Assembly: GCF_000708595.2 (NCBI RefSeq)
Contig: NZ_JARP01000010.1
Location: 1 to 64,000 of the forward strand
Length of the DNA: 64,000 nt
Direction: 5' to 3'
Source: Flavobacterium sp. KJJ
GTDB lineage: Bacteria; Bacteroidota; Bacteroidia; Flavobacteriales; Flavobacteriaceae
Made by a program: the position numbers and the translations under genes. Positions 1 through 64,000 of the stretch are shown in pieces. Under the pieces are notes generated by a model that saw only the letters and a program-made list of their open reading frames with translations, did no database searches and was not told where the DNA came from. Numbering within the stretch: the first letter of the stretch is position 1; every line of letters begins with the position of its first letter.

Positions 1-233
1 CTGTGCATTCTAACTAATTCCTCATATACTTTTATAGGAGAAGAACCTGTTGCCAAACCTAATACGCAAGATTTGTTTTTTTCTTGTTTAGATCTGATTA
101 ACTGAGCGATTTCCTGCGCTACAATTATTGACGCTTCAGCAGAACTTTTGAAGATTTCGTTGTGAATTTTCTCGAATCTTGTTTCCTCAAATGTGCCTGG
201 GCTTTTATGAGAAATGGTTAGGTTAACATGCAT
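1..233 (-). CDS. nagB: Glucosamine-6-phosphate deaminase, N-terminal part (cut by window edge)
   Basis: Reading the minus strand from the ATG at 233 gives 77 open codons to the window edge. The translation contains FEKIHNEIFKSS, a region rich in IAQLIRSKQ, and the sugar-phosphate-binding segment LGLATGSSPIKVYEELVRMH, which is characteristic of NagB. NagB converts glucosamine-6-phosphate to fructose-6-phosphate and ammonium in the cytoplasm. Bacteroidota NagB proteins are often about 640 residues, with a second PIG-L-like deacetylase domain; whether that applies here cannot be seen because the gene leaves the window. A Bacteroidota-type promoter and a strong inverted repeat lie about 100 bp upstream. 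The repeat closely resembles the one in front of the large amino-sugar operon ending at 26805. Confidence 0.9.
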   Translation of the reverse strand, partial: MHVNLTISHKSPGTFEETRFEKIHNEIFKSSAEASIIVAQEIAQLIRSKQEKNKSCVLGLATGSSPIKVYEELVRMH

Positions 234-323
234 TTTGAATTCTTTTTAGTTGGTTATTTTTTTGTTTTACTCTAAAAGCAACAAATTCTCTTATAGTTAT
301 TTTTATAATTTATTTTTTGAAAA

Positions 324-352
324 CAAATATATAAAATATTTTATTAATCAAT
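324..352 (-). promoter_or_regulatory. Predicted nagB promoter (-33 ATTG / -7 TATATTTG)
   Basis: On the minus strand the -7 element TATATTTG (331 to 324) fits the Bacteroidota consensus TAnnTTTG exactly. ATTG (352 to 349) stands 17 bp upstream as a -33 element. Transcription would start near 317, giving a leader of about 85 nt before the nagB ATG at 233. The same two elements with the same 17-bp spacing occur upstream of the operon at 26830-26858. Confidence 0.6.
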
Positions 353-374
353 ATTTAATTAATAAAATATTTTA
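332..374. promoter_or_regulatory. Inverted repeat overlapping nagB -33 region (candidate ROK operator)
   Basis: Arms 332-348 and 358-374 are perfect 17-bp reverse complements separated by 9 nt. The inner core, TTTTATTAAT-N9-ATTAATAAAA (339-367), has the same length and geometry as the imperfect repeat at 26843-26871. Because it covers the -33 box, a protein bound here would be expected to repress. That the binder is the ROK protein encoded at 27250-28476 is inference from this sharing and from the known role of NagC-type ROK repressors. Confidence 0.55.
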
Positions 375-468
375 ATAATTACTTTATAGAAACTAATAGC
401 CTTTTTAGATATCAACTAATAATACTATTGAGCTTTTATTATTACAAAAAGTTTAGCAGAAGATTTGG

Positions 469-1614
469 TTAAAAACGGTTTTTGTTTTTCTCCTTTAGGT
501 TTAAATCATAGAAAGCACGCCCAAGTTGAGCCAGAAAAGGCAAACCGACTTTATCATATTCATAAATACCATCATTGAAAATTTGGTCTTCATTGACCAA
601 TAAAGTTGCGCTGAGAATGAATTCAACATGATTAACTTCATCTATGATGTAGGCGCAATCGACTAATGTACCATAAGCATCTCCAACTTTATTATAAATT
701 TTTATGCTACTGGGAATTGGGTCCTTTGTATCGCCAAACATAAAAAACTTGCAGTATCCGTCATAAAATTCTTTTGGATTATAACCTGCATTTCTAGGTA
801 AATTCTGCATATCATACAAAAGAAGTTCTCGGTTCTCTTTTGACAAATCGAAACGTTCTTTGCTTGAAAAATTATTTGGAAAAATAATTCTTTTCATAAT
901 TCCGTGTAATGTTTCTAACGGAAGATAATTTTTTCTGCTAAAATCCATTGGAGAATTAATCAATTTATCGTTTTCGATGTAACCTTTGCCTTTTACTATT
1001 TTATTTAGTTTTAAAGGTTCAATTTTGCTGTCGCCAACACTAGGAATGGTGATTTGTTCACCATCCTTTTTATAAAACGTAATTTTTTTTGTCTGCGAAG
1101 CTCCAGAGTTCGGAGTTGATAAACGATGATTTATTTGAACTTGTTTTAATCCTTTTTCTTTGAGTTTTGTATTAATATAATCGCGGCCCATAAATTCATA
1201 AAAATCATTACTTGCTTCATTTGAACTCACTGCAAAAATTTTACGCAAATCGTCTGAAAAAGACAACTTAGTAGTATCATTATCGACAGTAAAAACCGTA
1301 TTTACGTCTACCTCCTTCATTTTGTTAAGTTTTTCCAAAGCCAGAACTGCAATTGGAAGTTTTACTGTACTTGCCGGATAAAAATAATTTGAAGCATCTA
1401 CATTATATTTGTAATCCTTTAAAATAATTTTCCCATTACTTTTCCTTTTTATAGCTGTATATATAATCTGCAATTCATAGATATCAGGTTGAATTATAAC
1501 CTTTTTTATTGCGCTATTATCGCTGCTTAGAACTTGGTTTATTGGACTATTTTTTACTGGTTTACAGCTTGAAAAAAAACATAAAAAACTTAAGAAAAAA
1601 AAGAATCTATACAT
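469..1614 (-). CDS. Class A beta-lactamase-like serine hydrolase lipoprotein
   Basis: The 381-residue protein starts at the ATG at 1614, which is directly followed by a hydrophobic signal and the lipobox FFSSC; an upstream extension in the same frame would bury the signal, so I reject it. The sequence ASTVKLP (about residues 81-87) supplies the SxxK nucleophile motif. SSNEAS is at the position of the SDN loop and KVGDAYGT at that of the KTG box. The fold is therefore that of serine beta-lactamases and penicillin-interacting enzymes, but the second and third motifs are non-canonical. Its real substrate is unclear and could be a beta-lactam, a peptidoglycan peptide or another amide/ester. It sits alone between nagB and the amino-sugar operon and is separated from that operon by a strong terminator at 1652-1681. 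Confidence 0.75.
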   Translation of the reverse strand: MYRFFFFLSFLCFFSSCKPVKNSPINQVLSSDNSAIKKVIIQPDIYELQIIYTAIKRKSNGKIILKDYKYNVDASNYFYPASTVKLPIAVLALEKLNKMKEVDVNTVFTVDNDTTKLSFSDDLRKIFAVSSNEASNDFYEFMGRDYINTKLKEKGLKQVQINHRLSTPNSGASQTKKITFYKKDGEQITIPSVGDSKIEPLKLNKIVKGKGYIENDKLINSPMDFSRKNYLPLETLHGIMKRIIFPNNFSSKERFDLSKENRELLLYDMQNLPRNAGYNPKEFYDGYCKFFMFGDTKDPIPSSIKIYNKVGDAYGTLVDCAYIIDEVNHVEFILSATLLVNEDQIFNDGIYEYDKVGLPFLAQLGRAFYDLNLKEKNKNRF

Positions 1615-1651
1615 ACATTTATTTTTAGCAGTTATTTGATTAAACATATTT

Positions 1652-1681
1652 AAAAAGGAAGGCATTTCTACCTTCCTTTTT
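1652..1681. terminator. Bidirectional-type intrinsic terminator ending the 16-gene operon
   Basis: AAAAAGGAAGG (1652-1662) and CCTTCCTTTTT (1671-1681) form a perfect 11-bp stem with an 8-nt loop. The A/T flanks give a U-tract whichever strand is read. It lies about 160 nt beyond the MFS gene stop at 1839 and 38 nt before the beta-lactamase-like gene, so it probably ends the long minus-strand transcript. Confidence 0.75.
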
Positions 1682-1838
1682 CATTAAATTATTCACAAAA
1701 ACAATCTTCTTCAATAATCTTCTACAAGTAAAAATGACTTTACTAAAAAATCAACAGCTTTATTGAATTAACTTGAGTAATTGATAACCAAACCATAAAT
1801 CACTCAATAGGGATAATGAAACAATTTAATATTAATTT

Positions 1839-3101
1839 TTATGCTTTTTCTGAGTAATCTAAATCTTTATGAAATGTTTCCTTTAATTGGGATAATGCCA
1901 ATAATGAAATTATAGATAATAATGATCCTACAACCATTCCTGATTTAATAATATCACCGTCAAAAATTGAATCCCTGAAATAAGAGTAAATCAATATAAT
2001 TAACGGAAGTGAACCTCTTACAAAATTTGGCGCTGTAGTGGTAACAGTTGCTCTGATATTAGTTCCAAATTGCTCTGCGGCAATTGTTACAAACAAAACC
2101 CAATATCCAACAGAAACGCCCATTAAAAGACAAAGGAAATAAAATACATTTGCAGAAATCCCCGCAACGTTTAGATATACAAACACCATTACTAAATTGA
2201 AAGCCAAAAACCAGTACATTACTTTTTTTCTGCTTTTCAGCAATTGGCTCAAAAGTCCGCTTGCAATATCTCCAAAAACCAAACCTGCATAACAAAATGC
2301 AATTGCCTTTCCCGCTTCAATAGTCTCGGCTTGCGCTATGTTTAGTGCTTTTGCAAATTCAGGTGAAAACGTAATTAATACGCCAACCAAAAACCACAAA
2401 GGCATTCCAATCAAAATACAGTTTATGTATTTAAAAAATCGTTTTCTATTAGTAAACAATGACAAAAAATCACCTTTCTTTTCATTCTCCTCTTGAACTC
2501 TTTTGAAAATTCCTGACTCGGTAATACTAATTCTTAAAAACAATAATAAGATTCCTAAAACTCCTCCTGCGTAATAACATAAGCGCCAATCCTGAAAAAT
2601 TTCATAAATAATATAGGCTGCAACCGCTCCAGAAACTCCAACAGAAGCTACAATCATAGTTCCGTAACCACGTTTTTCTTTCGGAAGGGATTCTGCCACA
2701 AGTGTAATTCCTGCTCCAAGTTCTCCTGCTAGACCAATTCCTGCAATAAGTCTCCAAAAAGCATACGCTCCAATTGTGTCCACCATTCCGTTTGCAATAT
2801 TTGCAACCGAATAAATAAGTATCGAACCAAATAAAACAGAAATTCTACCTTTTTTATCGCCTAAAATTCCCCATAGAATACCGCCAAAGAGCATTCCGAA
2901 CATTTGCATACTAATTAAATATTCTCCCTGATTCCGAATGGCATCGCCTGTTATTCCTAAGTCTTTCAAACTGTCTGTACGGACAATTCCGAATAGTAAA
3001 AGATCATATATATCAACAAAATAACCTAAAGCGGCCACAATAACGGCAGCATTTAAAATTGACTTTGGTTCTTTTGCCTGAAGCTTTGAAAAGAGTTTCA
3101 T
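1839..3101 (-). CDS. MFS transporter, substrate unknown
   Basis: A 420-residue inner-membrane protein with about 12 hydrophobic segments. The loop after the second helix reads GDKKGR, the standard major-facilitator signature between helices 2 and 3, and an N-terminal segment GYFVDIYDLLLFG is typical of the metabolite:proton symporter branch. It is the last gene of the sixteen-gene operon, 42 bp behind the sugar-porter gene at 3144-4529. Context suggests it imports a monosaccharide, amino sugar or sugar acid released by the locus enzymes, or a peptide/anhydro-sugar from cell wall; the sequence alone does not decide this. Confidence 0.75.
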   Translation of the reverse strand: MKLFSKLQAKEPKSILNAAVIVAALGYFVDIYDLLLFGIVRTDSLKDLGITGDAIRNQGEYLISMQMFGMLFGGILWGILGDKKGRISVLFGSILIYSVANIANGMVDTIGAYAFWRLIAGIGLAGELGAGITLVAESLPKEKRGYGTMIVASVGVSGAVAAYIIYEIFQDWRLCYYAGGVLGILLLFLRISITESGIFKRVQEENEKKGDFLSLFTNRKRFFKYINCILIGMPLWFLVGVLITFSPEFAKALNIAQAETIEAGKAIAFCYAGLVFGDIASGLLSQLLKSRKKVMYWFLAFNLVMVFVYLNVAGISANVFYFLCLLMGVSVGYWVLFVTIAAEQFGTNIRATVTTTAPNFVRGSLPLIILIYSYFRDSIFDGDIIKSGMVVGSLLSIISLLALSQLKETFHKDLDYSEKA

Positions 3102-3143
3102 AATTGGTTTTGGTTTGATAGTGTTTATAGTAAGTACGATGGT

Positions 3144-4529
3144 TTAATGTGCAATCCAAATATCTTCAATTTCTTCTAAAGATTTTCCTGTAGTTTCAGG
3201 CACATAAAAACGTGTTATTAATAGATACGGAATACACATTACGGCAAAAATCCAAAACGAAATTGCCGGACTTAATGATTCTAATAATACCGGTGTTAAT
3301 TGTCCGATAAGATAAGAACCTATCCAAAGAGAGAAACCTGCCATTGACATTGCTAATCCTCGTACTTTTACCGGATACATCTCAGATATTAAAACCCAAA
3401 TAACTACACAGATTGAAATAGCACAGAAGAAAATGTAACCAATAATTAAATACAAGAGAATATTCGGATTCTTGAATCCTAAATAAAAATAAGACCCGAT
3501 AGCAATAAGCATGGCAAACATTCCTGTTACTCCTATATACACTAATTGCTTTCTTCCGATTTTATCAACCAGATACATTCCTAAAACTGTAGATAATACG
3601 TTTACAACACCAATTACAATCTGAAAATCTAATGATCCCTGAGATGCCATTCCGGCTTCTTTAAAGATAATTGGTCCGTAATAAAAAATAACATTTACAC
3701 CCATGAATTGTCCTAAAATGGCAAGACTCATTCCAATGAATAAAGCGGTTCTATAGCCAGGCTGGAATAAAATTCTCCAATCCGATTTTTCTTTATTTGA
3801 AATTGATTTCTTTGTGTTTTCTATCTGCTCTTGCGCTTCCTGAGCACCAAATAACTTTGTTAGAGTTTTTTCGGCTGCAGCAAGATTATTTTTAGAAATC
3901 TGCCATCTCGGACTTTCTGGTATAAAAAAGATAATTAGGAAAAATAAGAAAGAAGGAACTCCGCACAATCCTAACATTCCTCTCCAATATTCTGTCTGAA
4001 AAATGACTTTTGCCCATTGCGCCTCAAACTGACCTGACATAGCCCAGCTTAAAACTTTTGCATTGGCAAAATAAGAGGCAACAATGCCAACTGTAATAGC
4101 CAATTGATAAAGCGTTACCAATGTTCCTCTGAAACGTGCCGGAGAAACCTCAGATATATATAACGGAGAAACAACAGAAGCTACACCAATCCCCATTCCG
4201 CCAAGTATTCTAGCCCAAATAAGCGCTTCAAAGCTATTCACAAACATACAGCCAGCTGCAGAAATTGTAAATAAAGTTGCTGCCAGAAGCATCGTCCATT
4301 TACGACCTAAAACATCTGATATTTTTCCAGCAAAAGCAACTCCTATAATAGAGCCTATTAATGCGCAACCCACATACCAGCCCGTTGAAACATTATCTAA
4401 TGCAAACTGTTTGGCCACCTGTTCGATAGTTCCGGATATAACCGCAACATCGTAGCCGAAAAGAAATCCGCCGATGGCACCTATTATAGACAGGAAGATT
4501 ATATATTTAAAATTCTCTTTTTGATTCAT
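3144..4529 (-). CDS. Sugar porter family MFS transporter (XylE-like)
   Basis: A 461-residue, 12-helix permease. The N-terminus GGFLFGYDVAVISGT, the motif PESPRW after helix 6, GRK repeats in both halves and the closing PETTGKSLEEIE are hallmarks of the sugar-porter family (proton:hexose or proton:pentose symporters). It should carry a monosaccharide across the inner membrane, plausibly mannose, N-acetylglucosamine or N-acetylmannosamine given the GH92, GH20 and AGE enzymes in the same operon. Spacing to both neighbours is 42-43 bp. Sugar specificity cannot be read from the sequence. Confidence 0.88.
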   Translation of the reverse strand: MNQKENFKYIIFLSIIGAIGGFLFGYDVAVISGTIEQVAKQFALDNVSTGWYVGCALIGSIIGVAFAGKISDVLGRKWTMLLAATLFTISAAGCMFVNSFEALIWARILGGMGIGVASVVSPLYISEVSPARFRGTLVTLYQLAITVGIVASYFANAKVLSWAMSGQFEAQWAKVIFQTEYWRGMLGLCGVPSFLFFLIIFFIPESPRWQISKNNLAAAEKTLTKLFGAQEAQEQIENTKKSISNKEKSDWRILFQPGYRTALFIGMSLAILGQFMGVNVIFYYGPIIFKEAGMASQGSLDFQIVIGVVNVLSTVLGMYLVDKIGRKQLVYIGVTGMFAMLIAIGSYFYLGFKNPNILLYLIIGYIFFCAISICVVIWVLISEMYPVKVRGLAMSMAGFSLWIGSYLIGQLTPVLLESLSPAISFWIFAVMCIPYLLITRFYVPETTGKSLEEIEDIWIAH

Positions 4530-4572
4530 TTTTATTGGTCGTTTTGGTTAATTAAAATTATAATCTTCATTT

Positions 4573-5673
4573 TTATTTGATTCCGAAATACTCTTTATAT
4601 CGATCGTATAAATGCCCTGCCTGTAAATAAGCAGACTGCGGACTCATAAAATGCGAAAACTCAAAAGTGATTCCTTTTTGATATCCCGCTCTTTGAGCCG
4701 CTTCAAGTTTTAATCTCAATTTTTCAAATTTGATTGGAAAAAATTTAATTGGCATATCTCTGTCAAAAGTTTCAGCATTTGTCCAGCATTCTAAACCATA
4801 TTTATCTCCTAATTTTTTATTTACTGAGAAAAAAGCGTCTAATTCATCATAATCAATATGTCCATCCTGAAACGCGCACGCATCAACTGCACCTTTGATT
4901 CCGTCAAATATTTCGCCCCATTCTTTTTCATGTTCCTGAACCGAAACTGCATCTTCTTTAGATAATTTGCCTGATGCTGCCATTACTGCTTTTTTACCGT
5001 CAATCCAAGGCGACATAAATGTTGGCAATCCGCCGGAAACATCTTTACATAGTTGCCCTAAAGTTCTGAATGATTCTATCGCTCCTTTGGTTTTACGGCT
5101 GATTTCTCCACTTAAATACCAGCCGGCAAAACTTTTATAGTGTCCATATTTTTTCCAAACTTCTTCGATCACAAATTTATTGGCTTCGATTTCAGTCGTC
5201 ATATCTCCTGTATCCCAATAAACTCCAGAATCGTATAATCCGAAGTAAAATTTCATTTTATGTTTATCTGCCAAACGTAAGTACATGTCTAAAAGATCTA
5301 CACCTGGTTTGTAACAACCTTTTTTATTGATTAAATAATCTGAATTGTAAGTAATGAATTTTCTATAACCTGAACGAATCATAATAACCGTATCAATACC
5401 TATGGCTTTCATGTGGGCAAAATCTCGATCCCACTCTTTTTCTCCCCAATTTTGATGCGGAATATCATGTGAAATTTCGTCTAAGAAAGTTCCTGTAATT
5501 CGTAATGCATTTCCCCGTGGAACTAATAATTCCGGACGTTCTTCTGTAATTATTGCCGGTTTTTCAACATCTTTTATAGACGAATTACTCTCAAAAGAAC
5601 TCAATAATGGAATACTCACTGCAGATGCTGCTCCCAATCCTAATTGGCTCAAAAAATCTCTTCTGGTTTTCAT
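4573..5673 (-). CDS. DUF4434 family protein with Tat-type signal (putative glycosidase fold)
   Basis: A 366-residue exported protein. The N-terminus MKTRRDFLSQLGLG followed by a hydrophobic stretch matches a twin-arginine (Tat) signal. The remainder resembles DUF4434, a TIM-barrel family thought to be related to glycoside hydrolases: GTFLDEISHDIPHQNWGEKE near residue 60, WYLSGEISRK around residue 185 and AFQDGHIDYDEL around residue 265. Conserved acidic residues in these stretches could be catalytic, but no activity is established. It lies between an unknown lipoprotein and two transporters in the amino-sugar operon. Folding in the cytoplasm before export, implied by Tat, is unusual among the enzymes here and may point to a bound cofactor. 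Confidence 0.7.
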   Translation of the reverse strand: MKTRRDFLSQLGLGAASAVSIPLLSSFESNSSIKDVEKPAIITEERPELLVPRGNALRITGTFLDEISHDIPHQNWGEKEWDRDFAHMKAIGIDTVIMIRSGYRKFITYNSDYLINKKGCYKPGVDLLDMYLRLADKHKMKFYFGLYDSGVYWDTGDMTTEIEANKFVIEEVWKKYGHYKSFAGWYLSGEISRKTKGAIESFRTLGQLCKDVSGGLPTFMSPWIDGKKAVMAASGKLSKEDAVSVQEHEKEWGEIFDGIKGAVDACAFQDGHIDYDELDAFFSVNKKLGDKYGLECWTNAETFDRDMPIKFFPIKFEKLRLKLEAAQRAGYQKGITFEFSHFMSPQSAYLQAGHLYDRYKEYFGIK

Positions 5674-5715
5674 TTTTTTATGTTTTTATAGCTTAGTAGT
5701 TATTTTTTTTTAATT

Positions 5716-6597
5716 TTATCTAGAACCAAAAATATCAATTGATTCTCCGCTTTCACCAAATGAACTTAAATTAAAGTAGCTTTTGGCAGGACATTGCATA
5801 TCTGTAAAGCGTTTCGTATGCATTGGCGCTTTTACAACATTTCCATTTACAGAACGAAATAAAAAGGTTTCAGTCCATTTTGCTCCTGTCACTTTTGCTG
5901 TTGTCGGCTGAGCTGGTTTTCCTTCATTTGCTACCTGATCAATTGCATTTACACGTTTGTATTGCGCCATAAATTTTGGATCGTAACCATCAGCATCAAA
6001 GATTTGCTCATATTTTTTGCCAGCGCCTTCAACAATAAATTTTATTTTTTTAGCTTCGATCAACTGAATACTCATTGTAACCGTTTCTCCAGGATACCAA
6101 TAATATTTGGCTTCAGCAGGCGCATTCATGTAAAGTGAGGTCTGACCAGATTTATAGCCTGTACGGCGCAAAAATGGACGAAATGCTTTATGTTCTTTAC
6201 TAATAGAACCATCTTCTTCACGAATGACTTCCCAAGTTAAACCAATATCTGTCTCCTGCTCATCAGAGTTTCCTCCTAAATAGACTGATGCATTATCTAA
6301 ATAAGCTCCAGGTTTATTAGGGTTTGTTCTTGAAGAATCATATGTTAAAACTGGAAGCGTAACCGTTCCTCCAATTCCTAACCAAAAATCTTTGCTGGAA
6401 TATGCTTTTCTATAATAAGCTCCTGCAAAACAAGGGCTTGAAGGAGCAGGCAAAATTTCCTTCTCAAATTTAGTTTTGATTTGTTCTTCTATACTCACTT
6501 TTACAGCTGGTTTTGACTGCGAATTGCTCTCTGAACAGCCAGCCAGAAAAATCATGGATGAAAGTGCGTATATTTGAATTAAATGGCTCTTTTTCAT
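5716..6597 (-). CDS. Uncharacterised exported lipoprotein
   Basis: A 293-residue protein with a signal peptide ending in the lipobox LAGCSES. I do not recognise the mature domain. It is rich in aromatic residues and beta-strand-like segments (AYYRKAYSSKDFWLGIGG, YYWYPGETVTM), which fits a carbohydrate-binding or beta-sandwich protein. Two cysteines (PCFAG near residue 57 and MQCPAK near residue 269) could form a disulphide. It is 14 bp behind the GH20 gene and 42 bp ahead of the DUF4434 gene, so it is co-transcribed with the glycan-degrading enzymes. Function beyond cell-envelope location is unknown. Confidence 0.6.
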   Translation of the reverse strand: MKKSHLIQIYALSSMIFLAGCSESNSQSKPAVKVSIEEQIKTKFEKEILPAPSSPCFAGAYYRKAYSSKDFWLGIGGTVTLPVLTYDSSRTNPNKPGAYLDNASVYLGGNSDEQETDIGLTWEVIREEDGSISKEHKAFRPFLRRTGYKSGQTSLYMNAPAEAKYYWYPGETVTMSIQLIEAKKIKFIVEGAGKKYEQIFDADGYDPKFMAQYKRVNAIDQVANEGKPAQPTTAKVTGAKWTETFLFRSVNGNVVKAPMHTKRFTDMQCPAKSYFNLSSFGESGESIDIFGSR

Positions 6598-6611
6598 TGT
6601 ATTTTATGGTG

Positions 6612-8933
6612 TTACTTAATTGTAATTTCGTCTACAAATAAAAATGTAGGCTGTCCAGCAGAATAATGCCATTCTGGAATTTTCTCAAAAATTGGCGCTT
6701 TGATTTTTACATATCTTGCTTCCTGCGAAGCAAAAATGGCCTTTAAGTTTGTAATCTTTGGGCCGTCACCTTTCTCTGCAATTTTTAAATCTTCGCTATG
6801 AACCTGTGTAAAATTTATTCCGTCTGTAGAAACAAAAACATGAAACTGTTTAGGTCCAAAAATCCAGTCGTTTGGAGAGGTAAAAGTGTTCATGCTAACT
6901 TCTGTTACCTGTTGAACAGATTTTAAATCTATAGTGGCTTCAAAATCGTCTTTATAAAGCGCTATCCAATCTCCGGTACTGAAAGCTGTGGTTCCTGTTC
7001 TTCCGTCTACCAATGTTTTTCCTCCATTAAAACGATACCGTTCGACAGGTTCATTTTTTAATACGATTGGCTTTGCAGTTGCTTTGTTGAATTCAAACTT
7101 TTTGGTAAAAACTTTACTGGCATAATTTTCCGAAATAACTGCTGCTTTTACAGTCACAGCGTCATTGATAATTATACTTTCTGTATATTTTTTACTTTTT
7201 ATAGTTGGTTCAGCACCATCTAGAGTGTAATAAATTGGAGATTTACTTGATGTTTTTAAGTTCAGAATCAATTGACCATTTTCGGTATCTACTATATATT
7301 CTGGGGAAACCTCCAAAATATGTTTTGCATAATTGTAATTCAACTTATCATAGATTTTTAAAAAATCTGATAATCGATTCAAAAAATCACCATAATTCTT
7401 TTTATCTGCATTTGTCCAAACTACTTCGCTTAAAGCGGCAAGTCTTGGCAAAACCATATATTCTGTCTGTGCGTCGGTATTAATATATTCTCTCCAAATA
7501 TTTGCCTGCGCGCCTAGGATAAGTTTTTTTTCATTTTCGGTCAATCCGTTTGGAATTGGTTCGAAAGAATAGACGCGTTCAATGTTTGTAAAACCTCCAA
7601 TTGCTAAAGGTTCTGAAGCCGCATCGGTACTTTGATAATAGTCAAAATAAACATGCGAACTTGGTGTCATAATCGCTTTATGACCTTGTTTTACAGCATC
7701 TACTCCTGCCTGGACACTTCTCCAAGACATTATAGTAGCATTTGGTGCAATACCGCCTTCGAGTATTTCGTCCCAACCAATTACTTGTTTTCCTTTGGCA
7801 TTTAAGAATTTTTCAATTCTGGACATACAATAACTCTGCAGCTTTTCTTCAGCACTATGGTGACTGCCTTTCTTCAAACCTAATTCAATAATTTTGGCTT
7901 GGCATTTAGGACACTTTTCCCATCTCTTTTTTGGGCATTCGTCTCCTCCAATATGAAAATATTTCGAAGGAAAAAGCGGAATCAATTCTGAAAAAACTCC
8001 TTCTAAAAAAGTAAAAGTTTGTTCGTTTCCAATACAAAGAACATCATCTGAAACTCCCCATTTTTTATACACTTCATAACCTTTCCCAACACAGCCGAGT
8101 TCCGGATAAGATGCCAATGCTGCAACCATGTGACCTGGCAGGTCAATTTCAGGAATAGTAGTTATAAAACGTTTCTGCGCGTAAGCTACCACTTCTTTTA
8201 TCTGTTCCTGAGTATAAAATCCCCCATGAGGTTTTCCGTCGTAAACTCCTGTCTGTTTTCCTACTTGAGTTTCGGTTCTAAATGCACCTATTTGCGTTAA
8301 TTTTGGATATTTTTTAATCTCTACGCGCCATCCCTGATCATCTGTTAAATGCCAATGAAAAGTATTAATATTATGAAAGGCCAGTAAATCAATATATTTT
8401 TTTACAAATTCTACCGATGCAAAATGGCGGGCAACATCCAAATGCATTCCGCGATACGCAAATCTCGGATAATCTGTAATTTCAACAGCCGGAAGTTTAA
8501 TTTGTGATTTGGTTTCATTTTCCAGCAGTACTTTACGCAAAAGTTGCATACCATAAAAAGTGCCGGCACTTGAAGCTCCGTTTATAAGAATTTGGTTTTG
8601 ATTTACCGAAAAATTATACGCTTCTTTATTTTCGTTTTTATAGGTGTTTTGCAAAACGATTCCTTTTCCCTTTGGAGCTGATACCGAAACAATAAGTTGT
8701 AATCCGTTTGATAATTTTATATATTCTGATAAAAAAACAGCAGTTTGCTTTAGATTTTCATCATTTTTTGGATAATATATTTTTACATCAGAACTAAGAA
8801 CAAAAGATTGGCCTTGCTTTTCTTTAATATCCTGAACTAATGGAATAGTTTTGTACAAATTGTATTTATCTGTCTGGGCAACGGCCAAACCAATTTTAAA
8901 AAGACAAACTATGTAAATTATATATATCTTCAT
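6612..8933 (-). CDS. GH20 beta-N-acetylhexosaminidase with C-terminal F5/8-type domain
   Basis: A 773-residue exported enzyme (signal peptide ending near LAVAQ). A GH20b-like N-terminal domain covers about residues 25-150, the GH20 barrel about 155-515, an FN3/chitobiase-C-like linker about 550-625 and a discoidin/F5-8-type carbohydrate-binding domain about 630-773. The catalytic pair is seen in FHIGGDECP (Asp331, Glu332), the substrate-assisted Asp-Glu of GH20. WHLTDDQGWR near residue 194 is another family signature. It removes terminal beta-linked GlcNAc or GalNAc in the periplasm or at the surface. Its products feed the GlcNAc route that ends in NagB. It follows the GH92 gene by 21 bp. Confidence 0.95.
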   Translation of the reverse strand: MKIYIIYIVCLFKIGLAVAQTDKYNLYKTIPLVQDIKEKQGQSFVLSSDVKIYYPKNDENLKQTAVFLSEYIKLSNGLQLIVSVSAPKGKGIVLQNTYKNENKEAYNFSVNQNQILINGASSAGTFYGMQLLRKVLLENETKSQIKLPAVEITDYPRFAYRGMHLDVARHFASVEFVKKYIDLLAFHNINTFHWHLTDDQGWRVEIKKYPKLTQIGAFRTETQVGKQTGVYDGKPHGGFYTQEQIKEVVAYAQKRFITTIPEIDLPGHMVAALASYPELGCVGKGYEVYKKWGVSDDVLCIGNEQTFTFLEGVFSELIPLFPSKYFHIGGDECPKKRWEKCPKCQAKIIELGLKKGSHHSAEEKLQSYCMSRIEKFLNAKGKQVIGWDEILEGGIAPNATIMSWRSVQAGVDAVKQGHKAIMTPSSHVYFDYYQSTDAASEPLAIGGFTNIERVYSFEPIPNGLTENEKKLILGAQANIWREYINTDAQTEYMVLPRLAALSEVVWTNADKKNYGDFLNRLSDFLKIYDKLNYNYAKHILEVSPEYIVDTENGQLILNLKTSSKSPIYYTLDGAEPTIKSKKYTESIIINDAVTVKAAVISENYASKVFTKKFEFNKATAKPIVLKNEPVERYRFNGGKTLVDGRTGTTAFSTGDWIALYKDDFEATIDLKSVQQVTEVSMNTFTSPNDWIFGPKQFHVFVSTDGINFTQVHSEDLKIAEKGDGPKITNLKAIFASQEARYVKIKAPIFEKIPEWHYSAGQPTFLFVDEITIK

Positions 8934-8954
8934 GCTAAATATATTTTATGAAAC

Positions 8955-11198
8955 TTACTTATTAGGAATTTTATTGGTCATTTTAAAAACCAATTCTCCA
9001 CCCGATGCAATCTGATCGTGTGCAAAAAATAAAGAATTCAACGTTTTTCCGTTCAGGGTTACCGATTCTACATATTTATTTTGAGGACCATTGTTTATTG
9101 TCTTTACGATCAATTTCTTTCCTTTTTCCAAATCGATTGTTACTTTATCAAATAATGGTCTTGAAATGGTGTACGTTGGATCTGCAGGAGCAACCTGATA
9201 AAAACCTATGGCATTCAAAATATACCAGGACGACATTTGTCCACAGTCTTCATTACCGCTTAAACCATCCGGAGCATTTCTGTACTGCTCTTTCATGATT
9301 TTATCTGCCAATTCCTGTGTTTTAAAAGGTTTGTCGATGTAATTATAAAAATAGATAATGTGGTGGCTTGGCTCGTTTCCGTGAGCATACTGCCCGATTA
9401 ATCCCGAAATATCTGCAGATGCTTCTGATCCTTCCACTTTTGCAGTTGTATTAAAAAGGGCATCAAGGTTTTTCTCAAAAGCTTTTTTTCCTCCCATTAA
9501 ATCAATTAATCCCGAAACGTCTTGAGGTGCAAACCATGTCCACTGCCAGGCATTTCCTTCACAATATGGACTGTTCATATGATCTGAAAACGAAGGATTA
9601 AACGGCTCTATAAATTTTCCGTTACTGTCTAAGGCGCGCATAAAACCAGTTTCTTTGTCGAAATATTTTTTGTAGCGCATGCCTCGTTCCGAAAGCCATT
9701 TATAGTCTTCTGTTTTTCCCATATCTTTCGCAACCTGCGCCAATGCCCAATCGTTATAAGCATATTCTAAACCTCTTGAAGTAGCAAAAATCACATCTTT
9801 ATCAGCTGGAATAAACCCCATTTCTTGATTGTATTTTTTCCCTTTCGTCATTAGCCATTCCCAAATAGCAGGATGATTTACTTTTACTCCTGTTGTATCA
9901 TAAGGTATTGACCTCATCATGGCTTTGTAAGCCAGTTCGGTATCATAACCACGTATATTTTTGGTATAAGCATCTGAAATTACAGATGTAGCGTGCGCAC
10001 CAATCATTGTTCCTGTATAATTGGCTGCCAAATCCCACATTGGCAACAAACCTCCCTGCTGATATTTTAGCAGAAGCGAATTGATAAATTCGTTTGTTTT
10101 AGATGGACTAATTAAATCGATCAAAGGCATTTGAGCCCTGTAGGTATCCCAAAGTGAAAATACAGTGTAATAAGTTCCAGAATCTAATGTGTGAATTTTT
10201 AAATCCTGCCCGCGGTATCTCTTGTCAAAATCTGAATAAGTTGACGGATGAATAAAAGCATGATACAATCCTGTGTAAAAAATAGTTTTTTGTTCTTCTG
10301 TTCCGCCTTCAATTTTAATTTTTTCCAGCTGTTTTTTCCAAAGTTCATTGGCCTGCTGTTTCGTTTTATTAAAATCCCAATTCGGAATTTCGGCATCTAG
10401 ATTCTGCAATGCTCCTCTTTCGTCGACAGGAGAAATTCCAACTTTTACTTGTATGTTAGTAGGATTTTCAAAATAAAGAACAGCTTTGATATGATCTGCT
10501 TTTAACAGTTTTCCTGATACTGGCTTATTATTTTTATACAATTCAATTTTAAAAGGTTTATTGAACTTTGCATAAAAATAAACATAGTCCCTTTTAGACC
10601 AGCCTTCTGTCAATCGCATTCCTCTAATTTCAGTATCGCTTACAATTTCGATAGAAGATTCCAAAACCTTTTGATTGTGAAGGTTGTGATGCAAATCAAT
10701 AATAATTCCGGCTTCTTTAGAAGGGAAAGTATACTCGTGAAAACCAGCGCGTGTAGATGCTGTCATCGAAGCTTTTATACCATTATCAAAATTAACCGTA
10801 TAAAAACCAGCTAAAGCCTTTTCATTTTTATGCGAGAAATTCAGCGGATAATATTCTTTCAGACTTCCGTTTTCTAATTGCAGTTTACCAGAAAAAGGAG
10901 TAAAAAGAAAATCAGCAAAATCGGTCATTCCGGTACCACTCAAATGTCGGTGTGAGAATCCTAAAATACTGGTATCTTTAATATAATAACCGCTACATGC
11001 ATCCCATTCCAGCGTTCTGGTATCCGGACTTAACTGCACCATTCCGAAAGGAACTACTGCTCCCGGAAAAGTATGACCATGCCCGCCAGTACCAATAAAT
11101 GGATTAACATACTGCGTTAGATTTTTTAATTTTTGAGCTGTTGTTTTTATTGAAAAACTCAAAATAGCGAGTAACAGTATCGGAAGATTTTTTTTCAT
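8955..11198 (-). CDS. GH92 alpha-mannosidase
   Basis: A 747-residue exported protein with signal peptide ending near KTTAQ. GH92 signatures are clear: PFIGTGGHGHTFPGA near residue 33, VPFGMVQLSPDTR near 49, EGNAWQWTWFAPQD near 550, GNEPSHHIIYFYNY near 610 and GLSGNEDCGQMSSWY near 650. GH92 enzymes are calcium-dependent inverting alpha-mannosidases (often alpha-1,2) acting on N-glycans and mannans, so this enzyme implies that the target glycan contains alpha-mannose. The start codon is 1 nt after the stop of the YkuD-like gene, so the two are probably translationally coupled. Confidence 0.95.
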   Translation of the reverse strand: MKKNLPILLLAILSFSIKTTAQKLKNLTQYVNPFIGTGGHGHTFPGAVVPFGMVQLSPDTRTLEWDACSGYYIKDTSILGFSHRHLSGTGMTDFADFLFTPFSGKLQLENGSLKEYYPLNFSHKNEKALAGFYTVNFDNGIKASMTASTRAGFHEYTFPSKEAGIIIDLHHNLHNQKVLESSIEIVSDTEIRGMRLTEGWSKRDYVYFYAKFNKPFKIELYKNNKPVSGKLLKADHIKAVLYFENPTNIQVKVGISPVDERGALQNLDAEIPNWDFNKTKQQANELWKKQLEKIKIEGGTEEQKTIFYTGLYHAFIHPSTYSDFDKRYRGQDLKIHTLDSGTYYTVFSLWDTYRAQMPLIDLISPSKTNEFINSLLLKYQQGGLLPMWDLAANYTGTMIGAHATSVISDAYTKNIRGYDTELAYKAMMRSIPYDTTGVKVNHPAIWEWLMTKGKKYNQEMGFIPADKDVIFATSRGLEYAYNDWALAQVAKDMGKTEDYKWLSERGMRYKKYFDKETGFMRALDSNGKFIEPFNPSFSDHMNSPYCEGNAWQWTWFAPQDVSGLIDLMGGKKAFEKNLDALFNTTAKVEGSEASADISGLIGQYAHGNEPSHHIIYFYNYIDKPFKTQELADKIMKEQYRNAPDGLSGNEDCGQMSSWYILNAIGFYQVAPADPTYTISRPLFDKVTIDLEKGKKLIVKTINNGPQNKYVESVTLNGKTLNSLFFAHDQIASGGELVFKMTNKIPNK

Positions 11199-11199
11199 T

Positions 11200-12429
11200 T
11201 TATAATAATGTATTTATATTTTTTTCAAACATTTTCCAGTCTGATTCATTAAGTTCTAAAACATAAGCGTAGCCTTTCTCTGTTTTAGTTTTCTGCCACA
11301 TATTTACAATTTTTTGCTGATCACTTTGCAATAGATTACCATTTTTATCCCAAATTTCTTTTGTGCACAAACATCCCATTGAAGGAGTCTGTCCATAAAA
11401 AATCTGTTTTTTGTAAATTTCCTGATCGATGGTTGTTCCATGAAAATGAATTTCACCTCTTCCTGCTTTTCCTGCCCAAAACGTTTGTTGAATACTTAGA
11501 TTCGATTGCAACTTTTTTGGAAAAAACTGCATATAATCTTCCAATAGAAAATCCTTTTTTTCATTATTATAAAAAACAGAAGCTTCGCATTCAAAAGGCA
11601 GAAACGTAACAAAACTCAAAGTCGGTCCGATAAAAACATTCTCAGATTTGGCAAGACTTTCAATTTTAAATAAACCGGTTGGCGTGTTTCCGTTGGTAAT
11701 ATACATGGGCAGATTGGTTGCGCTTCTTGCCAATTGATCTACTAAAACAACTTTTCCATTTTCTTTTAGTAAAATTCCGTTTTCATCCTGAACAAAAACT
11801 TTGCCTGGCAAATCTCTGTTTTTGTGCTGAACAGAGTATAAAAATTTAGTTTTTTTAGTAGAGTTGTATTGTATCAATTCAATAAGATCCGAAATGGAAA
11901 TAGACTTATATTCAGGTTTTAATTCATTTCGCAAAGCCTGAATTACAGCGTTATCATAATCAGTAAACTTCGTATTTAAAAGCTGTTTAACCTCTTTTTT
12001 ATTTTGAACTAAATAATGTATTGATGTTGCAAAGATTGAAGCGTTTTCATTTTCATTTTCTGCAATATCAGTCATTTCTAAAACAAAATCTTTTGGAAAA
12101 CAAGCAAATACGGATTCAAAAATTTTCTTTAAATCGTATTTTGATAACTGTTTATAATTTGATAATGCCTTTTTTAAAACACTAAAATTCTGTTGTGAAT
12201 TATCGATTAAAAATGAAGTTGCCCATGCATAACTATTCCAGTTTACAGGTTTATCAAATTTTAGGTAAGCTTCGGCTTGATGATTGATTATGGAGTCTTT
12301 TAGTTTTATAAGCAGATCTGCTCTTGATTTTTTTGATGCAAAAACAAAAGATTGTTCCTGTGCAAAACCAGTAAAGCTCATTAAAAAAATGAGTATCAAA
12401 AATAATAGTATATTTTTTTTCTGGCGCAT
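11200..12429 (-). CDS. YkuD/L,D-transpeptidase-like exported protein
   Basis: A 409-residue protein with a signal peptide (MRQKKN, hydrophobic core, TGFAQ). The N-terminal half is alpha-helical and unassigned. In the C-terminal half NTPTGLFKI, then IHFHGTTID, then TPSMGCLCTKEIW mirror the order TPTGxFxI / HGT / SxGCxR of YkuD L,D-transpeptidases, with candidate catalytic His in FHGT and Cys in MGCLC. The usual Arg after the catalytic Cys is replaced by Cys, so cross-linking activity is not assured. The gene is 1 nt ahead of the GH92 gene and sits within a glycan-utilisation operon, which is an unexpected place for a cell-wall enzyme. Assignment is from motif order only. Confidence 0.55.
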   Translation of the reverse strand: MRQKKNILLFLILIFLMSFTGFAQEQSFVFASKKSRADLLIKLKDSIINHQAEAYLKFDKPVNWNSYAWATSFLIDNSQQNFSVLKKALSNYKQLSKYDLKKIFESVFACFPKDFVLEMTDIAENENENASIFATSIHYLVQNKKEVKQLLNTKFTDYDNAVIQALRNELKPEYKSISISDLIELIQYNSTKKTKFLYSVQHKNRDLPGKVFVQDENGILLKENGKVVLVDQLARSATNLPMYITNGNTPTGLFKIESLAKSENVFIGPTLSFVTFLPFECEASVFYNNEKKDFLLEDYMQFFPKKLQSNLSIQQTFWAGKAGRGEIHFHGTTIDQEIYKKQIFYGQTPSMGCLCTKEIWDKNGNLLQSDQQKIVNMWQKTKTEKGYAYVLELNESDWKMFEKNINTLL

Positions 12430-12449
12430 AGTGAACTTTTTCTCTGCTT

Positions 12450-12467
12450 AGTGTTTATATAAACACT
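12450..12467. repeat. 18-bp perfect palindrome in front of the YkuD-like gene
   Basis: AGTGTTTATATAAACACT is its own reverse complement and lies 21 bp upstream of the ATG at 12429. It may be an operator for an internal promoter or, in RNA, a second small hairpin adjacent to the stem at 12466-12494. No other exact copy was noticed in the window. Confidence 0.5.
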
Positions 12468-12494
12468 ACTGCCAAAATCTATTTCCGGCAGTAG
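12466..12494. promoter_or_regulatory. Intercistronic hairpin downstream of GHL10 gene
   Basis: CTACTGCC (12466-12473) pairs with GGCAGTAG (12487-12494) around a 13-nt loop. In the minus-strand transcript no clear U-tract follows, so it looks more like an mRNA-stability or processing stem than an efficient terminator. It separates the SusC-SusD-DUF5018-GHL10 part of the operon from the enzyme part. Confidence 0.5.
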
Positions 12495-12506
12495 CATTTT
12501 TTTAAA

Positions 12507-13637
12507 TTATTTTGAAGCGTATTTAGTAGTAAAATATTCTGAATTGTATTTTAATCCTTCAAAAAAGAAGAAAATTTCACCGCTTACATAATTGTTTCGG
12601 TTCTCGTTTACCATTTGTTCTAAAAACTGATTAGAAGCATTGTAAGTTCCAGATTGAATTAAAACTCCTGCATACAATTTTGAACGATCTGCACTATTCT
12701 TAACATAAGAAACCTGAGATTTTAATGTCTGCGAATAAGCTGAAAAATCATAACGGTAAATCTGTGGAATAACATAATCACAATATTTTTTATCCAGCCA
12801 TGTTGGCCAGTCCTGCAAATAATTGTCCTTAGCCCATGGGTGTACACTTGGCGCCATAGAAACTATAACGTTAGGTTTTGCGGCTTTTACAGCTTTGTAT
12901 AAATCTCCTAAAAATTCTGTTAGTTTATTAGCTCTCCAATCTTGCCATGCTGCGTCTTTTTCATTTGTTGGAGGATTAACACCTTTTTCTGTTTTATAAA
13001 GTTGCACTGTATAGTCATCATATCCTCCGGCAATTGGCATGGCTGGCAATCTGTCGTCACCTTGAATACCATCTACGTCGTATTTTTTTACAACTTCTAA
13101 AATTAGAGATTTCATGAAATTTTGAACATCAGGATTGATCCCGTTCATCCATTCGAAGCCACTTGAAGAAACCAACAAGTTTTTGTTTACATCTTTTGCT
13201 GCCCACAGTGGATACTTTTTCAGAATTATTCCACCTTGCTGATTGTTTGAAGCTGCAAATCCATATTCAAACCAGGCATGCACTTTTATTTTTTCTTTGT
13301 GTCCTTCAGTTATCATTTCTAATAAAGGATCTCTTCCTTCGTATCCTTCCATGATTGAAATGCCAAATTCTTTATTCATGATTTCACTAGGATAAAGTGT
13401 TCGTCCTTTATTCCAAACCACAACATAAATATCTGTAATATTCGATTTTTTACAAGTCTGTACCGTTTCTTTTATCGCATTTAGTGAACTTAATGCTGTT
13501 GAAGCCACATTGGTAATCCAAACTCCTTTTATTCCTTTTGTAGTTTGAACTGGATTGTTTGGGTATACTCTAGGCGGTTCTTCACTATTGCATGAAAAAA
13601 ACAATATGGCAATAGATAAGATTAATAATTTTTTCAT
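12507..13637 (-). CDS. GHL10-family glycoside hydrolase-like lipoprotein (copy A)
   Basis: The start is taken at the ATG at 13637 because it begins a lipoprotein signal (MKKLLILS...FFSC); the upstream extension would run through the hairpin at 13654-13685. The 376-residue protein belongs to the GHL10 family (PF02638): GVWITNVAS at the start of the domain, DIYVVVWNKGRTLYPS, KVHAWFEYGFA, VDGIQGDDR with conserved acidic residues, and VSMAPSVHPWA. The E. coli member DigH acts on denuded peptidoglycan glycan strands; other substrates are possible. CNSEEPP after the lipobox is acidic, as in Bacteroidota surface lipoproteins. A close paralogue is encoded at 25678-26805. Confidence 0.85.
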   Translation of the reverse strand: MKKLLILSIAILFFSCNSEEPPRVYPNNPVQTTKGIKGVWITNVASTALSSLNAIKETVQTCKKSNITDIYVVVWNKGRTLYPSEIMNKEFGISIMEGYEGRDPLLEMITEGHKEKIKVHAWFEYGFAASNNQQGGIILKKYPLWAAKDVNKNLLVSSSGFEWMNGINPDVQNFMKSLILEVVKKYDVDGIQGDDRLPAMPIAGGYDDYTVQLYKTEKGVNPPTNEKDAAWQDWRANKLTEFLGDLYKAVKAAKPNVIVSMAPSVHPWAKDNYLQDWPTWLDKKYCDYVIPQIYRYDFSAYSQTLKSQVSYVKNSADRSKLYAGVLIQSGTYNASNQFLEQMVNENRNNYVSGEIFFFFEGLKYNSEYFTTKYASK

Positions 13638-13653
13638 TTTTATGTTTTTTAAA

Positions 13654-13685
13654 AGGAGATTTTCTTTTCTCAAAGAAAATCTCCT
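13654..13685. terminator. 14-bp hairpin between DUF5018 and GHL10 genes (attenuator-like)
   Basis: AGGAGATTTTCTTT (13654-13667) and AAAGAAAATCTCCT (13672-13685) are perfect reverse complements with a TCTC loop. In the minus-strand transcript the stem is followed by UUUU. It starts 7 nt after the DUF5018 stop and ends 17 nt before the GHL10 ATG. It probably lowers transcription beyond susC-susD-DUF5018, a common pattern in such loci. Confidence 0.65.
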
Positions 13686-13691
13686 AAATCT

Positions 13692-15518
13692 TTATTGTTC
13701 TAATTTGTAAACTGCTAATTTATCGTTTGTACCATAATACAACACATGGAGTTTACCATTTATTACTGCGAAATCTGCGTCTACCGTATTATTTGCATTT
13801 GAAACGGCGGCACCTGTAACTTCTAAAATCGGATTTTCAAGAGCAGCTGTACTAGCAGTTGTATAATCTACCAGTCTGAAAACGTGCTTACCTCCAATAA
13901 ATGCTACATATGCAATGTATTTTCTTCCTTTGTAAAGAATTGTTTTACAATCTGTTGTTACTGATCCTGAGGTTGTTTTAAAGGTCTCAGAGAAAGAACC
14001 GCTCAATAAGTTGATGCCGCTATATGCTGTTCCTGTTGAAGCTCCAACAAATCCAGTATCATCAGGCTGCACACTGTAATAGAAACCAGTTCCTGAGTAA
14101 GGAAATGACTGCTGTGTTGGTGTTGGGTTTAAAACTCCATTAACTACTTTCCATATCAATACATTTGTTTTTTGTGCAAGAGGCACCGTAATTGTAGCAT
14201 TACCATCTAAAGATCCAGAGATGCTGATACCCGCTGTACGAGGTGCAAATGTAAGCCCTAAACTGTTCTGAGAAAATGTAATATAATTTGTTGGTGCTGC
14301 ATCTGAAATAGAATTCCATTTAATGATAGATAAAGTCGTTGTTGCACCAGCACCTGCTCCTAGCTGCACTCCAAGAATTTTTCCGTTGTCATCTGTAGCC
14401 AATTTTCTGATACCAGTAACGGCTCCACCATCAAAATTTGTTCCTGTTTTTGCTAAGCCGTTTAAATAAGCTCCTGACAAATTATAAGCATTAATACCAA
14501 GAATGGCTGTCTGTCCAGCATTCATTGCATTTGTAGCAATTACGATATTGTTTCCGCTGAATCCTGCAGATGAACCTGCATTAGCCGCGAAGCCAAAATC
14601 GGCATGAGATTTCTCCAAAATTGGATTTGATTTAATCAAAGGATTCTTCACTGTGAATTCACGTTCGATTCCATCAGTACCAGTAATTTTTACTTTAAAT
14701 CCAGCTAATGTGTTGACATTTGTTCCTTTAAAAGTTGGATCAATTGTATTTCCAAAAGAAGCATTAATTACTACAGTTGCATCAGAGAAATTAGTCAAAT
14801 AAGGAACTACTGGTTGTATAATGTTTTTAGCCGCATCAACTACGATAATTTCAGAAGTTACATCTCCATTGATTACCATACTGTTGATTTTTGCAGGACC
14901 AACAGCTTCAGAAGTAAACACCACATCATATTTGTAAACTGTTACACCGTCAACTCCAAGTACTTCTAAGCTAAAAGGTGCTTTGCTTGGCAAATTAAAA
15001 CTATAATCTTTTGTTGATCCGTTTACATAATTATTTAAAGTTCCATTATTAAATTCATATGAAACTGCCAAATTAGTAATGTCTGTTCCAACTGGGACTT
15101 GAACAATTATAGATGTTTTTCCGAAGAAAATCTTATCTTTTGCAATTGGAAGGCCAACTACAGTTAAACTCGTTAAACTTGGAGGTGACTGTACAATAAG
15201 TTTCCAAACACTGCTATTACCATCTTGACCCGAAATAGAAACATCTACTGGTTTTGTCAAATCGCGATTAACATTATTTTCTGGACTTACAACAGTACCA
15301 TTAGCTACTAATATTTCTGTTTTAACATCTTTAAGATTAGTACCCGCAGGTAAAACAACCTTTGCCTCGTTCGCGTCATTTTCCGCAATGTTATATAAAA
15401 CATTATTCAATTTAACCGCTACAATCTTGGCCGATTGATAGCTGCGTTCGTCTTTAAAACTATCGTCACACGAGGACAATAATAGCAGACTCATAAGCAA
15501 ATAAAATATTTTTTTCAT
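13692..15518 (-). CDS. DUF5018 domain lipoprotein (SusE/SusF-position glycan-binding protein)
   Basis: A 608-residue lipoprotein with lipobox LLSSCDDS and acidic residues straight after the cysteine, typical of surface-exposed Bacteroidota lipoproteins. The N-terminal 300 residues contain repeated Ig-like modules resembling DUF5018: paired phrases such as AKVVLPAGTNLKDVKTEI and IVQVPVGTDITNLAVSY recur at about 100-residue spacing. The C-terminal 300 residues look like a beta-propeller or beta-sandwich (many Gly/Asn turns). Its place directly behind SusC and SusD suggests it holds glycan at the cell surface. A specific ligand cannot be named. Confidence 0.8.
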   Translation of the reverse strand: MKKIFYLLMSLLLLSSCDDSFKDERSYQSAKIVAVKLNNVLYNIAENDANEAKVVLPAGTNLKDVKTEILVANGTVVSPENNVNRDLTKPVDVSISGQDGNSSVWKLIVQSPPSLTSLTVVGLPIAKDKIFFGKTSIIVQVPVGTDITNLAVSYEFNNGTLNNYVNGSTKDYSFNLPSKAPFSLEVLGVDGVTVYKYDVVFTSEAVGPAKINSMVINGDVTSEIIVVDAAKNIIQPVVPYLTNFSDATVVINASFGNTIDPTFKGTNVNTLAGFKVKITGTDGIEREFTVKNPLIKSNPILEKSHADFGFAANAGSSAGFSGNNIVIATNAMNAGQTAILGINAYNLSGAYLNGLAKTGTNFDGGAVTGIRKLATDDNGKILGVQLGAGAGATTTLSIIKWNSISDAAPTNYITFSQNSLGLTFAPRTAGISISGSLDGNATITVPLAQKTNVLIWKVVNGVLNPTPTQQSFPYSGTGFYYSVQPDDTGFVGASTGTAYSGINLLSGSFSETFKTTSGSVTTDCKTILYKGRKYIAYVAFIGGKHVFRLVDYTTASTAALENPILEVTGAAVSNANNTVDADFAVINGKLHVLYYGTNDKLAVYKLEQ

Positions 15519-15546
15519 TTTCTATCTTTATCTTTTTAATTAACAA

Positions 15547-17391
15547 TTATTGACCGTAGCCATCATTTTGTGTCAACCAAGGCGCTTTATTTCTTTCTAC
15601 CTGTGGTATTGGCCATAAATAGAATTTGTCATTCCAGTTGTTAGGTCTATCCGCATCTCTTTGACGTAATTTACTTCCGTAAGCACCATAAAGAGCCAAA
15701 TCATTCAAATCTCTTTCAGAACCTGCTGCTCCATAAGTTGGAACCATGTCTGCAGTAACTTGAGTATATCCATCAGGATAAGTATTTGTAGCCGCATTTA
15801 CACCGGTTGCAATTGGGAAACCATATGTTTTTTCGGCATTTTCTAAAGCTCCTGTTCTCCATCTTCTCATATCGAAGAAATGTAAACCTGCTTCTCTTAT
15901 AAGTTCTACTTTACGTTCTCTACGAACCAATTGTCTTAATTTTGCTTGATCTGTAAGTGTTGTTGCTGGCATGTTAACTCTGGCCCTAACCTCATTGATA
16001 GCACCTGTTACTGTACCGTCAATTTGATTCAATTCGATTTTTGCTTCAGCATACATTAATAAAATCTCTGCATAACGCATCATCAAAATATTATATGAAG
16101 GTTCTGAAACAATTTCGTCATTAAAATAATTGTATTTTCTCCATAAATATCCAACACCACTCTGAATGTAACCGTATTGTGCCACAGATCCTGTATAGTC
16201 AAGATTTGAAATTGATGTCGAATTATTAGCTGGATCAAATGACAGAGTTGTTGGTTTATACAACTCCATAGTAATATTCAATTTTACACCTCCATTATTC
16301 GCGATGATGTTAGATTTATGCGTATAAATAGACATTTTTAATCGAGGATCTCTGTTTGCAAATGGATTTTTAGGGTCATAGCCAGAACCTGGTTCGTCAA
16401 TTCTTTTTCCGTTTGACATTTCAAAAGTATCCACTAACAATTGAGTAGGGAATCTTCCTGATTGTCCTCCTACAGTTCTTGCCATTTCACCAAATGACTG
16501 GTAATGTGTCTTTTTTGATGCTTGATCAGAATAAGCAAGTGCAAAAATATTTTCTCTTTTTGCCGGTCCGGTAAGCTGTCCTGCTCTTGTAAATAAATCA
16601 TCAAAATTTGGTGCTAAACCTCTTCCGGATTCTTGAATAATTCTTCTTGACGTTTGAGCTGCTATATCAAAATAATAAGCCGCTTTTGCTGCATCTTTTG
16701 TTCCTTTTTGACCAAAACCTTCTTTACACCAAGATCCAGCGTATAAAGCGATTCTAGCTTTTAAACCCAAAGCATAAGATTTATCTGCACGCCCTTGTTC
16801 TGTAGCTTGCCAAGGCAATTGAGTGCTTGCTTCTTCAAGATCATTTAATAAATAATCAACAATTTCCATCCAAGGTTTTCTTGTCGCGCTTTTTTGTTCC
16901 TCTGGTGTAACTGACTTCGTAAAAAAAGGTACATCTCCGTATAAAGAAATCAAGTAATGATAATGAGTTGCTCTAATTACTTTATTTTCTGCAACATATT
17001 GTTTTGCTTTATCACTTAAACCCTCAATGTACGGCGCTGAACCTTCAATAACAGTATTTGCTCTCGCAACACCTTTATAAAAGTTCGCCCATTGTGCTTC
17101 TACAATAAAGTTATTTTCCAAGTTTACGTTGTTTACTCCAATCGAGCTGTTATCTGCTCTTTCGATTCCCATTGGAGTGTACATATCATAAAGCGTGAAA
17201 AATGGCAATTGGCTGCTTTCCATGTATAAACCTTGGTAGGAACCATTCGTACCTTGTTTAATTGCTGCTTCATTGTTGTAAAAATTTGAGGACAAATAAT
17301 CACTTAATGGCTCTTTATCTATATAATCATCACAAGATCCTAACCCAACGATAAGGCTTAATCCTATAACTGTTTTTTTAATTAAATTCAT
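15547..17391 (-). CDS. SusD/RagB family outer-membrane glycan-binding lipoprotein
   Basis: A 614-residue lipoprotein: lipobox GLGSCDDYIDKEP, then the SusD-like N-terminal helices (NEAAIKQGTNGSYQGLY near residue 40) and the C-terminal RagB/SusD signature with RERKVEL and HFFDMRRW near residues 485-505. SusD proteins cap the SusC channel and bind the substrate oligosaccharide outside the cell. The gap to the SusC stop is only 4 bp, so the pair is coupled. The many aromatic residues in loop regions would be the sugar-stacking positions, but the ligand is not deducible. Confidence 0.95.
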   Translation of the reverse strand: MNLIKKTVIGLSLIVGLGSCDDYIDKEPLSDYLSSNFYNNEAAIKQGTNGSYQGLYMESSQLPFFTLYDMYTPMGIERADNSSIGVNNVNLENNFIVEAQWANFYKGVARANTVIEGSAPYIEGLSDKAKQYVAENKVIRATHYHYLISLYGDVPFFTKSVTPEEQKSATRKPWMEIVDYLLNDLEEASTQLPWQATEQGRADKSYALGLKARIALYAGSWCKEGFGQKGTKDAAKAAYYFDIAAQTSRRIIQESGRGLAPNFDDLFTRAGQLTGPAKRENIFALAYSDQASKKTHYQSFGEMARTVGGQSGRFPTQLLVDTFEMSNGKRIDEPGSGYDPKNPFANRDPRLKMSIYTHKSNIIANNGGVKLNITMELYKPTTLSFDPANNSTSISNLDYTGSVAQYGYIQSGVGYLWRKYNYFNDEIVSEPSYNILMMRYAEILLMYAEAKIELNQIDGTVTGAINEVRARVNMPATTLTDQAKLRQLVRRERKVELIREAGLHFFDMRRWRTGALENAEKTYGFPIATGVNAATNTYPDGYTQVTADMVPTYGAAGSERDLNDLALYGAYGSKLRQRDADRPNNWNDKFYLWPIPQVERNKAPWLTQNDGYGQ

Positions 17392-17395
17392 CTTG

Positions 17396-20300
17396 TTAAA
17401 ATTTTAAGTTAGCACCTACTGTTACCGTCTGCATGATTGGATAAAACTCTCCACCTAAATTTCCTCCGTAGCTTACTTCTGGGTCATATCCTGGGAAGAA
17501 ATGACTTAAAGTCCATAAGTTTTGCCCGCTTACATAAAGACGAAGACCGTCAATATGCGCTCTTTCTAAAAATGTTTTTGGAAGACTATATCCTAAAACA
17601 ACATTTTTCAATCTTAAGTACGCTCCATTTTTAACCCATTTATCAGAAGCCACGAAGTTATCCGCGGAATTGGCTTCAGGCACTAAAATTGGATAAGCAG
17701 CATCTTGATTTTCTGGTGTCCAAGAATCTACCTGATGCGCGAATAAATTTGAACCATTAAAGAATGGTCTTACTCCAATACCACTCATCAATACTTTACG
17801 TTCTCCAACTCCTTGGAAAAAACAGGTAAGATCAAAGTTTTTATAACTTGCTGTCAGATTAAGTCCATACTCATAATGAGGAAATGGATCTCCTAAATAT
17901 ACTTTATCATTTTCTGTAATAAGAGTAGGATTTGCTCCAGTTGGGTCCATTTTTACATACTTCACATAACCTGGTTTTGTTGCATTAGATAATTTTGGAG
18001 AATTTGCTACATCGGCAGCATCTACATAATATCCGTCTGTTTTGTAACCCCAAATTCCACCGTTAGGATATCCTACAGTAACTGATCTGTCTGAATTTGG
18101 TCCGTATAATTTTGTGATCTCATTTTCATTGTTGCTCAAGTTTCCTGTAACGCTATAATTAAAATCTCCAATATGATTTTTGTAAGTTAGACTTACTTCC
18201 CATCCTTTATTTTGCATATCTCCGGCATTGCTGTAAGTCGCATTAAGACCTGTATAATAAGTTACAGGGTAAACTAAAAGCATGTCATAAACATCTTTTA
18301 TATAATAGTCAAACGTAGCAGAAAGTTTTCTGTCAAAGAAAGTTGCGTCAAGACCAAAGTCAATTTGTTTCGATTTTTCCCAAGTAATATTTGGATTCGA
18401 CAATGTAGTTTGTGCTACACCTTGAGCCAATTGTTTATCTAACCAATAGCTATATCCGGGTTGAATAGTTGATGCATAAGGATAGTTTCCGATATCCTGA
18501 TTACCTAAAGTTCCTACTGATGCTCTCAGTTTAAAGTCACTTACATAATTTAAGATCGGCTCCATAAATTTCTCTTTACTCACCATCCATCCAGCAGAGA
18601 AAGATGGAAAGAATCCCCAGCGTTGTCCTTCACTAAATCTAGAAGAACCGTCGTAACGTCCAGTTGCTTCAAAAAGATATTTCCCTGCAAAATCATAATT
18701 AAATCTTCCATAAAAAGAAGACATAGCCCATTCTGTTGCCCCACCAGTTGCTGATGCCGTAGCTCCGTCACCGTTTACTAAATAATATCTTTCTAAGTCA
18801 AAACCATTTTTGCTGGCGCTGATATCTTTAAGAATGTTATTCTCGCTTTGCGTTCCTGCCATGATTTTAAAATCATGCTCTCCGAAAGTTTTAGCATATG
18901 AAGCTTGTGCTCTAAAATAGTTACGAACATTGGCACTATAAGCCTCTGTAACACCATCTCTAGCTGGGTAATAACCTTGTACCACACCTTTTAATGAAGT
19001 CATATATGGAGTTGTGATAAACGTTCCTCTGTTTTCTGTTTTTCTATAACTGTATTGTGCTAATAATTCTAATCCACTTGCGGGGGTAGCAATTAAAGTT
19101 GCATTTAATAAAATCTCAGGTCTTTCAATAGTTTGACTTCCAGAAGCTTCTGCGTTTGCCACGGGATTGTCTCCATTTTTGCCATATCCCCAGTTTCCGT
19201 CAATTTCTTTAACCGCAGAAAGCGTCGGCAACATATACAATGCTTTGTTTATGATTCCTTTTGGAGTTGAAATTCCTGGAGTTAACTGTGTAGAAGTTCT
19301 ATACGATAATTCGTTGTTCAATTTTAACCACTCATTGATTTTTGCATCAGTATTTAATCTGACGTTGATTCTTCTGAAATTATTATTTTCAATCAAACCA
19401 TCTTGCTTTAGAGAAGTGAATGCTCCAAAATATTTAACGTCTTTTCCTCCTCCAGACAATGAAATATTGTTATTGGTCATAATTGCACTCTTTTTGATAG
19501 TAGCATCTTTCCAATCTGTATCATATCTGTTCCAGTTATCTGGCTTGTAAGCTCTTTGATCTGCAATCATTTGCTCTCTTGCAACTCTTTGATCTGCAGG
19601 AATCGTAACTCCAGCATTATCCAAAGAATTTAATTCCGCTTGAAGATAATCTGCTGCTTTTAAAACTACAGGCATGTTTGTAGGCGATTGAATCGAAGTA
19701 TAAGTGTCAAGGCTCACTTTCATTTTTCCATCTTTTCCTCTTTTTGTTGTAATTAAAATTACACCATTTGAAGCTCTTGATCCGTAGATAGAAGCTGAAG
19801 CAGCATCTTTCAAAACAGAAACATTTTCAACCGTATTCATATCTACTTGATTGATATCCATTTCAATACCATCTACCAATACTAATGGAAATGTACTTGA
19901 ATTCACAGAACCAATACCTCTAATTCTGATATTTGAACCATCACTTCCCGGCTCTCCAGAGGTTTGTTGTACTGTAACCCCTGCAATAGTTCCTTGCAAT
20001 CCTGTTGATAATGACGCAACTGCTCTTTTGCTCAAATCAGCACCTTTTACAATTCCAATGGCTCCCGTTAAAGTTGCTTTCTTTTGCGTTCCATATCCTA
20101 CTACAACAACTTCCTGCATTTGGTTTGTCACAGACTGCATTTGTATTTTTACAGAAGTTTTTCCTGTAACATCGACCGTCATATCTTTATATCCGATATA
20201 ACTAACATTTAATAATGTCTTTTGGTTTGGTACATCTAACTTAAAACTTCCGTTAAAATCTGTTGAAGCTCCTGTTTTTGAATCTTGGATCAAAACATTG

Positions 20301-20416
20301 GCTCCCACCAGCGGCATGCCGTCAGAATCTGTAATCACCCCATTCAACTGTTTTGTCTGCGCCTCAGCCAGCAGCGAGAACAAACAAAACATCAAGAATA
20401 ATATTCCTTTTTTCAT
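17396..20416 (-). CDS. SusC/RagA family TonB-dependent receptor
   Basis: A 1006-residue outer-membrane transporter. After the signal peptide (ending LLAEAQ) comes a carboxypeptidase-regulatory-like beta domain (about 22-105), the TonB-box/plug start VVVGYGTQKKATLTGAI (about 105), the plug with IRIRGIGS and VLKDAASASIYGSRASNG, and a 22-strand barrel ending in a Phe-terminated strand (VTVGANLKF). It imports oligosaccharides captured by SusD, powered by TonB-ExbBD. It stands inside the operon 33 bp behind the AGE epimerase gene, so it is probably transcribed from the promoter at 26830. Confidence 0.96.
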   Translation of the reverse strand: MKKGILFLMFCLFSLLAEAQTKQLNGVITDSDGMPLVGANVLIQDSKTGASTDFNGSFKLDVPNQKTLLNVSYIGYKDMTVDVTGKTSVKIQMQSVTNQMQEVVVVGYGTQKKATLTGAIGIVKGADLSKRAVASLSTGLQGTIAGVTVQQTSGEPGSDGSNIRIRGIGSVNSSTFPLVLVDGIEMDINQVDMNTVENVSVLKDAASASIYGSRASNGVILITTKRGKDGKMKVSLDTYTSIQSPTNMPVVLKAADYLQAELNSLDNAGVTIPADQRVAREQMIADQRAYKPDNWNRYDTDWKDATIKKSAIMTNNNISLSGGGKDVKYFGAFTSLKQDGLIENNNFRRINVRLNTDAKINEWLKLNNELSYRTSTQLTPGISTPKGIINKALYMLPTLSAVKEIDGNWGYGKNGDNPVANAEASGSQTIERPEILLNATLIATPASGLELLAQYSYRKTENRGTFITTPYMTSLKGVVQGYYPARDGVTEAYSANVRNYFRAQASYAKTFGEHDFKIMAGTQSENNILKDISASKNGFDLERYYLVNGDGATASATGGATEWAMSSFYGRFNYDFAGKYLFEATGRYDGSSRFSEGQRWGFFPSFSAGWMVSKEKFMEPILNYVSDFKLRASVGTLGNQDIGNYPYASTIQPGYSYWLDKQLAQGVAQTTLSNPNITWEKSKQIDFGLDATFFDRKLSATFDYYIKDVYDMLLVYPVTYYTGLNATYSNAGDMQNKGWEVSLTYKNHIGDFNYSVTGNLSNNENEITKLYGPNSDRSVTVGYPNGGIWGYKTDGYYVDAADVANSPKLSNATKPGYVKYVKMDPTGANPTLITENDKVYLGDPFPHYEYGLNLTASYKNFDLTCFFQGVGERKVLMSGIGVRPFFNGSNLFAHQVDSWTPENQDAAYPILVPEANSADNFVASDKWVKNGAYLRLKNVVLGYSLPKTFLERAHIDGLRLYVSGQNLWTLSHFFPGYDPEVSYGGNLGGEFYPIMQTVTVGANLKF

Positions 20417-20449
20417 AGTTAATAATAATTTGGTTTTTGATTAATTAGT

Positions 20450-21652
20450 TTATTTTAAAGTCGTCCATAATTCGTATAGCCCTCGAGGAACATGGAAACA
20501 TCCTTTCCATTTTCCTCCCTTTGCTTCCAGAAGTGGTTTTCCTTCTCTGGTTAAATAACCAAACCACTCCCCTTTGTATTTCTCATCTCTAAAGTGATTC
20601 CAAGTATAATCGTGAAGTTTTATAAACCATTCTTTACTTTTCTCACTACCAGTTAGTTTATATGCTTTCGCGAAAGAAATCATCGTTTCTATGTGTACCC
20701 ACCAAAGTTTTTGGTTCCATTGCAGTTCTTGCGTCGGGTGGCCTTTTATATCTAAGAAATAATAAATACCTCCATGTTCTTTATCCCAGCCAAACTCTGT
20801 AGTCTTTATTAAAATTTCTTCGCATTTTTTTATTAATTCCGGCTTATTATAGCGTGTTGCAATATCCATGAGGAACCACATAGACTCATTTCCATGCCCT
20901 GGATTTATGATTCTTCCTTCGAAACTGTCACTGAAAGCACCATTAGCCCCTACATTTTCCATTATAATACCATGCTCTTTGTTTAAGAAATTAGTCATAA
21001 TATCTTCGATAAGCGGCGGCACCATTTCATCAACTACTTCTTTTCCAATCACTTCTTCCAATAACAAAGACAGATTACATAAAATCATTGGGAGGGAGAA
21101 ATTTTTCAAATCCCTTGTACCACTAAATGCTTTACTCCATTTTCCCTTTGGATTATTTTGTCTTGCCAAAATGTTATTATAGGTATTTACAGCAACATCC
21201 TTGTGCAGAGAATCGTTGGTAGCTTTATATAATTCGCCAAAAGCCATAGCTGCAAAACAATCCGAAAAAATATTATAAGGCACTACCAAAGGTTCTCCTT
21301 TTTGATTGAGAGAGAAATACCAATTTCCTGCAGCATCTCTTCCGTTCTTTAATAGAAACTTTGCACCGTGAAGGGCAATATCAAGCCACTTCTGTTTTTT
21401 TTCTACCTTATTATAAAGCATAGAAAAAGTCCAAACCTGTCTTCCCTGCAACCAGATAAATTTGTCTGTATCGTAAACGCTGCCTTGTCTGTCCAGACAA
21501 GTAAAATAGCCTCCGAACTCTTTATCAAGCGAGTATTTTTCCCAGAACGGAATCACTTCTTCTAATAATTCATCTTTATATAAGTCTGCGTATTGGTACA
21601 AATCTGTATACTGAATCTTGTCAAATTTGATATCATTATTAGTCTCTAACAT
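20450..21652 (-). CDS. AGE-family epimerase/isomerase (N-acylglucosamine 2-epimerase-like)
   Basis: A 400-residue cytoplasmic protein without signal peptide. It follows the (alpha/alpha)6-barrel AGE family: WLQGRQVWTFSML near residue 68, INPGHGNESMWFLMD near 245, WNQKLWWVHIE near 310 and HVPRGLYELW near the end supply the Arg, His and Glu residues of the active site. Members interconvert N-acetylglucosamine and N-acetylmannosamine, or act on mannose, cellobiose or mannobiose. With GH20, GH92 and nagB in the same regulon, 2-epimerisation of N-acetylmannosamine or isomerisation of mannose are both reasonable. It is located between the SGNH esterase and SusC genes. Confidence 0.88.
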   Translation of the reverse strand: MLETNNDIKFDKIQYTDLYQYADLYKDELLEEVIPFWEKYSLDKEFGGYFTCLDRQGSVYDTDKFIWLQGRQVWTFSMLYNKVEKKQKWLDIALHGAKFLLKNGRDAAGNWYFSLNQKGEPLVVPYNIFSDCFAAMAFGELYKATNDSLHKDVAVNTYNNILARQNNPKGKWSKAFSGTRDLKNFSLPMILCNLSLLLEEVIGKEVVDEMVPPLIEDIMTNFLNKEHGIIMENVGANGAFSDSFEGRIINPGHGNESMWFLMDIATRYNKPELIKKCEEILIKTTEFGWDKEHGGIYYFLDIKGHPTQELQWNQKLWWVHIETMISFAKAYKLTGSEKSKEWFIKLHDYTWNHFRDEKYKGEWFGYLTREGKPLLEAKGGKWKGCFHVPRGLYELWTTLK

Positions 21653-21682
21653 TTACACTATATTTTTAAAAGTTTATTATTT

Positions 21683-22345
21683 CTACCCAATGTATTTTTT
21701 TATAATCGATGCCCACAACATGTAACCTGGTCCTAAAAGATGTAGTCCGTCATTTGTATAGGATTTACTTAATTTCCCGTTTTGATCCAGAAAATGTGGA
21801 AAAAGATTTATAAACTCAGCTTTATTTTCTTTCGCTAATTTTTCTAGTTCTATATTCACCTCTTTTATAGTTTCCATTTTTCCCTGATGATTTTTAAATG
21901 TATCAAACTCATCATTTGTGGGTAAAATGCTCTGAATATAAATTATCGTTCCAGGGCTATCGCTTTTTAATTTTGATAGTATATTTTGATAATTTTTCAG
22001 GATTGTTTTGGTACTAATTTTCTGAGCGATATCATTAATTCCGATAAGAATAAATATTTTTTTAGGTTTGCGCCTAACAATTTCATCCATTCTGTCTAGG
22101 ACTCCCAGTGTAATATCACCTGAAATCCCTCTGTTTTTTACCTTCCCTCCTGAAAAGATTTCGTCCCAATTAGCACAATTCGTTATACTATCGCCTAATA
22201 AAATAATTTCGTTTTTACCTGCTGGCATTGATTCAAAAAAAGAACGGCGCTGATCATAGAAATAATTATGAAAAACCTGTTTGTTTTCCTGAGCAAAAAG
22301 CCCCAAAAAAACAGTCGAAAAGAAAAAGCAAAGACTTTTGAACAT
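21683..22345 (-). CDS. SGNH/GDSL-family esterase
   Basis: I place the start at the ATG at 22345, which opens a signal peptide (MFKSLCFFF...GLFAQ) and leaves 4 nt after the preceding stop; the longer frame would overlap the FAD gene. The 220-residue mature-type SGNH hydrolase shows block I GDSIT, block II RGISGD, block III GINDI and block V DGLHL, giving the Ser-Asp-His triad plus the oxyanion Gly and Asn. Such enzymes in glycan loci usually remove O-acetyl groups from sugars. Sialate, GlcNAc or MurNAc O-acetyl groups are possible here. It is likely periplasmic. Confidence 0.88.
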   Translation of the reverse strand: MFKSLCFFFSTVFLGLFAQENKQVFHNYFYDQRRSFFESMPAGKNEIILLGDSITNCANWDEIFSGGKVKNRGISGDITLGVLDRMDEIVRRKPKKIFILIGINDIAQKISTKTILKNYQNILSKLKSDSPGTIIYIQSILPTNDEFDTFKNHQGKMETIKEVNIELEKLAKENKAEFINLFPHFLDQNGKLSKSYTNDGLHLLGPGYMLWASIIKKYIG

Positions 22346-22349
22346 TTTA

Positions 22350-24149
22350 TTATTTTTTGGTTTTAATATTTCCCGAAAAATCAATTTCTTTCTCAAACGC
22401 ATACAGAGTTTCTTCAATTAAAACTGCCAAGTTTCTTTTGCTTATTGGATTTGCCGATAGATTTCCTTTTGGGAATTTAGCACCTGCTTTTATCAAAAGA
22501 TTAACTGCTTCTTGCTCTGTGAGAATTGAAGTGCTTTTTACAATTTTATTTTTCTTATCAAACTGATTTAAGCCTTCTGTAAATTCCTGAATCGTAATAT
22601 TTTGTTCTGGATAAAACCACGTTCTGTTTGCCCATTTGTAGCTTTCTCCTTTTGTTTTTAAAATTCCGGTAGCTGTAATTTTTTGAATACTTTCAAAAGC
22701 TGGATCTGTAGGCTTCACATCATACAGCGGCATGATATACGCTTTCTGATTTAAAAGTGATTGTTGTACTTCTCTTACCGAAACCTGACGTGGCTCAACT
22801 TTATTTTTAACAGCAATTCCTGCCAAAGTTCCTGCTGCCTGACCTGTCAATAAAACAACAGGCTGTAAACGTGTAGCACCATTTATTAAATTGGAAGCAG
22901 AAATCGCTTTATCAGAAACAATAAATCCGTCAACTTTTTCAGGAATTAGAGATCCTAGCGGCACATTATAAGAAGGTACCGGTGGAAATCCAAGATCTGG
23001 GGCATTAGGATTTTGTTTATGATGATGGTCTACAGGATAATCTCCTACTGAAATTCCTGTTTTGTATAAAGCTTCTTTTTGATTGTAAGGGTCCGCTACG
23101 TGGTTATAAGTCAAAAACGAAACTCCTTTTACTCTTCTTCCCTCACGGTAATAAGGAGCATAAGCCAACAAATCTGAAGTTTGAAATTCGTCATCTGCTA
23201 AACCAAGATTTTTATATCCCAGTTCATTTTGTATATAGTAAACAAACTGTAAAGTGTAATTTCTCGCTTTTAGCAGTTCTTTATTTCGGTCTTCTCTCGA
23301 TAATTCAACCACATCCAGATATACATCATTACCTTTTTTAGGCCAATTGATCATGTATTTATTGTTTGGCATTTTTCCATAAGTCAGCATTTTGTCGCAG
23401 TCAATTTCTTTGTGATCAACCGTTTCCATACAAGAACCAGTAAAATTTGAAGCTGAATAATTTTCTGGCTTGGCGATGGTTTTATCAATACCTTTTCCAT
23501 AATCTTTTAAAATAGCAACCCAAGTTAAATCCTGTACTATTTTATTCGGTTTTAATGGTGCATTGGCTTCTTTGGTTTCTTTTTGAGAATCCATTCCTAA
23601 ACGGTAGGCTGCTCCCGCCATTTTCAGCGTTTCACCTATATCAGTAGCATCGATTGTAATTTTTGCCTGAACCTCTAAAATGTCATTTTTATCATTTTTG
23701 AAAGAAGCTCCTTTAACTATATTTCCATCTTTAATGATACTTGCTACATAATAGCCATGAATAATTTGAAGATTTTTTTCTTTTGATGCAATTTGATTGA
23801 AGATTTTATTTCCTACCGAAGGCTCAAAAAGTGTGTTGCTTACCCAGCCTGTTTCAAGAGCTGCGGCTCCGCCGTAATAATCTCTAAGCGCACCTCTGAA
23901 TTCGTTCCAGATTCCAGAATCTAGATTATGATTACCATCGCAGGCACCAACTCCCTGCAAAGTGAACATACCGCCTATCCAAGGCGATTCTTCTACGATT
24001 AAAGTATTAGCACCCAATCTGGAAGATGCAATACCAGCAGAAGTTCCGCTGGTAGAGCCTCCAATTACTAAAACGTCAACCGTCTTTTTGGTGATATTCT
24101 GCGAATATCCGTAACAAAATAAAAAAAATGCAATTATTTGAATTTTCAT
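22350..24149 (-). CDS. Exported FAD-dependent oxidoreductase (PF12831-type)
   Basis: A 599-residue protein with signal peptide MKIQIIAFFLFCYGYSQ. The dinucleotide-binding loop is VDVLVIGGSTSGTSAGIASS at residues 24-43, followed by an acidic end of strand 2 (LIVEES). ITIDATDIGETLKMAGA near residue 165 and DKAISASNLINGATRLQPV near 415 are typical of the FAD_oxidored family that recurs in Bacteroidota glycan loci. The C-terminal 100 residues form a separate helical segment. Its reaction is not known; oxidation of a released sugar or an amino-sugar acid is a guess. Extracytoplasmic FAD proteins require export in folded form or periplasmic loading, and no Tat motif is visible. Confidence 0.82.
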   Translation of the reverse strand: MKIQIIAFFLFCYGYSQNITKKTVDVLVIGGSTSGTSAGIASSRLGANTLIVEESPWIGGMFTLQGVGACDGNHNLDSGIWNEFRGALRDYYGGAAALETGWVSNTLFEPSVGNKIFNQIASKEKNLQIIHGYYVASIIKDGNIVKGASFKNDKNDILEVQAKITIDATDIGETLKMAGAAYRLGMDSQKETKEANAPLKPNKIVQDLTWVAILKDYGKGIDKTIAKPENYSASNFTGSCMETVDHKEIDCDKMLTYGKMPNNKYMINWPKKGNDVYLDVVELSREDRNKELLKARNYTLQFVYYIQNELGYKNLGLADDEFQTSDLLAYAPYYREGRRVKGVSFLTYNHVADPYNQKEALYKTGISVGDYPVDHHHKQNPNAPDLGFPPVPSYNVPLGSLIPEKVDGFIVSDKAISASNLINGATRLQPVVLLTGQAAGTLAGIAVKNKVEPRQVSVREVQQSLLNQKAYIMPLYDVKPTDPAFESIQKITATGILKTKGESYKWANRTWFYPEQNITIQEFTEGLNQFDKKNKIVKSTSILTEQEAVNLLIKAGAKFPKGNLSANPISKRNLAVLIEETLYAFEKEIDFSGNIKTKK

Positions 24150-24183
24150 AACATATAATATTTTTAATAGCTAGATTGAATTT

Positions 24184-25593
24184 TCAGGTTCTCCAAAACC
24201 ATTTCTTTCTGGAGAAAAAAATCGTTATTAAAATGGCAAGTATCGTAAGTATTAAACCTCTCAAGAATCCCATAAAAGCGTTTTCGTTAAATGCATCGAA
24301 ATAATTTGTGATAGTTAAAATGGTTAAAACTGGCATTACAACCATTGATGTTGCAACGTAGGCAATCATTGGATTCTGTCCTGTTAAAACCAAAAATTTG
24401 GTAGCTCTGATATATTTGAAATAATCACAAATCATAGAGAAAAATAATACTGCTAAAAAAGCCAGTCCCGATGTTACAAAATAATAACTGTAGGTCGAAG
24501 AATCTTTACGAATTCCACCTTCGTAAGCTTCAAGAAATAATCCGAACATTAAACAGTAAGCTCCTGCAGAAAAAAGTTTTTTCCAAAAAACACCAAATCC
24601 AGAAGTATCCGATTTTAAAAGGAAATAATTCAAAATCAATAAAACTAAAGTAACTGCCAGATTTATTTCTAATTGACGTGTAAATAAAAAATAAACATTG
24701 CTAACAATAATTGCCAAAGAAACTAAACCTGTTGCAATTGCTTTATTATCATTTTGTTCCTCATTACTTTGCGGAGAAATAGTCCATTCCTTTATATATT
24801 CTCCGGCAAGAGTTCCCGGAATTACAATGAAAAAATATTTTAAATAGTAGAATTTATTAGCCCATGCAAACGGTGTAAAATCATACAATTGCTTTACCCA
24901 GCCTTCATTTGTACTGGCTAAAAAAGTGGCCATAATAAAAGGCAAAACCAATAATCTATTCTCAGGTTTTTTAAATGTAAAAATATAAATCACACTCGCT
25001 AAAAACGCCATATTGGCAAGTACTACAAGAATAATATCGCTGTAATAAATATCAAAATTATGATTGTCTTTTCCCTGATAATTCGTTAAAAACATTAATG
25101 CAAATCCTAATGCAAAAGCAACAATCTTTATTATGAACGAGCTCGTTTCCTGTTTTTTAAAGTATTTCGCAAAAGAATCCGACATAAACATTCCAAACAT
25201 CAATGCAAAAGAAACCAAAGAAATAACACAAGCTTTAAGATCAACCGGACTGCTAATTACGAATGGTCTCATGTGCATGAAAAAAATAGCGAAAAAGACC
25301 AATTGCAATCCTCTTGAAAATGCATTTAGAGAAAGGCTACATTTACTAGCACCATTTTCTAATTTGCTACCCAATGAAAAAGGAAATGCAGCACCCATTG
25401 AAAATAAAAAGAAGGGAAAAACAAGATCTACCCACGTTATCCCATAAATATTAGGATTAAATGATGAGTTAGGTGGCACTTGAGCATGTGCCATCCAGGC
25501 AGGTAAATAAGTAAGTACCATTTGTCCAGAAAGTATCATGGCGATGATTGCAAATCCTCTTAAGGCATCAATAGACAAAGCTCTTGTTTTCAT
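24184..25593 (-). CDS. DUF5009/NagX-like polytopic membrane protein
   Basis: A 469-residue inner-membrane protein with roughly 11-12 hydrophobic helices. The N-terminus SIDALRGFAIIAMI and the later WVDLVFPFFLFSMGAA match the COG4299 group that includes DUF5009, bacterial NagX and the human heparan-alpha-glucosaminide N-acetyltransferase. That relationship suggests transfer of an acetyl group across the membrane onto a glucosamine residue, or a related transmembrane modification of amino sugars. This suits an operon that also has GH20 and is co-regulated with nagB. Catalysis has not been shown for most bacterial members, so the role is inferred. Confidence 0.8.
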   Translation of the reverse strand: MKTRALSIDALRGFAIIAMILSGQMVLTYLPAWMAHAQVPPNSSFNPNIYGITWVDLVFPFFLFSMGAAFPFSLGSKLENGASKCSLSLNAFSRGLQLVFFAIFFMHMRPFVISSPVDLKACVISLVSFALMFGMFMSDSFAKYFKKQETSSFIIKIVAFALGFALMFLTNYQGKDNHNFDIYYSDIILVVLANMAFLASVIYIFTFKKPENRLLVLPFIMATFLASTNEGWVKQLYDFTPFAWANKFYYLKYFFIVIPGTLAGEYIKEWTISPQSNEEQNDNKAIATGLVSLAIIVSNVYFLFTRQLEINLAVTLVLLILNYFLLKSDTSGFGVFWKKLFSAGAYCLMFGLFLEAYEGGIRKDSSTYSYYFVTSGLAFLAVLFFSMICDYFKYIRATKFLVLTGQNPMIAYVATSMVVMPVLTILTITNYFDAFNENAFMGFLRGLILTILAILITIFFSRKKWFWRT

Positions 25594-25677
25594 ATCTAGA
25601 TTTTAATCAATTATTTTGAGACAATTTTATACCGTCGTTATAATAACTATATGCTTATTCATTAACTTTTTTTCAAT

Positions 25678-26805
25678 TTACTTTTTAGTGTATTCTTGAG
25701 AAAAATAATCTGGAAAAGCTTTCAATCCCTCATAAAAAAAGAAGGACTCTCCTTTTATTCCCAGTTTTCTATTGGTATCAATCATATTCTTTAAAAAATC
25801 AGGTTTCGGATTTACACCGTTGACTTGAAGCAGAACCCCACAAAAGAATTTATCTTTCTGATCTTTTTTAAGAAATTTTATTTGGTCTTCCAATGTAGCA
25901 CTGTAACTCTCAATTGTTTTTCTGTAAACCTGCGGAATTACATAATCGCAATATCCTTTGTCCAACCAAGTTGGCCAGTCTTGCAGGTATTCTTCTTTTG
26001 CCCACGGATGAATACTTGGAGCCATACTCACAATCAATTGAGGTTTGATTGCTTTTAATTCTTTATAAAGCGCGCCTAAAAAAACGGTCAATTTATCAGC
26101 CCGCCAAGTAAGCCAATCAGCATTTTTATAATCTTCTGGAGGATTATTACCGTTATGTTCTTTTTTATATAAAGCTACCGTATAAGGATCATAACCTCCA
26201 AGCGAAGGCATTGCCGGCAGACGGTCATCTCCCTGAATTCCATCTACATTATAGTTTTCAACAACCTCCACAATCAATGATTTTACAAAATTCTGAACTT
26301 CAGGATCAATAGCATTCATCCATTCAAAACCATTTTTTGTAACTAAGTTTCCTTTATTATCTACTGCTTTCCAGTTTGGAAACTTTTTTAGGATAGCACC
26401 TCCATTCTCGCCGTAAGAAGAAGCAAAACCAAACTCAAACCATGCATGAACTTTAATATTTGCTTTATGCCCTGCTTCGATCATTTCTTGCAGCGGATCT
26501 CGACCATTAAAACGTTCCATAATTGCTTTGCCAAATAAATCATTCATTATCTTACTTGGATACAAAGTCGTTCCTCTATTCCAAACCACAACATAAATAT
26601 CTGTAATACCAGATTTTTTGCAAACTGCAACCGTCTGTATTATATTTTCTTTTGAATCTAAAGCTTTTGAAGCAACATTAGTCACCCACACTCCTTTAAT
26701 TGGAGAAATTGGAGTTGCAGCAATAGTTGTTTTCTGAATTCCTGCACAGCAAGAAAGTGAAAACAATAAAATAGGCATCATGATAATTTTTAAAATATTA
26801 TGCAT
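25678..26805 (-). CDS. GHL10-family glycoside hydrolase-like lipoprotein (copy B), first gene of the operon
   Basis: The ATG at 26805 opens a lipoprotein signal (lipobox near LSCCAG); the longer frame begins with TTG. The 375-residue product is a close paralogue of the protein at 12507-13637, sharing TDIYVVVWN, KVHAWFE, GFEWMN, VDGIQGDDRLPAMP, VSMAPS and LQDWPTWLD. Unlike copy A, residues after the cysteine (AGIQKT) are not acidic, so this copy is probably retained in the periplasm. GHL10 proteins such as E. coli DigH cleave denuded peptidoglycan glycans. It heads the sixteen-gene operon, 25 nt from the predicted -7 box. Confidence 0.85.
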   Translation of the reverse strand: MHNILKIIMMPILLFSLSCCAGIQKTTIAATPISPIKGVWVTNVASKALDSKENIIQTVAVCKKSGITDIYVVVWNRGTTLYPSKIMNDLFGKAIMERFNGRDPLQEMIEAGHKANIKVHAWFEFGFASSYGENGGAILKKFPNWKAVDNKGNLVTKNGFEWMNAIDPEVQNFVKSLIVEVVENYNVDGIQGDDRLPAMPSLGGYDPYTVALYKKEHNGNNPPEDYKNADWLTWRADKLTVFLGALYKELKAIKPQLIVSMAPSIHPWAKEEYLQDWPTWLDKGYCDYVIPQVYRKTIESYSATLEDQIKFLKKDQKDKFFCGVLLQVNGVNPKPDFLKNMIDTNRKLGIKGESFFFYEGLKAFPDYFSQEYTKK

Positions 26806-26829
26806 TGTTTTTGGTTTATTATTACCGAA

Positions 26830-26858
26830 CAAATATATAAAATTTTACTAACTACAAT
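26830..26858 (-). promoter_or_regulatory. Predicted promoter of the 16-gene amino-sugar operon
   Basis: On the minus strand TATATTTG (26837 to 26830) matches the Bacteroidota -7 consensus and ATTG (26858 to 26855) stands 17 bp upstream. A start near 26823 would give an 18-nt leader before the GHL10 ATG at 26805. Element sequences and spacing equal those of the nagB promoter at 324-352. Confidence 0.6.
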
Positions 26859-26871
26859 ATAGTTATTAAAA
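26843..26871. promoter_or_regulatory. Inverted repeat over the operon -33 box (candidate ROK operator)
   Basis: TTTTACTAAC (26843-26852) and GTTATTAAAA (26862-26871) are reverse complements in 9 of 10 positions, with a 9-nt centre. The same 10-9-10 geometry and near-identical arms occur at 339-367 in front of nagB. Both centres contain CAATAT. The ROK regulator gene is the next gene upstream. Confidence 0.55.
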
Positions 26872-27198
26872 TTATTTATTAATTAGATTTTAAATAATTT
26901 GAATTAACCTGAACAATTACATTTAAGATCCTCAGTAAATACAGCAAATGAACATAGAATATATAATTAAATTATTTTTGCCTTTTTAAGGATATTTTTT
27001 TTCAAAAAGAAAATAATTCGCACAAAAAAATCATATTGTCAATTTTACAGCATAATAAAAAAGTAATTATTATTAATAACAAAATGAAATTATATTTATT
27101 AATAGGGATGGAAATCATACAGAATGGGCAGATCAATTAACTTTAAAAACTTAGTTTAAAAAAGGACTGGTCACTAATCAAAAGAAGTAATTAAAAAA
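26872..27198. other. AT-rich intergenic stretch without recognised gene
   Basis: Between the operon promoter and the ROK terminator. Both strands lack a convincing reading frame. Several short A/T runs and imperfect repeats are present (for example around 27055-27105) but none matches the shared operator. Confidence 0.5.
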
Positions 27199-27228
27199 AA
27201 AACTCTATAAATAATTTTATAGAGTTTT
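27199..27228 (-). terminator. Intrinsic terminator of the ROK regulator gene
   Basis: AAAACTCTATAA (27199-27210) and TTATAGAGTTTT (27217-27228) form a perfect 12-bp stem with a 6-nt loop. On the minus strand it is followed by a run of ten T. It starts 21 nt after the ROK stop at 27250, so the regulator is transcribed apart from the operon that follows. Confidence 0.85.
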
Positions 27229-27249
27229 GAAGAATTTTATAAAAAATAA

Positions 27250-28476
27250 TTATTTAAAAAAAGGAGATAACATCTTTTCTTTTACAATGCAGCAAGCTCC
27301 AATAACACCTACACGATGCCCCAGTGTTGATTTCTTTAATTTCATATCTCTATTTACCAGACCTAGCGAATGCTTTTTCAGTGCTGATTGTATTGGAAGA
27401 AGTGCAAAATCTCCAAGCTGAGAAAAGTCTCCTCCAATAACAAGCAGATCTGGATTGAATATATTAAGCAAGATAGACAGATAGCGCCCCATTTTTTCAC
27501 TTTGTCTGGTAACCAATTCTATACACAAGCTATCTTCGAGATTTATCGCTCCCGAGATAATATCTAAATGCTGCAGATCCTCATTTTCATTGAGTTCAAT
27601 TTTAGAATGCTTACCTTCTTTTAAAGCTTCTTTAAATTGTCTTACTAGTGACCAGCCTGAAATTTCAGTTTCCAGACAGCCTAATTTTCCACATTGACAA
27701 ATGATTTCATTTTCAAAAATGGTACTATGCCCAAACTCACCAGAATAGCCAGACTTTCCGTAGTAAAGCTTTCCATCTGTCATTATACCAATAGCAACTC
27801 CCCAGCTGTAATTCAAGAAAATTATATTTTGCTCATCATCCACAACACCTTCACAATATTCACCAAAAGCCATTGCTCGGGTGTCATTTTCAAGATGAAC
27901 CGGAAGTCCAAGCTGTTCTGAAATAATTTCTGTCAGAGGCCTGTTTTCACTAAAAAAATAGTTATAACTAAAACCTTCCATAGAATTAATACGCCCGGAA
28001 AAGTTAATACAGATCCCTACAATCAATTTTTTCTCTACAGAACTTTCTTCAATATAGTTATTAATAAGAGCACAAAACTCCAGAAGAGATTCCTGAGAAT
28101 TTTTTAATGCAAAGGGAACACGCAGATCAAGGCTTATAAACTCATTTTTGATATTCTGCAAACCAATAGACATATGGGTCCTTCCAACCTCAACTCCTAA
28201 GAAAAAAGCACAAGTTGGATTGATACTATATAAAGAAGGTCTTCTTCCTCCACTGTTGGTTATTTTTCCCATATCTACCACATTCCCTTCCTGTAAAAGC
28301 TCGTTGACCGCTTTAGTAACAGTAGGAACACTAGACTGCAATTCAGAACTTATTTCTGCAATTGTAGCATTTCCCGCAGAAAGCAATCTTTTTACAATTG
28401 ACTGTCTTAGCATATGCCATTTTTGTCCTGAAAGACTATTGTCTTTACTAATATCAAGTAAATCTTTTAAATTCAT
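27250..28476 (-). CDS. ROK-family transcriptional regulator (NagC/XylR type)
   Basis: A 408-residue cytoplasmic protein. Residues 15-75 form a winged helix-turn-helix (NATIAEISSELQSSVPTVTK). The rest is a ROK sugar-binding fold: LENDTRAMAFGE near 205, the ExGH motif in GEFGHSTI near 245 and the zinc motif CQCGKLGCLE near 255. The N-lobe phosphate loop reads VEVGRTH rather than DxGGTK, so it should not act as a kinase; it probably binds an amino-sugar ligand such as GlcNAc-6-phosphate. By its position and by the inverted repeats shared between nagB and the adjacent operon, it is the likely repressor of both. Confidence 0.9.
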   Translation of the reverse strand: MNLKDLLDISKDNSLSGQKWHMLRQSIVKRLLSAGNATIAEISSELQSSVPTVTKAVNELLQEGNVVDMGKITNSGGRRPSLYSINPTCAFFLGVEVGRTHMSIGLQNIKNEFISLDLRVPFALKNSQESLLEFCALINNYIEESSVEKKLIVGICINFSGRINSMEGFSYNYFFSENRPLTEIISEQLGLPVHLENDTRAMAFGEYCEGVVDDEQNIIFLNYSWGVAIGIMTDGKLYYGKSGYSGEFGHSTIFENEIICQCGKLGCLETEISGWSLVRQFKEALKEGKHSKIELNENEDLQHLDIISGAINLEDSLCIELVTRQSEKMGRYLSILLNIFNPDLLVIGGDFSQLGDFALLPIQSALKKHSLGLVNRDMKLKKSTLGHRVGVIGACCIVKEKMLSPFFK

Positions 28477-28504
28477 TTATCTTCGATTTTGGTAAATTCT
28501 TCTA

Positions 28505-28533
28505 CAAACATAACTCATTTTTAACTTAACAAC
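28505..28533 (-). promoter_or_regulatory. Predicted promoter of the ROK regulator
   Basis: On the minus strand TATGTTTG (28512 to 28505) fits TAnnTTTG, and GTTG (28533 to 28530) lies 17 bp upstream. Transcription would start near 28498, about 22 nt before the ATG at 28476. The candidate ROK operator motif is not seen here, so autoregulation by that motif is not supported. Confidence 0.5.
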
Positions 28534-28750
28534 CTCTTTTTTTTTATTACAAAAATTAAAACACAACCTTAAATTTTACATTCTATAATTTGGCACTGCA
28601 AATGTGTTACAAATTACAACCTATATCTGTATGAAAAAACATCTTAAATATACATGTTTTTTATTTATAGCCAAGCATTTAAAAAATAAATATATTATTC
28701 AACAAACAATTAATAAATATTTTTACAAACAATGTTAAATATATTAATTT
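28534..28750. other. AT-rich divergent intergenic region
   Basis: Between the ROK promoter and the DUF3370 gene. No frame or recognisable promoter for the plus-strand gene was found; long runs of A/T dominate. Confidence 0.4.
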
Positions 28751-28767
28751 TTTGCTATTTTAGCAAA
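28751..28767. repeat. 17-bp inverted repeat upstream of the DUF3370 gene
   Basis: TTTGCTA and TAGCAAA are perfect 7-bp arms around TTT, 40 nt upstream of the ATG at 28807. It is placed where an operator or a promoter-proximal stem would act. Confidence 0.4.
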
Positions 28768-28806
28768 CAACTAACTGATTATCAACCCCCATTAAATTAA
28801 ACCAAT

Positions 28807-30063
28807 ATGAAAGCAAAAAAACTACTATGCATTGTTATTACAACTATTCTTATTTATGCCTGTTCAAATGATGAAAATGTAAAGGAATCCGTTTCTCAGA
28901 CAGTATCAAATAAAACAGCAAAAACACAATTAGCCGTAAATTCTCTAGTTTCTTCAGACTGGACTTCAGGAACTCTGTCCACTTCAATTGTACCGCCACA
29001 AAACTTGAAACACTTGAGTGGTAATTTATCTGAAAAACCAATTTGGAAAAGTAACAATCCCGAAATTATACAAGGGAATGGGTGGCTAATGCAAAATGCA
29101 CGCGTAGATTCCAGCAGAGGAGGTTCGTCAAATCCTCTTTCTGGTACTTTTGGAGTTTATCTCTTTCACATCAACCAATCCGGTTCTTTAAAATACTTAC
29201 ACGTTTTAGTTTCAAACCCTCAAACCAGTGCTCTTACAATTAGTGGAAAAGGCTCTACCTATACCAATTCTGAAAAACCGCTAAATGGAAGCGCAACAGG
29301 ACAGAGCTATTTTGTCTCAAAAGACTGGCTTCAAAATACGCCTCGTACAACATTTAACAACGTAACCATTAATCCGTCAAAGGTTTATGAAGTTTATAGA
29401 GCAACCTTAGCAAACAATAATATGGTAGATGGGTCTTATGAAATAACTGCTTCACAGGGTGTATATGTCTACACAGTCGTTACTTCAACTGGATCTATTA
29501 ACGATGCAGTAAATGCTACTCAGACGGCGGCCGCTGGAGATATTTATACCGAAAGTACGAATACGTATGGTCGGGAAGCTGGAATATATACTGAATCTGG
29601 ATGGTCTGGAACTACTGACATTGACTTACCAACTGGACCAGCCTATATGGGATTATGTCTTAATACAAGTTCAAAATTTGCTGTAGGTGGAACATATTTG
29701 CAAAATCAAAATGCTCCGTTCTCTTATAAATTAAACGGAGCTTCACAAAATACTTATGGAAATTACGGCCACAAATATACCTTGACTCTTAAGCTAAATA
29801 ATCCAAACAGTACCTCAAAAAATGTATCGCTTACATTTGCTTCTAACTTTACATCAGCAACAAATTCACCTTCCTTCACTTTCAACGGGCCACTTTATTT
29901 AAATGGAGCTTTAAAAAATATTTACACTACTCCAACACAGCCGGCACAGAATCTGGCAACTTGGAGTATTCCTGCTAACTCATTTTTTAATGCCACAATA
30001 ACATTTTATGTTCCAGGTTTAATTACGACAGGACAACAGTTAATTTTAAAACAAACTAATTAA
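28807..30063 (+). CDS. DUF3370-like exported lipoprotein
   Basis: A 418-residue lipoprotein with lipobox LIYACSND and acidic residues after the cysteine. The mature part resembles DUF3370, a family I know mainly from cyanobacteria: a start like PIWKSNNPEIIQGNGWLMQ, then FGVYLFHINQ, the phrase SSKFAVGGTYLQ, and a late segment NYGHKYTLTLKLNNP followed by a final beta domain. The family's function is not known to me. It is the only plus-strand gene pair in this half of the window, with the metallophosphoesterase gene 40 bp behind, and stands divergent from the ROK regulator. The family call comes from remembered motif order and should be tested by profile search. Confidence 0.65.
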   Translation: MKAKKLLCIVITTILIYACSNDENVKESVSQTVSNKTAKTQLAVNSLVSSDWTSGTLSTSIVPPQNLKHLSGNLSEKPIWKSNNPEIIQGNGWLMQNARVDSSRGGSSNPLSGTFGVYLFHINQSGSLKYLHVLVSNPQTSALTISGKGSTYTNSEKPLNGSATGQSYFVSKDWLQNTPRTTFNNVTINPSKVYEVYRATLANNNMVDGSYEITASQGVYVYTVVTSTGSINDAVNATQTAAAGDIYTESTNTYGREAGIYTESGWSGTTDIDLPTGPAYMGLCLNTSSKFAVGGTYLQNQNAPFSYKLNGASQNTYGNYGHKYTLTLKLNNPNSTSKNVSLTFASNFTSATNSPSFTFNGPLYLNGALKNIYTTPTQPAQNLATWSIPANSFFNATITFYVPGLITTGQQLILKQTN

Positions 30064-30103
30064 TTATACTATTTTGCCGATAACAAAAATTAAAGAATCA
30101 CAA

Positions 30104-31978
30104 ATGATTTCTCTACACAACCTATTAAAAACTTTTTTATTAGCTGTACTTTTTTTTCAGTATTCAATAGCTCAAAACAAGCCGTTTACTTTTGCACATA
30201 TTACTGATACACATATTGGAAGTGAAAATGCTGCAGAAGATCTTGAAATGTCTGTAAAAGATATTAATAATAATTCTGATATTGAGTTTGTAATTCACAC
30301 GGGGGATGTGACCGAATTTGGTTCTGATGAAGAATTGTACACGGCAAAAAAAATACTCGATAAACTCAAAAAACCTTATTACATTGTTCCTGGAAACCAT
30401 GATGCAAAGTGGTCTGAGAGTGGATGTAATACTTTTTTAAAAGTTTTTAAAAGTGAATGCTTTGCTGTCGAAAAAAATGGTTTTCTATTTATAGGTTTGG
30501 CATCAGGACCTAATATGAGAATGTCTCCCGGACAAATTCCAAGAGAACATCTTGAGTTTTTACAAAATGAGCTCAAAAAAAATCAAGCAAGAAAATTACC
30601 TTTAATTTCGGTAAATCATTATCCATTAGATTCAGGACTGAATAATTGGTATGAAGTAATCGATCAATTAAAAAAGCAAAATATTCAAGCTCATTTAATG
30701 GGACACGGACATTCCAACAAAGTCTATAATTTCGAAGGAATTCCAGCTGTTATGGGCAGATCTAATCTTCGTGCCGATAAAACAAAAGAACCAAAAGACC
30801 AAATTGCGGCATATAATATCGTTAGAGTAGAAAACAACAAAATGATTTATTCGGAACGAAAAGCAGGAAAAGAAACTTCAGCACCTTGGGCCACAATTGA
30901 ATTAAAAGATCATTCTTTCAGCAAAGACACAGCTATATACAAAAGACCTGATTATAGTATTAATTTAAAATATCCAAATGTTCAAGTAGTCTGGACTACT
31001 CAATTTTCTTCGGATATTGGCAGTGGCGTTGTATTAAGTGGCAGTATTGCAGTTACAGCGAATACAAAAGGAGAAATTACAGCCTTGAAAGCTGATACTG
31101 GAAAAAAATTATGGACATACAAAACAAAAGGAAAAATATTCTCAACACCAGCAATTAATAATAATATTGTGATCGTAGGCTCATCTGATAATTCTATATA
31201 TGGATTAAAATTAGCTACCGGAAAAAAAATATGGAAATTTACCACCAAAAAATCTGTACTGGGATCTCCTGCAATTGAAAATGATAATGTTTTTATAGGA
31301 GGTTCTGATGGTATCTTTAGAGCGTTGAATTATAAAACCGGAAAATTAATCTGGCAGTACAATGATGTTAGTAATTTTGTTGAATGCAGGCCTTTGGTTT
31401 TCCAAGAGAATGTGTACTTCGGGTCATGGGGAAATAGTTTTTATGCCTTAAATAAAAATACGGGTAAATTGGTCTGGAGATCAGAAAAATCAGGCAGCCG
31501 TATGCTATCACCAGCAGCAGTATTTCCTGTCGGAAGTTTTAATAAAGTCTTCATTGTTGCTCCAGACCGCTTCATGACTGCCTTTGATTCGAAATCAGGA
31601 AAGGAAATTTATCGTTCGAAAGAGGTAAGCTGCAGGGAATCGATCGGTATTTCAAAAGATGGTATGATAATTTATATAAAAAGTATGAGTGATGGTAGCT
31701 TGACTGCAATTGATGCACAAAGTGAAACCCAAAAGATACTTTGGAATGTAGATACAGAACTAGGCTACGAGATTGCCCCTTCACCTATAACAGAATCTGG
31801 CAACCTTGTTTTTGTCCCTGGACAGAACGGATTAATTTGTGCTGTAAATAAAGATTCGCAGAAGGTAGAGTGGAGATATAAAGTTTCCAATACGCTGATA
31901 AATGCCGTGACCCCTTTTGGAACAGATAAAATTCTGATCAGCACAATGGATGGAAAAGTAATCTGTTTAAAGTACTAA
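30104..31978 (+). CDS. Metallophosphoesterase fused to PQQ-type beta-propeller
   Basis: The ATG at 30104 starts a signal peptide (hydrophobic core, SIAQ); the longer frame would begin with TTG. In the 624-residue protein, residues about 25-250 are a calcineurin-type metallophosphoesterase with all five motifs: AHITDTHIG, HTGDVTEFGSD, VPGNHDAKW, SVNHYPLD and GHGHSN. From about 280 to the end run repeated PQQ-type blades, each with an AxDxxTGKxxW phrase (ADTGKKLW, LATGKKIW, YKTGKLIW, KNTGKLVW). The propeller may bind polymer or partner proteins while the N-domain cleaves a phosphoester outside the cytoplasm. It is probably co-transcribed with the DUF3370 gene. Confidence 0.88.
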   Translation: MISLHNLLKTFLLAVLFFQYSIAQNKPFTFAHITDTHIGSENAAEDLEMSVKDINNNSDIEFVIHTGDVTEFGSDEELYTAKKILDKLKKPYYIVPGNHDAKWSESGCNTFLKVFKSECFAVEKNGFLFIGLASGPNMRMSPGQIPREHLEFLQNELKKNQARKLPLISVNHYPLDSGLNNWYEVIDQLKKQNIQAHLMGHGHSNKVYNFEGIPAVMGRSNLRADKTKEPKDQIAAYNIVRVENNKMIYSERKAGKETSAPWATIELKDHSFSKDTAIYKRPDYSINLKYPNVQVVWTTQFSSDIGSGVVLSGSIAVTANTKGEITALKADTGKKLWTYKTKGKIFSTPAINNNIVIVGSSDNSIYGLKLATGKKIWKFTTKKSVLGSPAIENDNVFIGGSDGIFRALNYKTGKLIWQYNDVSNFVECRPLVFQENVYFGSWGNSFYALNKNTGKLVWRSEKSGSRMLSPAAVFPVGSFNKVFIVAPDRFMTAFDSKSGKEIYRSKEVSCRESIGISKDGMIIYIKSMSDGSLTAIDAQSETQKILWNVDTELGYEIAPSPITESGNLVFVPGQNGLICAVNKDSQKVEWRYKVSNTLINAVTPFGTDKILISTMDGKVICLKY

Positions 31979-32047
31979 TGAAAGAATATTTTTTTCACAA
32001 TTAGAACCTCCTTTAATTTTGCTGCAAAAAGTTAAGGCAGTTAATAT

Positions 32048-32814
32048 GGTTCTGTCACATCTGTCAGAATAAAATATAAGAATTTAAGTGACTTAAAAGT
32101 TATCCCGCCAATTTAGAAAATGATTTAAACATACTTGTCCGTGACGTAATTATCTGATGCTTCCTTAACATATGTACCACTTCAATTTCACCCGGAGTTC
32201 TTTTGGCAGATTCAAAACTTTTGAAACCTAGTTCATTTTGTATTCTCCATTTTATAAAACGATGATCCTGTTCAATGATATTATTTAGGTATTACATTGC
32301 CGAATTTTTATATCGCAAAAAGAACGTTTATTGTTAACTCTTTTTGCAATGGTGTTCGAACCGCTTTTGTCTATATTTATTATCGTTGGTCGAAAGTTAT
32401 TTTTTATTCCCTTAATTACAAATGACTGGGCACTCATTCTCTGTCTTCTTCTGGTCAAAAGAAAATCCACCGTATCACCCAATTTATCAACAGCACGATA
32501 TAAATAACACCAAATGCCTAACTTTGATATAGGTCTCATCCAATCTCTAACTAGCCCACACTCTGCCTTTCTCTTCTTCATCTTCGACTCAAGCAAAGGT
32601 GTAAACTTAAGGACCAGCGCTAAATAGTAGCATGATCAACATGAACTCCTTTAATCTTCATTAGTTCTTCAGCATCTTGGTAACTAAGTGTAAATCTTTG
32701 CTTGAAATATACTGCCTGAAGAATTATGTATTTTGGATAACAATGACCTTTCGTATTCATCTTTAACCGGTTTAAAATTCTAAGATAAAAGTTACTCAAA
32801 GATGCGACAGAACC
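32048..32814. mobile_element. Decayed IS6-family insertion sequence
   Basis: The ends are GGTTCTGTCACATCT (32048-32062) and, inverted, GGTTCTGTCGCATCT (32800-32814), differing at one of 15 positions; the 767-bp length fits IS6-family elements (about 800 bp). The transposase inside is broken. The 8-bp flanks (gttaatat and acatttca) do not match, so no target duplication remains, which points to age or to a rearranged junction. Confidence 0.85.
32100..32760 (-). pseudogene. IS6-family transposase, disrupted
   Basis: Reading from the ATG at 32760, the N-terminus (YPKYIILQAVYFKQRF, then VHVDHATI) is the IS6 transposase helix-turn-helix region. An in-frame TAG follows at the place of a Gln, then a 1-nt loss after the Trp codon shifts the frame. 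The first catalytic Asp (LDETYIKV) lies in a third frame, beyond another stop. WCYLYRAVDKLGDTVDFLL and IINIDKSG supply the middle part with the second Asp. A further 1-nt deletion precedes NNIIEQDHRFIKWRI, which carries the catalytic Glu; the reading ends at 32100. The full product would be about 220 residues. At least two frameshifts and two stops make it non-functional. Confidence 0.88.
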
Positions 32815-33003
32815 ACATTTCAAATATTTATAATATATTTGTAAAACAAAAAGAATAATATTATTGCATATTAGTTCGTTCGCATTTAATTTTTTATCTC
32901 CGATTTAATATTGAAACAGCAAAAAATGAATTTGGTGCAGAATCGGTGCATTTTGGTAAAGACAGTTTAAAAAACCTAGTATAGACAGGACTTCAGTGAT
33001 AAA

Positions 33004-33023
33004 GATCGAATCCTGCTCTCCCA
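33004..33023 (+). other. tRNA 3'-end-like fragment (possible old attachment site)
   Basis: GATCGAATCCTGCTCTCCCA resembles a T-loop, T-stem 3' strand and acceptor 3' strand with discriminator A. The matching 5' acceptor (GGGAGAG) and anticodon arm are absent upstream, so it is not a working tRNA. Such 3' fragments are left where integrating elements recombine at tRNA genes. Confidence 0.35.
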
Positions 33024-33090
33024 AAAAAAGGGTGAAAGAAGTAAAAAGGTCACTTTTTCAATCTTTTGAAAAACCCAAAAAAATAGTGGT

Positions 33091-33122
33091 AAAACCTGCA
33101 AATCTTACGATTTGCAGGTTTT
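33091..33122 (+). terminator. Strong intrinsic terminator hairpin
   Basis: AAAACCTGCAAATC and GATTTGCAGGTTTT form a perfect 14-bp stem with a TTAC loop, followed by further T on the plus strand. No intact plus-strand gene precedes it; it may belong to the lost tRNA unit. It also lies about 310 nt beyond the GH9 stop and could end the xylan operon on the minus strand. Confidence 0.7.
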
Positions 33123-33434
33123 TTTGTTTTATACTGCTTTTCAATTTTTTTTAAACCGCTTAAAAATTTTATGACAGAATCGTGGCAGATTTGGCTTCAG
33201 CGAAATGTACCACAAAATTGGACCTGACCACTTGTAAAAACAGTAAAAACACTTGTCCTTACATATCGTTTCAAATTAACCTGAGGAAATCGCTTTCCCG
33301 CTGATTAATTGATTAAGATTTAAAGTTTCCAACTATTTGCAATTCCTGACTCCAGACTGAATCAAAACACAGACTGAAAATTATAACGACAATATTTAAA
33401 AATCGTTTGATATTTGCTGTATTTTAATTTTATT

Positions 33435-35984
33435 TTATTCTTTTTCCTTGGCCAGATCGTTTGCAGCATTCGCAAGAAAAACATACCAGGCACCGCCATC
33501 TATAATACATTCATTTTCTCCCCAAAAAAATGGCCAGTCGTCTTTATTCTCTAAATAGTCCGGTTTTAGAAAAATAAGTCCGGGAACTACTCCACCCGCA
33601 ATTGTCGTAAAGTCTGCGCGATTACCTCCATAAGCTACTTTTTTAGATCTATTTCCAACGGCATTTACAAAAGATAAATTAGAATAAGGATGACAGCCTA
33701 AAAGATAATTCAATCCTTGATAAACGCTTTCTTTATTCATTATATCAGGATAACTTTTATGAATATAGTAATTCGTACTTGCCCAATTGATAACTTGCGA
33801 ACTGCCTCCCCAGCCTCTTTTTGCTATTGGTACAGCATAAGGATTCTCGGCATTTTCTATCGCCATTTTTTCTTTATACTTAATTACATAGCCTCGTAAT
33901 TTTTGTTTATAGTTGGCATCCATAGAAGAAACGGCCAATAGTGCAGAACTAATATTGAATTCTAAATTTTCATCTAGCAATTTCCATATTTTATCTTCAA
34001 AACTTTTTTTATACTGTCTATCTTTTGTGCTTAAATAAAGTTGCAATATTGCAATCATATCGCTTCCTTTTCCCCATCTGGACATTGGGCTATTATACGG
34101 TTTTGCCTTTTTTTCTATTTCAGTTGCTTCGTTGGTCAACTTTATAGCAAGAGACAAACATTTTGCGGAAAGTGTATCATTATATCCTTTTAAAACCCTG
34201 CTTGCTGCCGCTAAAGAACCAGCAGTTCTAAAATCCAGAAATGAAGTTCGGTTTGTAAATGCCCATCTGTCATCAAGCGTACCACTGGAAACACCGTTAG
34301 ATTCATATGCTTTAAGAGTGGAATTATAAGGGAGATTATCTGTCTCAGTAGAAGCATCGCCTAAATGATGGTACTGATGAAGATTTGGCACCACTATACC
34401 TCTAACAGGATGACCAATATTTTCAACTTGTGCGACAAGATTCAGTACGCCGTGTTCTATTTGTTGCAATAAATCAGGCTGACCATCAGGACGGTGAATA
34501 TCTACAAACTGTGTTTCTTGATCAATATAAGTTTCGTCTCTTTTGACTTTGAATGCTTCCCATGATTCTACAAAACTATTAATTACGCTTACATGTGAAA
34601 AAGTCTGAATATCAAAATCGCCGGCATCAAACCAGCCGCCTACTGCCATTCCGGGAATTCGTTCTAAGGATTTATATTTAGTATCTGTTGTAGGACCTTG
34701 TTTATAACCGTCAAAGTGTTCATGATTGATTGGTGCCTGAAGACAATCGTCTAAAAATGGTTTTCCGTGCCAGACTCTATACGCTTCATTCACTTCCATG
34801 TGATCCATTTGAACAGGAAACCACACATCCATGGTAGGATGCCATATCTCCGAATAAATATCATCCTCTATCTGAAAAGTATTTGTTTTTTGATCGCCAT
34901 ATTGAATATAATAAAGTCCTTTTTCCTGAACAGCACTAAAATCAAATTGAGCATAATTATATCTTAGATAATTTCCCCAAACCTTGACATCGGCTTTTAA
35001 TTTCTCTACAAATTTTCCGTCTTCACCTAGTTTAAAAATTGATGCCGTTATTAACGCTTTATCATTTTTATCAAGTTCTATAACAGCCACTTTCTTTTGG
35101 CTGGGCATGTAGCCTACTTGCGAAAATCCTATTACTGGTGGTCTTTTCCAATTCGGAATTGCATTGGGTTCTACATACCAAGTCATTACTTTGCCTTTTT
35201 TGTTTGAAGGAAGAATACTTCTTGCTATAAACCAGCCGTTCTGTCCCAAATTTCTCCCGTCAAAAAGCATTACATCCTGATCTTCAGACTGAATTTTTAC
35301 TGTTCGTTCTGGATTTTCAGGTGCAAAAATTAAATTTTTACCTGATTCTAAAGGAAGAGTTGTTATAAATTCATTTCTCCCACGATCATCAAATGTAGTA
35401 TGTCCAGCAAACTGTGGGATTTTTTGAGATAAAGGTCGAATTTCAGTAGTACCAGCAGGATATCTTGGGAAAGTTCCTGCTTTTCCATCCACTAAATAAT
35501 TGCTTTCAAAATAAGAAGTTGGTATAAATTCTAAATTAAATCCCGCTCTTCCTTCCAGCTCTTTTGGAACAGGTTTATCTAATACAACATTGATTACAAC
35601 ACCTTTTCCTTTTGCTGTAACTACGATTTTCGAATCAAAATTAAATTCCTCATATCTTAGTGTAACTTCAATACTATTGTTAGCCTTATCAACTTTACGG
35701 CTAATCATTTTTGGAATTAAATCCCATTGTTCCGGTGTATTTTGAAGCCTGATTGCGCCGCCGGTTACCGTTCTCACACCATGATGAATAAATTCTATTC
35801 CGGCCGTTTTTTCGTCAAAAAACATTCCGTTGTATTCGTTGTTAAAAACCCAGACATTAAGTCCGGGAGTTTCAAAATATTCTTTTTCGTTTAATACTAA
35901 ATTCTGAGAAAATGACTTATTTGCAAGACTAAACAAACAAAAAAATATAATTACTTTTTTTAATAAAGTTTTATTGAAAACCAT
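33435..35984 (-). CDS. GH9 family glycoside hydrolase with Ig-like N-terminal domain
   Basis: In-frame ATGs occur at 36011, 35993 and 35984; I choose 35984 because MVFNKTLLKK begins a normal signal peptide ending at KSFSQ. The 849-residue protein has a long beta-rich N-terminal part (about 25-300), a CelD_N-type Ig-like domain (about 300-390, GFSQVGYMPSQKKVAVIE) and the GH9 (alpha/alpha)6 barrel. VGGWFDAGDFD carries the catalytic Asp, LLGCHPYSNLSFV is the GH9 signature, and FFWGENECIIDGGAW carries the Glu. GH9 enzymes cut beta-1,4-glucans or related polymers; in this operon xyloglucan, glucan or xylan-linked chains are candidates. It is the last gene after GH43-GH8-esterase. Confidence 0.88.
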   Translation of the reverse strand: MVFNKTLLKKVIIFFCLFSLANKSFSQNLVLNEKEYFETPGLNVWVFNNEYNGMFFDEKTAGIEFIHHGVRTVTGGAIRLQNTPEQWDLIPKMISRKVDKANNSIEVTLRYEEFNFDSKIVVTAKGKGVVINVVLDKPVPKELEGRAGFNLEFIPTSYFESNYLVDGKAGTFPRYPAGTTEIRPLSQKIPQFAGHTTFDDRGRNEFITTLPLESGKNLIFAPENPERTVKIQSEDQDVMLFDGRNLGQNGWFIARSILPSNKKGKVMTWYVEPNAIPNWKRPPVIGFSQVGYMPSQKKVAVIELDKNDKALITASIFKLGEDGKFVEKLKADVKVWGNYLRYNYAQFDFSAVQEKGLYYIQYGDQKTNTFQIEDDIYSEIWHPTMDVWFPVQMDHMEVNEAYRVWHGKPFLDDCLQAPINHEHFDGYKQGPTTDTKYKSLERIPGMAVGGWFDAGDFDIQTFSHVSVINSFVESWEAFKVKRDETYIDQETQFVDIHRPDGQPDLLQQIEHGVLNLVAQVENIGHPVRGIVVPNLHQYHHLGDASTETDNLPYNSTLKAYESNGVSSGTLDDRWAFTNRTSFLDFRTAGSLAAASRVLKGYNDTLSAKCLSLAIKLTNEATEIEKKAKPYNSPMSRWGKGSDMIAILQLYLSTKDRQYKKSFEDKIWKLLDENLEFNISSALLAVSSMDANYKQKLRGYVIKYKEKMAIENAENPYAVPIAKRGWGGSSQVINWASTNYYIHKSYPDIMNKESVYQGLNYLLGCHPYSNLSFVNAVGNRSKKVAYGGNRADFTTIAGGVVPGLIFLKPDYLENKDDWPFFWGENECIIDGGAWYVFLANAANDLAKEKE

Positions 35985-36145
35985 TACTAACATACTATTA
36001 AGTTTACACATAATTTTATATTTAATTATTAAAACCAACAACAAGTACCTGGACAAATGAATTGTTTGAATGTCATGTTTTGGGGCAAATACAATTCATC
36101 GCCAGATACTGTATATTAAAATGAATGAATTAGTAATCCTGGAAA

Positions 36146-37285
<1,140 letters not shown>

Positions 37286-37300
37286 TTAGATTTAAAAAAA

Positions 37301-38596
37301 TTATTTTACTGTTGGCGTTATAATTTGATAATTCCCACTAAGATGCATTAAACTGAAGAGATACATTAATCCATCATAATACGGATCGAAGTAACCATCT
37401 TCATACGGTTCCAGTTTCGCATTCCAAAGGGCATGAACAAAATCCATACTTGTTTTATCGGGATTGACAAGTGATGCTGTTGCCGAAGTCGCTACTAATC
37501 CTATGGAATGTCTGAGTTTTTTAACGGGACCAGCTTGCAGTATAAACTCTGGTTTAGAACCATCCAGATTAAATTGATCTTCAAAAGTGTCTAATCCTTT
37601 GGATCTAAGAAAATTTTGGAATTTTACGGCATATTCTTCCTGCCATTTTTTATCTTTTCCATACCACGTATAATCCATTGCAATATTCATAGGAACACGC
37701 CACGAATCATAACGAAATCCTCCAGGCATCCATGGTGTAGGATGTGGTTCTCCTGTGAATTCGGTGTAATCTGAATTTAGTCCTGTTACAGGATGAGTAG
37801 CTTTATGGAGAAAATTGCGAGACACATCGGCACATTCTTTATAAAATTGCTCGTGACCATCTTTAGCATACAAAGCCCATATTTCATAGAAGGCCGGAAC
37901 ATGATAAGATGGATCTGTCCAGTTATAACCTCCTCTTTCAGGCACAAAAGATATTTGCTTGTACTCCGTATTTATTATATTATGAATACCAGCTGTACCG
38001 TCTTTTTTCCACATAGCATCGAGTATTCTTCTGGCTTCCTTATAATAATTTATTCCGGTATCATTTCCCCATCTATTAGAAGCAAAAAGCAAACTGGTGA
38101 TATAGTATAATTCTCCATCTGAAGCAGAGCCGGGCGAATTTTGTTTTTTAGTTTCAGGGTTTACACTCCATGCAAAATAAGCTTCTCTTGGTCCTTCCTG
38201 ATGTTGCATGTATTTGACAGACCATCTCCAGATGCGGTCGAAAACCTCTTTTTTATTCATTTGAACAGCGACCATCATTCCATACGACATTCCCTCTGTA
38301 CGGGCATCTTTGTTTTTAACATCCGAAACATATCCTAAAGAATCACCTTCTTCAAAATACACTTTGTTTGGCCCTTCAAAAACGTCATAATAGGCTTTGG
38401 CTACTTTCTTATCTATTTCAGCCTGACTATAGCCTGCTTCCTTAAAAAGATTGCGGTACTTAGGTCTGGATTCTGATTTTTCTGCTTTCTTTTTAATTTG
38501 ACCAACGACCAAAACGGGTAAAATCAATCCGAACACCAATACCAAAACGTGAATCCTAATCAGAAATTCATTTGCAAAACTTTTATCTATTATCAT
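37301..38596 (-). CDS. GH8 reducing-end xylose-releasing exo-oligoxylanase (Rex-type)
   Basis: A 431-residue protein with an N-terminal hydrophobic export segment (residues 15-32). It follows Rex enzymes closely: YRNLFKEAGYSQAEI near residue 47, ARTEGMSYGMM with general acid Glu101, SASDGELYY near 158, and FRYDSWRVPMN with the likely base Asp297. Rex (EC 3.2.1.156) releases xylose from the reducing end of xylo-oligosaccharides. The product would pass to the pentose pathway, together with xylose freed by the GH43 enzyme encoded just upstream. The gap to GH43 is 11 bp. Confidence 0.9.
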   Translation of the reverse strand: MIIDKSFANEFLIRIHVLVLVFGLILPVLVVGQIKKKAEKSESRPKYRNLFKEAGYSQAEIDKKVAKAYYDVFEGPNKVYFEEGDSLGYVSDVKNKDARTEGMSYGMMVAVQMNKKEVFDRIWRWSVKYMQHQEGPREAYFAWSVNPETKKQNSPGSASDGELYYITSLLFASNRWGNDTGINYYKEARRILDAMWKKDGTAGIHNIINTEYKQISFVPERGGYNWTDPSYHVPAFYEIWALYAKDGHEQFYKECADVSRNFLHKATHPVTGLNSDYTEFTGEPHPTPWMPGGFRYDSWRVPMNIAMDYTWYGKDKKWQEEYAVKFQNFLRSKGLDTFEDQFNLDGSKPEFILQAGPVKKLRHSIGLVATSATASLVNPDKTSMDFVHALWNAKLEPYEDGYFDPYYDGLMYLFSLMHLSGNYQIITPTVK

Positions 38597-38607
38597 AATT
38601 TATCTTT

Positions 38608-40158
38608 TTAATATTTAATTCTAAACCAATCAAAATCAACATATCCTCCAGTATTTTTTGTCGCATAATTGAACAATCCAAAACGATAGCCCATAAAATG
38701 CGGAAGCGTATATTTCATTTTTAAAGTTTCGCCTATCGGGTTCCAAACTTTTCCATCGAGACTGTAGAAAAAATTGGCTTCATCTTTTTTGTTTGTAAAA
38801 TCACAATCAATTTTAAAATAAACCAGATTTTGATCTAAAGCAATTCGCTGTACTTCAACAGCTTTGTCTTTATTGGTATTTACCATTACTATTGATTTTT
38901 TGCCTTCTTCTACTTTCACTCCAACCAGTCCGTATTCTTTTTGTAAGGCAGATAATCCGGCAAAATCACCGTCCTTCATTTTAGAAATATCCAAAAAAAC
39001 AGAAGCTGAGCTTGCTGGACCAATTGTACGTTGTGTGAGTGTATTTCTTGCTAAGAGAAAATCAGTATCAATTCTTCCTGTTTTAAGGCGCAGGAATCCT
39101 TTTCTTTCTTTTAAAGACCAAAGTGTATTATCCGGATTGTGATTCCATTGCCAAACTAATGGCAGCACTTGTTCCCCTTTTTTGCGGTTGAATTCATCTG
39201 AGGCAACCAAATTCGGAATTAAGCTTTTACTTACTGGCAGATCTAATTTTTCAGGAACTTTTCCATTTTTGCCTAATATTGGCCAACCGTCTTCCCATTT
39301 TACAGGAACCAGATACGGAATTCTGCCAACAGCTCCATAATCGCGAAAAAGATAAGAGAACCATCGACCGTCGGGAGTGTCTATAAGTCCGCCCTGAGCA
39401 ACGCCTAAATCCTGTAAACCTACTTTTCCTTCCCATGGACCATTAATATTGTCAGCTCTATGAATTATTACAGTACGCATTCCGCCTTGGGGCCAGCAAA
39501 TATTAAACAGGTAATATTTTCCTTTTATTTTAAATAACTGAGAACCTTCTGCACCTAGCATAATATTGTTTCCAGCAGGTGCACTGGCGTTCTCTATAAT
39601 AACTTTATCCGGAACATTTTGCTTAATTCCGGTTAAATCATCATTGAGTTCAACCAGTTTGATTTTGCCTGCTCCGTAAATTAAATAAACCTTACCGTCA
39701 TCATCAAAAAACAAAGAATGGTCGTGATAATCCGGTTTAAAAGAAAATCTTTGCCAGTTCCCTTTTTCTATGTCTTTCGTTTTAAAAATATAGGTCTCAC
39801 CTGTAGTTTGTGCAAAAGTAGTCACATAATAAATTCCGTTATGAAAACGCAGACTACTTGCCCAGGAACCTCTTCCATACGTGCTTTTTCCTTCTGTTAA
39901 ATTTAATTCCGGCATATCTGCCAAAGTATCATAGGCATAATTGATGATTTTCCAATTGACAAGATCTGTCGATTTCATAATAGGCAAACCCGGACTCATG
40001 TGTATTGTAGTACTGCTCATATAATAATTTTCACCTACTCTGATTATGGACATATCAGGCACATCAGTAAAAAGTATTGGATTCTGGGCTTGCGCCAAAG
40101 TAACAGCCTGAATAAGCAAAACAAAAAAGACGAAAATGAACTTAATACCTTTTTTCAT
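38608..40158 (-). CDS. GH43 beta-xylosidase/arabinofuranosidase
   Basis: A 516-residue exported protein (signal ending ALAQAQ). The five-bladed propeller holds the GH43 triad: base Asp35 in FTDVPDMSIIR, modulator Asp146 in YHDHSLFFDDDG and acid Glu204 in LGAEGSQLF. The sequence resembles the group with a C-terminal beta-sandwich domain (about 320-516), which shapes the xylo-oligomer site. It likely cuts xylose or arabinose from xylo-oligosaccharides. It is the first gene of the GH43-GH8-CE1-GH9 operon, downstream of the predicted promoter at 40399-40428. Confidence 0.92.
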   Translation of the reverse strand: MKKGIKFIFVFFVLLIQAVTLAQAQNPILFTDVPDMSIIRVGENYYMSSTTIHMSPGLPIMKSTDLVNWKIINYAYDTLADMPELNLTEGKSTYGRGSWASSLRFHNGIYYVTTFAQTTGETYIFKTKDIEKGNWQRFSFKPDYHDHSLFFDDDGKVYLIYGAGKIKLVELNDDLTGIKQNVPDKVIIENASAPAGNNIMLGAEGSQLFKIKGKYYLFNICWPQGGMRTVIIHRADNINGPWEGKVGLQDLGVAQGGLIDTPDGRWFSYLFRDYGAVGRIPYLVPVKWEDGWPILGKNGKVPEKLDLPVSKSLIPNLVASDEFNRKKGEQVLPLVWQWNHNPDNTLWSLKERKGFLRLKTGRIDTDFLLARNTLTQRTIGPASSASVFLDISKMKDGDFAGLSALQKEYGLVGVKVEEGKKSIVMVNTNKDKAVEVQRIALDQNLVYFKIDCDFTNKKDEANFFYSLDGKVWNPIGETLKMKYTLPHFMGYRFGLFNYATKNTGGYVDFDWFRIKY

Positions 40159-40223
40159 GGCGTAAAGATTAAATTAAAAGAAACCTTTATCGAATTACAT
40201 ATCGTATAATTCCAGCGTAACGA

Positions 40224-40255
40224 AAAAGCCGAAAGTGTTTAAGCTTCCGGCTTTT
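40224..40255. terminator. Terminator-like hairpin in the GH43 leader
   Basis: AAAAGCCG (40224-40231) and CGGCTTTT (40248-40255) pair; with one mismatch the stem extends by three pairs. On the minus strand the stem is followed by TTTTT. It lies between the promoter at 40399-40428 and the GH43 ATG, so it could act as an attenuator; alternatively it serves the DUF255 gene whose stop is at 40790. Confidence 0.6.
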
Positions 40256-40398
40256 AATTTAAAAACTAACTCTTAAACTTAGTTATAAACCAATTTGTAA
40301 AATAACACTTATAACCAACATTAATTTTTAAACCTAAAATCATAATCTTCAATTGTATAGCAGTTACATTATAATAAATTTAATAAGTGTATTTATCA

Positions 40399-40428
40399 CA
40401 AATATAAATAAAAACAATTAATACACAA
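40399..40428 (-). promoter_or_regulatory. Predicted promoter of the xylan operon
   Basis: On the minus strand TATATTTG (40406 to 40399) is a perfect -7 element, with TTG (40428 to 40426) 19 bp upstream. Transcription would begin near 40392, giving a 234-nt leader. Confidence 0.55.
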
Positions 40429-40435
40429 CCGGTTG
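40426..40435. promoter_or_regulatory. CAACCGGTTG palindrome over the -33 box
   Basis: A perfect 10-bp palindrome with a central CCGG overlapping the predicted -33 element. LacI-family operators often have such a CG-centred core. No LacI-type gene is in the window, so the binder is unknown. Confidence 0.4.
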
Positions 40436-40789
40436 CTTAAATATTTATGGTTAGAATCATCAAAAAAAACTATATAAAAAACATTATAAATATTTTTTAT
40501 GTTAAAAAAATATACAATATCAGTTTATCGGGTGATTTTAATTAAGAAGTTTGACAATTTAAAGGGCTTACTGCATTTTCTATGAATAACTCGCAAAAGT
40601 TAAATCAAGAAACTTATTATCAATTAGTTGCAAATAATTACAATAAAAAATCTTACGCAATTACCATACAAAATGATTAAAACAATGAGGTGCCGTATCG
40701 AATAAAAAGATAATTTCGACTGATAATCGAAAAAAAAAGATTCTGCTAAAATTAAATTTATAAAAGACTTTTTAGTTTTAGGCATTGGT
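40436..40789. other. AT-rich intergenic stretch without recognised gene
   Basis: Between the xylan promoter and the DUF255 gene stop. I see no reading frame of useful length, RNA gene or repeat. Confidence 0.5.
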
Positions 40790-42907
40790 TCACTGCAAAC
40801 CATTCTTTATTTTAGCCACTACCACATTTATGTCTTTTTGAGGCATTTTGCAGGCTTTGTTCACGCAGACATAAATGTAAGTTTGATTCTCGACAAAACG
40901 ATTTTCTAAAATAGCAAGTTGACTTTCTTTAGTTGCTCCGGCAATAAGAATATTTGGCAAATAATAGCTTTGAAGTTGACTCGTTTTAATCAGAGCGTCT
41001 TTTCCGGAAATGGCAACTTCAAAATAATTGTTGGTATAATTCAGCATTAAATTCAGCCAATTATAATATTCGGTCGGTGCTTGTAAGGCATCTGCTTTAA
41101 TATTATTCAGCATCTGTTTTGCAGTTTTGCTATAAGTATCATTAGAATAATAATGTCCTAATAAAAATAGATTATTCGCCAGAATCGAATTAGAACCTGA
41201 AATTACATTATCCGGAATTTCCATTTTTCTGGTTATTAAATCTGCTGAAGCGTTAGATGTAAAATAAAACAGGCTCGACTTTTTATCCAAAAAATGAGTT
41301 ATCGTATAGTCCATTAATTGTTTCGCTTTATTGAGCCATTTTTCATCAAGTGTAATTTGATACACCTCAATAAAGGCATCTATAACCGTTGCATAATCTT
41401 CTGAAAAACCAGCGATACTGCTTTTGCCTTCTTTATAACTATGGTATAAACTTCCGTCTTTCTGGAGTTGATTATTCAAAATAAAATTGGCATTTTTTAA
41501 GGCAACTTCTTTATAATGCGGATTTTTAAATGCACAATAAGCATTAACATAAGCCTTTATCATTAAAGCATTCCATGAGGTTAAGGTTTTATCGTCTAAA
41601 TGAGGTTTTGCTCTTTTGTTTCTGGCTGTTAAAAGTATTTGCTTCCAATTTTTTACTTTAGAATCCATTTCTGTAACCTTCATTTTGTTTTTGATTGCAA
41701 AGTCTTTATCAGATTGTGTTCTAAATAAAACATAATTTCCATTTTCCCATAAACCCTTTTCATTTATGTTGAAATATTCCTGAAAAAGTAGAAAATCAGA
41801 TTTTAAAAGTGCCTGCAACTCCTCTTTTTTCCAAACATAATAAGCGCCTTCTTCTAATTTATTTGATTTGTTTTTACTGTCTGCATCTAAAGACGAATAA
41901 AAAGCACCATTGGAAGCCATCAGTTCTTTTTCTATAAAATTCAATGTTTCAATCACTGTTTTTTTATACAAATCATCTTTTGTTATCAAATACGCATCAG
42001 CATACAAACTCACTAATTGTGCATTGTCGTAAAGCATTTTTTCAAAATGAGGAATATGCCATTTTGAATCTACCGAATATCTGCAAAAACCACCGCCAAT
42101 TGGATCGTAAATTCCGCCATTAGCCATTTTTACAAGTGTTGTATTTACATAGGCTTGCGTCGCTTTGTCATTATTTTGAATACTGTAACGAAGGAGGAAA
42201 CTCAATGATCCTGGCATTGGAAATTTGGTATCACTAACTAAGCCGCCTTCTTTATAGTCTAATTCTTTTTGCCATAATTGTACGGCTTCAGAAAGTTCTG
42301 AATTTTTAAAATCAGGCTGACTATTATTAGCTGTGATTAATTGTGATTTCTGAATACCTGCCACTAATTTATCTGCATATTCACTGGCTTTCTCTGGATT
42401 TTTTTTATACAAATCAGAAAGTTCTGTTAAGGCTTTTGTCCATTCTTCTTTGGTAAAATAAGTCCCTCCAAAAATAGGGCGTCCATCAGGAAGTGCAATG
42501 CAATTTAGCGGCCATCCGCCTTTACCTGTCATTAGCTGAACGGCATTCATGTAAATTTGGTCAATATCGGGACGCTCTTCCCTATCCACTTTTATACTGA
42601 TAAAATTGTCATTCATCAATTTAGCTACTGCCTCATTTTCAAAACTTTCTTCTTCCATAACATGACACCAGTGACAAGCAGAATATCCTACAGAAATAAT
42701 AATAAGTTTATTCTCTGCTTTTGCTTTGCCCAATGTTTCCTGATTCCATGCTTTCCAATCAACAGGATTGTGTGCATGCTGCAAAAGATACGGACTTGTT
42801 TCATTAATTAAATCATTGGTATATTTGTGATATTCTTCAATATTCTGTTTTTTATTGCAACCAATAAAAAAGCAGGAAACGATCAATAAAAGATATAGAA
42901 TACGCAT
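40790..42907 (-). CDS. DUF255/YyaL-like thioredoxin-domain lipoprotein
   Basis: A 705-residue protein with lipobox FIGCNKK. The N-terminal DUF255 domain (about 30-195) is thioredoxin-like with [14 protein letters not shown] (a CxxC pair), [10 protein letters not shown] and GGWPLNC. The remainder forms an (alpha/alpha)6-barrel like that of AGE epimerases and GH families ([39 protein letters not shown]). Homologues include bacterial YyaL and human SPATA20; their reaction is not settled. Most homologues are cytoplasmic, so the lipoprotein form is notable. It stands alone between the xylan operon and the divergent GPH symporter. Confidence 0.9.
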
Positions 42908-43125
42908 ATATGAAATGAAAAAAGTATGAATAATGATGTTGATTTTCAGTTGTTTTTAAAATCAAAAGCTAAAATAGCAATTTAAATTTAATAGATTTAC
43001 TATAACCAAAGAATGCTTCAAATCTGCTATTAAAGGCTTCAAAATTGACAATCTTATTTCAACTTTCAAGCTATTTTTACATTTAACATTTTATAAAAAT
43101 GAAATGAAAACGAAGTACTATTTCA

Positions 43126-44664
43126 ATGATATATCGCTCTAAAATATTTTTTAATCAACACATGGGGATAAGCAGAAAAAAGTCAACCACTACATTGATA
43201 AGCAATACATCGCAAAAGCTTTCTGTACTGGAAAAAATAGGTTATGGTTTAGGAGATTTTGCGGCGAACTTGATTTTTCAGACTTTACTTACCTTTTTAG
43301 CTTTCTTTTATACTGATGTCTATAAAATTCCTGCCGGAACCGCCAGTATTATTATTTTTATTGGAGGCTTTATCGGCGCTTTTTTTAATATTATTATGGG
43401 CATTATAGCTGACCGTACCCACACGCGCTGGGGAAAATTCAGGCCTTGGATATTATGGACTGCCGTACCTTTTGGAATTGGTGCTGTTCTTTCTTTTTTG
43501 ACTCCTAATTTTGGCGAAAACGGTAAGATAATTTACACCTTGCTGACTTATTTTTTTCTTGTTATAATCTATTCAGCAAATAATTTACCCTATGTTGCTT
43601 TAAGTGGTGTTTTAACAGGAGATATGAAAGAAAGAAATAGTCTTTCATCCTATCGTTTTGTTGCTGTAATGATTGCGCAATTTATAATTCAGTCGCTCCT
43701 ATTGCCATTAGTTTTAATTTTTGGACATGGTGATAAAGCCGTTGGTTTTAAAAATACCATGATTCTCTTTGCAGTTATAGGAATCATTTGTTTTCTAATT
43801 ACTTTTTTTACCACCAAAGAAAGGATTATACCTGCAAGGCATCAAAAATCGTCAGTCAAACAGGATTTTGTCGATCTCACTAAAAATCGCCCGTGGCTGG
43901 TGATGTTACTGGTTACTATTTTGGTATTCATAACGTTGTCTTTAAAAGGTGGAATGTATGTTTTCTATTTCAAATATTATTTAGACCCTGTTGCGCAAAC
44001 CGTATTTTTAAAAGATATTGGTTTTACGGCGTTTATTAATGATCTTAATAATTCGTTAATAGCAATGGGATTAGTAGATTTTCAGTGGCCTGGAGATGTT
44101 CCTACATCTGCATTTAGTCTTTTTAATGCTGGCGGAATTCTTTTTATGATTTTAGGAATTTTATTTTCAAAATCGCTAGCAGACGCATTTGGCAAAAGAA
44201 ATATTTACATTACTTTCATTTTTTTGTCCGCTGTAAGCTTATTGCTTTTTAATTTTTATAGCAGAACTGCTATTGCAATGGTTTTTCTGACGCAATTAGT
44301 TCATGGTTTTATTTACGGAGTAACAATTCCGTTATTATGGGCTATGATTGCTGATGTAGCCGATTACAGTGAATGGAAGAACAATCGAAGAGCGACTGCA
44401 ACTGTTTTTTCGGCCATGCTTGTTGGATTGAAAATAGGAATCAGTATTGGCGGAGCGTTGGGTGCAGCATTTTTATCTAAATACGGATATGTAGCTGAAG
44501 AAGTCAATCAGGTTCCGGCAGCTGTAGAAGGAATTAAATTGTGCGTAAGCATCTATCCTGGATTTATATTCATTATAAGCGCTGTTCTGTTGTGCTTTTA
44601 CGTTATAGATAAAAATATGGAAATTGGCATTGAAAAAGAGCTAAAGGAAAGAAGAGAAAACTAA
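43126..44664 (+). CDS. GPH-family glycoside/pentoside:cation symporter
   Basis: A 512-residue, 12-helix inner-membrane protein of the glycoside-pentoside-hexuronide group: YGLGDFAANLIFQTL at the start of helix 1, GIIADRTHTRWGKFRPWIL between helices 2 and 3, ANNLPYVALSG in the middle and DVADYSEWKNNRRATA late in the second half. Relatives carry melibiose, xylosides or glucuronides with sodium or protons. Near the xylan operon and GH3 it likely imports xylo-oligosaccharides or beta-glucosides. The ATG at 43126 is used; one at 43162 is an alternative. It is transcribed away from the DUF255 gene. Confidence 0.92.
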   Translation: MIYRSKIFFNQHMGISRKKSTTTLISNTSQKLSVLEKIGYGLGDFAANLIFQTLLTFLAFFYTDVYKIPAGTASIIIFIGGFIGAFFNIIMGIIADRTHTRWGKFRPWILWTAVPFGIGAVLSFLTPNFGENGKIIYTLLTYFFLVIIYSANNLPYVALSGVLTGDMKERNSLSSYRFVAVMIAQFIIQSLLLPLVLIFGHGDKAVGFKNTMILFAVIGIICFLITFFTTKERIIPARHQKSSVKQDFVDLTKNRPWLVMLLVTILVFITLSLKGGMYVFYFKYYLDPVAQTVFLKDIGFTAFINDLNNSLIAMGLVDFQWPGDVPTSAFSLFNAGGILFMILGILFSKSLADAFGKRNIYITFIFLSAVSLLLFNFYSRTAIAMVFLTQLVHGFIYGVTIPLLWAMIADVADYSEWKNNRRATATVFSAMLVGLKIGISIGGALGAAFLSKYGYVAEEVNQVPAAVEGIKLCVSIYPGFIFIISAVLLCFYVIDKNMEIGIEKELKERREN

Positions 44665-44705
44665 ACTACCATCTTCTAAAAGAGTCATTAGGCATAATAA
44701 AAAAA

Positions 44706-44740
44706 CAGTAATATAGAGCTCCCCACAAACTATATTACTG
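44706..44740 (-). terminator. Intrinsic terminator of the GH3 gene
   Basis: CAGTAATATAG (44706-44716) and CTATATTACTG (44730-44740) make a perfect 11-bp stem with a 13-nt loop. On the minus strand seven T follow. It starts 48 nt beyond the GH3 stop at 44788; the convergent GPH gene ends on the other side at 44664. Confidence 0.8.
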
Positions 44741-44787
44741 CCAAAAAAATATCTAAAAACTTTTTTTGAGTGTTTAATAAAAAATAT

Positions 44788-46953
44788 TTATTGCACCATA
44801 ATAGCTAAACTATTCACAATATTTTCGGATGATGTACCCGTATAAAGTACAAATTCGCCGGGTTCAACTTTCCAGTCGTTACTTTTCTCGTCGTAGAAAG
44901 CCAAATCTTTTACTTTCATTTTTAAAGCAACTGTTTTTTCTTCTCCTGGTTTAAGGAAAATTTTATCGAATGCTTTTAATTCTTTTTTAGGCCTTAAAAC
45001 TGATGCCGTAGTTTGACCAGCGTACAATTGAACTACTTCTGCACCATTCGTTTTTCCAGTATTTTTGATAGTAAACTTCACTATTATTTCATCATTCACA
45101 CCATATACTTTTTTGTCAGAAGCAACATTAGAGATATCAAAGGTTGTATAAGACAGACCGTAACCAAAAGGATGTTGAGGTTTAATACCTTTGGTATCAA
45201 ACCAGCGATATCCTACCAGAATATCTTCCTCGTAATTTACTTTCAAATCATGTCCCGGATAAGCCCCTAAAGCATGCGCCGGCGATTGGCTTAAAGTAAC
45301 TGGTATCGTAAATGGTAATTTTCCTGAAGGAAATTCTTTGCCGCTCAACACATCAACAACTGCGTTACCCGCTTCCATTCCACCATACCAGCCCCAAACT
45401 ACTGCAGGTACGCGAGATTCAATACCTGCCAGTTCAAGCGGAGAACCTGCAATGATCACCACAATCGTTTTAGGATTGGCTTTCGCTACTTCCTGAATTA
45501 AAGTTTCTTGTCCATAAGGCAAACGCATATGCAATCTGTCAAATGATTCTGAATCAAAATCATGGTTCAAACCTGCAAAAATAATTGCTACATCTGATTT
45601 TTTGGCCTGAGCTACTGCTTCTTCAATTAATTTCCAATCTACCTTGTCGGTATTTAATTGACCATCACTGCTTCTCTCCACAACATGAGATTGTTTCTCG
45701 TAACCTTGTGCAAAATTAATTTGCATAGACTTTCCGAATTTAGCAGTCATAGCCTGAAATGGCGTTATTTCATATAAAGCTTTTATTTCTGAACTAAAGC
45801 CGCCGCCGCAATGTGTACGGGTTGCATTATCACCAATAATAGCTACAGATTTTATAGCATTCATATTCAATGGCAAAATTTGCTTTTCGTTTTTCAGTAA
45901 AACAACTGCTTCTACTGCCGAGCGATAGGCCGCTTGTTGGTGTTCTTTTGTATTTATAGAACCTGTAATTCGTGTTTTTGGATCTAAAACTTTCGTTTTA
46001 ATCATCACTCTCAGAATATTAGCTACTTTTTCATCTACTAGGCTTTCTTTTATTCGTCCTTCTTGTACTGCGTTAATCAAAGGATCTGCGAAATACCAGT
46101 CGTTATAATTTTCCTTTTCGGTTCCCATTTCTAAATCCAAACCTGCCAATGCTGCTTTTTCGGTACTATGAACAGCATCCCAGTCCGACATATAAACTCC
46201 TTTAAATTTAAATTCTTCCCGCAAAAGCGTTCGTCCCAAATAATCATTTTCAGTACAATAAGAACCTCTGAATTTATTATAGGCTCCCATAACTCCCAAG
46301 ACTCCGGCATCAACAACAGAAGATTTGAAACCCGGCAAATAAATTTCGCGTAAAGCCCGTTCACTCATGGTGACATCGACAACAAAACGATTTTGCTCCT
46401 GATTATTAGCTACAAAATGCTTTACACAGGCCGCAACATCCTGCGTTTGCAAAGCTTTAATATAATTAATAGAAAGCTGTGAAATAAGAAACGGATCTTC
46501 GCTCAAATATTCAAAATTTCGTCCGCAAAGTGGAGAGCGAATAATGTTGATTCCAGGACCAAGCAAAACATCTTTTTTGCGAAAACGTGCTTCTTCGCCT
46601 AAAACTATACCACGCTGTTTAGCTAGTTCTAAATTCCAGCTTGCAGCCATAGCGGTACCAGGAGGAAAACAGGTCGAAGCATCATCAGTTTGCCCAGCAT
46701 ATTGCCAATTATGACGATTCATTTCTGCTCTGACTCCATGCGGACCGTCAGACAAGGCCCATTCCGGAATTCCGAGATGCTTTACTTCTTCAGTATAAAA
46801 TTTAGAATTGCCATGCAGCATACCGACTTTTTCCTTTAAAGTCATTTTTTTAATTAACTTTTGAATTCTTTTTTCTGTCGTAGCATTTGTTTGCGAAAAA
46901 GAACTTTGAAAAAATACGGAAAACAAAGCCGCAGCTATAAATTTTAATTTCAT
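44788..46953 (-). CDS. GH3 beta-glucosidase/beta-xylosidase
   Basis: A 721-residue exported enzyme (signal ending SSFSQ). The GH3 N-domain carries VGMLHGNSKF, ALSDGPHGVRAE, the substrate-binding CVKHFVANNQEQNR and the nucleophile Asp in GVYMSDWDAVHS (about residue 255). The C-domain follows with VVLLKNEKQILPLN, then an FN3-like domain with FGYGLSYTTFD, KNTGKTNGAEVVQLY and RPKKELKAFDKI. It hydrolyses beta-glucosides or xylosides. It has its own terminator and a possible own promoter, so it is probably transcribed separately from the haloperoxidase-like operon upstream. Confidence 0.93.
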   Translation of the reverse strand: MKLKFIAAALFSVFFQSSFSQTNATTEKRIQKLIKKMTLKEKVGMLHGNSKFYTEEVKHLGIPEWALSDGPHGVRAEMNRHNWQYAGQTDDASTCFPPGTAMAASWNLELAKQRGIVLGEEARFRKKDVLLGPGINIIRSPLCGRNFEYLSEDPFLISQLSINYIKALQTQDVAACVKHFVANNQEQNRFVVDVTMSERALREIYLPGFKSSVVDAGVLGVMGAYNKFRGSYCTENDYLGRTLLREEFKFKGVYMSDWDAVHSTEKAALAGLDLEMGTEKENYNDWYFADPLINAVQEGRIKESLVDEKVANILRVMIKTKVLDPKTRITGSINTKEHQQAAYRSAVEAVVLLKNEKQILPLNMNAIKSVAIIGDNATRTHCGGGFSSEIKALYEITPFQAMTAKFGKSMQINFAQGYEKQSHVVERSSDGQLNTDKVDWKLIEEAVAQAKKSDVAIIFAGLNHDFDSESFDRLHMRLPYGQETLIQEVAKANPKTIVVIIAGSPLELAGIESRVPAVVWGWYGGMEAGNAVVDVLSGKEFPSGKLPFTIPVTLSQSPAHALGAYPGHDLKVNYEEDILVGYRWFDTKGIKPQHPFGYGLSYTTFDISNVASDKKVYGVNDEIIVKFTIKNTGKTNGAEVVQLYAGQTTASVLRPKKELKAFDKIFLKPGEEKTVALKMKVKDLAFYDEKSNDWKVEPGEFVLYTGTSSENIVNSLAIMVQ

Positions 46954-47038
46954 TTTATCTTTTTTAGAGGACCTTTTGGGTTCATTAAATAATTTAGATT
47001 GAATGTTAAATGGAAAATTCGCCTAATTAACAAGCTCC

Positions 47039-47046
47039 CAAAAATA
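47039..47046 (-). promoter_or_regulatory. Possible -7 box for the GH3 gene
   Basis: On the minus strand TATTTTTG fits TAnnTTTG, 86 nt upstream of the GH3 ATG at 46953. No good -33 element at the right distance was seen, so this is a weak call. Confidence 0.3.
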
Positions 47047-47207
47047 GCCGAATACAAAATATACGAATCCTACAAATCGAGCATTTTATATAAGAAATGA
47101 AGCAGAATTGCATTAAAAAATACATGAGCATATTATCTCTACAAAAAATTATAGTAAACATATAATCAGACCTGAAAATTCCATTCATTAGAAACTATTG
47201 CCAGCTA

Positions 47208-48764
47208 TTAGTCAGCACCGTCAGTTGTTGCCCTAGCAACTGCAAAAGCGGCCACTTTTTTACCTAAATCTAATCCTTTTTCACAATCACTTCTATAATG
47301 AATAGCTCCGTACATTCTTGAGTTTGATGCTTCTAAAGCCATTGCCTCATATTCCGTTTTTTTAGATGGAATAAAATGTGATAAAACAGTACAAGCAGCT
47401 GCACTAAAAGTAGAATGACCAGAAACATATGCTGGAAAATTAGGAACTCCTGTGGTTGTTTTAATCGAAGGATCCATTTGACACGGACGTGGATTGAAAT
47501 AAGTGTACTTTGCATCCCAGCAGCTAATTGCAGCATCCATCATTGCGACATTTAATAAGGCTAAATTTCTTGCCCATCGAATTTCGCTGTACGATTGTTC
47601 TACAAAAGCTTCACAGGCAATGGCGTTCCAATGTCCGGGAGGTGTGTAAGTATTTACTCCGTCAGCCCAAAAACTGACAATTTCTAAGTGCTCACGAGAA
47701 TTGTCCTGACTGTATCTTTTAATCTCGGCTAATTCTTTTGCAAATACTTCAGATTTTGTTGAAGGAGGTGCAGGCGGACGATTGGCTACCACATCTGCTT
47801 CTGTCATCAAAAATGATTTTACTTTTCCAAATAATGGTAACATTGGCGGCCTGGCTGGTATTTCTAATGATTTCCAAGGAATTTCGCCTGTTGCTGCAGT
47901 TTGAGATTCTAATGCAGCCCAGATCGCCGGTGTTCCACCAGCAACTCCAGCCCCATCATTCGAAGCCCGAGTTATAAATTTTGCAGCAACTTTTCTGCCC
48001 AAACTAATTCCGGCATCAACATCTGAGCGAACATTAGCGCCGCTGATAATACGGTATAGTTTTTCTTCCTCAGCTTTTTCATTTATGTAAGCAATTTCAG
48101 TTGGAAATAATAATTTTAAAAGCTCAACAGTAACCCCCGTCACGACTGCATCTTCTGATGGATATGACGGCAAAGTATTTTTAGGAATTAATACTTGGAG
48201 ACTGGGATCAATAATATATGGTGCTGATCTGTTGTACTGCTTTTTATAATGCCAAGCAGCAATCAGCGCGTCGTATTGAGCGGCACTCACATAAGCATAA
48301 GCCCTCGCTGCATAAGGAGGATTGGAAAATGGAAATTGAGGATACGCAAATGGATTTGCCGCCGAAGGAGCCGGATAAGTTCCATCCTCATTTTGATAAG
48401 GCGGACGATTATGCCTTGCTACCAATGTTCGCATAATTTCATTCCAGCGCAGTACGCTGCCAGCGCTCCAAAATTCTATTATGCTTTTTTGTTGATTGGT
48501 AATATTGACCTGAAAACTTTTAATTTCGTTAATTTCTCTCGTGTAAGCAGGTGTATTTGTGGCAACAGGTACATCTATTGAAAATTCATCAGGTGCAGTT
48601 AAAAGATAAGGCTTCCATGTATCAGCTTCAAGGTCTGTATTTTTAGGGTTCAATTGTGGAAACTGTTCATTTCGTTGCGCAATATCATCATCACAGGAAT
48701 ACATTAGTAGAACTATTAGAAGTATAAGGCCTTTAAAGACGATTTTTTGAATATTATTTTTCAT
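47208..48764 (-). CDS. Vanadium haloperoxidase/PAP2-superfamily lipoprotein
   Basis: A 518-residue lipoprotein (lipobox MYSCDDD; acidic residues after the cysteine suggest surface export). The C-terminal third carries the full vanadate/phosphate-binding signature: K-x6-R-P in KYTYFNPRP (Lys419, Arg426), SGH in YVSGHST (Ser448-His450) and SR-x5-H-x3-D in SRMYGAIHYRSD (Ser482, Arg483, His489, Asp493). These motifs are shared by vanadium-dependent haloperoxidases and PAP2 phosphatases; the long N-terminal helical part favours the haloperoxidase branch, but activity cannot be decided from sequence. It begins 1 nt after the barrel-protein gene and is the last gene of the SusC/SusD-headed set. Confidence 0.82.
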   Translation of the reverse strand: MKNNIQKIVFKGLILLIVLLMYSCDDDIAQRNEQFPQLNPKNTDLEADTWKPYLLTAPDEFSIDVPVATNTPAYTREINEIKSFQVNITNQQKSIIEFWSAGSVLRWNEIMRTLVARHNRPPYQNEDGTYPAPSAANPFAYPQFPFSNPPYAARAYAYVSAAQYDALIAAWHYKKQYNRSAPYIIDPSLQVLIPKNTLPSYPSEDAVVTGVTVELLKLLFPTEIAYINEKAEEEKLYRIISGANVRSDVDAGISLGRKVAAKFITRASNDGAGVAGGTPAIWAALESQTAATGEIPWKSLEIPARPPMLPLFGKVKSFLMTEADVVANRPPAPPSTKSEVFAKELAEIKRYSQDNSREHLEIVSFWADGVNTYTPPGHWNAIACEAFVEQSYSEIRWARNLALLNVAMMDAAISCWDAKYTYFNPRPCQMDPSIKTTTGVPNFPAYVSGHSTFSAAACTVLSHFIPSKKTEYEAMALEASNSRMYGAIHYRSDCEKGLDLGKKVAAFAVARATTDGAD

Positions 48765-48765
48765 C

Positions 48766-49677
48766 TCACTTGTTTTTATTTTTAAAATTTATCAGGTAAA
48801 AAACTCCTCCATATAATGAGCTTGCTTCTCCTACATTTCTGCCTTCCGTTACTACATTATAACCACCTACAATAGCTAATTCAGGAAGTTTTTTTAAAGT
48901 ATATTTTCCATTCAAGCCCAATTTAAAAGCATTCATTGTATTACTTGGGAAAGGCATGTTATTTTTTGTAATGTCAAAACCACCAGATTGTGTAACCGAA
49001 TTGTCAATAATAGCTTCAGCAATTAATCTTGATGAGCGATATCCTAATCTTAAATTAATATTTATAGCATCTGGCATATTTACTTTATTGGTGTAATGAA
49101 TTTCATCTGCCAAATAAGAATTTCGATCAATTGTAATATTCGCTTTTTTAATATAAGCAACAGATAAAGTAGTAAAGAAACGATGATACTGCACATCCCC
49201 CATTAATCGTAAAGTTCCTGTTTTGCTGCCAAGGCCAATGCTTAATGGTAAATAATCTGCCACATAATCTGAGGCAGGCATTGAATAGCTTCCTAATGCA
49301 AATAAGGAATAAGTAAGAGCACCAAAAGTTTTTTTAATTGGCATATATTTCAATGTCAAGGATAAATCCTGAATTCCTTTCTGTCCTTTCATAGTTCCCG
49401 CCGTAGCCTTAGTTTCAAGATAAGGAACAGTAAATAAAAAATTTAGCTTATCAAATATGCCATAATTACACATAAGTGCGGGACCTTGAGCAGATACTGT
49501 TCCTAAATTAAGATTCTCTCTTTTAAAAGTACCTTCCCAGTACTCATTCCAACTGCTATATTCGTATACCGCTCCAAAGCAAAAATTATTTTTGTTCATC
49601 ATAAGGGCATCGATTTCGGTTTGTGCGTTCATCAAAAGAGGAATTAAGAAGAGACAACACAAGTATAATTTCCTCAT
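48766..49677 (-). CDS. Outer-membrane beta-barrel-like protein (MetA/phenol-degradation transporter type)
   Basis: A 303-residue protein with signal peptide ending LMNAQ. The mature part is made of alternating amphipathic strands with Gly/Asn turns (FDKLNFLFTVPYLETKA, LSLTLKYMPIKK, FALGSYSMPASDYVADYLP), like the PF13557 'MetA-pathway' barrel family that may export or import hydrophobic compounds. That assignment is from pattern, not from a search. It is coupled to the haloperoxidase-like lipoprotein gene (1 nt gap) and follows the 1097-residue FG-GAP protein gene by 138 bp. It could pass the small-molecule substrate or product of that enzyme. Confidence 0.6.
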   Translation of the reverse strand: MRKLYLCCLFLIPLLMNAQTEIDALMMNKNNFCFGAVYEYSSWNEYWEGTFKRENLNLGTVSAQGPALMCNYGIFDKLNFLFTVPYLETKATAGTMKGQKGIQDLSLTLKYMPIKKTFGALTYSLFALGSYSMPASDYVADYLPLSIGLGSKTGTLRLMGDVQYHRFFTTLSVAYIKKANITIDRNSYLADEIHYTNKVNMPDAININLRLGYRSSRLIAEAIIDNSVTQSGGFDITKNNMPFPSNTMNAFKLGLNGKYTLKKLPELAIVGGYNVVTEGRNVGEASSLYGGVFYLINFKNKNK

Positions 49678-49815
49678 TATTTATTTTTTTTGGTTAATTA
49701 GAACTATATAAGTCAATAAATTAGCTTAAAGCCAGAACAAGTTAATGTCCTGATTTTAGCAATTAAGTTCAACACGTTTTATTTTTGAAGAGGTATAACA
49801 ATTCAAAACAAAAGC

Positions 49816-52800
49816 TTAATTTATTTTAACACTTTGCAAAAAAGAGTTATTCTTAGTAACCAAGAGGTACGTTTTTCCTTTTACCTTAATTTTTTCCATG
49901 TTTTTAACATCGCCGGGAGTAAAAAATCCGCTGTCAATTGCTGACACTGATCTGAATTTTCCGTGACCATCTCCTTTTAAAAATAATCCGTGACCGGCAT
50001 CGTTTCGAGGCGTTTCAACTTCTGAATTATACATGTTACCCGTTACTAAAACATCAAGTTTACCATCTTTATCGTAATCGTCAACCATTATTTGATTGAT
50101 GCAGGTAAGCTGTGCTTCAACTGGCAGTTCGTGAAGGATGAACTTCCCATTTTTATTTTCTAAATAAATACTGGCAAATGATTTTACTTTATAATGCAGC
50201 GCTTCTTTAAGTGATTTTTCAGTATAAACATCAACCAAAGTGGCTTCTGAAAAACTTTCGTAATCTTTGAATTTCTTTTTGATATTTGGAATTTGCTGAG
50301 ACGAACAACCACGACCGCGCACCGGATATTGTTTACCATCATTGTAGTAACTCAACACAATGTCTTTGTGTTTATTATTGTCGAAATCTTTTACATAAAT
50401 ATCAAAGGTTTCACTAGGAGTTGCTTTGTATTTGTAGTTTAAACCATTGTTTCCAACAATATAATCCATATCGCCATCATGATCAAAATCGCCTTGCTGA
50501 ATGCTCCACCACCAACCTGTTGTATCATCATTAAGTCCCATGTTTTTGGTAACTTCTTTGAAACCCGATACAGTATTTTGAAAAATACGGATTGGCATCC
50601 ATTCGCCAACAATAATAATATCAGCTAATTTGTCATTATTAAAATCGGTAATTACAGCACTTGTCGCCATTCCTAAATTGGTAAATTCTCTAGGTGATTT
50701 TTTAGAAACTTCAAATTTTGGCTGTGTTGGTGAACTTATATTGTGCAATAAATAAGTTGTTGCAGGAGAAGGATATTGCCCCGGAACCTGTCTTCCTAAA
50801 ACTAAAAGATCTTGTTTTCCATCTTTATCATAATCAATAGGATATACTTTTGAACCACTTGTCAGCATCGTTGGCAATACACTTTTTGGAGCTTTTGTAA
50901 AATCGCCTTTTCCGTTATTGAGGTATAGTCTGTCTTGTAATTTTGGGTCGTTAACCAAAAATTCGTAACCACCGCTCACTACATACAAATCATTGTCTCC
51001 GTCATTATCAGCATCGAAAATAACGGCTCCTGTATCTTCACTGGCTTTATCGTCTTCAAGAGTGTGACTGTTTTTTTCTACAAAACCATTTTTAGTCTGC
51101 ATAAATAATTTTCCTGAATAGGTTGCAGATCCTCCAATAAAATAGTCATCCAAACCATCTTTATTTAAATCACCCACAGCAATAGCAGGGCCAAAAGTCG
51201 ACATTTTATGAGGCAATAAAACTTGATCCTTAAAATCATCGTACTTATTTTCTTCGTGTTTATAAACAGGAAAAACGTTGTTTTCAGTCGCGAATAAATG
51301 CGTTTTTGGAGTTGTTTTTACAGCTGGTTCTTCTTTGGCATCTTGCTCCTTAAAGGTTAAAGTCTGATTTACTTTTACATTTGCTAATTTTTGCACTTTA
51401 CCGTTTGACCAGACTACTTTAACCTCATCGACCGTTTTGTCTTTCCCAACACCAAAATGCAATTCAGGCGCTACAGAAGATTGAAACCCTCTGGTTAGCG
51501 TTAGCTCCTGCATCTGGGTTCCTTTTTTCGTTTTTACATAAACACGGTTTCCTAAGCCAAAAGTGTTTTTAGTATTTCCTTTGAAGTTTACTTTGATGTA
51601 ATTATTGCGTTTAGAACTTGAATTTTCAAAAACAGAAGCGTAATCGTCTATATTATTGACAACCAAATCTAAATCACCATCGTTATCTAAATCGACATAA
51701 GCAACACCATTTGAAAAACCTTTATACTCAATTCCCCATTTTTTATTGGCTTGCTCAAAATTTAAATTTCCTTTGTTTTGAAACATAAAATTGTCAATTT
51801 TCTCAGAAGGAATTTCCTGAGATTTCTTAAGTAAATCTTTTGGTTTTAGATTAAGCGCTTCTAAACTATGAAAGAAATCATTGTTATTAATTTCTCTTCT
51901 TGTTCCGTTCGTTACAAACAAATCTTTATTTCCGTCATTATCAAAATCGGCAAATAAAGGTCCCCAGCTCCAATCTGTAGACGAAGTTCCGGTAATACGG
52001 GATACATTGCCAAAATGTGGAATACCATTTTCATTAACTCCTGTATTTAATTGCATGCAATTGTGCATATATTGATAGTTAAAACCAGCATCAACTACAT
52101 CCCAAAAAAGTTTCGGATTCATGCTGGACATGTTTGCTTTCTTACGACGATTATCCTTAGCGTCCATATCAACCTGAAAAACATCTAAATTTCCATCGTT
52201 ATTAAAGTCTGAAATATCCACGCCCATTCCATAAAAAGAATTATGCGCCATTGCCTCTTTTACTACTTCCTTAAAAGTACCATCCTGATTGTTGATGTAC
52301 ATAAAATCTGGAGAGTTGAAATCATTAGACACATAGATATCAGGCCAGCTGTCATTATTTAAATCTCCAATTGTGGCGCTTAATGATAAACCATAGTTTT
52401 TTACACCGGCTTGTTCGGTAACATTGGTAAAATGATTTCCGTCATTTCTATATAAATGTCCCGATTCATTATCCTTTACATGAAGCATCATTTGTACATA
52501 ATCGCCTGTTGCCGAATTGAATTTTGTTGGCGGATAATTCGCTACAAATAGATCTAAATCGCCATCTTTATCATAATCAAAAAAAGTTCCCTGAACACTG
52601 TTTCCTATATCATCAATGCCATATTCTTTGGCTTTTTCTGTAAAAGTTCCGTTATGATTATTTATATATAGTTCATTGTTTTTAGGTCCGAATTTCCCTC
52701 CTACACTACAATAAATATCCAAAAAACCATCACCGTTTACATCGGCCATTGTAACTCCGGTATACCAACGGCTATCACCGCCAACACCTGCTTTTTTTGT

Positions 52801-53109
52801 AATATCCTCAAATTTTAGTTTTCCTTTGTTCAGGTACAATTTATTGGATACCTGATTTCCTGTAAAGAAAATATCTACCAGTCCATCATTGTTAATGTCG
52901 CCGGTAGCAACTCCTCCACCCAAATAAATATAATTGTAGGTGAAGTAATTCAAGGAATCATTTTCTTTCAAATTATTGCTAAAATCAATTCCGGTGTCTG
53001 AACGGTCTAAAGTGGTAAAGATTTTCTCATCTGATTCTTTTGAACAACCAGCAAGCAATACTAAACCCACAAGGCTAAAAGAAATTACTATTGTTTTTAT
53101 ATTTTTCAT
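49816..53109 (-). CDS. FG-GAP/VCBS-repeat and ASPIC/UnbV lipoprotein (1097 residues)
   Basis: A large lipoprotein with lipobox LLAGCSKES and acidic residues after the cysteine. The chain has many FG-GAP/VCBS blades carrying DxDxDG-type calcium loops (DINNDGLVDI, DVNGDGFLDI, DFDNDGNKDL, DADNDGDNDL), which build a beta-propeller of integrin type. The ASPIC/UnbV domain lies near residues 510-595 (NNYIKVNFKGN, GLGNRVYVKTKKG, LTLTRGFQSSVAPELHFGVG). A second propeller follows. Related proteins (CRTAC1-like) are extracellular and recur beside SusC/SusD in Bacteroidota; their ligand is unknown. The gene lies between its 735-residue relative and the barrel-protein gene. Confidence 0.9.
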   Translation of the reverse strand: MKNIKTIVISFSLVGLVLLAGCSKESDEKIFTTLDRSDTGIDFSNNLKENDSLNYFTYNYIYLGGGVATGDINNDGLVDIFFTGNQVSNKLYLNKGKLKFEDITKKAGVGGDSRWYTGVTMADVNGDGFLDIYCSVGGKFGPKNNELYINNHNGTFTEKAKEYGIDDIGNSVQGTFFDYDKDGDLDLFVANYPPTKFNSATGDYVQMMLHVKDNESGHLYRNDGNHFTNVTEQAGVKNYGLSLSATIGDLNNDSWPDIYVSNDFNSPDFMYINNQDGTFKEVVKEAMAHNSFYGMGVDISDFNNDGNLDVFQVDMDAKDNRRKKANMSSMNPKLFWDVVDAGFNYQYMHNCMQLNTGVNENGIPHFGNVSRITGTSSTDWSWGPLFADFDNDGNKDLFVTNGTRREINNNDFFHSLEALNLKPKDLLKKSQEIPSEKIDNFMFQNKGNLNFEQANKKWGIEYKGFSNGVAYVDLDNDGDLDLVVNNIDDYASVFENSSSKRNNYIKVNFKGNTKNTFGLGNRVYVKTKKGTQMQELTLTRGFQSSVAPELHFGVGKDKTVDEVKVVWSNGKVQKLANVKVNQTLTFKEQDAKEEPAVKTTPKTHLFATENNVFPVYKHEENKYDDFKDQVLLPHKMSTFGPAIAVGDLNKDGLDDYFIGGSATYSGKLFMQTKNGFVEKNSHTLEDDKASEDTGAVIFDADNDGDNDLYVVSGGYEFLVNDPKLQDRLYLNNGKGDFTKAPKSVLPTMLTSGSKVYPIDYDKDGKQDLLVLGRQVPGQYPSPATTYLLHNISSPTQPKFEVSKKSPREFTNLGMATSAVITDFNNDKLADIIIVGEWMPIRIFQNTVSGFKEVTKNMGLNDDTTGWWWSIQQGDFDHDGDMDYIVGNNGLNYKYKATPSETFDIYVKDFDNNKHKDIVLSYYNDGKQYPVRGRGCSSQQIPNIKKKFKDYESFSEATLVDVYTEKSLKEALHYKVKSFASIYLENKNGKFILHELPVEAQLTCINQIMVDDYDKDGKLDVLVTGNMYNSEVETPRNDAGHGLFLKGDGHGKFRSVSAIDSGFFTPGDVKNMEKIKVKGKTYLLVTKNNSFLQSVKIN

Positions 53110-53136
53110 ATTATGGATTCTAATAAATTTATTTTT

Positions 53137-55344
53137 TTAAATACAAATCGGAGAATGTGCTTCGACGGTTGAAAAAAGAATTCTTTTAATATCTATTTTG
53201 GAGAAATTATCTTCGCCTTCAATAATTTTAATGTATTGATTTGGTTTTACATTTTTAAAGACTTTTTTCTTTTGGTCTTTCGGCCAGGTAATTTCGATTT
53301 GGTCTATCGTTGTCGCTTTTCCAATTCCGATTTCCATTCTTAAAGCCGACGCTCCAAAGCTGCCACCTGAGTTTAAGATCCTGTAGAGAGATCGGGAAAC
53401 TCCATTTTCTTTGAAAGTGACTTTTACTTTTGTTCCAATAGCAGAACGATTACTTTCTGTTCCTTCTAACTTCAATTTTATCCAACGGTTGTTGTTTTGA
53501 CCCGGATTTAGGTATAAAGAATTACTGAAAGAATCCCCTAAATAAGCACCTCCGACTTCTATAAAAATATCGTTGTCTCCATCATTATCCAGATCATTAA
53601 TAGCTACACCATGTCCTTTTTGCAAATTTCCTACTCTGCCGGAAACAGTAACGTCAGCAAATTTTCCATTGCCCATATTTCTAAATAATCTATTTGGTGC
53701 CAGTGATCTATAGTCGGGATTTCCTGTTCCGAGGTACATATCCAGAAAACCATCATTATCAATATCTCCGAAATTGGAACCCATAGCAAATACAGTTTTG
53801 CTTAATCCAGATATTTCAGAAACATCAGAGAAAGTGCCATCATGATTGTTATGGTACAAATACATTTTACTGCTTTCATTTGGAATATTCAGGGCTTCCA
53901 TTGCAATTTCTCCAGCAATAGAGCCATTATACTGATAACCACAAACAAATATATCCTGCCATCCATCGTTATCATAATCCCAAAACCAGGTTGGAAAAGT
54001 CATTACATTAATGCCCGCCAAGCCTGCCTGATCTGTAACATCTTTAAATTGCGGAATACCCTTTTTGAGTCCAGTATTTTTTAATAATGTTTTTCTTTTA
54101 TTCATTCCGGAGAGGAACAAATCAATATCGCCATCATTATCATAATCAGCTGACGTTACACCTTTTATATAAGCAATAACATCACATTTTGCTGCTTTGG
54201 CAACATTGGTAAAGGTTCCGTCCTGATTATTTAGGTACAATTCTGAAGGATAGGATTCATTATCTGATGATTCATTTCCAATAAACAAATCGAGATAACC
54301 GTCATTATTAAAATCATTCCACGTACCGGCTTGGGTAGGGAATTCAGAATATAAACCACTCTTTAGGGTTACATCAGTAAAAGTTCCGTCTCCGTTGTTG
54401 CGTAGCAGCGAGTTTGGTTGTCTTCCGTATTTACGCATCCAGGCACCTCTCAAAACAAAAATATCAATATCGCCGTCATTGTCATAATCAGCTTGTATCA
54501 TGTTTAATCCTCCTTTGAAACGGCCTATTTCTGAAACTTTAGAATAATCGAGATATTTTCCTTTTTTATCATTTTCATAATAATGCATCACGCCATCCAG
54601 ACTCCAGTCAGAAGTTACAATATCCAGATAGTTATCGTTATTAAAATCATCAACAATAACTCCACCTGACATATTTCTGCCTATTATGCCTGCGTTTGCG
54701 GCTATATCCAGAAAAGGTTTTATGCTGTATCCTGAATCTTTATTCAGGTTAGGTATGAGCCATTGTTTGGGAACTTCTAAAGGATAACCGCCGAGCGTCA
54801 TATAAGCAATATTGAGAAGCCATCTTGATTCATAATCATTAGGGTCAATCGATAATAATTTCTTATAAATTTCAATTGCTTTTTGAGACCCCTGTCGTAT
54901 CGTATGAATTCCATTTTTTTGGATAGGCATAGTACAGGATTCGGGATTATGATAATTCACACAATTTTGTTTTTCGCCTAATCTCATGTACGCAATGGCT
55001 AAAAATTTTAACGATTGAATATCTTCTTTTCCGTCTATTTTCTTCTTTCTATTTATGGCATTTTCTATAGTTGCTACAGACTCTGCCTCTTTTCCAAGTT
55101 TTAATAATGCATTTCCTTTATTTATTTCATTAAATAATTTAAAAAAACCTTCATCTGAACTTTTAATAATAGAGTCGTAATATGCTACTTCTGCTTTTGC
55201 TGCAAAAGGATTGTCTTTGACGTTATACATCTTATTTCTTGCTTCCAAAATCTTAACCATCTTGTCATTTGGATTCGAAAAATAATCACAGGACTGGGTT
55301 AAAATAAATAGGCTAAATAGCGATACTAACTGTTTGATTTTCAT
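53137..55344 (-). CDS. FG-GAP/VCBS and ASPIC/UnbV lipoprotein with N-terminal helical region (735 residues)
   Basis: A lipoprotein (lipobox TQSCDYF). Residues about 25-210 form a helical, TPR-like region (NAINRKKKIDG, LKFLAIAYMRLGEKQ, YKKLLSIDPNDYESRWLL). Residues about 220-610 are FG-GAP/VCBS blades with calcium-loop motifs (DFNNDNYLDI, DYDNDGDIDI, DNDGFLDMYLG). The ASPIC/UnbV domain follows at about 625-715 (RWIKLKLEGTESNRSAIGTKV, LNSGGSFGASALRMEIGIG). The domain order differs from the 1097-residue neighbour, in which ASPIC is in the middle. Probably surface-exposed and calcium-dependent; the function is unknown. Confidence 0.9.
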   Translation of the reverse strand: MKIKQLVSLFSLFILTQSCDYFSNPNDKMVKILEARNKMYNVKDNPFAAKAEVAYYDSIIKSSDEGFFKLFNEINKGNALLKLGKEAESVATIENAINRKKKIDGKEDIQSLKFLAIAYMRLGEKQNCVNYHNPESCTMPIQKNGIHTIRQGSQKAIEIYKKLLSIDPNDYESRWLLNIAYMTLGGYPLEVPKQWLIPNLNKDSGYSIKPFLDIAANAGIIGRNMSGGVIVDDFNNDNYLDIVTSDWSLDGVMHYYENDKKGKYLDYSKVSEIGRFKGGLNMIQADYDNDGDIDIFVLRGAWMRKYGRQPNSLLRNNGDGTFTDVTLKSGLYSEFPTQAGTWNDFNNDGYLDLFIGNESSDNESYPSELYLNNQDGTFTNVAKAAKCDVIAYIKGVTSADYDNDGDIDLFLSGMNKRKTLLKNTGLKKGIPQFKDVTDQAGLAGINVMTFPTWFWDYDNDGWQDIFVCGYQYNGSIAGEIAMEALNIPNESSKMYLYHNNHDGTFSDVSEISGLSKTVFAMGSNFGDIDNDGFLDMYLGTGNPDYRSLAPNRLFRNMGNGKFADVTVSGRVGNLQKGHGVAINDLDNDGDNDIFIEVGGAYLGDSFSNSLYLNPGQNNNRWIKLKLEGTESNRSAIGTKVKVTFKENGVSRSLYRILNSGGSFGASALRMEIGIGKATTIDQIEITWPKDQKKKVFKNVKPNQYIKIIEGEDNFSKIDIKRILFSTVEAHSPICI

Positions 55345-55395
55345 AATTAAGGCATTTGTAGATTAGACCAGTTTCTTTGATATTATGAAACGCAC

Positions 55396-56886
55396 TCAAT
55401 TCTCCGCTATCGTTTCGGGAGTTTTATTTCCGATATGGATATTATAAAACTTCCATTCCTGATGTGCTACATTTCTGCCCAGCTTTAGTCCTTCAACATT
55501 ATCAGACTGAATATGGTAACCGCCCATTACTCTTGAGATTCCGGCCATATTTGCCGTTTCGGTTAAAGTGTTGAACTTCAAAACAACTTTCTTTCCTAAA
55601 TTATCCGGTTCTGTCATAGCTCCTGATACCAATTCTGCAGATTGACCAAATGCATCGCTGCCTGTCCATAATCTTAAAGCTTCTGCACAACCACCACTTA
55701 TCGTACTGTGACCTGAAACATAACTCGGAAAAGGCGGACATAAAAAGGTGTCTGGAGAATAAGGTCTCCATTCTTCTCCCTGCATGGTAATCATTCCCTT
55801 TCCAGGACCTCCCCAAGCAGTAATCGTTTTACCGCCGTAATAGAAATGTACTAAGGCATTTGGTCTGGATGAATCATAAAACATTTTGGTATCCCAACAG
55901 GCAATAAAACAGTCCATCGCTGTTATCTGATTTAAAAAATACATTTTAACGTCCTGATCTAAAGTGTGATTGTCTCTTCTTGAAATATCCTGCGCAAATC
56001 TTAACCAGTGTCCGGCTTGCTGAACAGATTTTGGTCCGTCTCTCATAAATTCAACCAGTGCTTTGTCTTCATCCGTTAATTTGGCCTGTAAAGCAATAAC
56101 TTCATCCACTTCATTTTTAAGTTTTTCTGAACCAAATAACGGTGGCGGAACAGCACGGAATTGGTCTCCTGATTTCAATCCGACTGGTTTTACTCTATTC
56201 CAAAAAGGAGTTAAACAAGCGGGAGCAAATTTTCCACCTTTTCCATCAGAAAAATATTTAGGCTGCCAGTGATTAATATCATTTAGTTGATCAACTGTAT
56301 TTACAGGCGAATATTTAGTGTAATCAAAAAATGGTTTTCCGTTAGAACCTTCTTCTTCCGCATATTGATTCGAACCGTCTCCTCTTCTTGCCGCGATTAC
56401 CGCTTTGGCCGCCAGATTACCAATTCCTTCTGGCGTTTTTGGATCTAAGGAAGTATTTGTTGGATCATAGCCTAATTCTTTCATGTAAGAAGCAAATAAC
56501 GCTTTATCACTATAATAATATTCGCATAGCGCTCCATACGCTGCGTAACTTATCGCAATTTCTTTATTTTTTAAATTTTGCTCTTTTTTAGGTCTTCTTT
56601 TAATATCCGTTAAATATACCGGAATTGCTTTTTCGTCATAACGGCTCCATGCATCAAAAATAGCTACGAAAGTCAATCCCAAAAAGCGTGAAGTTACAGT
56701 GGGTCTTGGTCTAAATCTGTCTGTATCATTTGCAGTTGCTTGAACTGCCATTTCTCCCCATTTATAGGCTAAATTATTTTTTCCTGTTGGTTCGGCAATT
56801 TGATTTTTGTCTTTAACTTGTGCAAACGTATTTACGCTTAAAGCACTAAAAAGTAGCACTTTAAACAAAAATTTATAAATTTTCAT
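55396..56886 (-). CDS. Vanadium haloperoxidase/PAP2-superfamily exported protein
   Basis: The ATG at 56886 starts a signal peptide (hydrophobic core, NTFAQ); the longer frame begins with TTG. The 496-residue protein has all three vanadate/phosphate-pocket motifs: KMFYDSSRP (Lys334, Arg341), YVSGHST (Ser391-His393) and SRVMGGYHIQSD (Ser451, Arg452, His458, Asp462). The extended N-terminal half with RPRPTVTSRFLGLTFVAIFDAW is typical of bacterial vanadium-dependent haloperoxidase-like proteins. Unlike the copy at 47208-48764 it lacks a lipobox, so it is soluble in the periplasm or secreted. Substrate (halide oxidation or phosphoester) is undecided. Confidence 0.85.
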   Translation of the reverse strand: MKIYKFLFKVLLFSALSVNTFAQVKDKNQIAEPTGKNNLAYKWGEMAVQATANDTDRFRPRPTVTSRFLGLTFVAIFDAWSRYDEKAIPVYLTDIKRRPKKEQNLKNKEIAISYAAYGALCEYYYSDKALFASYMKELGYDPTNTSLDPKTPEGIGNLAAKAVIAARRGDGSNQYAEEEGSNGKPFFDYTKYSPVNTVDQLNDINHWQPKYFSDGKGGKFAPACLTPFWNRVKPVGLKSGDQFRAVPPPLFGSEKLKNEVDEVIALQAKLTDEDKALVEFMRDGPKSVQQAGHWLRFAQDISRRDNHTLDQDVKMYFLNQITAMDCFIACWDTKMFYDSSRPNALVHFYYGGKTITAWGGPGKGMITMQGEEWRPYSPDTFLCPPFPSYVSGHSTISGGCAEALRLWTGSDAFGQSAELVSGAMTEPDNLGKKVVLKFNTLTETANMAGISRVMGGYHIQSDNVEGLKLGRNVAHQEWKFYNIHIGNKTPETIAEN

Positions 56887-57031
56887 TTTTGGTTGGTTTA
56901 TATGGTTGTTAAATAGCTTTCTTTTCAATTAGAATTAATTGAAGTTGTATGTTAAATTGTAGAACAAAGCGATTAACCCTCCGTAAAAACTAAAGATTAA
57001 ACGCATCTACAATTTAGCATTCAATGAAATG

Positions 57032-57574
57032 CTATACCATATCTGGAGGTGGATAATTTGTAGTAAAATATCCTGAAAGAAGATTTTTTTGTGGAGAATA
57101 TGAATTTAAGGCAACAGTAGAAACTAATTTTACAGAAGTACTTATTAATAATACTGTGTTACTTTGAATGTAGTCCTGAAGGAAGGATTTTAATAACTTT
57201 TTGCCTGGATTTTCTTTATTTGAATTGTCATCAAATAACTGACTGTCAACAATCTTTTTTAAATTTTTATTTAAAGCTTCATTATGAGAACTTTTTAAGC
57301 AATATAATTTTAAAACATTGTTTTGAATTCTTTTCTTAAAGACATGATAGGTTTTATTGTTGATTAAGAAGTCTTCGTTTGTATCTTCAATACCAGAATC
57401 AACAACATAAGCATAAGGGTTGATTTTAACTTCAATTATTTCAAAATTTGCGTTGTCAGTTTTCTCCATAGCATTCACCCACACTTGCTCTTGTTGTTCA
57501 GCAAACGTGATATAAAATCCTAGAACATTATAAAACAATGTTACGATTAAAAAAAGTGAAGCAATCCTTTTCAT
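57032..57574 (-). CDS. Orphan exported or membrane-anchored protein, 180 residues
   Basis: I do not recognise this protein. It begins with a hydrophobic signal (MKRIASLFLIVTLFYNVLGF) and has a second, weaker hydrophobic stretch near residues 140-155. The middle is polar with several Asn/Lys-rich helices. It ends in a proline-rich tail (TTNYPPPDMV), a style seen in small Bacteroidota exported proteins encoded near TonB receptors. It lies between SusD and the soluble haloperoxidase-like gene. A hairpin at 57727-57752 and a 229-bp gap separate it from SusD. Confidence 0.55.
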   Translation of the reverse strand: MKRIASLFLIVTLFYNVLGFYITFAEQQEQVWVNAMEKTDNANFEIIEVKINPYAYVVDSGIEDTNEDFLINNKTYHVFKKRIQNNVLKLYCLKSSHNEALNKNLKKIVDSQLFDDNSNKENPGKKLLKSFLQDYIQSNTVLLISTSVKLVSTVALNSYSPQKNLLSGYFTTNYPPPDMV

Positions 57575-57726
57575 TTGAATAAAATTTTGCCTGCTTAAAA
57601 ATTGAAATATTGAAAATTTAAAATCTTAGTAATGGTATTTTGTTTTTAAAAAAATGCATTATTAGCTGAAGAAGAAGTAAAAAAATTACATAAATTATAA
57701 TTTCTTAAACAACATAATGTATTGAT

Positions 57727-57752
57727 AAACAGCGCACGTTAATGCGCTGTTT
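57727..57752. promoter_or_regulatory. Hairpin downstream of susD (attenuator-like)
   Basis: AAACAGCGCA (57727-57736) and TGCGCTGTTT (57743-57752) form a perfect 10-bp GC-rich stem with a 6-nt loop. It is 52 nt beyond the SusD stop. Only a short U run follows on the minus strand, so readthrough into the downstream genes is likely, at reduced level. Confidence 0.55.
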
Positions 57753-57803
57753 GCCAAATACTAACTTAACTAACTCAAACTAACAAACTTCAATAATCCT
57801 CAC

Positions 57804-59291
57804 CTAGTAGCCAGGATTGTTATCACTAGGTTTTATATTTGGATTAGAAGATGTTTCTCTATTAGGGATAGGCCATAATTCGCTTCTACCTACTTTAAAA
57901 CCAGTACCTGCAAGCTCAGTACTAGCTATACCCCATCTTATTATATCATCAAAACGAACTTGCTCGCCAGCTAATTCTACTTTGCGTTCATGAATAAGAG
58001 CTGTAAACACCTGATCTTTTGTAAGTGTTAATGCCAATAATGGTACGCCTGCTCTAAGACGAACCTGATTAATGTAGCCAATAGCGGTTGCTTGTACACC
58101 TCCGGGTCTCATGCTTTCGCATTCTGCCATCATAAGCAATACATCTGAATAGCGCATTACTTTGAAGTTGATGCTTGAATCCAGATTTTCATCAGTACGT
58201 TTATAGTAATTTTGATATTTTTTCCAGCCTGCTCTTCTTAGACCTTCAGATGAAGAGAAATTAGCAGCTGTCATTGTATTAGCTCCATTGTTATATTTAG
58301 ATCCTGGTACGTAGAAAGTATCTCCAAAACGTTTATCACCCACCTCGTATGAATCTAATAAATTATCAGACGGATACACATTGTACCAGCCTAAATTACC
58401 ATACTCCTGACCTCTAAGTGTAGATTCAGCCACACCGTCTCCTGCAGTATCACTACCCCATTTATCAGCTACTCCTAATTTTTCATCATATTCAATCTCA
58501 AAAATTGATTCCGGACCATGCTCGGTTTCATCCATGAAATTGTTATAAAAATTAGTTTCTAAACTAAATCCAGTAACTTTATTAAAAGCAGTCAAAGCTT
58601 CGTCATATTTCTTTTGATACAAAAGTGCTTTTCCTAAATAAGCAAAAGCAGCTTCTTTAGTCGCTCTACCCTTATCTTCTACATTTTTGCTCAATAGATT
58701 TTTAGACGCAAAATCAAAATCATCAGTGATTAATTTATAGATTTCTGCCTTAGGACTTCTTGGTGCACCCACAATAGTTTGTTTGGTATAAATAGGCAAA
58801 TCACCAAAACGAGGTACTAAAAGAAAGTAATAGTAGGCTCTTAAAAAATGAGCTTCACCTAAAAATTTATTCTTTTTCTCTTGTGTCAAAACTGAATTAG
58901 GCAAAGCCTGAATCTTCTCTTCGTTATCTAAGACAAAATTAGCTTTGGAAATTCCTAAAAAACAGGTTTCCCAATAAAACTGAATGATATCGCTACTTGC
59001 ATCAAAAGAAAAATCAAGGAAAGGTTTTTTGTTACCTTCTAACTGTGGGTTTCCTTTGTTTTCCTGAGCCATATTGTCTAAAGCAAAGAAAATATGTCTG
59101 GCATAGAGTCCTCTTGTTTGCAGATTTGCGTAGGCTGCATTTACTGAAGATTGTACCTGTGCTTCCGATTTAAAGAAAGTTTCAGGGGATAACTGATTTG
59201 GATTTGTTAATTCCAGATCATTATCGTTACATGAATTTATTGTTAAGATCCCTAACAATACTACAACTATATATTTTATTTTTCTCATCAT
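57804..59291 (-). CDS. SusD/RagB family outer-membrane lipoprotein
   Basis: A 495-residue lipoprotein (lipobox INSCNDND; acidic residues follow). SusD features: NPNQLSPETFFKSEAQVQSSVNAAYANL near residue 32 onwards, helix region AHFLRAYYYFLLVPRFGDLPI near 150 and the C-terminal HERKVEL / VRFDDIIRWG signature near 430. It should cap the SusC barrel encoded 11 bp upstream and bind the substrate at the surface. Since the rest of the locus has haloperoxidase/PAP2-like and ASPIC/UnbV proteins but no glycosidase, the ligand may not be a plain polysaccharide. Confidence 0.95.
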   Translation of the reverse strand: MMRKIKYIVVVLLGILTINSCNDNDLELTNPNQLSPETFFKSEAQVQSSVNAAYANLQTRGLYARHIFFALDNMAQENKGNPQLEGNKKPFLDFSFDASSDIIQFYWETCFLGISKANFVLDNEEKIQALPNSVLTQEKKNKFLGEAHFLRAYYYFLLVPRFGDLPIYTKQTIVGAPRSPKAEIYKLITDDFDFASKNLLSKNVEDKGRATKEAAFAYLGKALLYQKKYDEALTAFNKVTGFSLETNFYNNFMDETEHGPESIFEIEYDEKLGVADKWGSDTAGDGVAESTLRGQEYGNLGWYNVYPSDNLLDSYEVGDKRFGDTFYVPGSKYNNGANTMTAANFSSSEGLRRAGWKKYQNYYKRTDENLDSSINFKVMRYSDVLLMMAECESMRPGGVQATAIGYINQVRLRAGVPLLALTLTKDQVFTALIHERKVELAGEQVRFDDIIRWGIASTELAGTGFKVGRSELWPIPNRETSSNPNIKPSDNNPGY

Positions 59292-59302
59292 CTTTTTATA
59301 AA

Positions 59303-62300
59303 TTAAAATGTAACATCAAGTCCAAAAATTACTGATTTTGGTTGTGGATATCTGCCTATATCAATTCCGGCAGAATTTGCATTAGTATCTACACGTGCAA
59401 CTTCAGGATCTAAACCAGAATAATTTGTAATTGTAACAAGATTTTGCGCACTTACATAGAATCTTATATGTGAAAAATAGCTGTTAAAGGCTTCTCCTGA
59501 AAAGGTATATCCTATAGTAACATTTTTTAATCTTGTGTAAGAACCATCTTCAACATATCGTTGGCTTGCAGAAGACCAGTTTTGGCCTGCCCCAAGTGCT
59601 CTTGGTAATGTAGCCGATGAATTAGTAACCACTCCATTTTGAACAATTGATCGATCTAAAACATCTGTACTTGCATTAAACAAACGTGACATAGCTTCTA
59701 GGTCAAACTTATTTGCATTAAAAACATCATTCCCCTGAACTCCTGTTATAAAGCAGTTAAAATCGAACTTTTTATATGCAGCTGTAAGGTTTAAGCCATA
59801 TGTAAAATCAGGATATGGATTTCCTATATTAGTTTTATCATCAGAGTTAATTACTTTGTCTCCATTGCGATCTACAAACCTAATATCACCAGGTTGTATA
59901 GTAGTTTGGCCAGCCCCTAAAGCAGCATCTACTTCTGCCTGATTTTGATAAATCCCGTTGGTTTGATACCCGTAAAAATAGAATAATGGCTGACCAACTT
60001 CCAATCTTGAGAAATTCTCTAGACCTGCTCTTACTGCCGGACCAGCTAAGACACTAGTTACACCGGGAGCTAAACCTGTTACTTCGTTTTTGCTTGTTCC
60101 CAAATTTGCTATAGCAGACCAGGTAAAATCGCCTTTTCTGTCATTGTATCCAAGTGACAGTTCAAATCCGTGCACTTTTACATCGGCAACATTTTGAATT
60201 TGAGTTCCTCCACCAGCTGAACCTACAGAAGCAGGAAGCGGTACTGCGAAAAGAATATCGCTGCTTTTATTATTAAAATATTCGACAGATCCTGTGAATT
60301 TTTCATCAAACAATCCAAAGTCCAAACCTATGTTTCTGTCATTTTTAGACTCCCATTTCAAATCCGGATTTGCAGCTCTTCCTGCAGTAACACCAGCTCC
60401 TGCAGCTCCGTTAAACGGATATGTATAATTTGCTGCCAACGATGAACTGTATTGATAATCGTCTATTCTGTCGTTACCTGTTGTACCTGTACTCGCTCTA
60501 AGCTTCAATGTGCTAAAAACAGAATCGGTCATAAAACTTTCTTTTGCAATATTCCAACCTAAAGCAACAGAGTAGAAATTACCATAGCGGTTATTAGATC
60601 CAAAACGAGAAGAAGCATCTCGGCGACCTGAAACTGCAAGCAGGTATCTCTCATCGTAATCATAATTAATACGGGCTATGTAACCTAAATTATTAGCCTC
60701 AATATTACTAGAACTCAAATTGGCATCTTGTAGTCGCAACTGGTCTATTTCATTTGAAATATAGTAACGGCTGCTAGCTATTAAATTCTGGCTCTTATTC
60801 TCAATTTTAGTTATAACCCCTAATACTTCTAAATTATGTTTAGAAGCAAAAGTAGTTTTGTATGTTAAACTGTTATCAAAAACAATGGTTTGTCCCTGAG
60901 AATTTGTTTCAGCAGTAGACGAATACGCCTGTTTATGTGCTGAACCATCTTCGTAACCTGGAATAAAAGTGTGATCTTGACTTGTATAATAATCTAAGGA
61001 AACCTGTGATCTGAATTTTAATCCTTTAAAAATTTGCAATTCAGCATAAATGTTTCCTATTATAGATAACCCCTTAATTGTTTGGTATCCTAAATTTGCT
61101 ACACGTACAGGGTTTTCTGCATCCTGTCCATCAGCTGTAGATGGGCCTTGGTAACCTCCTACATTATCTGCATTATAAACTGGCAAATACGGCGCCATTT
61201 TAATAGCATGTTCTAATAATGTTCTACCTCCTGAAGCACGTTCTGGATTAGTTTTGCTGAATGACAATCCAATATTACTGCCAACAGTTAATTTACCTAT
61301 ATTTTGTGTATTATTGGCTCTGAAAGAGTAACGTTCAAAACCTGTACTGATAACAGCTCCATCTTGTTTTAAATATTCTGCAGAATAACGACTTGTAGCA
61401 TTCTCGGTACCATTTGAGAAACTTAAATTATAATCCTGCATTATGCCACTCTGAAAGATTTCGTCCTGCCAGTCTGTATTTATATTCCCAAATTGAGCAG
61501 CTCTTGCACTTACATCGCTCCCTAAATCTTTAGCATATTGTAAATATTGTTGTGTATTTAAAACATCGTATCTTTTAGTAATAGTTTGAAAACCTGTGTA
61601 AGTATTAAAATTTAGTTGCCCAGGACCTTTTTTCCCTTTTTTGGTAGTTACCATAATGACCCCGTTAAAAGCTTTAGAACCGTATAAAGCTGTTGTTGAG
61701 GCATCTTTTAAAACCGACATCGATTCAATATCATTAGGACTCAAGCCAGATAAATTACCTGTCAAAACTCCATCGATAACATATAAAGGAGCACTATTTC
61801 CCATTGTAGCCAAACCACGAATAGTAACTGTAGGGCTTGAACCAGGCGCGCCATTTACAACGGTAACACCAGCTGCTCTACCCTGTAAAGCCGACTCTGC
61901 ATTTGTAATAGGAACTGCTGTAATATCTTTTGAACTTACTGTCGAAATTGCTCCTGTTACTTTAGTTCTCTTTTGAGCACCATACGCTACGACAACTTCT
62001 TGTAAGTTTTGTGCAGATTCTACTAATGTAACATTAATTGTTGTACGAGTCCCCACTGTAATAGTCTGTGTAACCAAGCCAACAAAAGAAAACGTTATTC
62101 TATCAGTAGGATTCACTCCATTTAAAGAGTATTTACCATCAAAATCTGTAGAAGCGCTAATTTTGGAACCTTCTACAATTACACTGGCACCAGGCAAAGG
62201 AAACCCTGAGGGATCGATAACCACACCCTGTATGGTCTTTGATTGTGCCATCACATTCTGATAGCTTATCATTAGCAATGCGATTATTGCAAATTTTAAT

Positions 62301-62311
62301 TTTAACATCAT
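59303..62311 (-). CDS. SusC/RagA family TonB-dependent receptor
   Basis: A 1002-residue outer-membrane receptor. Signal peptide ends near NVMAQ; the carboxypeptidase-regulatory-like domain is at about 25-105 (IQGVVIDPSGFPLPGASVIV), the plug starts with VVVAYGAQKRTKVTGAI and includes VTIRGLATMG and VLKDASTTALYGSKAFNG. The barrel ends in a Phe-terminated strand (VIFGLDVTF). It imports the ligand captured by the adjacent SusD, driven by TonB. A hybrid two-component regulator gene stands directly upstream on the same strand, the usual arrangement for a substrate-responsive locus. Confidence 0.96.
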   Translation of the reverse strand: MMLKLKFAIIALLMISYQNVMAQSKTIQGVVIDPSGFPLPGASVIVEGSKISASTDFDGKYSLNGVNPTDRITFSFVGLVTQTITVGTRTTINVTLVESAQNLQEVVVAYGAQKRTKVTGAISTVSSKDITAVPITNAESALQGRAAGVTVVNGAPGSSPTVTIRGLATMGNSAPLYVIDGVLTGNLSGLSPNDIESMSVLKDASTTALYGSKAFNGVIMVTTKKGKKGPGQLNFNTYTGFQTITKRYDVLNTQQYLQYAKDLGSDVSARAAQFGNINTDWQDEIFQSGIMQDYNLSFSNGTENATSRYSAEYLKQDGAVISTGFERYSFRANNTQNIGKLTVGSNIGLSFSKTNPERASGGRTLLEHAIKMAPYLPVYNADNVGGYQGPSTADGQDAENPVRVANLGYQTIKGLSIIGNIYAELQIFKGLKFRSQVSLDYYTSQDHTFIPGYEDGSAHKQAYSSTAETNSQGQTIVFDNSLTYKTTFASKHNLEVLGVITKIENKSQNLIASSRYYISNEIDQLRLQDANLSSSNIEANNLGYIARINYDYDERYLLAVSGRRDASSRFGSNNRYGNFYSVALGWNIAKESFMTDSVFSTLKLRASTGTTGNDRIDDYQYSSSLAANYTYPFNGAAGAGVTAGRAANPDLKWESKNDRNIGLDFGLFDEKFTGSVEYFNNKSSDILFAVPLPASVGSAGGGTQIQNVADVKVHGFELSLGYNDRKGDFTWSAIANLGTSKNEVTGLAPGVTSVLAGPAVRAGLENFSRLEVGQPLFYFYGYQTNGIYQNQAEVDAALGAGQTTIQPGDIRFVDRNGDKVINSDDKTNIGNPYPDFTYGLNLTAAYKKFDFNCFITGVQGNDVFNANKFDLEAMSRLFNASTDVLDRSIVQNGVVTNSSATLPRALGAGQNWSSASQRYVEDGSYTRLKNVTIGYTFSGEAFNSYFSHIRFYVSAQNLVTITNYSGLDPEVARVDTNANSAGIDIGRYPQPKSVIFGLDVTF

Positions 62312-62600
62312 ATTAATTGGTTTTTTGTTTAGTTTAAATAATTATTTGGTTGTAAAGTTTTTGCTATTTATGCACTGAGACAATTTATTTTTTACGTTAT
62401 TTTTCTGCCCTTAAAATTTTTGAAAATAAGAATACGATTTTCATTGATTTTATATTTTCCCAAATCCTAAAGTGTTGGTTTTAAAATTTGATTGAGAAAA
62501 AAATGGACTGTTCAATACACAAAAATTAGTTTCATTTCATGTTTTTAATTGGTTTAAAATTGTTAGTAATGTTTTCATGGTTATTGATGTTTAGTTAACT

Positions 62601-62608
62601 CAAAAATA
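62601..62608 (-). promoter_or_regulatory. Possible -7 box of the susC-led operon
   Basis: TATTTTTG on the minus strand fits TAnnTTTG. The region 19 bp upstream offers only TGTG as -33 element, so this is a weak prediction; HTCS-activated promoters may have poor -33 boxes. Confidence 0.35.
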
Positions 62609-62915
62609 TAACGTTAACATAAATTTCACATACTACATATGATGCAAAAACTATCAAATTTGTAGCACAAGAGTTAAAAAAACGAACAAAATCAACATTT
62701 AGCTTTTATTTACTAAACAAAATAAAATTCCTATTTTGGTAATTATGAACCATTATTTTTCATGCATTCATAAATTAAATAAGAATTAATATTGATTTAA
62801 TAATCACCCAAAAAGTATAGAATCACATAAAACTTAATTATTTATACTTTACATTTATTTCTATTCCTATAATTTTCCTTTTTATTTTTCATTTTGCCTG
62901 TCTGTAAAAAACAAA

Positions 62916-62937
62916 AAGACGGCATAAAAGCCGTCTT
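62916..62937 (-). terminator. Intrinsic terminator of the hybrid two-component regulator gene
   Basis: AAGACGGC (62916-62923) and GCCGTCTT (62930-62937) form a perfect 8-bp stem with a 6-nt loop. On the minus strand a T-rich tract (TTTGTTTTTT) follows. It starts 20 nt after the stop at 62958. Confidence 0.85.
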
Positions 62938-62957
62938 GGAATAATTTAAAAAATGCA

Positions 62958-64000
62958 TTATTTTTTGTTGTGAGTGGGCAGATAACCGTATTTATCTTTA
63001 TAACATTTTGTAAAATACGAAGGAGAACTAAACCCAACTTTATAACTAATTTCGGTTATATTGTCATTGCCAAATTCTATTAATTCTTTAGCTTTTTCTA
63101 AACGCACATTTCGAATAAATTCATTTACTGATACACCTGTTAGTGTCTTAATTTTTCGATACAATTGGCTTCTGCTCAAAAACACTTTCGAAGCTAAATC
63201 TTCAACACTTAATTCCGTCTCATTAATATTTCCATTTATATAATGCAATACATTTTTTATAAAATCATTATCTAGAGTAGTTGTTTTTTCTTTTGCTTTT
63301 GGTGTAATTCCGTTATAGAATTTATTAAACATAATTTGCCTGCTATTAATCAATTGCACCAGACTCGATCTTAAAATATCCATGTCAAAAGGTTTGCTTA
63401 AGTACATATCTGCACCCGAATCAATACCTTCTAATCGATCTTTTACCAATGCTTTTGCAGACAACATCATTAACGGAATATGACTGGTTTTTAAATCGGC
63501 CTTAATACTTTTACACAATTCTAAACCATTCATAACAGGCATAATTACATCTGTTAAAATTAAATCAGGCAATTTCTGCAAAGCTAATTCTAAACCAACC
63601 TGACCATTCTCTGCTACTAAAACTTTATACTCTTTTTTGAGTTCATTTTTTAAATAATTTCTAAGTTCGACATTATCTTCAACTATTAAAATAGTGTAAA
63701 TTCGATCTTGTTTTTCTTCATTTTCCTCTGATTGGGTTTCCGCTTTTTCTATAACAGGCGTGAAACTCATTTTTTTCTCCTTTTTAAAATCCTCAAGTAA
63801 TATTTCACTTTCATTAAAAAACTCTTTTCCAATGGGAAATAATAATTTAAAAGTAGTACCAACTCCCAATTCACTTTCTACTTCGATCATTCCTTTATGC
63901 AATTCTACAAAACCGCGTACTACTTCCAAACCTATGCCGGTACTTCCATAATAAGCTTTATTTAAATTGTTAACCTGATAGAAACGGTCAAAAATTCTCT
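62958..64000 (-). CDS. Hybrid two-component system regulator, C-terminal part (cut by window edge)
   Basis: The frame is open to the window edge, so the gene starts beyond 64000. In reading order it shows the end of a histidine-kinase ATPase domain (IFDRFYQVNN, YYGSTGIGLEVVRGF, VGTTFKLLFP), a response-regulator receiver with phospho-acceptor Asp in DLILTDVIMPVMNG and switch Lys in YLSKPFD, and a C-terminal AraC-type DNA-binding domain (LSVEDLASKVFLSRSQLYRK, ISYKVGFSSPSYFTKCY). Such one-protein regulators sense a ligand in the periplasm and activate an adjacent SusC/SusD locus. The sensor part is not visible. It likely switches on the set from 62311 downward. Confidence 0.93.
   Translation of the reverse strand, partial: RIFDRFYQVNNLNKAYYGSTGIGLEVVRGFVELHKGMIEVESELGVGTTFKLLFPIGKEFFNESEILLEDFKKEKKMSFTPVIEKAETQSEENEEKQDRIYTILIVEDNVELRNYLKNELKKEYKVLVAENGQVGLELALQKLPDLILTDVIMPVMNGLELCKSIKADLKTSHIPLMMLSAKALVKDRLEGIDSGADMYLSKPFDMDILRSSLVQLINSRQIMFNKFYNGITPKAKEKTTTLDNDFIKNVLHYINGNINETELSVEDLASKVFLSRSQLYRKIKTLTGVSVNEFIRNVRLEKAKELIEFGNDNITEISYKVGFSSPSYFTKCYKDKYGYLPTHNKK

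Follow-up and report, generated by a model that had tools for sequence, protein, structure and literature searches.

The window, by which we mean the whole 64,000-nucleotide stretch of Flavobacterium sp. KJJ DNA analysed here, ends in a block of nine genes, all on the minus strand, whose domains were assigned by Pfam and NCBIfam profile searches. Every one of the nine genes listed in a preliminary description of this DNA was recovered in its place and on that strand. The block, the gene directly downstream and two candidate signals are as follows.

62958..64000, minus strand: HTCS regulator, C-terminal part (HATPase_c, Response_reg, HTH_18)
62916..62937, minus strand: terminator-like hairpin with T-run after HTCS (8 pairs, 5 GC)
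62601..62608, minus strand: TAnnTTTG-like -7 element upstream of SusC (weak match)
59303..62311, minus strand: SusC/RagA TonB-linked outer-membrane transporter, 1002 aa (TIGR04056, 852.6 bits)
57804..59291, minus strand: SusD-like lipoprotein, 495 aa (PF07980, PF14322; lipobox by eye)
57032..57574, minus strand: ORPH180, 180-aa orphan (N-terminal helix, C-terminal PPP)
55396..56928, minus strand: VHPO1, vanadium haloperoxidase-like, soluble (DUF6851, VCPO_2nd, PAP2)
53137..55344, minus strand: ASPIC735 lipoprotein (weak TPR matches near the N-terminus, FG-GAP, UnbV_ASPIC; lipobox by eye)
49816..53109, minus strand: ASPIC1097 lipoprotein, CRTAC1-like (FG-GAP, UnbV_ASPIC; lipobox by eye)
48766..49677, minus strand: BARREL, 303 aa, possible outer-membrane barrel
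47208..48764, minus strand: VHPOlip, vanadium haloperoxidase-like lipoprotein (PAP2, 6.2e-14)
44788..46953, minus strand: GH3 enzyme directly downstream of the block (254 bp gap)

The HTCS gene is cut by the edge of the window and encodes 1373 aa in full (G000:C10, 62958-67079). SusC and SusD are adjacent, with a gap of 11 bp, and are accompanied by this dedicated regulator, both as found in a PUL. Beyond the window edge, upstream of HTCS on the same strand (G000:C10, 67287-76364), lie genes for a GH97, a GH3, a SASA- and Esterase-domain protein and a GH43, the last directly upstream of HTCS. The preliminary description had the locus built around other enzymes "instead of glycosidases", which holds only inside the interval it covered, as the very next gene encodes the GH3; the apparent absence arose because the window edge cuts the locus, and a glycosidase-free locus was dropped once the sequence past that edge had been read. 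Terminator-like sites over 46900-63000 numbered 10 against 9.2 in shuffles and are thus not enriched. Using promoter patterns that we assume, with TAnnTTTG presumably the Bacteroidota-type -7 pattern, we found no -33 element upstream of SusC, and the two-part Bacteroidota pattern was absent from all seven gaps checked.

VHPO1 contains DUF6851 (3.2e-54), the second helical bundle VCPO_2nd (2.2e-18, above the cut-off) and PAP2 (2.3e-7), and has a signal peptide, no lipobox and a likely start at the ATG 14 codons in; in VHPOlip, VCPO_2nd reached only 4.6e-4 across 26 residues, below the cut-off. The closest solved chains to VHPO1 are haloperoxidases (9ptr, 2.2e-52), and that to VHPOlip is the vanadium-dependent haloperoxidase 4cit (1e-15), with a further match to the acid phosphatases 7f17/7f18 (8.5e-8). 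The pockets read K348, FPSYVSGHS and SR465 in VHPO1 and K419, FPAYVSGHS and SR482 in VHPOlip. Taking the vanadate pocket signature to be K-x6-RP, SGH and SR-x5-H in that order, the pocket K-R-SGH-R-H is complete in 89/89 ORFs of the VHPO1 type, 26/27 of the VHPOlip type and, for the ~440-aa type, 18/21 (ORFs of at least 400 aa, with certain genomes contributing twice). By solved-chain matches and pocket, then, the proteins described earlier as haloperoxidase/PAP2-like look like vanadium haloperoxidases and not phosphatases, and a simple phosphatase reading was set back, their best solved matches being haloperoxidases. In the printed alignments the SGH histidine is missing from both top-ranking solved relatives of VHPO1, so kinship alone is no proof of haloperoxidase activity.

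The two large lipoproteins belong to the ASPIC/UnbV family, with UnbV_ASPIC at 82.9 and 55.5 bits (cut-off 23.4) together with FG-GAP repeats. Loops of the form D-x-[DN]-x-D-[GN]-x-x-D, which we take to be of the calcium type, number 7 in ASPIC735 and 11 in ASPIC1097, and 115 of the 395 Bacteroidota genomes sampled encode FG-GAP/ASPIC lipoproteins of ~1100 aa. For ORPH180 and BARREL no Pfam or NCBIfam family was found at E <= 0.001, nor did 16 relatives of the orphan yield anything convincing against NCBIfam, and their AlphaFold models (mean pLDDT 52 for ORPH180, from AF2, and 25 for BARREL) gave no usable fold. The gene described earlier as encoding a barrel protein is present, and its identity as a barrel is weakly supported by a DUF5777 match (E 0.017) and by Phenol_MetA_deg (PF13557), hit at E <= 0.1 by 3 of 21 family members but not by the window protein (lowest E-value 9.1e-8); a profile of 21 barrel relatives run against the PDB returned nothing convincing. 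BARREL relatives directly precede VHPOlip in 20/20 loci, usually with the orphan as well (16/20), and ORPH180 relatives recur beside such lipoprotein-haloperoxidase modules. The orphan-(haloperoxidase)-barrel-VHPOlip unit stands alone in several families. The barrel-VHPOlip pair is mostly found apart from SusCD (a same-strand SusC within 8 kb in 1/20 loci) and sometimes adjoins a trehalase or GH65.

The preliminary description had proposed a search for conserved gene order across Bacteroidota genomes, and this revealed a conserved unit. The order SusC-SusD-orphan-haloperoxidase-ASPIC1097 is kept in 18/18 Flavobacterium loci found, two of which have an extra ASPIC gene after SusD. ASPIC1097 is present in all 18 and ASPIC735 in 17, the single ASPIC protein of L106 (1092 aa) being of the 1097 type at 81% by blastp. 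HTCS was found in 16/18 loci; L050 ends at a contig end, and in L037 there is none within 4.5 kb upstream of SusC. BARREL and VHPOlip are present in only 5/18. The linked VHPO1 copies form one clade (support 98/94), and the block is patchy, with VHPO1 in 4 of the 24 same-genus genomes listed. Outside any PUL VHPO1 is common: among 62 non-Flavobacterium loci, only 42 of which have both 10-kb flanks complete while 20 are shortened, a SusC-like gene lies within 8 kb in 16 and an ASPIC gene in 7, leaving 46 without SusC. SusC with both ASPIC and haloperoxidase nevertheless recurs elsewhere in Bacteroidota, in 12 of 60 ASPIC loci, taken as the best match per genome by score. Two genomes were left out of this set: G391, because its locus L031 (ASPIC adjoining VHPO1) was already included, and G304, whose ASPIC locus lacks both SusC and haloperoxidase across 20 kb and with which the counts are 39, 15 and 12 of 61.

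Glycoside hydrolases and esterases lie in or beside the homologous loci too. At least one of GH10, GH3 and GH43 lies within 30 kb in 20/22 genomes, a GH3 of the upstream type within 30 kb in 16/22, and GH10 within 50 kb in 11/22 against 1.1 expected, a figure that ignores kinship among these related genomes. G391 and Christiangramia joined the 22 after glycoside hydrolases near them had been seen, and without them the counts are 18/20, 15/20 and 10/20 respectively. A GH3 89-93% identical to the downstream GH3 of the window stands 3' of the block in L019, L038 and L041-L044, and F. frigidarium has GH10 as the adjacent gene. Christiangramia has a GH10 4.2 kb and a GH43 5.5 kb away from VHPO1; ASPIC735 (45%), SusD and SusC (52% and 50%) are on the opposite strand, no more than 10 kb off. 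The single GH10 of the window's own genome is on another contig, and G202 has none of the three families near. Elsewhere, a BD-FAE-domain esterase immediately follows the haloperoxidase (L235), and ASPIC-haloperoxidase pairs adjoin GH5 and GH35 (L193) or a fucosidase and GH3 (L196). Around ASPIC loci with and without haloperoxidase the glycoside hydrolase content shows no clear difference, GH3 being about equally common (5/60 and 4/74 proteins). Regular glycosidases in homologous loci, with the present genes as mere unlinked neighbours, had been named earlier as what would speak against a system of a new kind; the first half was found, whereas the haloperoxidase genes are no such neighbours, as their order with SusCD is kept throughout the Flavobacterium loci.

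HTCS, SusCD, two ASPIC proteins and two haloperoxidase-type enzymes thus form a block with a conserved core amid GH3, GH43, GH97, GH10 and esterase genes. The non-standard, non-glycan ligand proposed earlier is less likely, and the regular glycosidases, taken with the fixed haloperoxidase-SusCD order, suggest a phenolic-decorated hemicellulose as the likelier ligand. Our favoured reading, held with rather less than even confidence, is a hemicellulose (xylan-type) PUL with a built-in haloperoxidase cassette acting on phenolic decorations. HTCS would sense a hemicellulose fragment and switch the operon on, and SusD, both ASPIC proteins and VHPOlip would hold the polymer at the cell surface. Soluble VHPO1 and anchored VHPOlip would use H2O2 to convert bromide, iodide or chloride to hypohalous acid, and the acid may oxidize or halogenate electron-rich phenolics (ferulate, lignin stubs) on arabinoxylan and so loosen the polymer for glycoside hydrolases and esterases; SusCD would import the oligosaccharides, and the barrel may let small hydrophobic products through. 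The oxidative burst of the plant, or an oxidase encoded outside the block, is assumed to supply H2O2: no H2O2-producing oxidase was found within the block, and of 60 neighbour proteins scanned around ASPIC-haloperoxidase operons, 2, one of them in L212, match GMC oxidoreductase. Excerpts of published work suggest that a fungal vanadium haloperoxidase acts on lignocellulose (PMC11791322) and describe halodecarboxylation of ferulic acid by a vanadate chloroperoxidase (PMC9804872).

It is conceivable, if rather doubtful, that the haloperoxidases instead serve protection or competition, consuming plant or microbial H2O2 and releasing hypohalous acid around the feeding cell in defence of the cell or its food, with no action on the polymer. 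One anchored and one soluble enzyme would suit a surface shield, VHPOlip modules and VHPO1 mostly occur without SusC (as above, with 20 of the 62 VHPO1 loci shortened), and excerpts of PMC9296495 describe higher expression of a Zobellia iodoperoxidase gene on a brown alga, a change considered there alongside stress responses; left unexplained are the fixed SusD-ASPIC position in 18/18 loci and the separate SusC-ASPIC-haloperoxidase operons. That a mobile haloperoxidase module with its own unrelated role landed beside a PUL by chance we consider unlikely: the solitary orphan-barrel-VHPOlip modules and the scarcity of BARREL and VHPOlip in Flavobacterium would fit, but the core is invariant and of one clade, and its combination of SusC, ASPIC and haloperoxidase recurs elsewhere.

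A role as extracellular phosphatases, acting on a phosphorylated glycan or in phosphate acquisition, is improbable, given the solved matches to 4cit and 9ptr, the VCPO second bundle of VHPO1 and the motif FPxYxSGH in place of the ESYPSGH of 7f17, a difference that we presume to separate haloperoxidases from phosphatases. The fold superfamily is nonetheless shared, VHPOlip does match 7f17/7f18, and phosphatase activity of a fungal chloroperoxidase is reported in excerpts of PMC4859513. We give as little weight to acquisition of halide, iodine or halogenated compounds, in which the enzymes would oxidize iodide or bromide and SusCD or the barrel would import the product. Oxidation of iodide for uptake has been proposed in Arenibacter C-21, where uptake requires glucose, oxygen and calcium, glucose oxidase and haloperoxidase are the proposed enzymes and the genome holds five or more PAP2 genes that resemble the Zobellia enzyme (PMC5064120). 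The nine genes, however, include no recognized dehalogenase or halide transporter, and SusCD sits among glycoside hydrolases with no sign of halide specificity. The presumed calcium type of the FG-GAP loops would agree with such acquisition.

The favoured hemicellulose reading suggests that Flavobacterium with this block may attack the plant cell wall by oxidation besides hydrolysis. PULs are usually regarded as hydrolytic or lytic, and the vanadium haloperoxidases of bacteria are mostly discussed in the context of natural products or algae; among the matches listed from open-licence literature we found no description of a PUL-haloperoxidase-ASPIC combination. A wider possibility, speculative at present, is that oxidative PULs are widespread in Bacteroidota, with SusC-SusD-ASPIC-haloperoxidase operons coupling surface hypohalous-acid chemistry to TonB-dependent uptake as a bacterial parallel to the way fungal haloperoxidases attack lignin-carbohydrate material, and FG-GAP/ASPIC proteins as calcium-dependent scaffolds placing enzyme and polymer together. 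A conserved operon uniting PUL and haloperoxidase would let soil and plant-associated Bacteroidota add oxidation, with formation of organohalogens, to their turnover of plant polymers, and would provide a testable setting for the ~1100-aa FG-GAP/ASPIC lipoproteins.

Among known systems, the vanadium iodoperoxidase of Zobellia galactanivorans, which we take 4cit to be, aligns with VHPOlip over its residues 148-510, where the catalytic motifs are preserved, whereas VHPOlip, a lipoprotein of ~520 aa, has a barrel-like partner protein; the ~440-aa enzymes of SusCD-ASPIC operons are nearer to it in size. The chain 4usz is likewise from Zobellia (PMC5064120). The vanadium chloroperoxidase of Curvularia, a secreted enzyme whose producer grows on plant polymer, offers a mechanistic analogy, but it is fungal and has no SusCD coupling, and its role in lignocellulose is itself "suggested" in excerpts of PMC11791322. 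The NapH-type enzymes NapH1 and NapH3 and the haloperoxidases 9ptr and 9l8x align with VHPO1 over residues ~77-502 (2.2e-52 to 3.8e-42), and VHPO1 keeps SGH where NapH3 reads SGF and 9ptr SAS in the printed alignments. CRTAC1 (9etn) matches ASPIC1097 at 4.2e-20 and shares UnbV_ASPIC and FG-GAP repeats, whereas ASPIC735 and ASPIC1097 are bacterial lipoproteins of 735 and 1097 aa inside a SusCD operon. With an HTCS-regulated xylan/hemicellulose PUL the locus has in common HTCS, SusC, SusD, lipoproteins after SusD, GH3/GH43/GH97, an esterase and in some cases GH10. After SusD, PULs are expected to carry a glycan-binding protein and an endo-enzyme, and it is in their place that this locus, unlike such a PUL, has two haloperoxidase-type enzymes and two FG-GAP/ASPIC lipoproteins.

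The window covers 64 kb at the start of a contig 86 kb long, which belongs to a 4.6-Mb genome; judged by VHPO1 (listed below), the named organisms closest to this genome are Flavobacterium. The gene block (in order of transcription) and the genes flanking it are as follows.

Beyond the window edge, 5' of HTCS, minus strand: GH97, 647 aa
Beyond the window edge, 5' of HTCS, minus strand: GH3 with PA14, 864 aa
Beyond the window edge, 5' of HTCS, minus strand: 905-aa protein with SASA domain and Esterase matches
Beyond the window edge, 5' of HTCS, minus strand: GH43 with GH43_C2
Entering the window from beyond its edge, minus strand: HTCS, regulator of the PUL (polysaccharide utilisation locus), 1373 aa
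Minus strand: SusC
Minus strand: SusD
Minus strand: orphan, 180-aa protein
55396-56928, minus strand: VHPO1, soluble vanadium haloperoxidase-like enzyme, 510 aa
Minus strand: ASPIC735, FG-GAP/UnbV_ASPIC lipoprotein
Minus strand: ASPIC1097, FG-GAP/UnbV_ASPIC lipoprotein
Minus strand: BARREL, possible outer-membrane barrel, 303 aa
47208-48764, minus strand: VHPOlip, lipoprotein haloperoxidase-like enzyme, 518 aa
Minus strand, 3' of the block: second GH3

The preliminary description had placed haloperoxidase/PAP2-like and ASPIC proteins in this SusC/SusD locus 'instead of glycosidases', which was not borne out, with GH97, GH3, GH43 and an esterase-type protein beyond the window edge and a GH3 downstream; the apparent absence was an effect of the window end, because the GHs sit just outside the frame. 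HTCS and SusC are 646 bp apart, with a terminator-like hairpin 3' of HTCS at 62937-62916, and the successive gaps from SusC to VHPOlip are 11, 229, 103, 51, 27, 138 and 1 bp. None of the ten listed terminator-like sites, which are no commoner than in shuffles, falls in these later gaps, and both gap sizes and hairpin placement fit a single operon from SusC to VHPOlip. The -7 promoter element of Bacteroidota is TAnnTTTG. A separate PUL at 6612-24149, with SusCD (HMM labels), GH20, GH92 and an FAD-dependent oxidoreductase, is suggestive of an N-glycan-type locus.

Over about residues 77-502, VHPO1 matches the solved haloperoxidases 9ptr (2.2e-52), NapH3 (2.3e-51), 9l8x (5e-47) and NapH1 (3.8e-42), and in the printed alignments it carries the SGH histidine, whereas 9ptr and NapH3 do not. 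VHPOlip matches 4cit (1e-15) and, more weakly, the acid phosphatases 7f17/7f18; the FPxYxSGH spacing we take to be a haloperoxidase mark. The vanadate pocket signature is complete in 89/89 VHPO1-type ORFs (some genomes being counted twice), 26/27 VHPOlip-type ORFs and 18/21 of the ~440-aa type, and these enzymes are predicted to load vanadate and oxidize halides. The secretion site is likewise predicted, the N-termini after the lipobox Cys presumably resembling surface-export signals. At one homologous locus, a tandem second VHPOlip copy without the SGH motif (L232:6534-8042) is perhaps a non-catalytic paralogue.

Relatives of VHPO1 were sought in one genome per species, and the best 80 of the 127 found were kept. 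The preliminary description had named conserved gene order as a check on its proposal, and among these best 80 of 127 the order SusC, SusD, orphan, VHPO1 and ASPIC1097 is indeed fixed in 18/18 Flavobacterium loci, the presence of VHPO1 itself being given by the choice of query. ASPIC735 is found in 17 of the 18 (L106 lacks it) and HTCS in 16, and an additional ASPIC gene lies between SusD and the orphan in L035 and L050. BARREL–VHPOlip follows the core in five (L041-L045), and 11 have at its place a second, distant SusC/SusD pair with about 29% and 24% identity. In L019, L021, L035, L040, L046 and L048, which lack BARREL–VHPOlip, a 400-aa protein and a DoxX/DUF417-like protein precede the second SusC; the two members of the former scanned gave no Pfam match. 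Near the block we also observed a DUF255/Thioredox_DsbH protein in the window (40790-42907) and a thioredoxin-like ~700-aa family in L020, L021, L031 and L106.

In a tree of 85 sequences, the 19 VHPO1 copies linked to SusCD group as a single clade, with support of 98/94 and in 96% of 200 bootstrap trees. When four loci were compared, SusC, SusD, the orphan and both ASPICs of the window were closest to L040 or L039 (88-97%), whereas its VHPO1 was closest to L036/L035 (84-85%) and only 78% identical to L039/L040; VHPO1 thus looks mosaic, as if swapped in by recombination. The 62 non-Flavobacterium loci among the best 80 of 127, only 42 of which have both full flanks, contain within 8 kb a SusC-like gene in 16 cases, an ASPIC gene in seven and the orphan in none, and here VHPO1 stands mostly apart from PUL partners. 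Its distribution is patchy, since it occurs in 11/395 Bacteroidota genomes and in four of the 24 same-genus genomes listed.

In each of 60 genomes we then considered a 20-kb region containing the best match to ASPIC1097, with the genomes taken by score order and G304 and G391 left out, the latter because its locus was already in the VHPO1 set; the G304 ASPIC locus, examined separately, has neither a SusC-like gene nor a haloperoxidase. In 39/60 a same-strand SusC-like gene lies no more than 8 kb upstream; a same-strand haloperoxidase is within 4 kb in 15/60 and within 700 bp in 13/60, and 12/60 combine the SusC-like gene with a haloperoxidase, including tight SusC–SusD–ASPIC–haloperoxidase–FG-GAP operons (e.g. 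L190, L203 and L205). Given a few haloperoxidase genes in a total of some 4,500, we roughly estimate, rather than compute, the chance of such adjacency at well below 1%. Neighbours of the ASPIC–haloperoxidase loci include GH3 (L190), GH5 and GH35 (L193), fucosidase and GH3 (L196), GH20 (L201) and a BD-FAE esterase (L235). As GH3 is similarly frequent at 15 loci without haloperoxidase (4/74 proteins) and 15 with it (5/60), the GH context is a trait of SusCD–ASPIC loci generally. Among the 60 neighbour proteins scanned, two gave GMC and three cytochrome c7 matches; a GMC-type oxidoreductase just upstream of one operon (L212:17228-18940) is a possible H2O2 source, and a multihaem cytochrome with an MtrC-like match lies near another (L190:4014-5228).

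VHPOlip or shorter relatives match in 48/395 genomes. Near the 20 best-scoring orthologues, the window genome excluded, the BARREL gene was within 100 bp in 20/20. A same-strand orphan lay no farther than 8 kb away in 16/20 (by an iterated profile in which the remoter members are just 16 to 23% identical to the window copy), a soluble haloperoxidase in five and SusC in one. These two modules, the SusCD–ASPIC–haloperoxidase one and the VHPOlip one, recur separately. The window locus therefore looks like the second (orphan, soluble enzyme, barrel and lipoprotein enzyme) wrapped round ASPIC genes and set behind SusCD. In an alignment of relatives, members of the orphan family are 16 to 53% identical to the window copy; they have a helix at the N-terminus and, in 16/16, an invariant PP close to the C-terminal end. 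Neither a structure model nor family scans yielded a firm result. Phenol_MetA_deg matched 3/21 barrel family members; its name is not proof of a function with phenols. Some BARREL–VHPOlip modules lie near trehalase (L220 and L227) and GH65 (L220 and L222).

The preliminary description had held its proposal to be at odds with glycosidases regularly present in homologous loci beside these genes as unlinked neighbours; glycosidases are indeed regular there, but the haloperoxidase genes are not unlinked, given their fixed order with SusCD in the 18 Flavobacterium loci. The comparison covered 22 genomes, 20 of them Flavobacterium-type; the other two, G391 and Christiangramia, joined once GH genes were known to lie close to their VHPO1. 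Eleven of the 22 have a GH10 no more than 50 kb from VHPO1 on one contig; GH10 number and genome size would predict 1.1. None of 200,000 simulations was as extreme, a result that overstates independence because the genomes are related and the expectation ignores kinship. Within 30 kb, a GH3 of the type upstream of HTCS was present in 16/22, and this, GH10 or a listed GH43 in 20/22; without the two added genomes the values are 10/20 for GH10, 15/20 and 18/20. Two cases are the clearest. In F. frigidarium the gene right after ASPIC encodes a GH10 protein of 635 aa (L106 15032-16939, E 1.3e-88), with three further GH10 and one GH43 within 30 kb. In Christiangramia oceanisediminis the distance from VHPO1 is 4.2 kb for GH10 and 5.5 kb for GH43, and the same 21 kb carries, on the opposite strand, ASPIC735 (45%) and SusD/SusC (52% and 50%). 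Counting against a hemicellulose link, the sole GH10 of the window genome is on a different contig from the block, and G202, whose contig reaches about 11 kb beyond VHPO1 on the upstream side, has no GH10, GH3 of this type or listed GH43 nearby.

Gene content, order, conservation, pocket residues and GH proximity are most economically read as an oxidative accessory set inside a hemicellulose PUL. Hypohalous acid, made with H2O2, would attack phenolic substituents of the polymer, hydrolases and esterases would act on the loosened polymer, and SusCD would import the resulting fragments. Among the open-licence papers that our searches listed, we found no description of the SusCD–ASPIC–haloperoxidase combination, and a look for haloperoxidase in PMC11892949 gave no occurrence; the literature considered also included PMC5064120, PMC9296495, PMC4859513 and PMC4926216. 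As precedents for such chemistry, lignocellulose breakdown has been suggested as a role of fungal vanadium chloroperoxidase, with chlorinated lignin fragments reported (PMC11791322), and ferulic acid is halodecarboxylated by vanadate chloroperoxidase (PMC9804872). The combination is genuine and conserved: its PUL frame is ordinary, its haloperoxidase content is unusual and its function is a predicted one.
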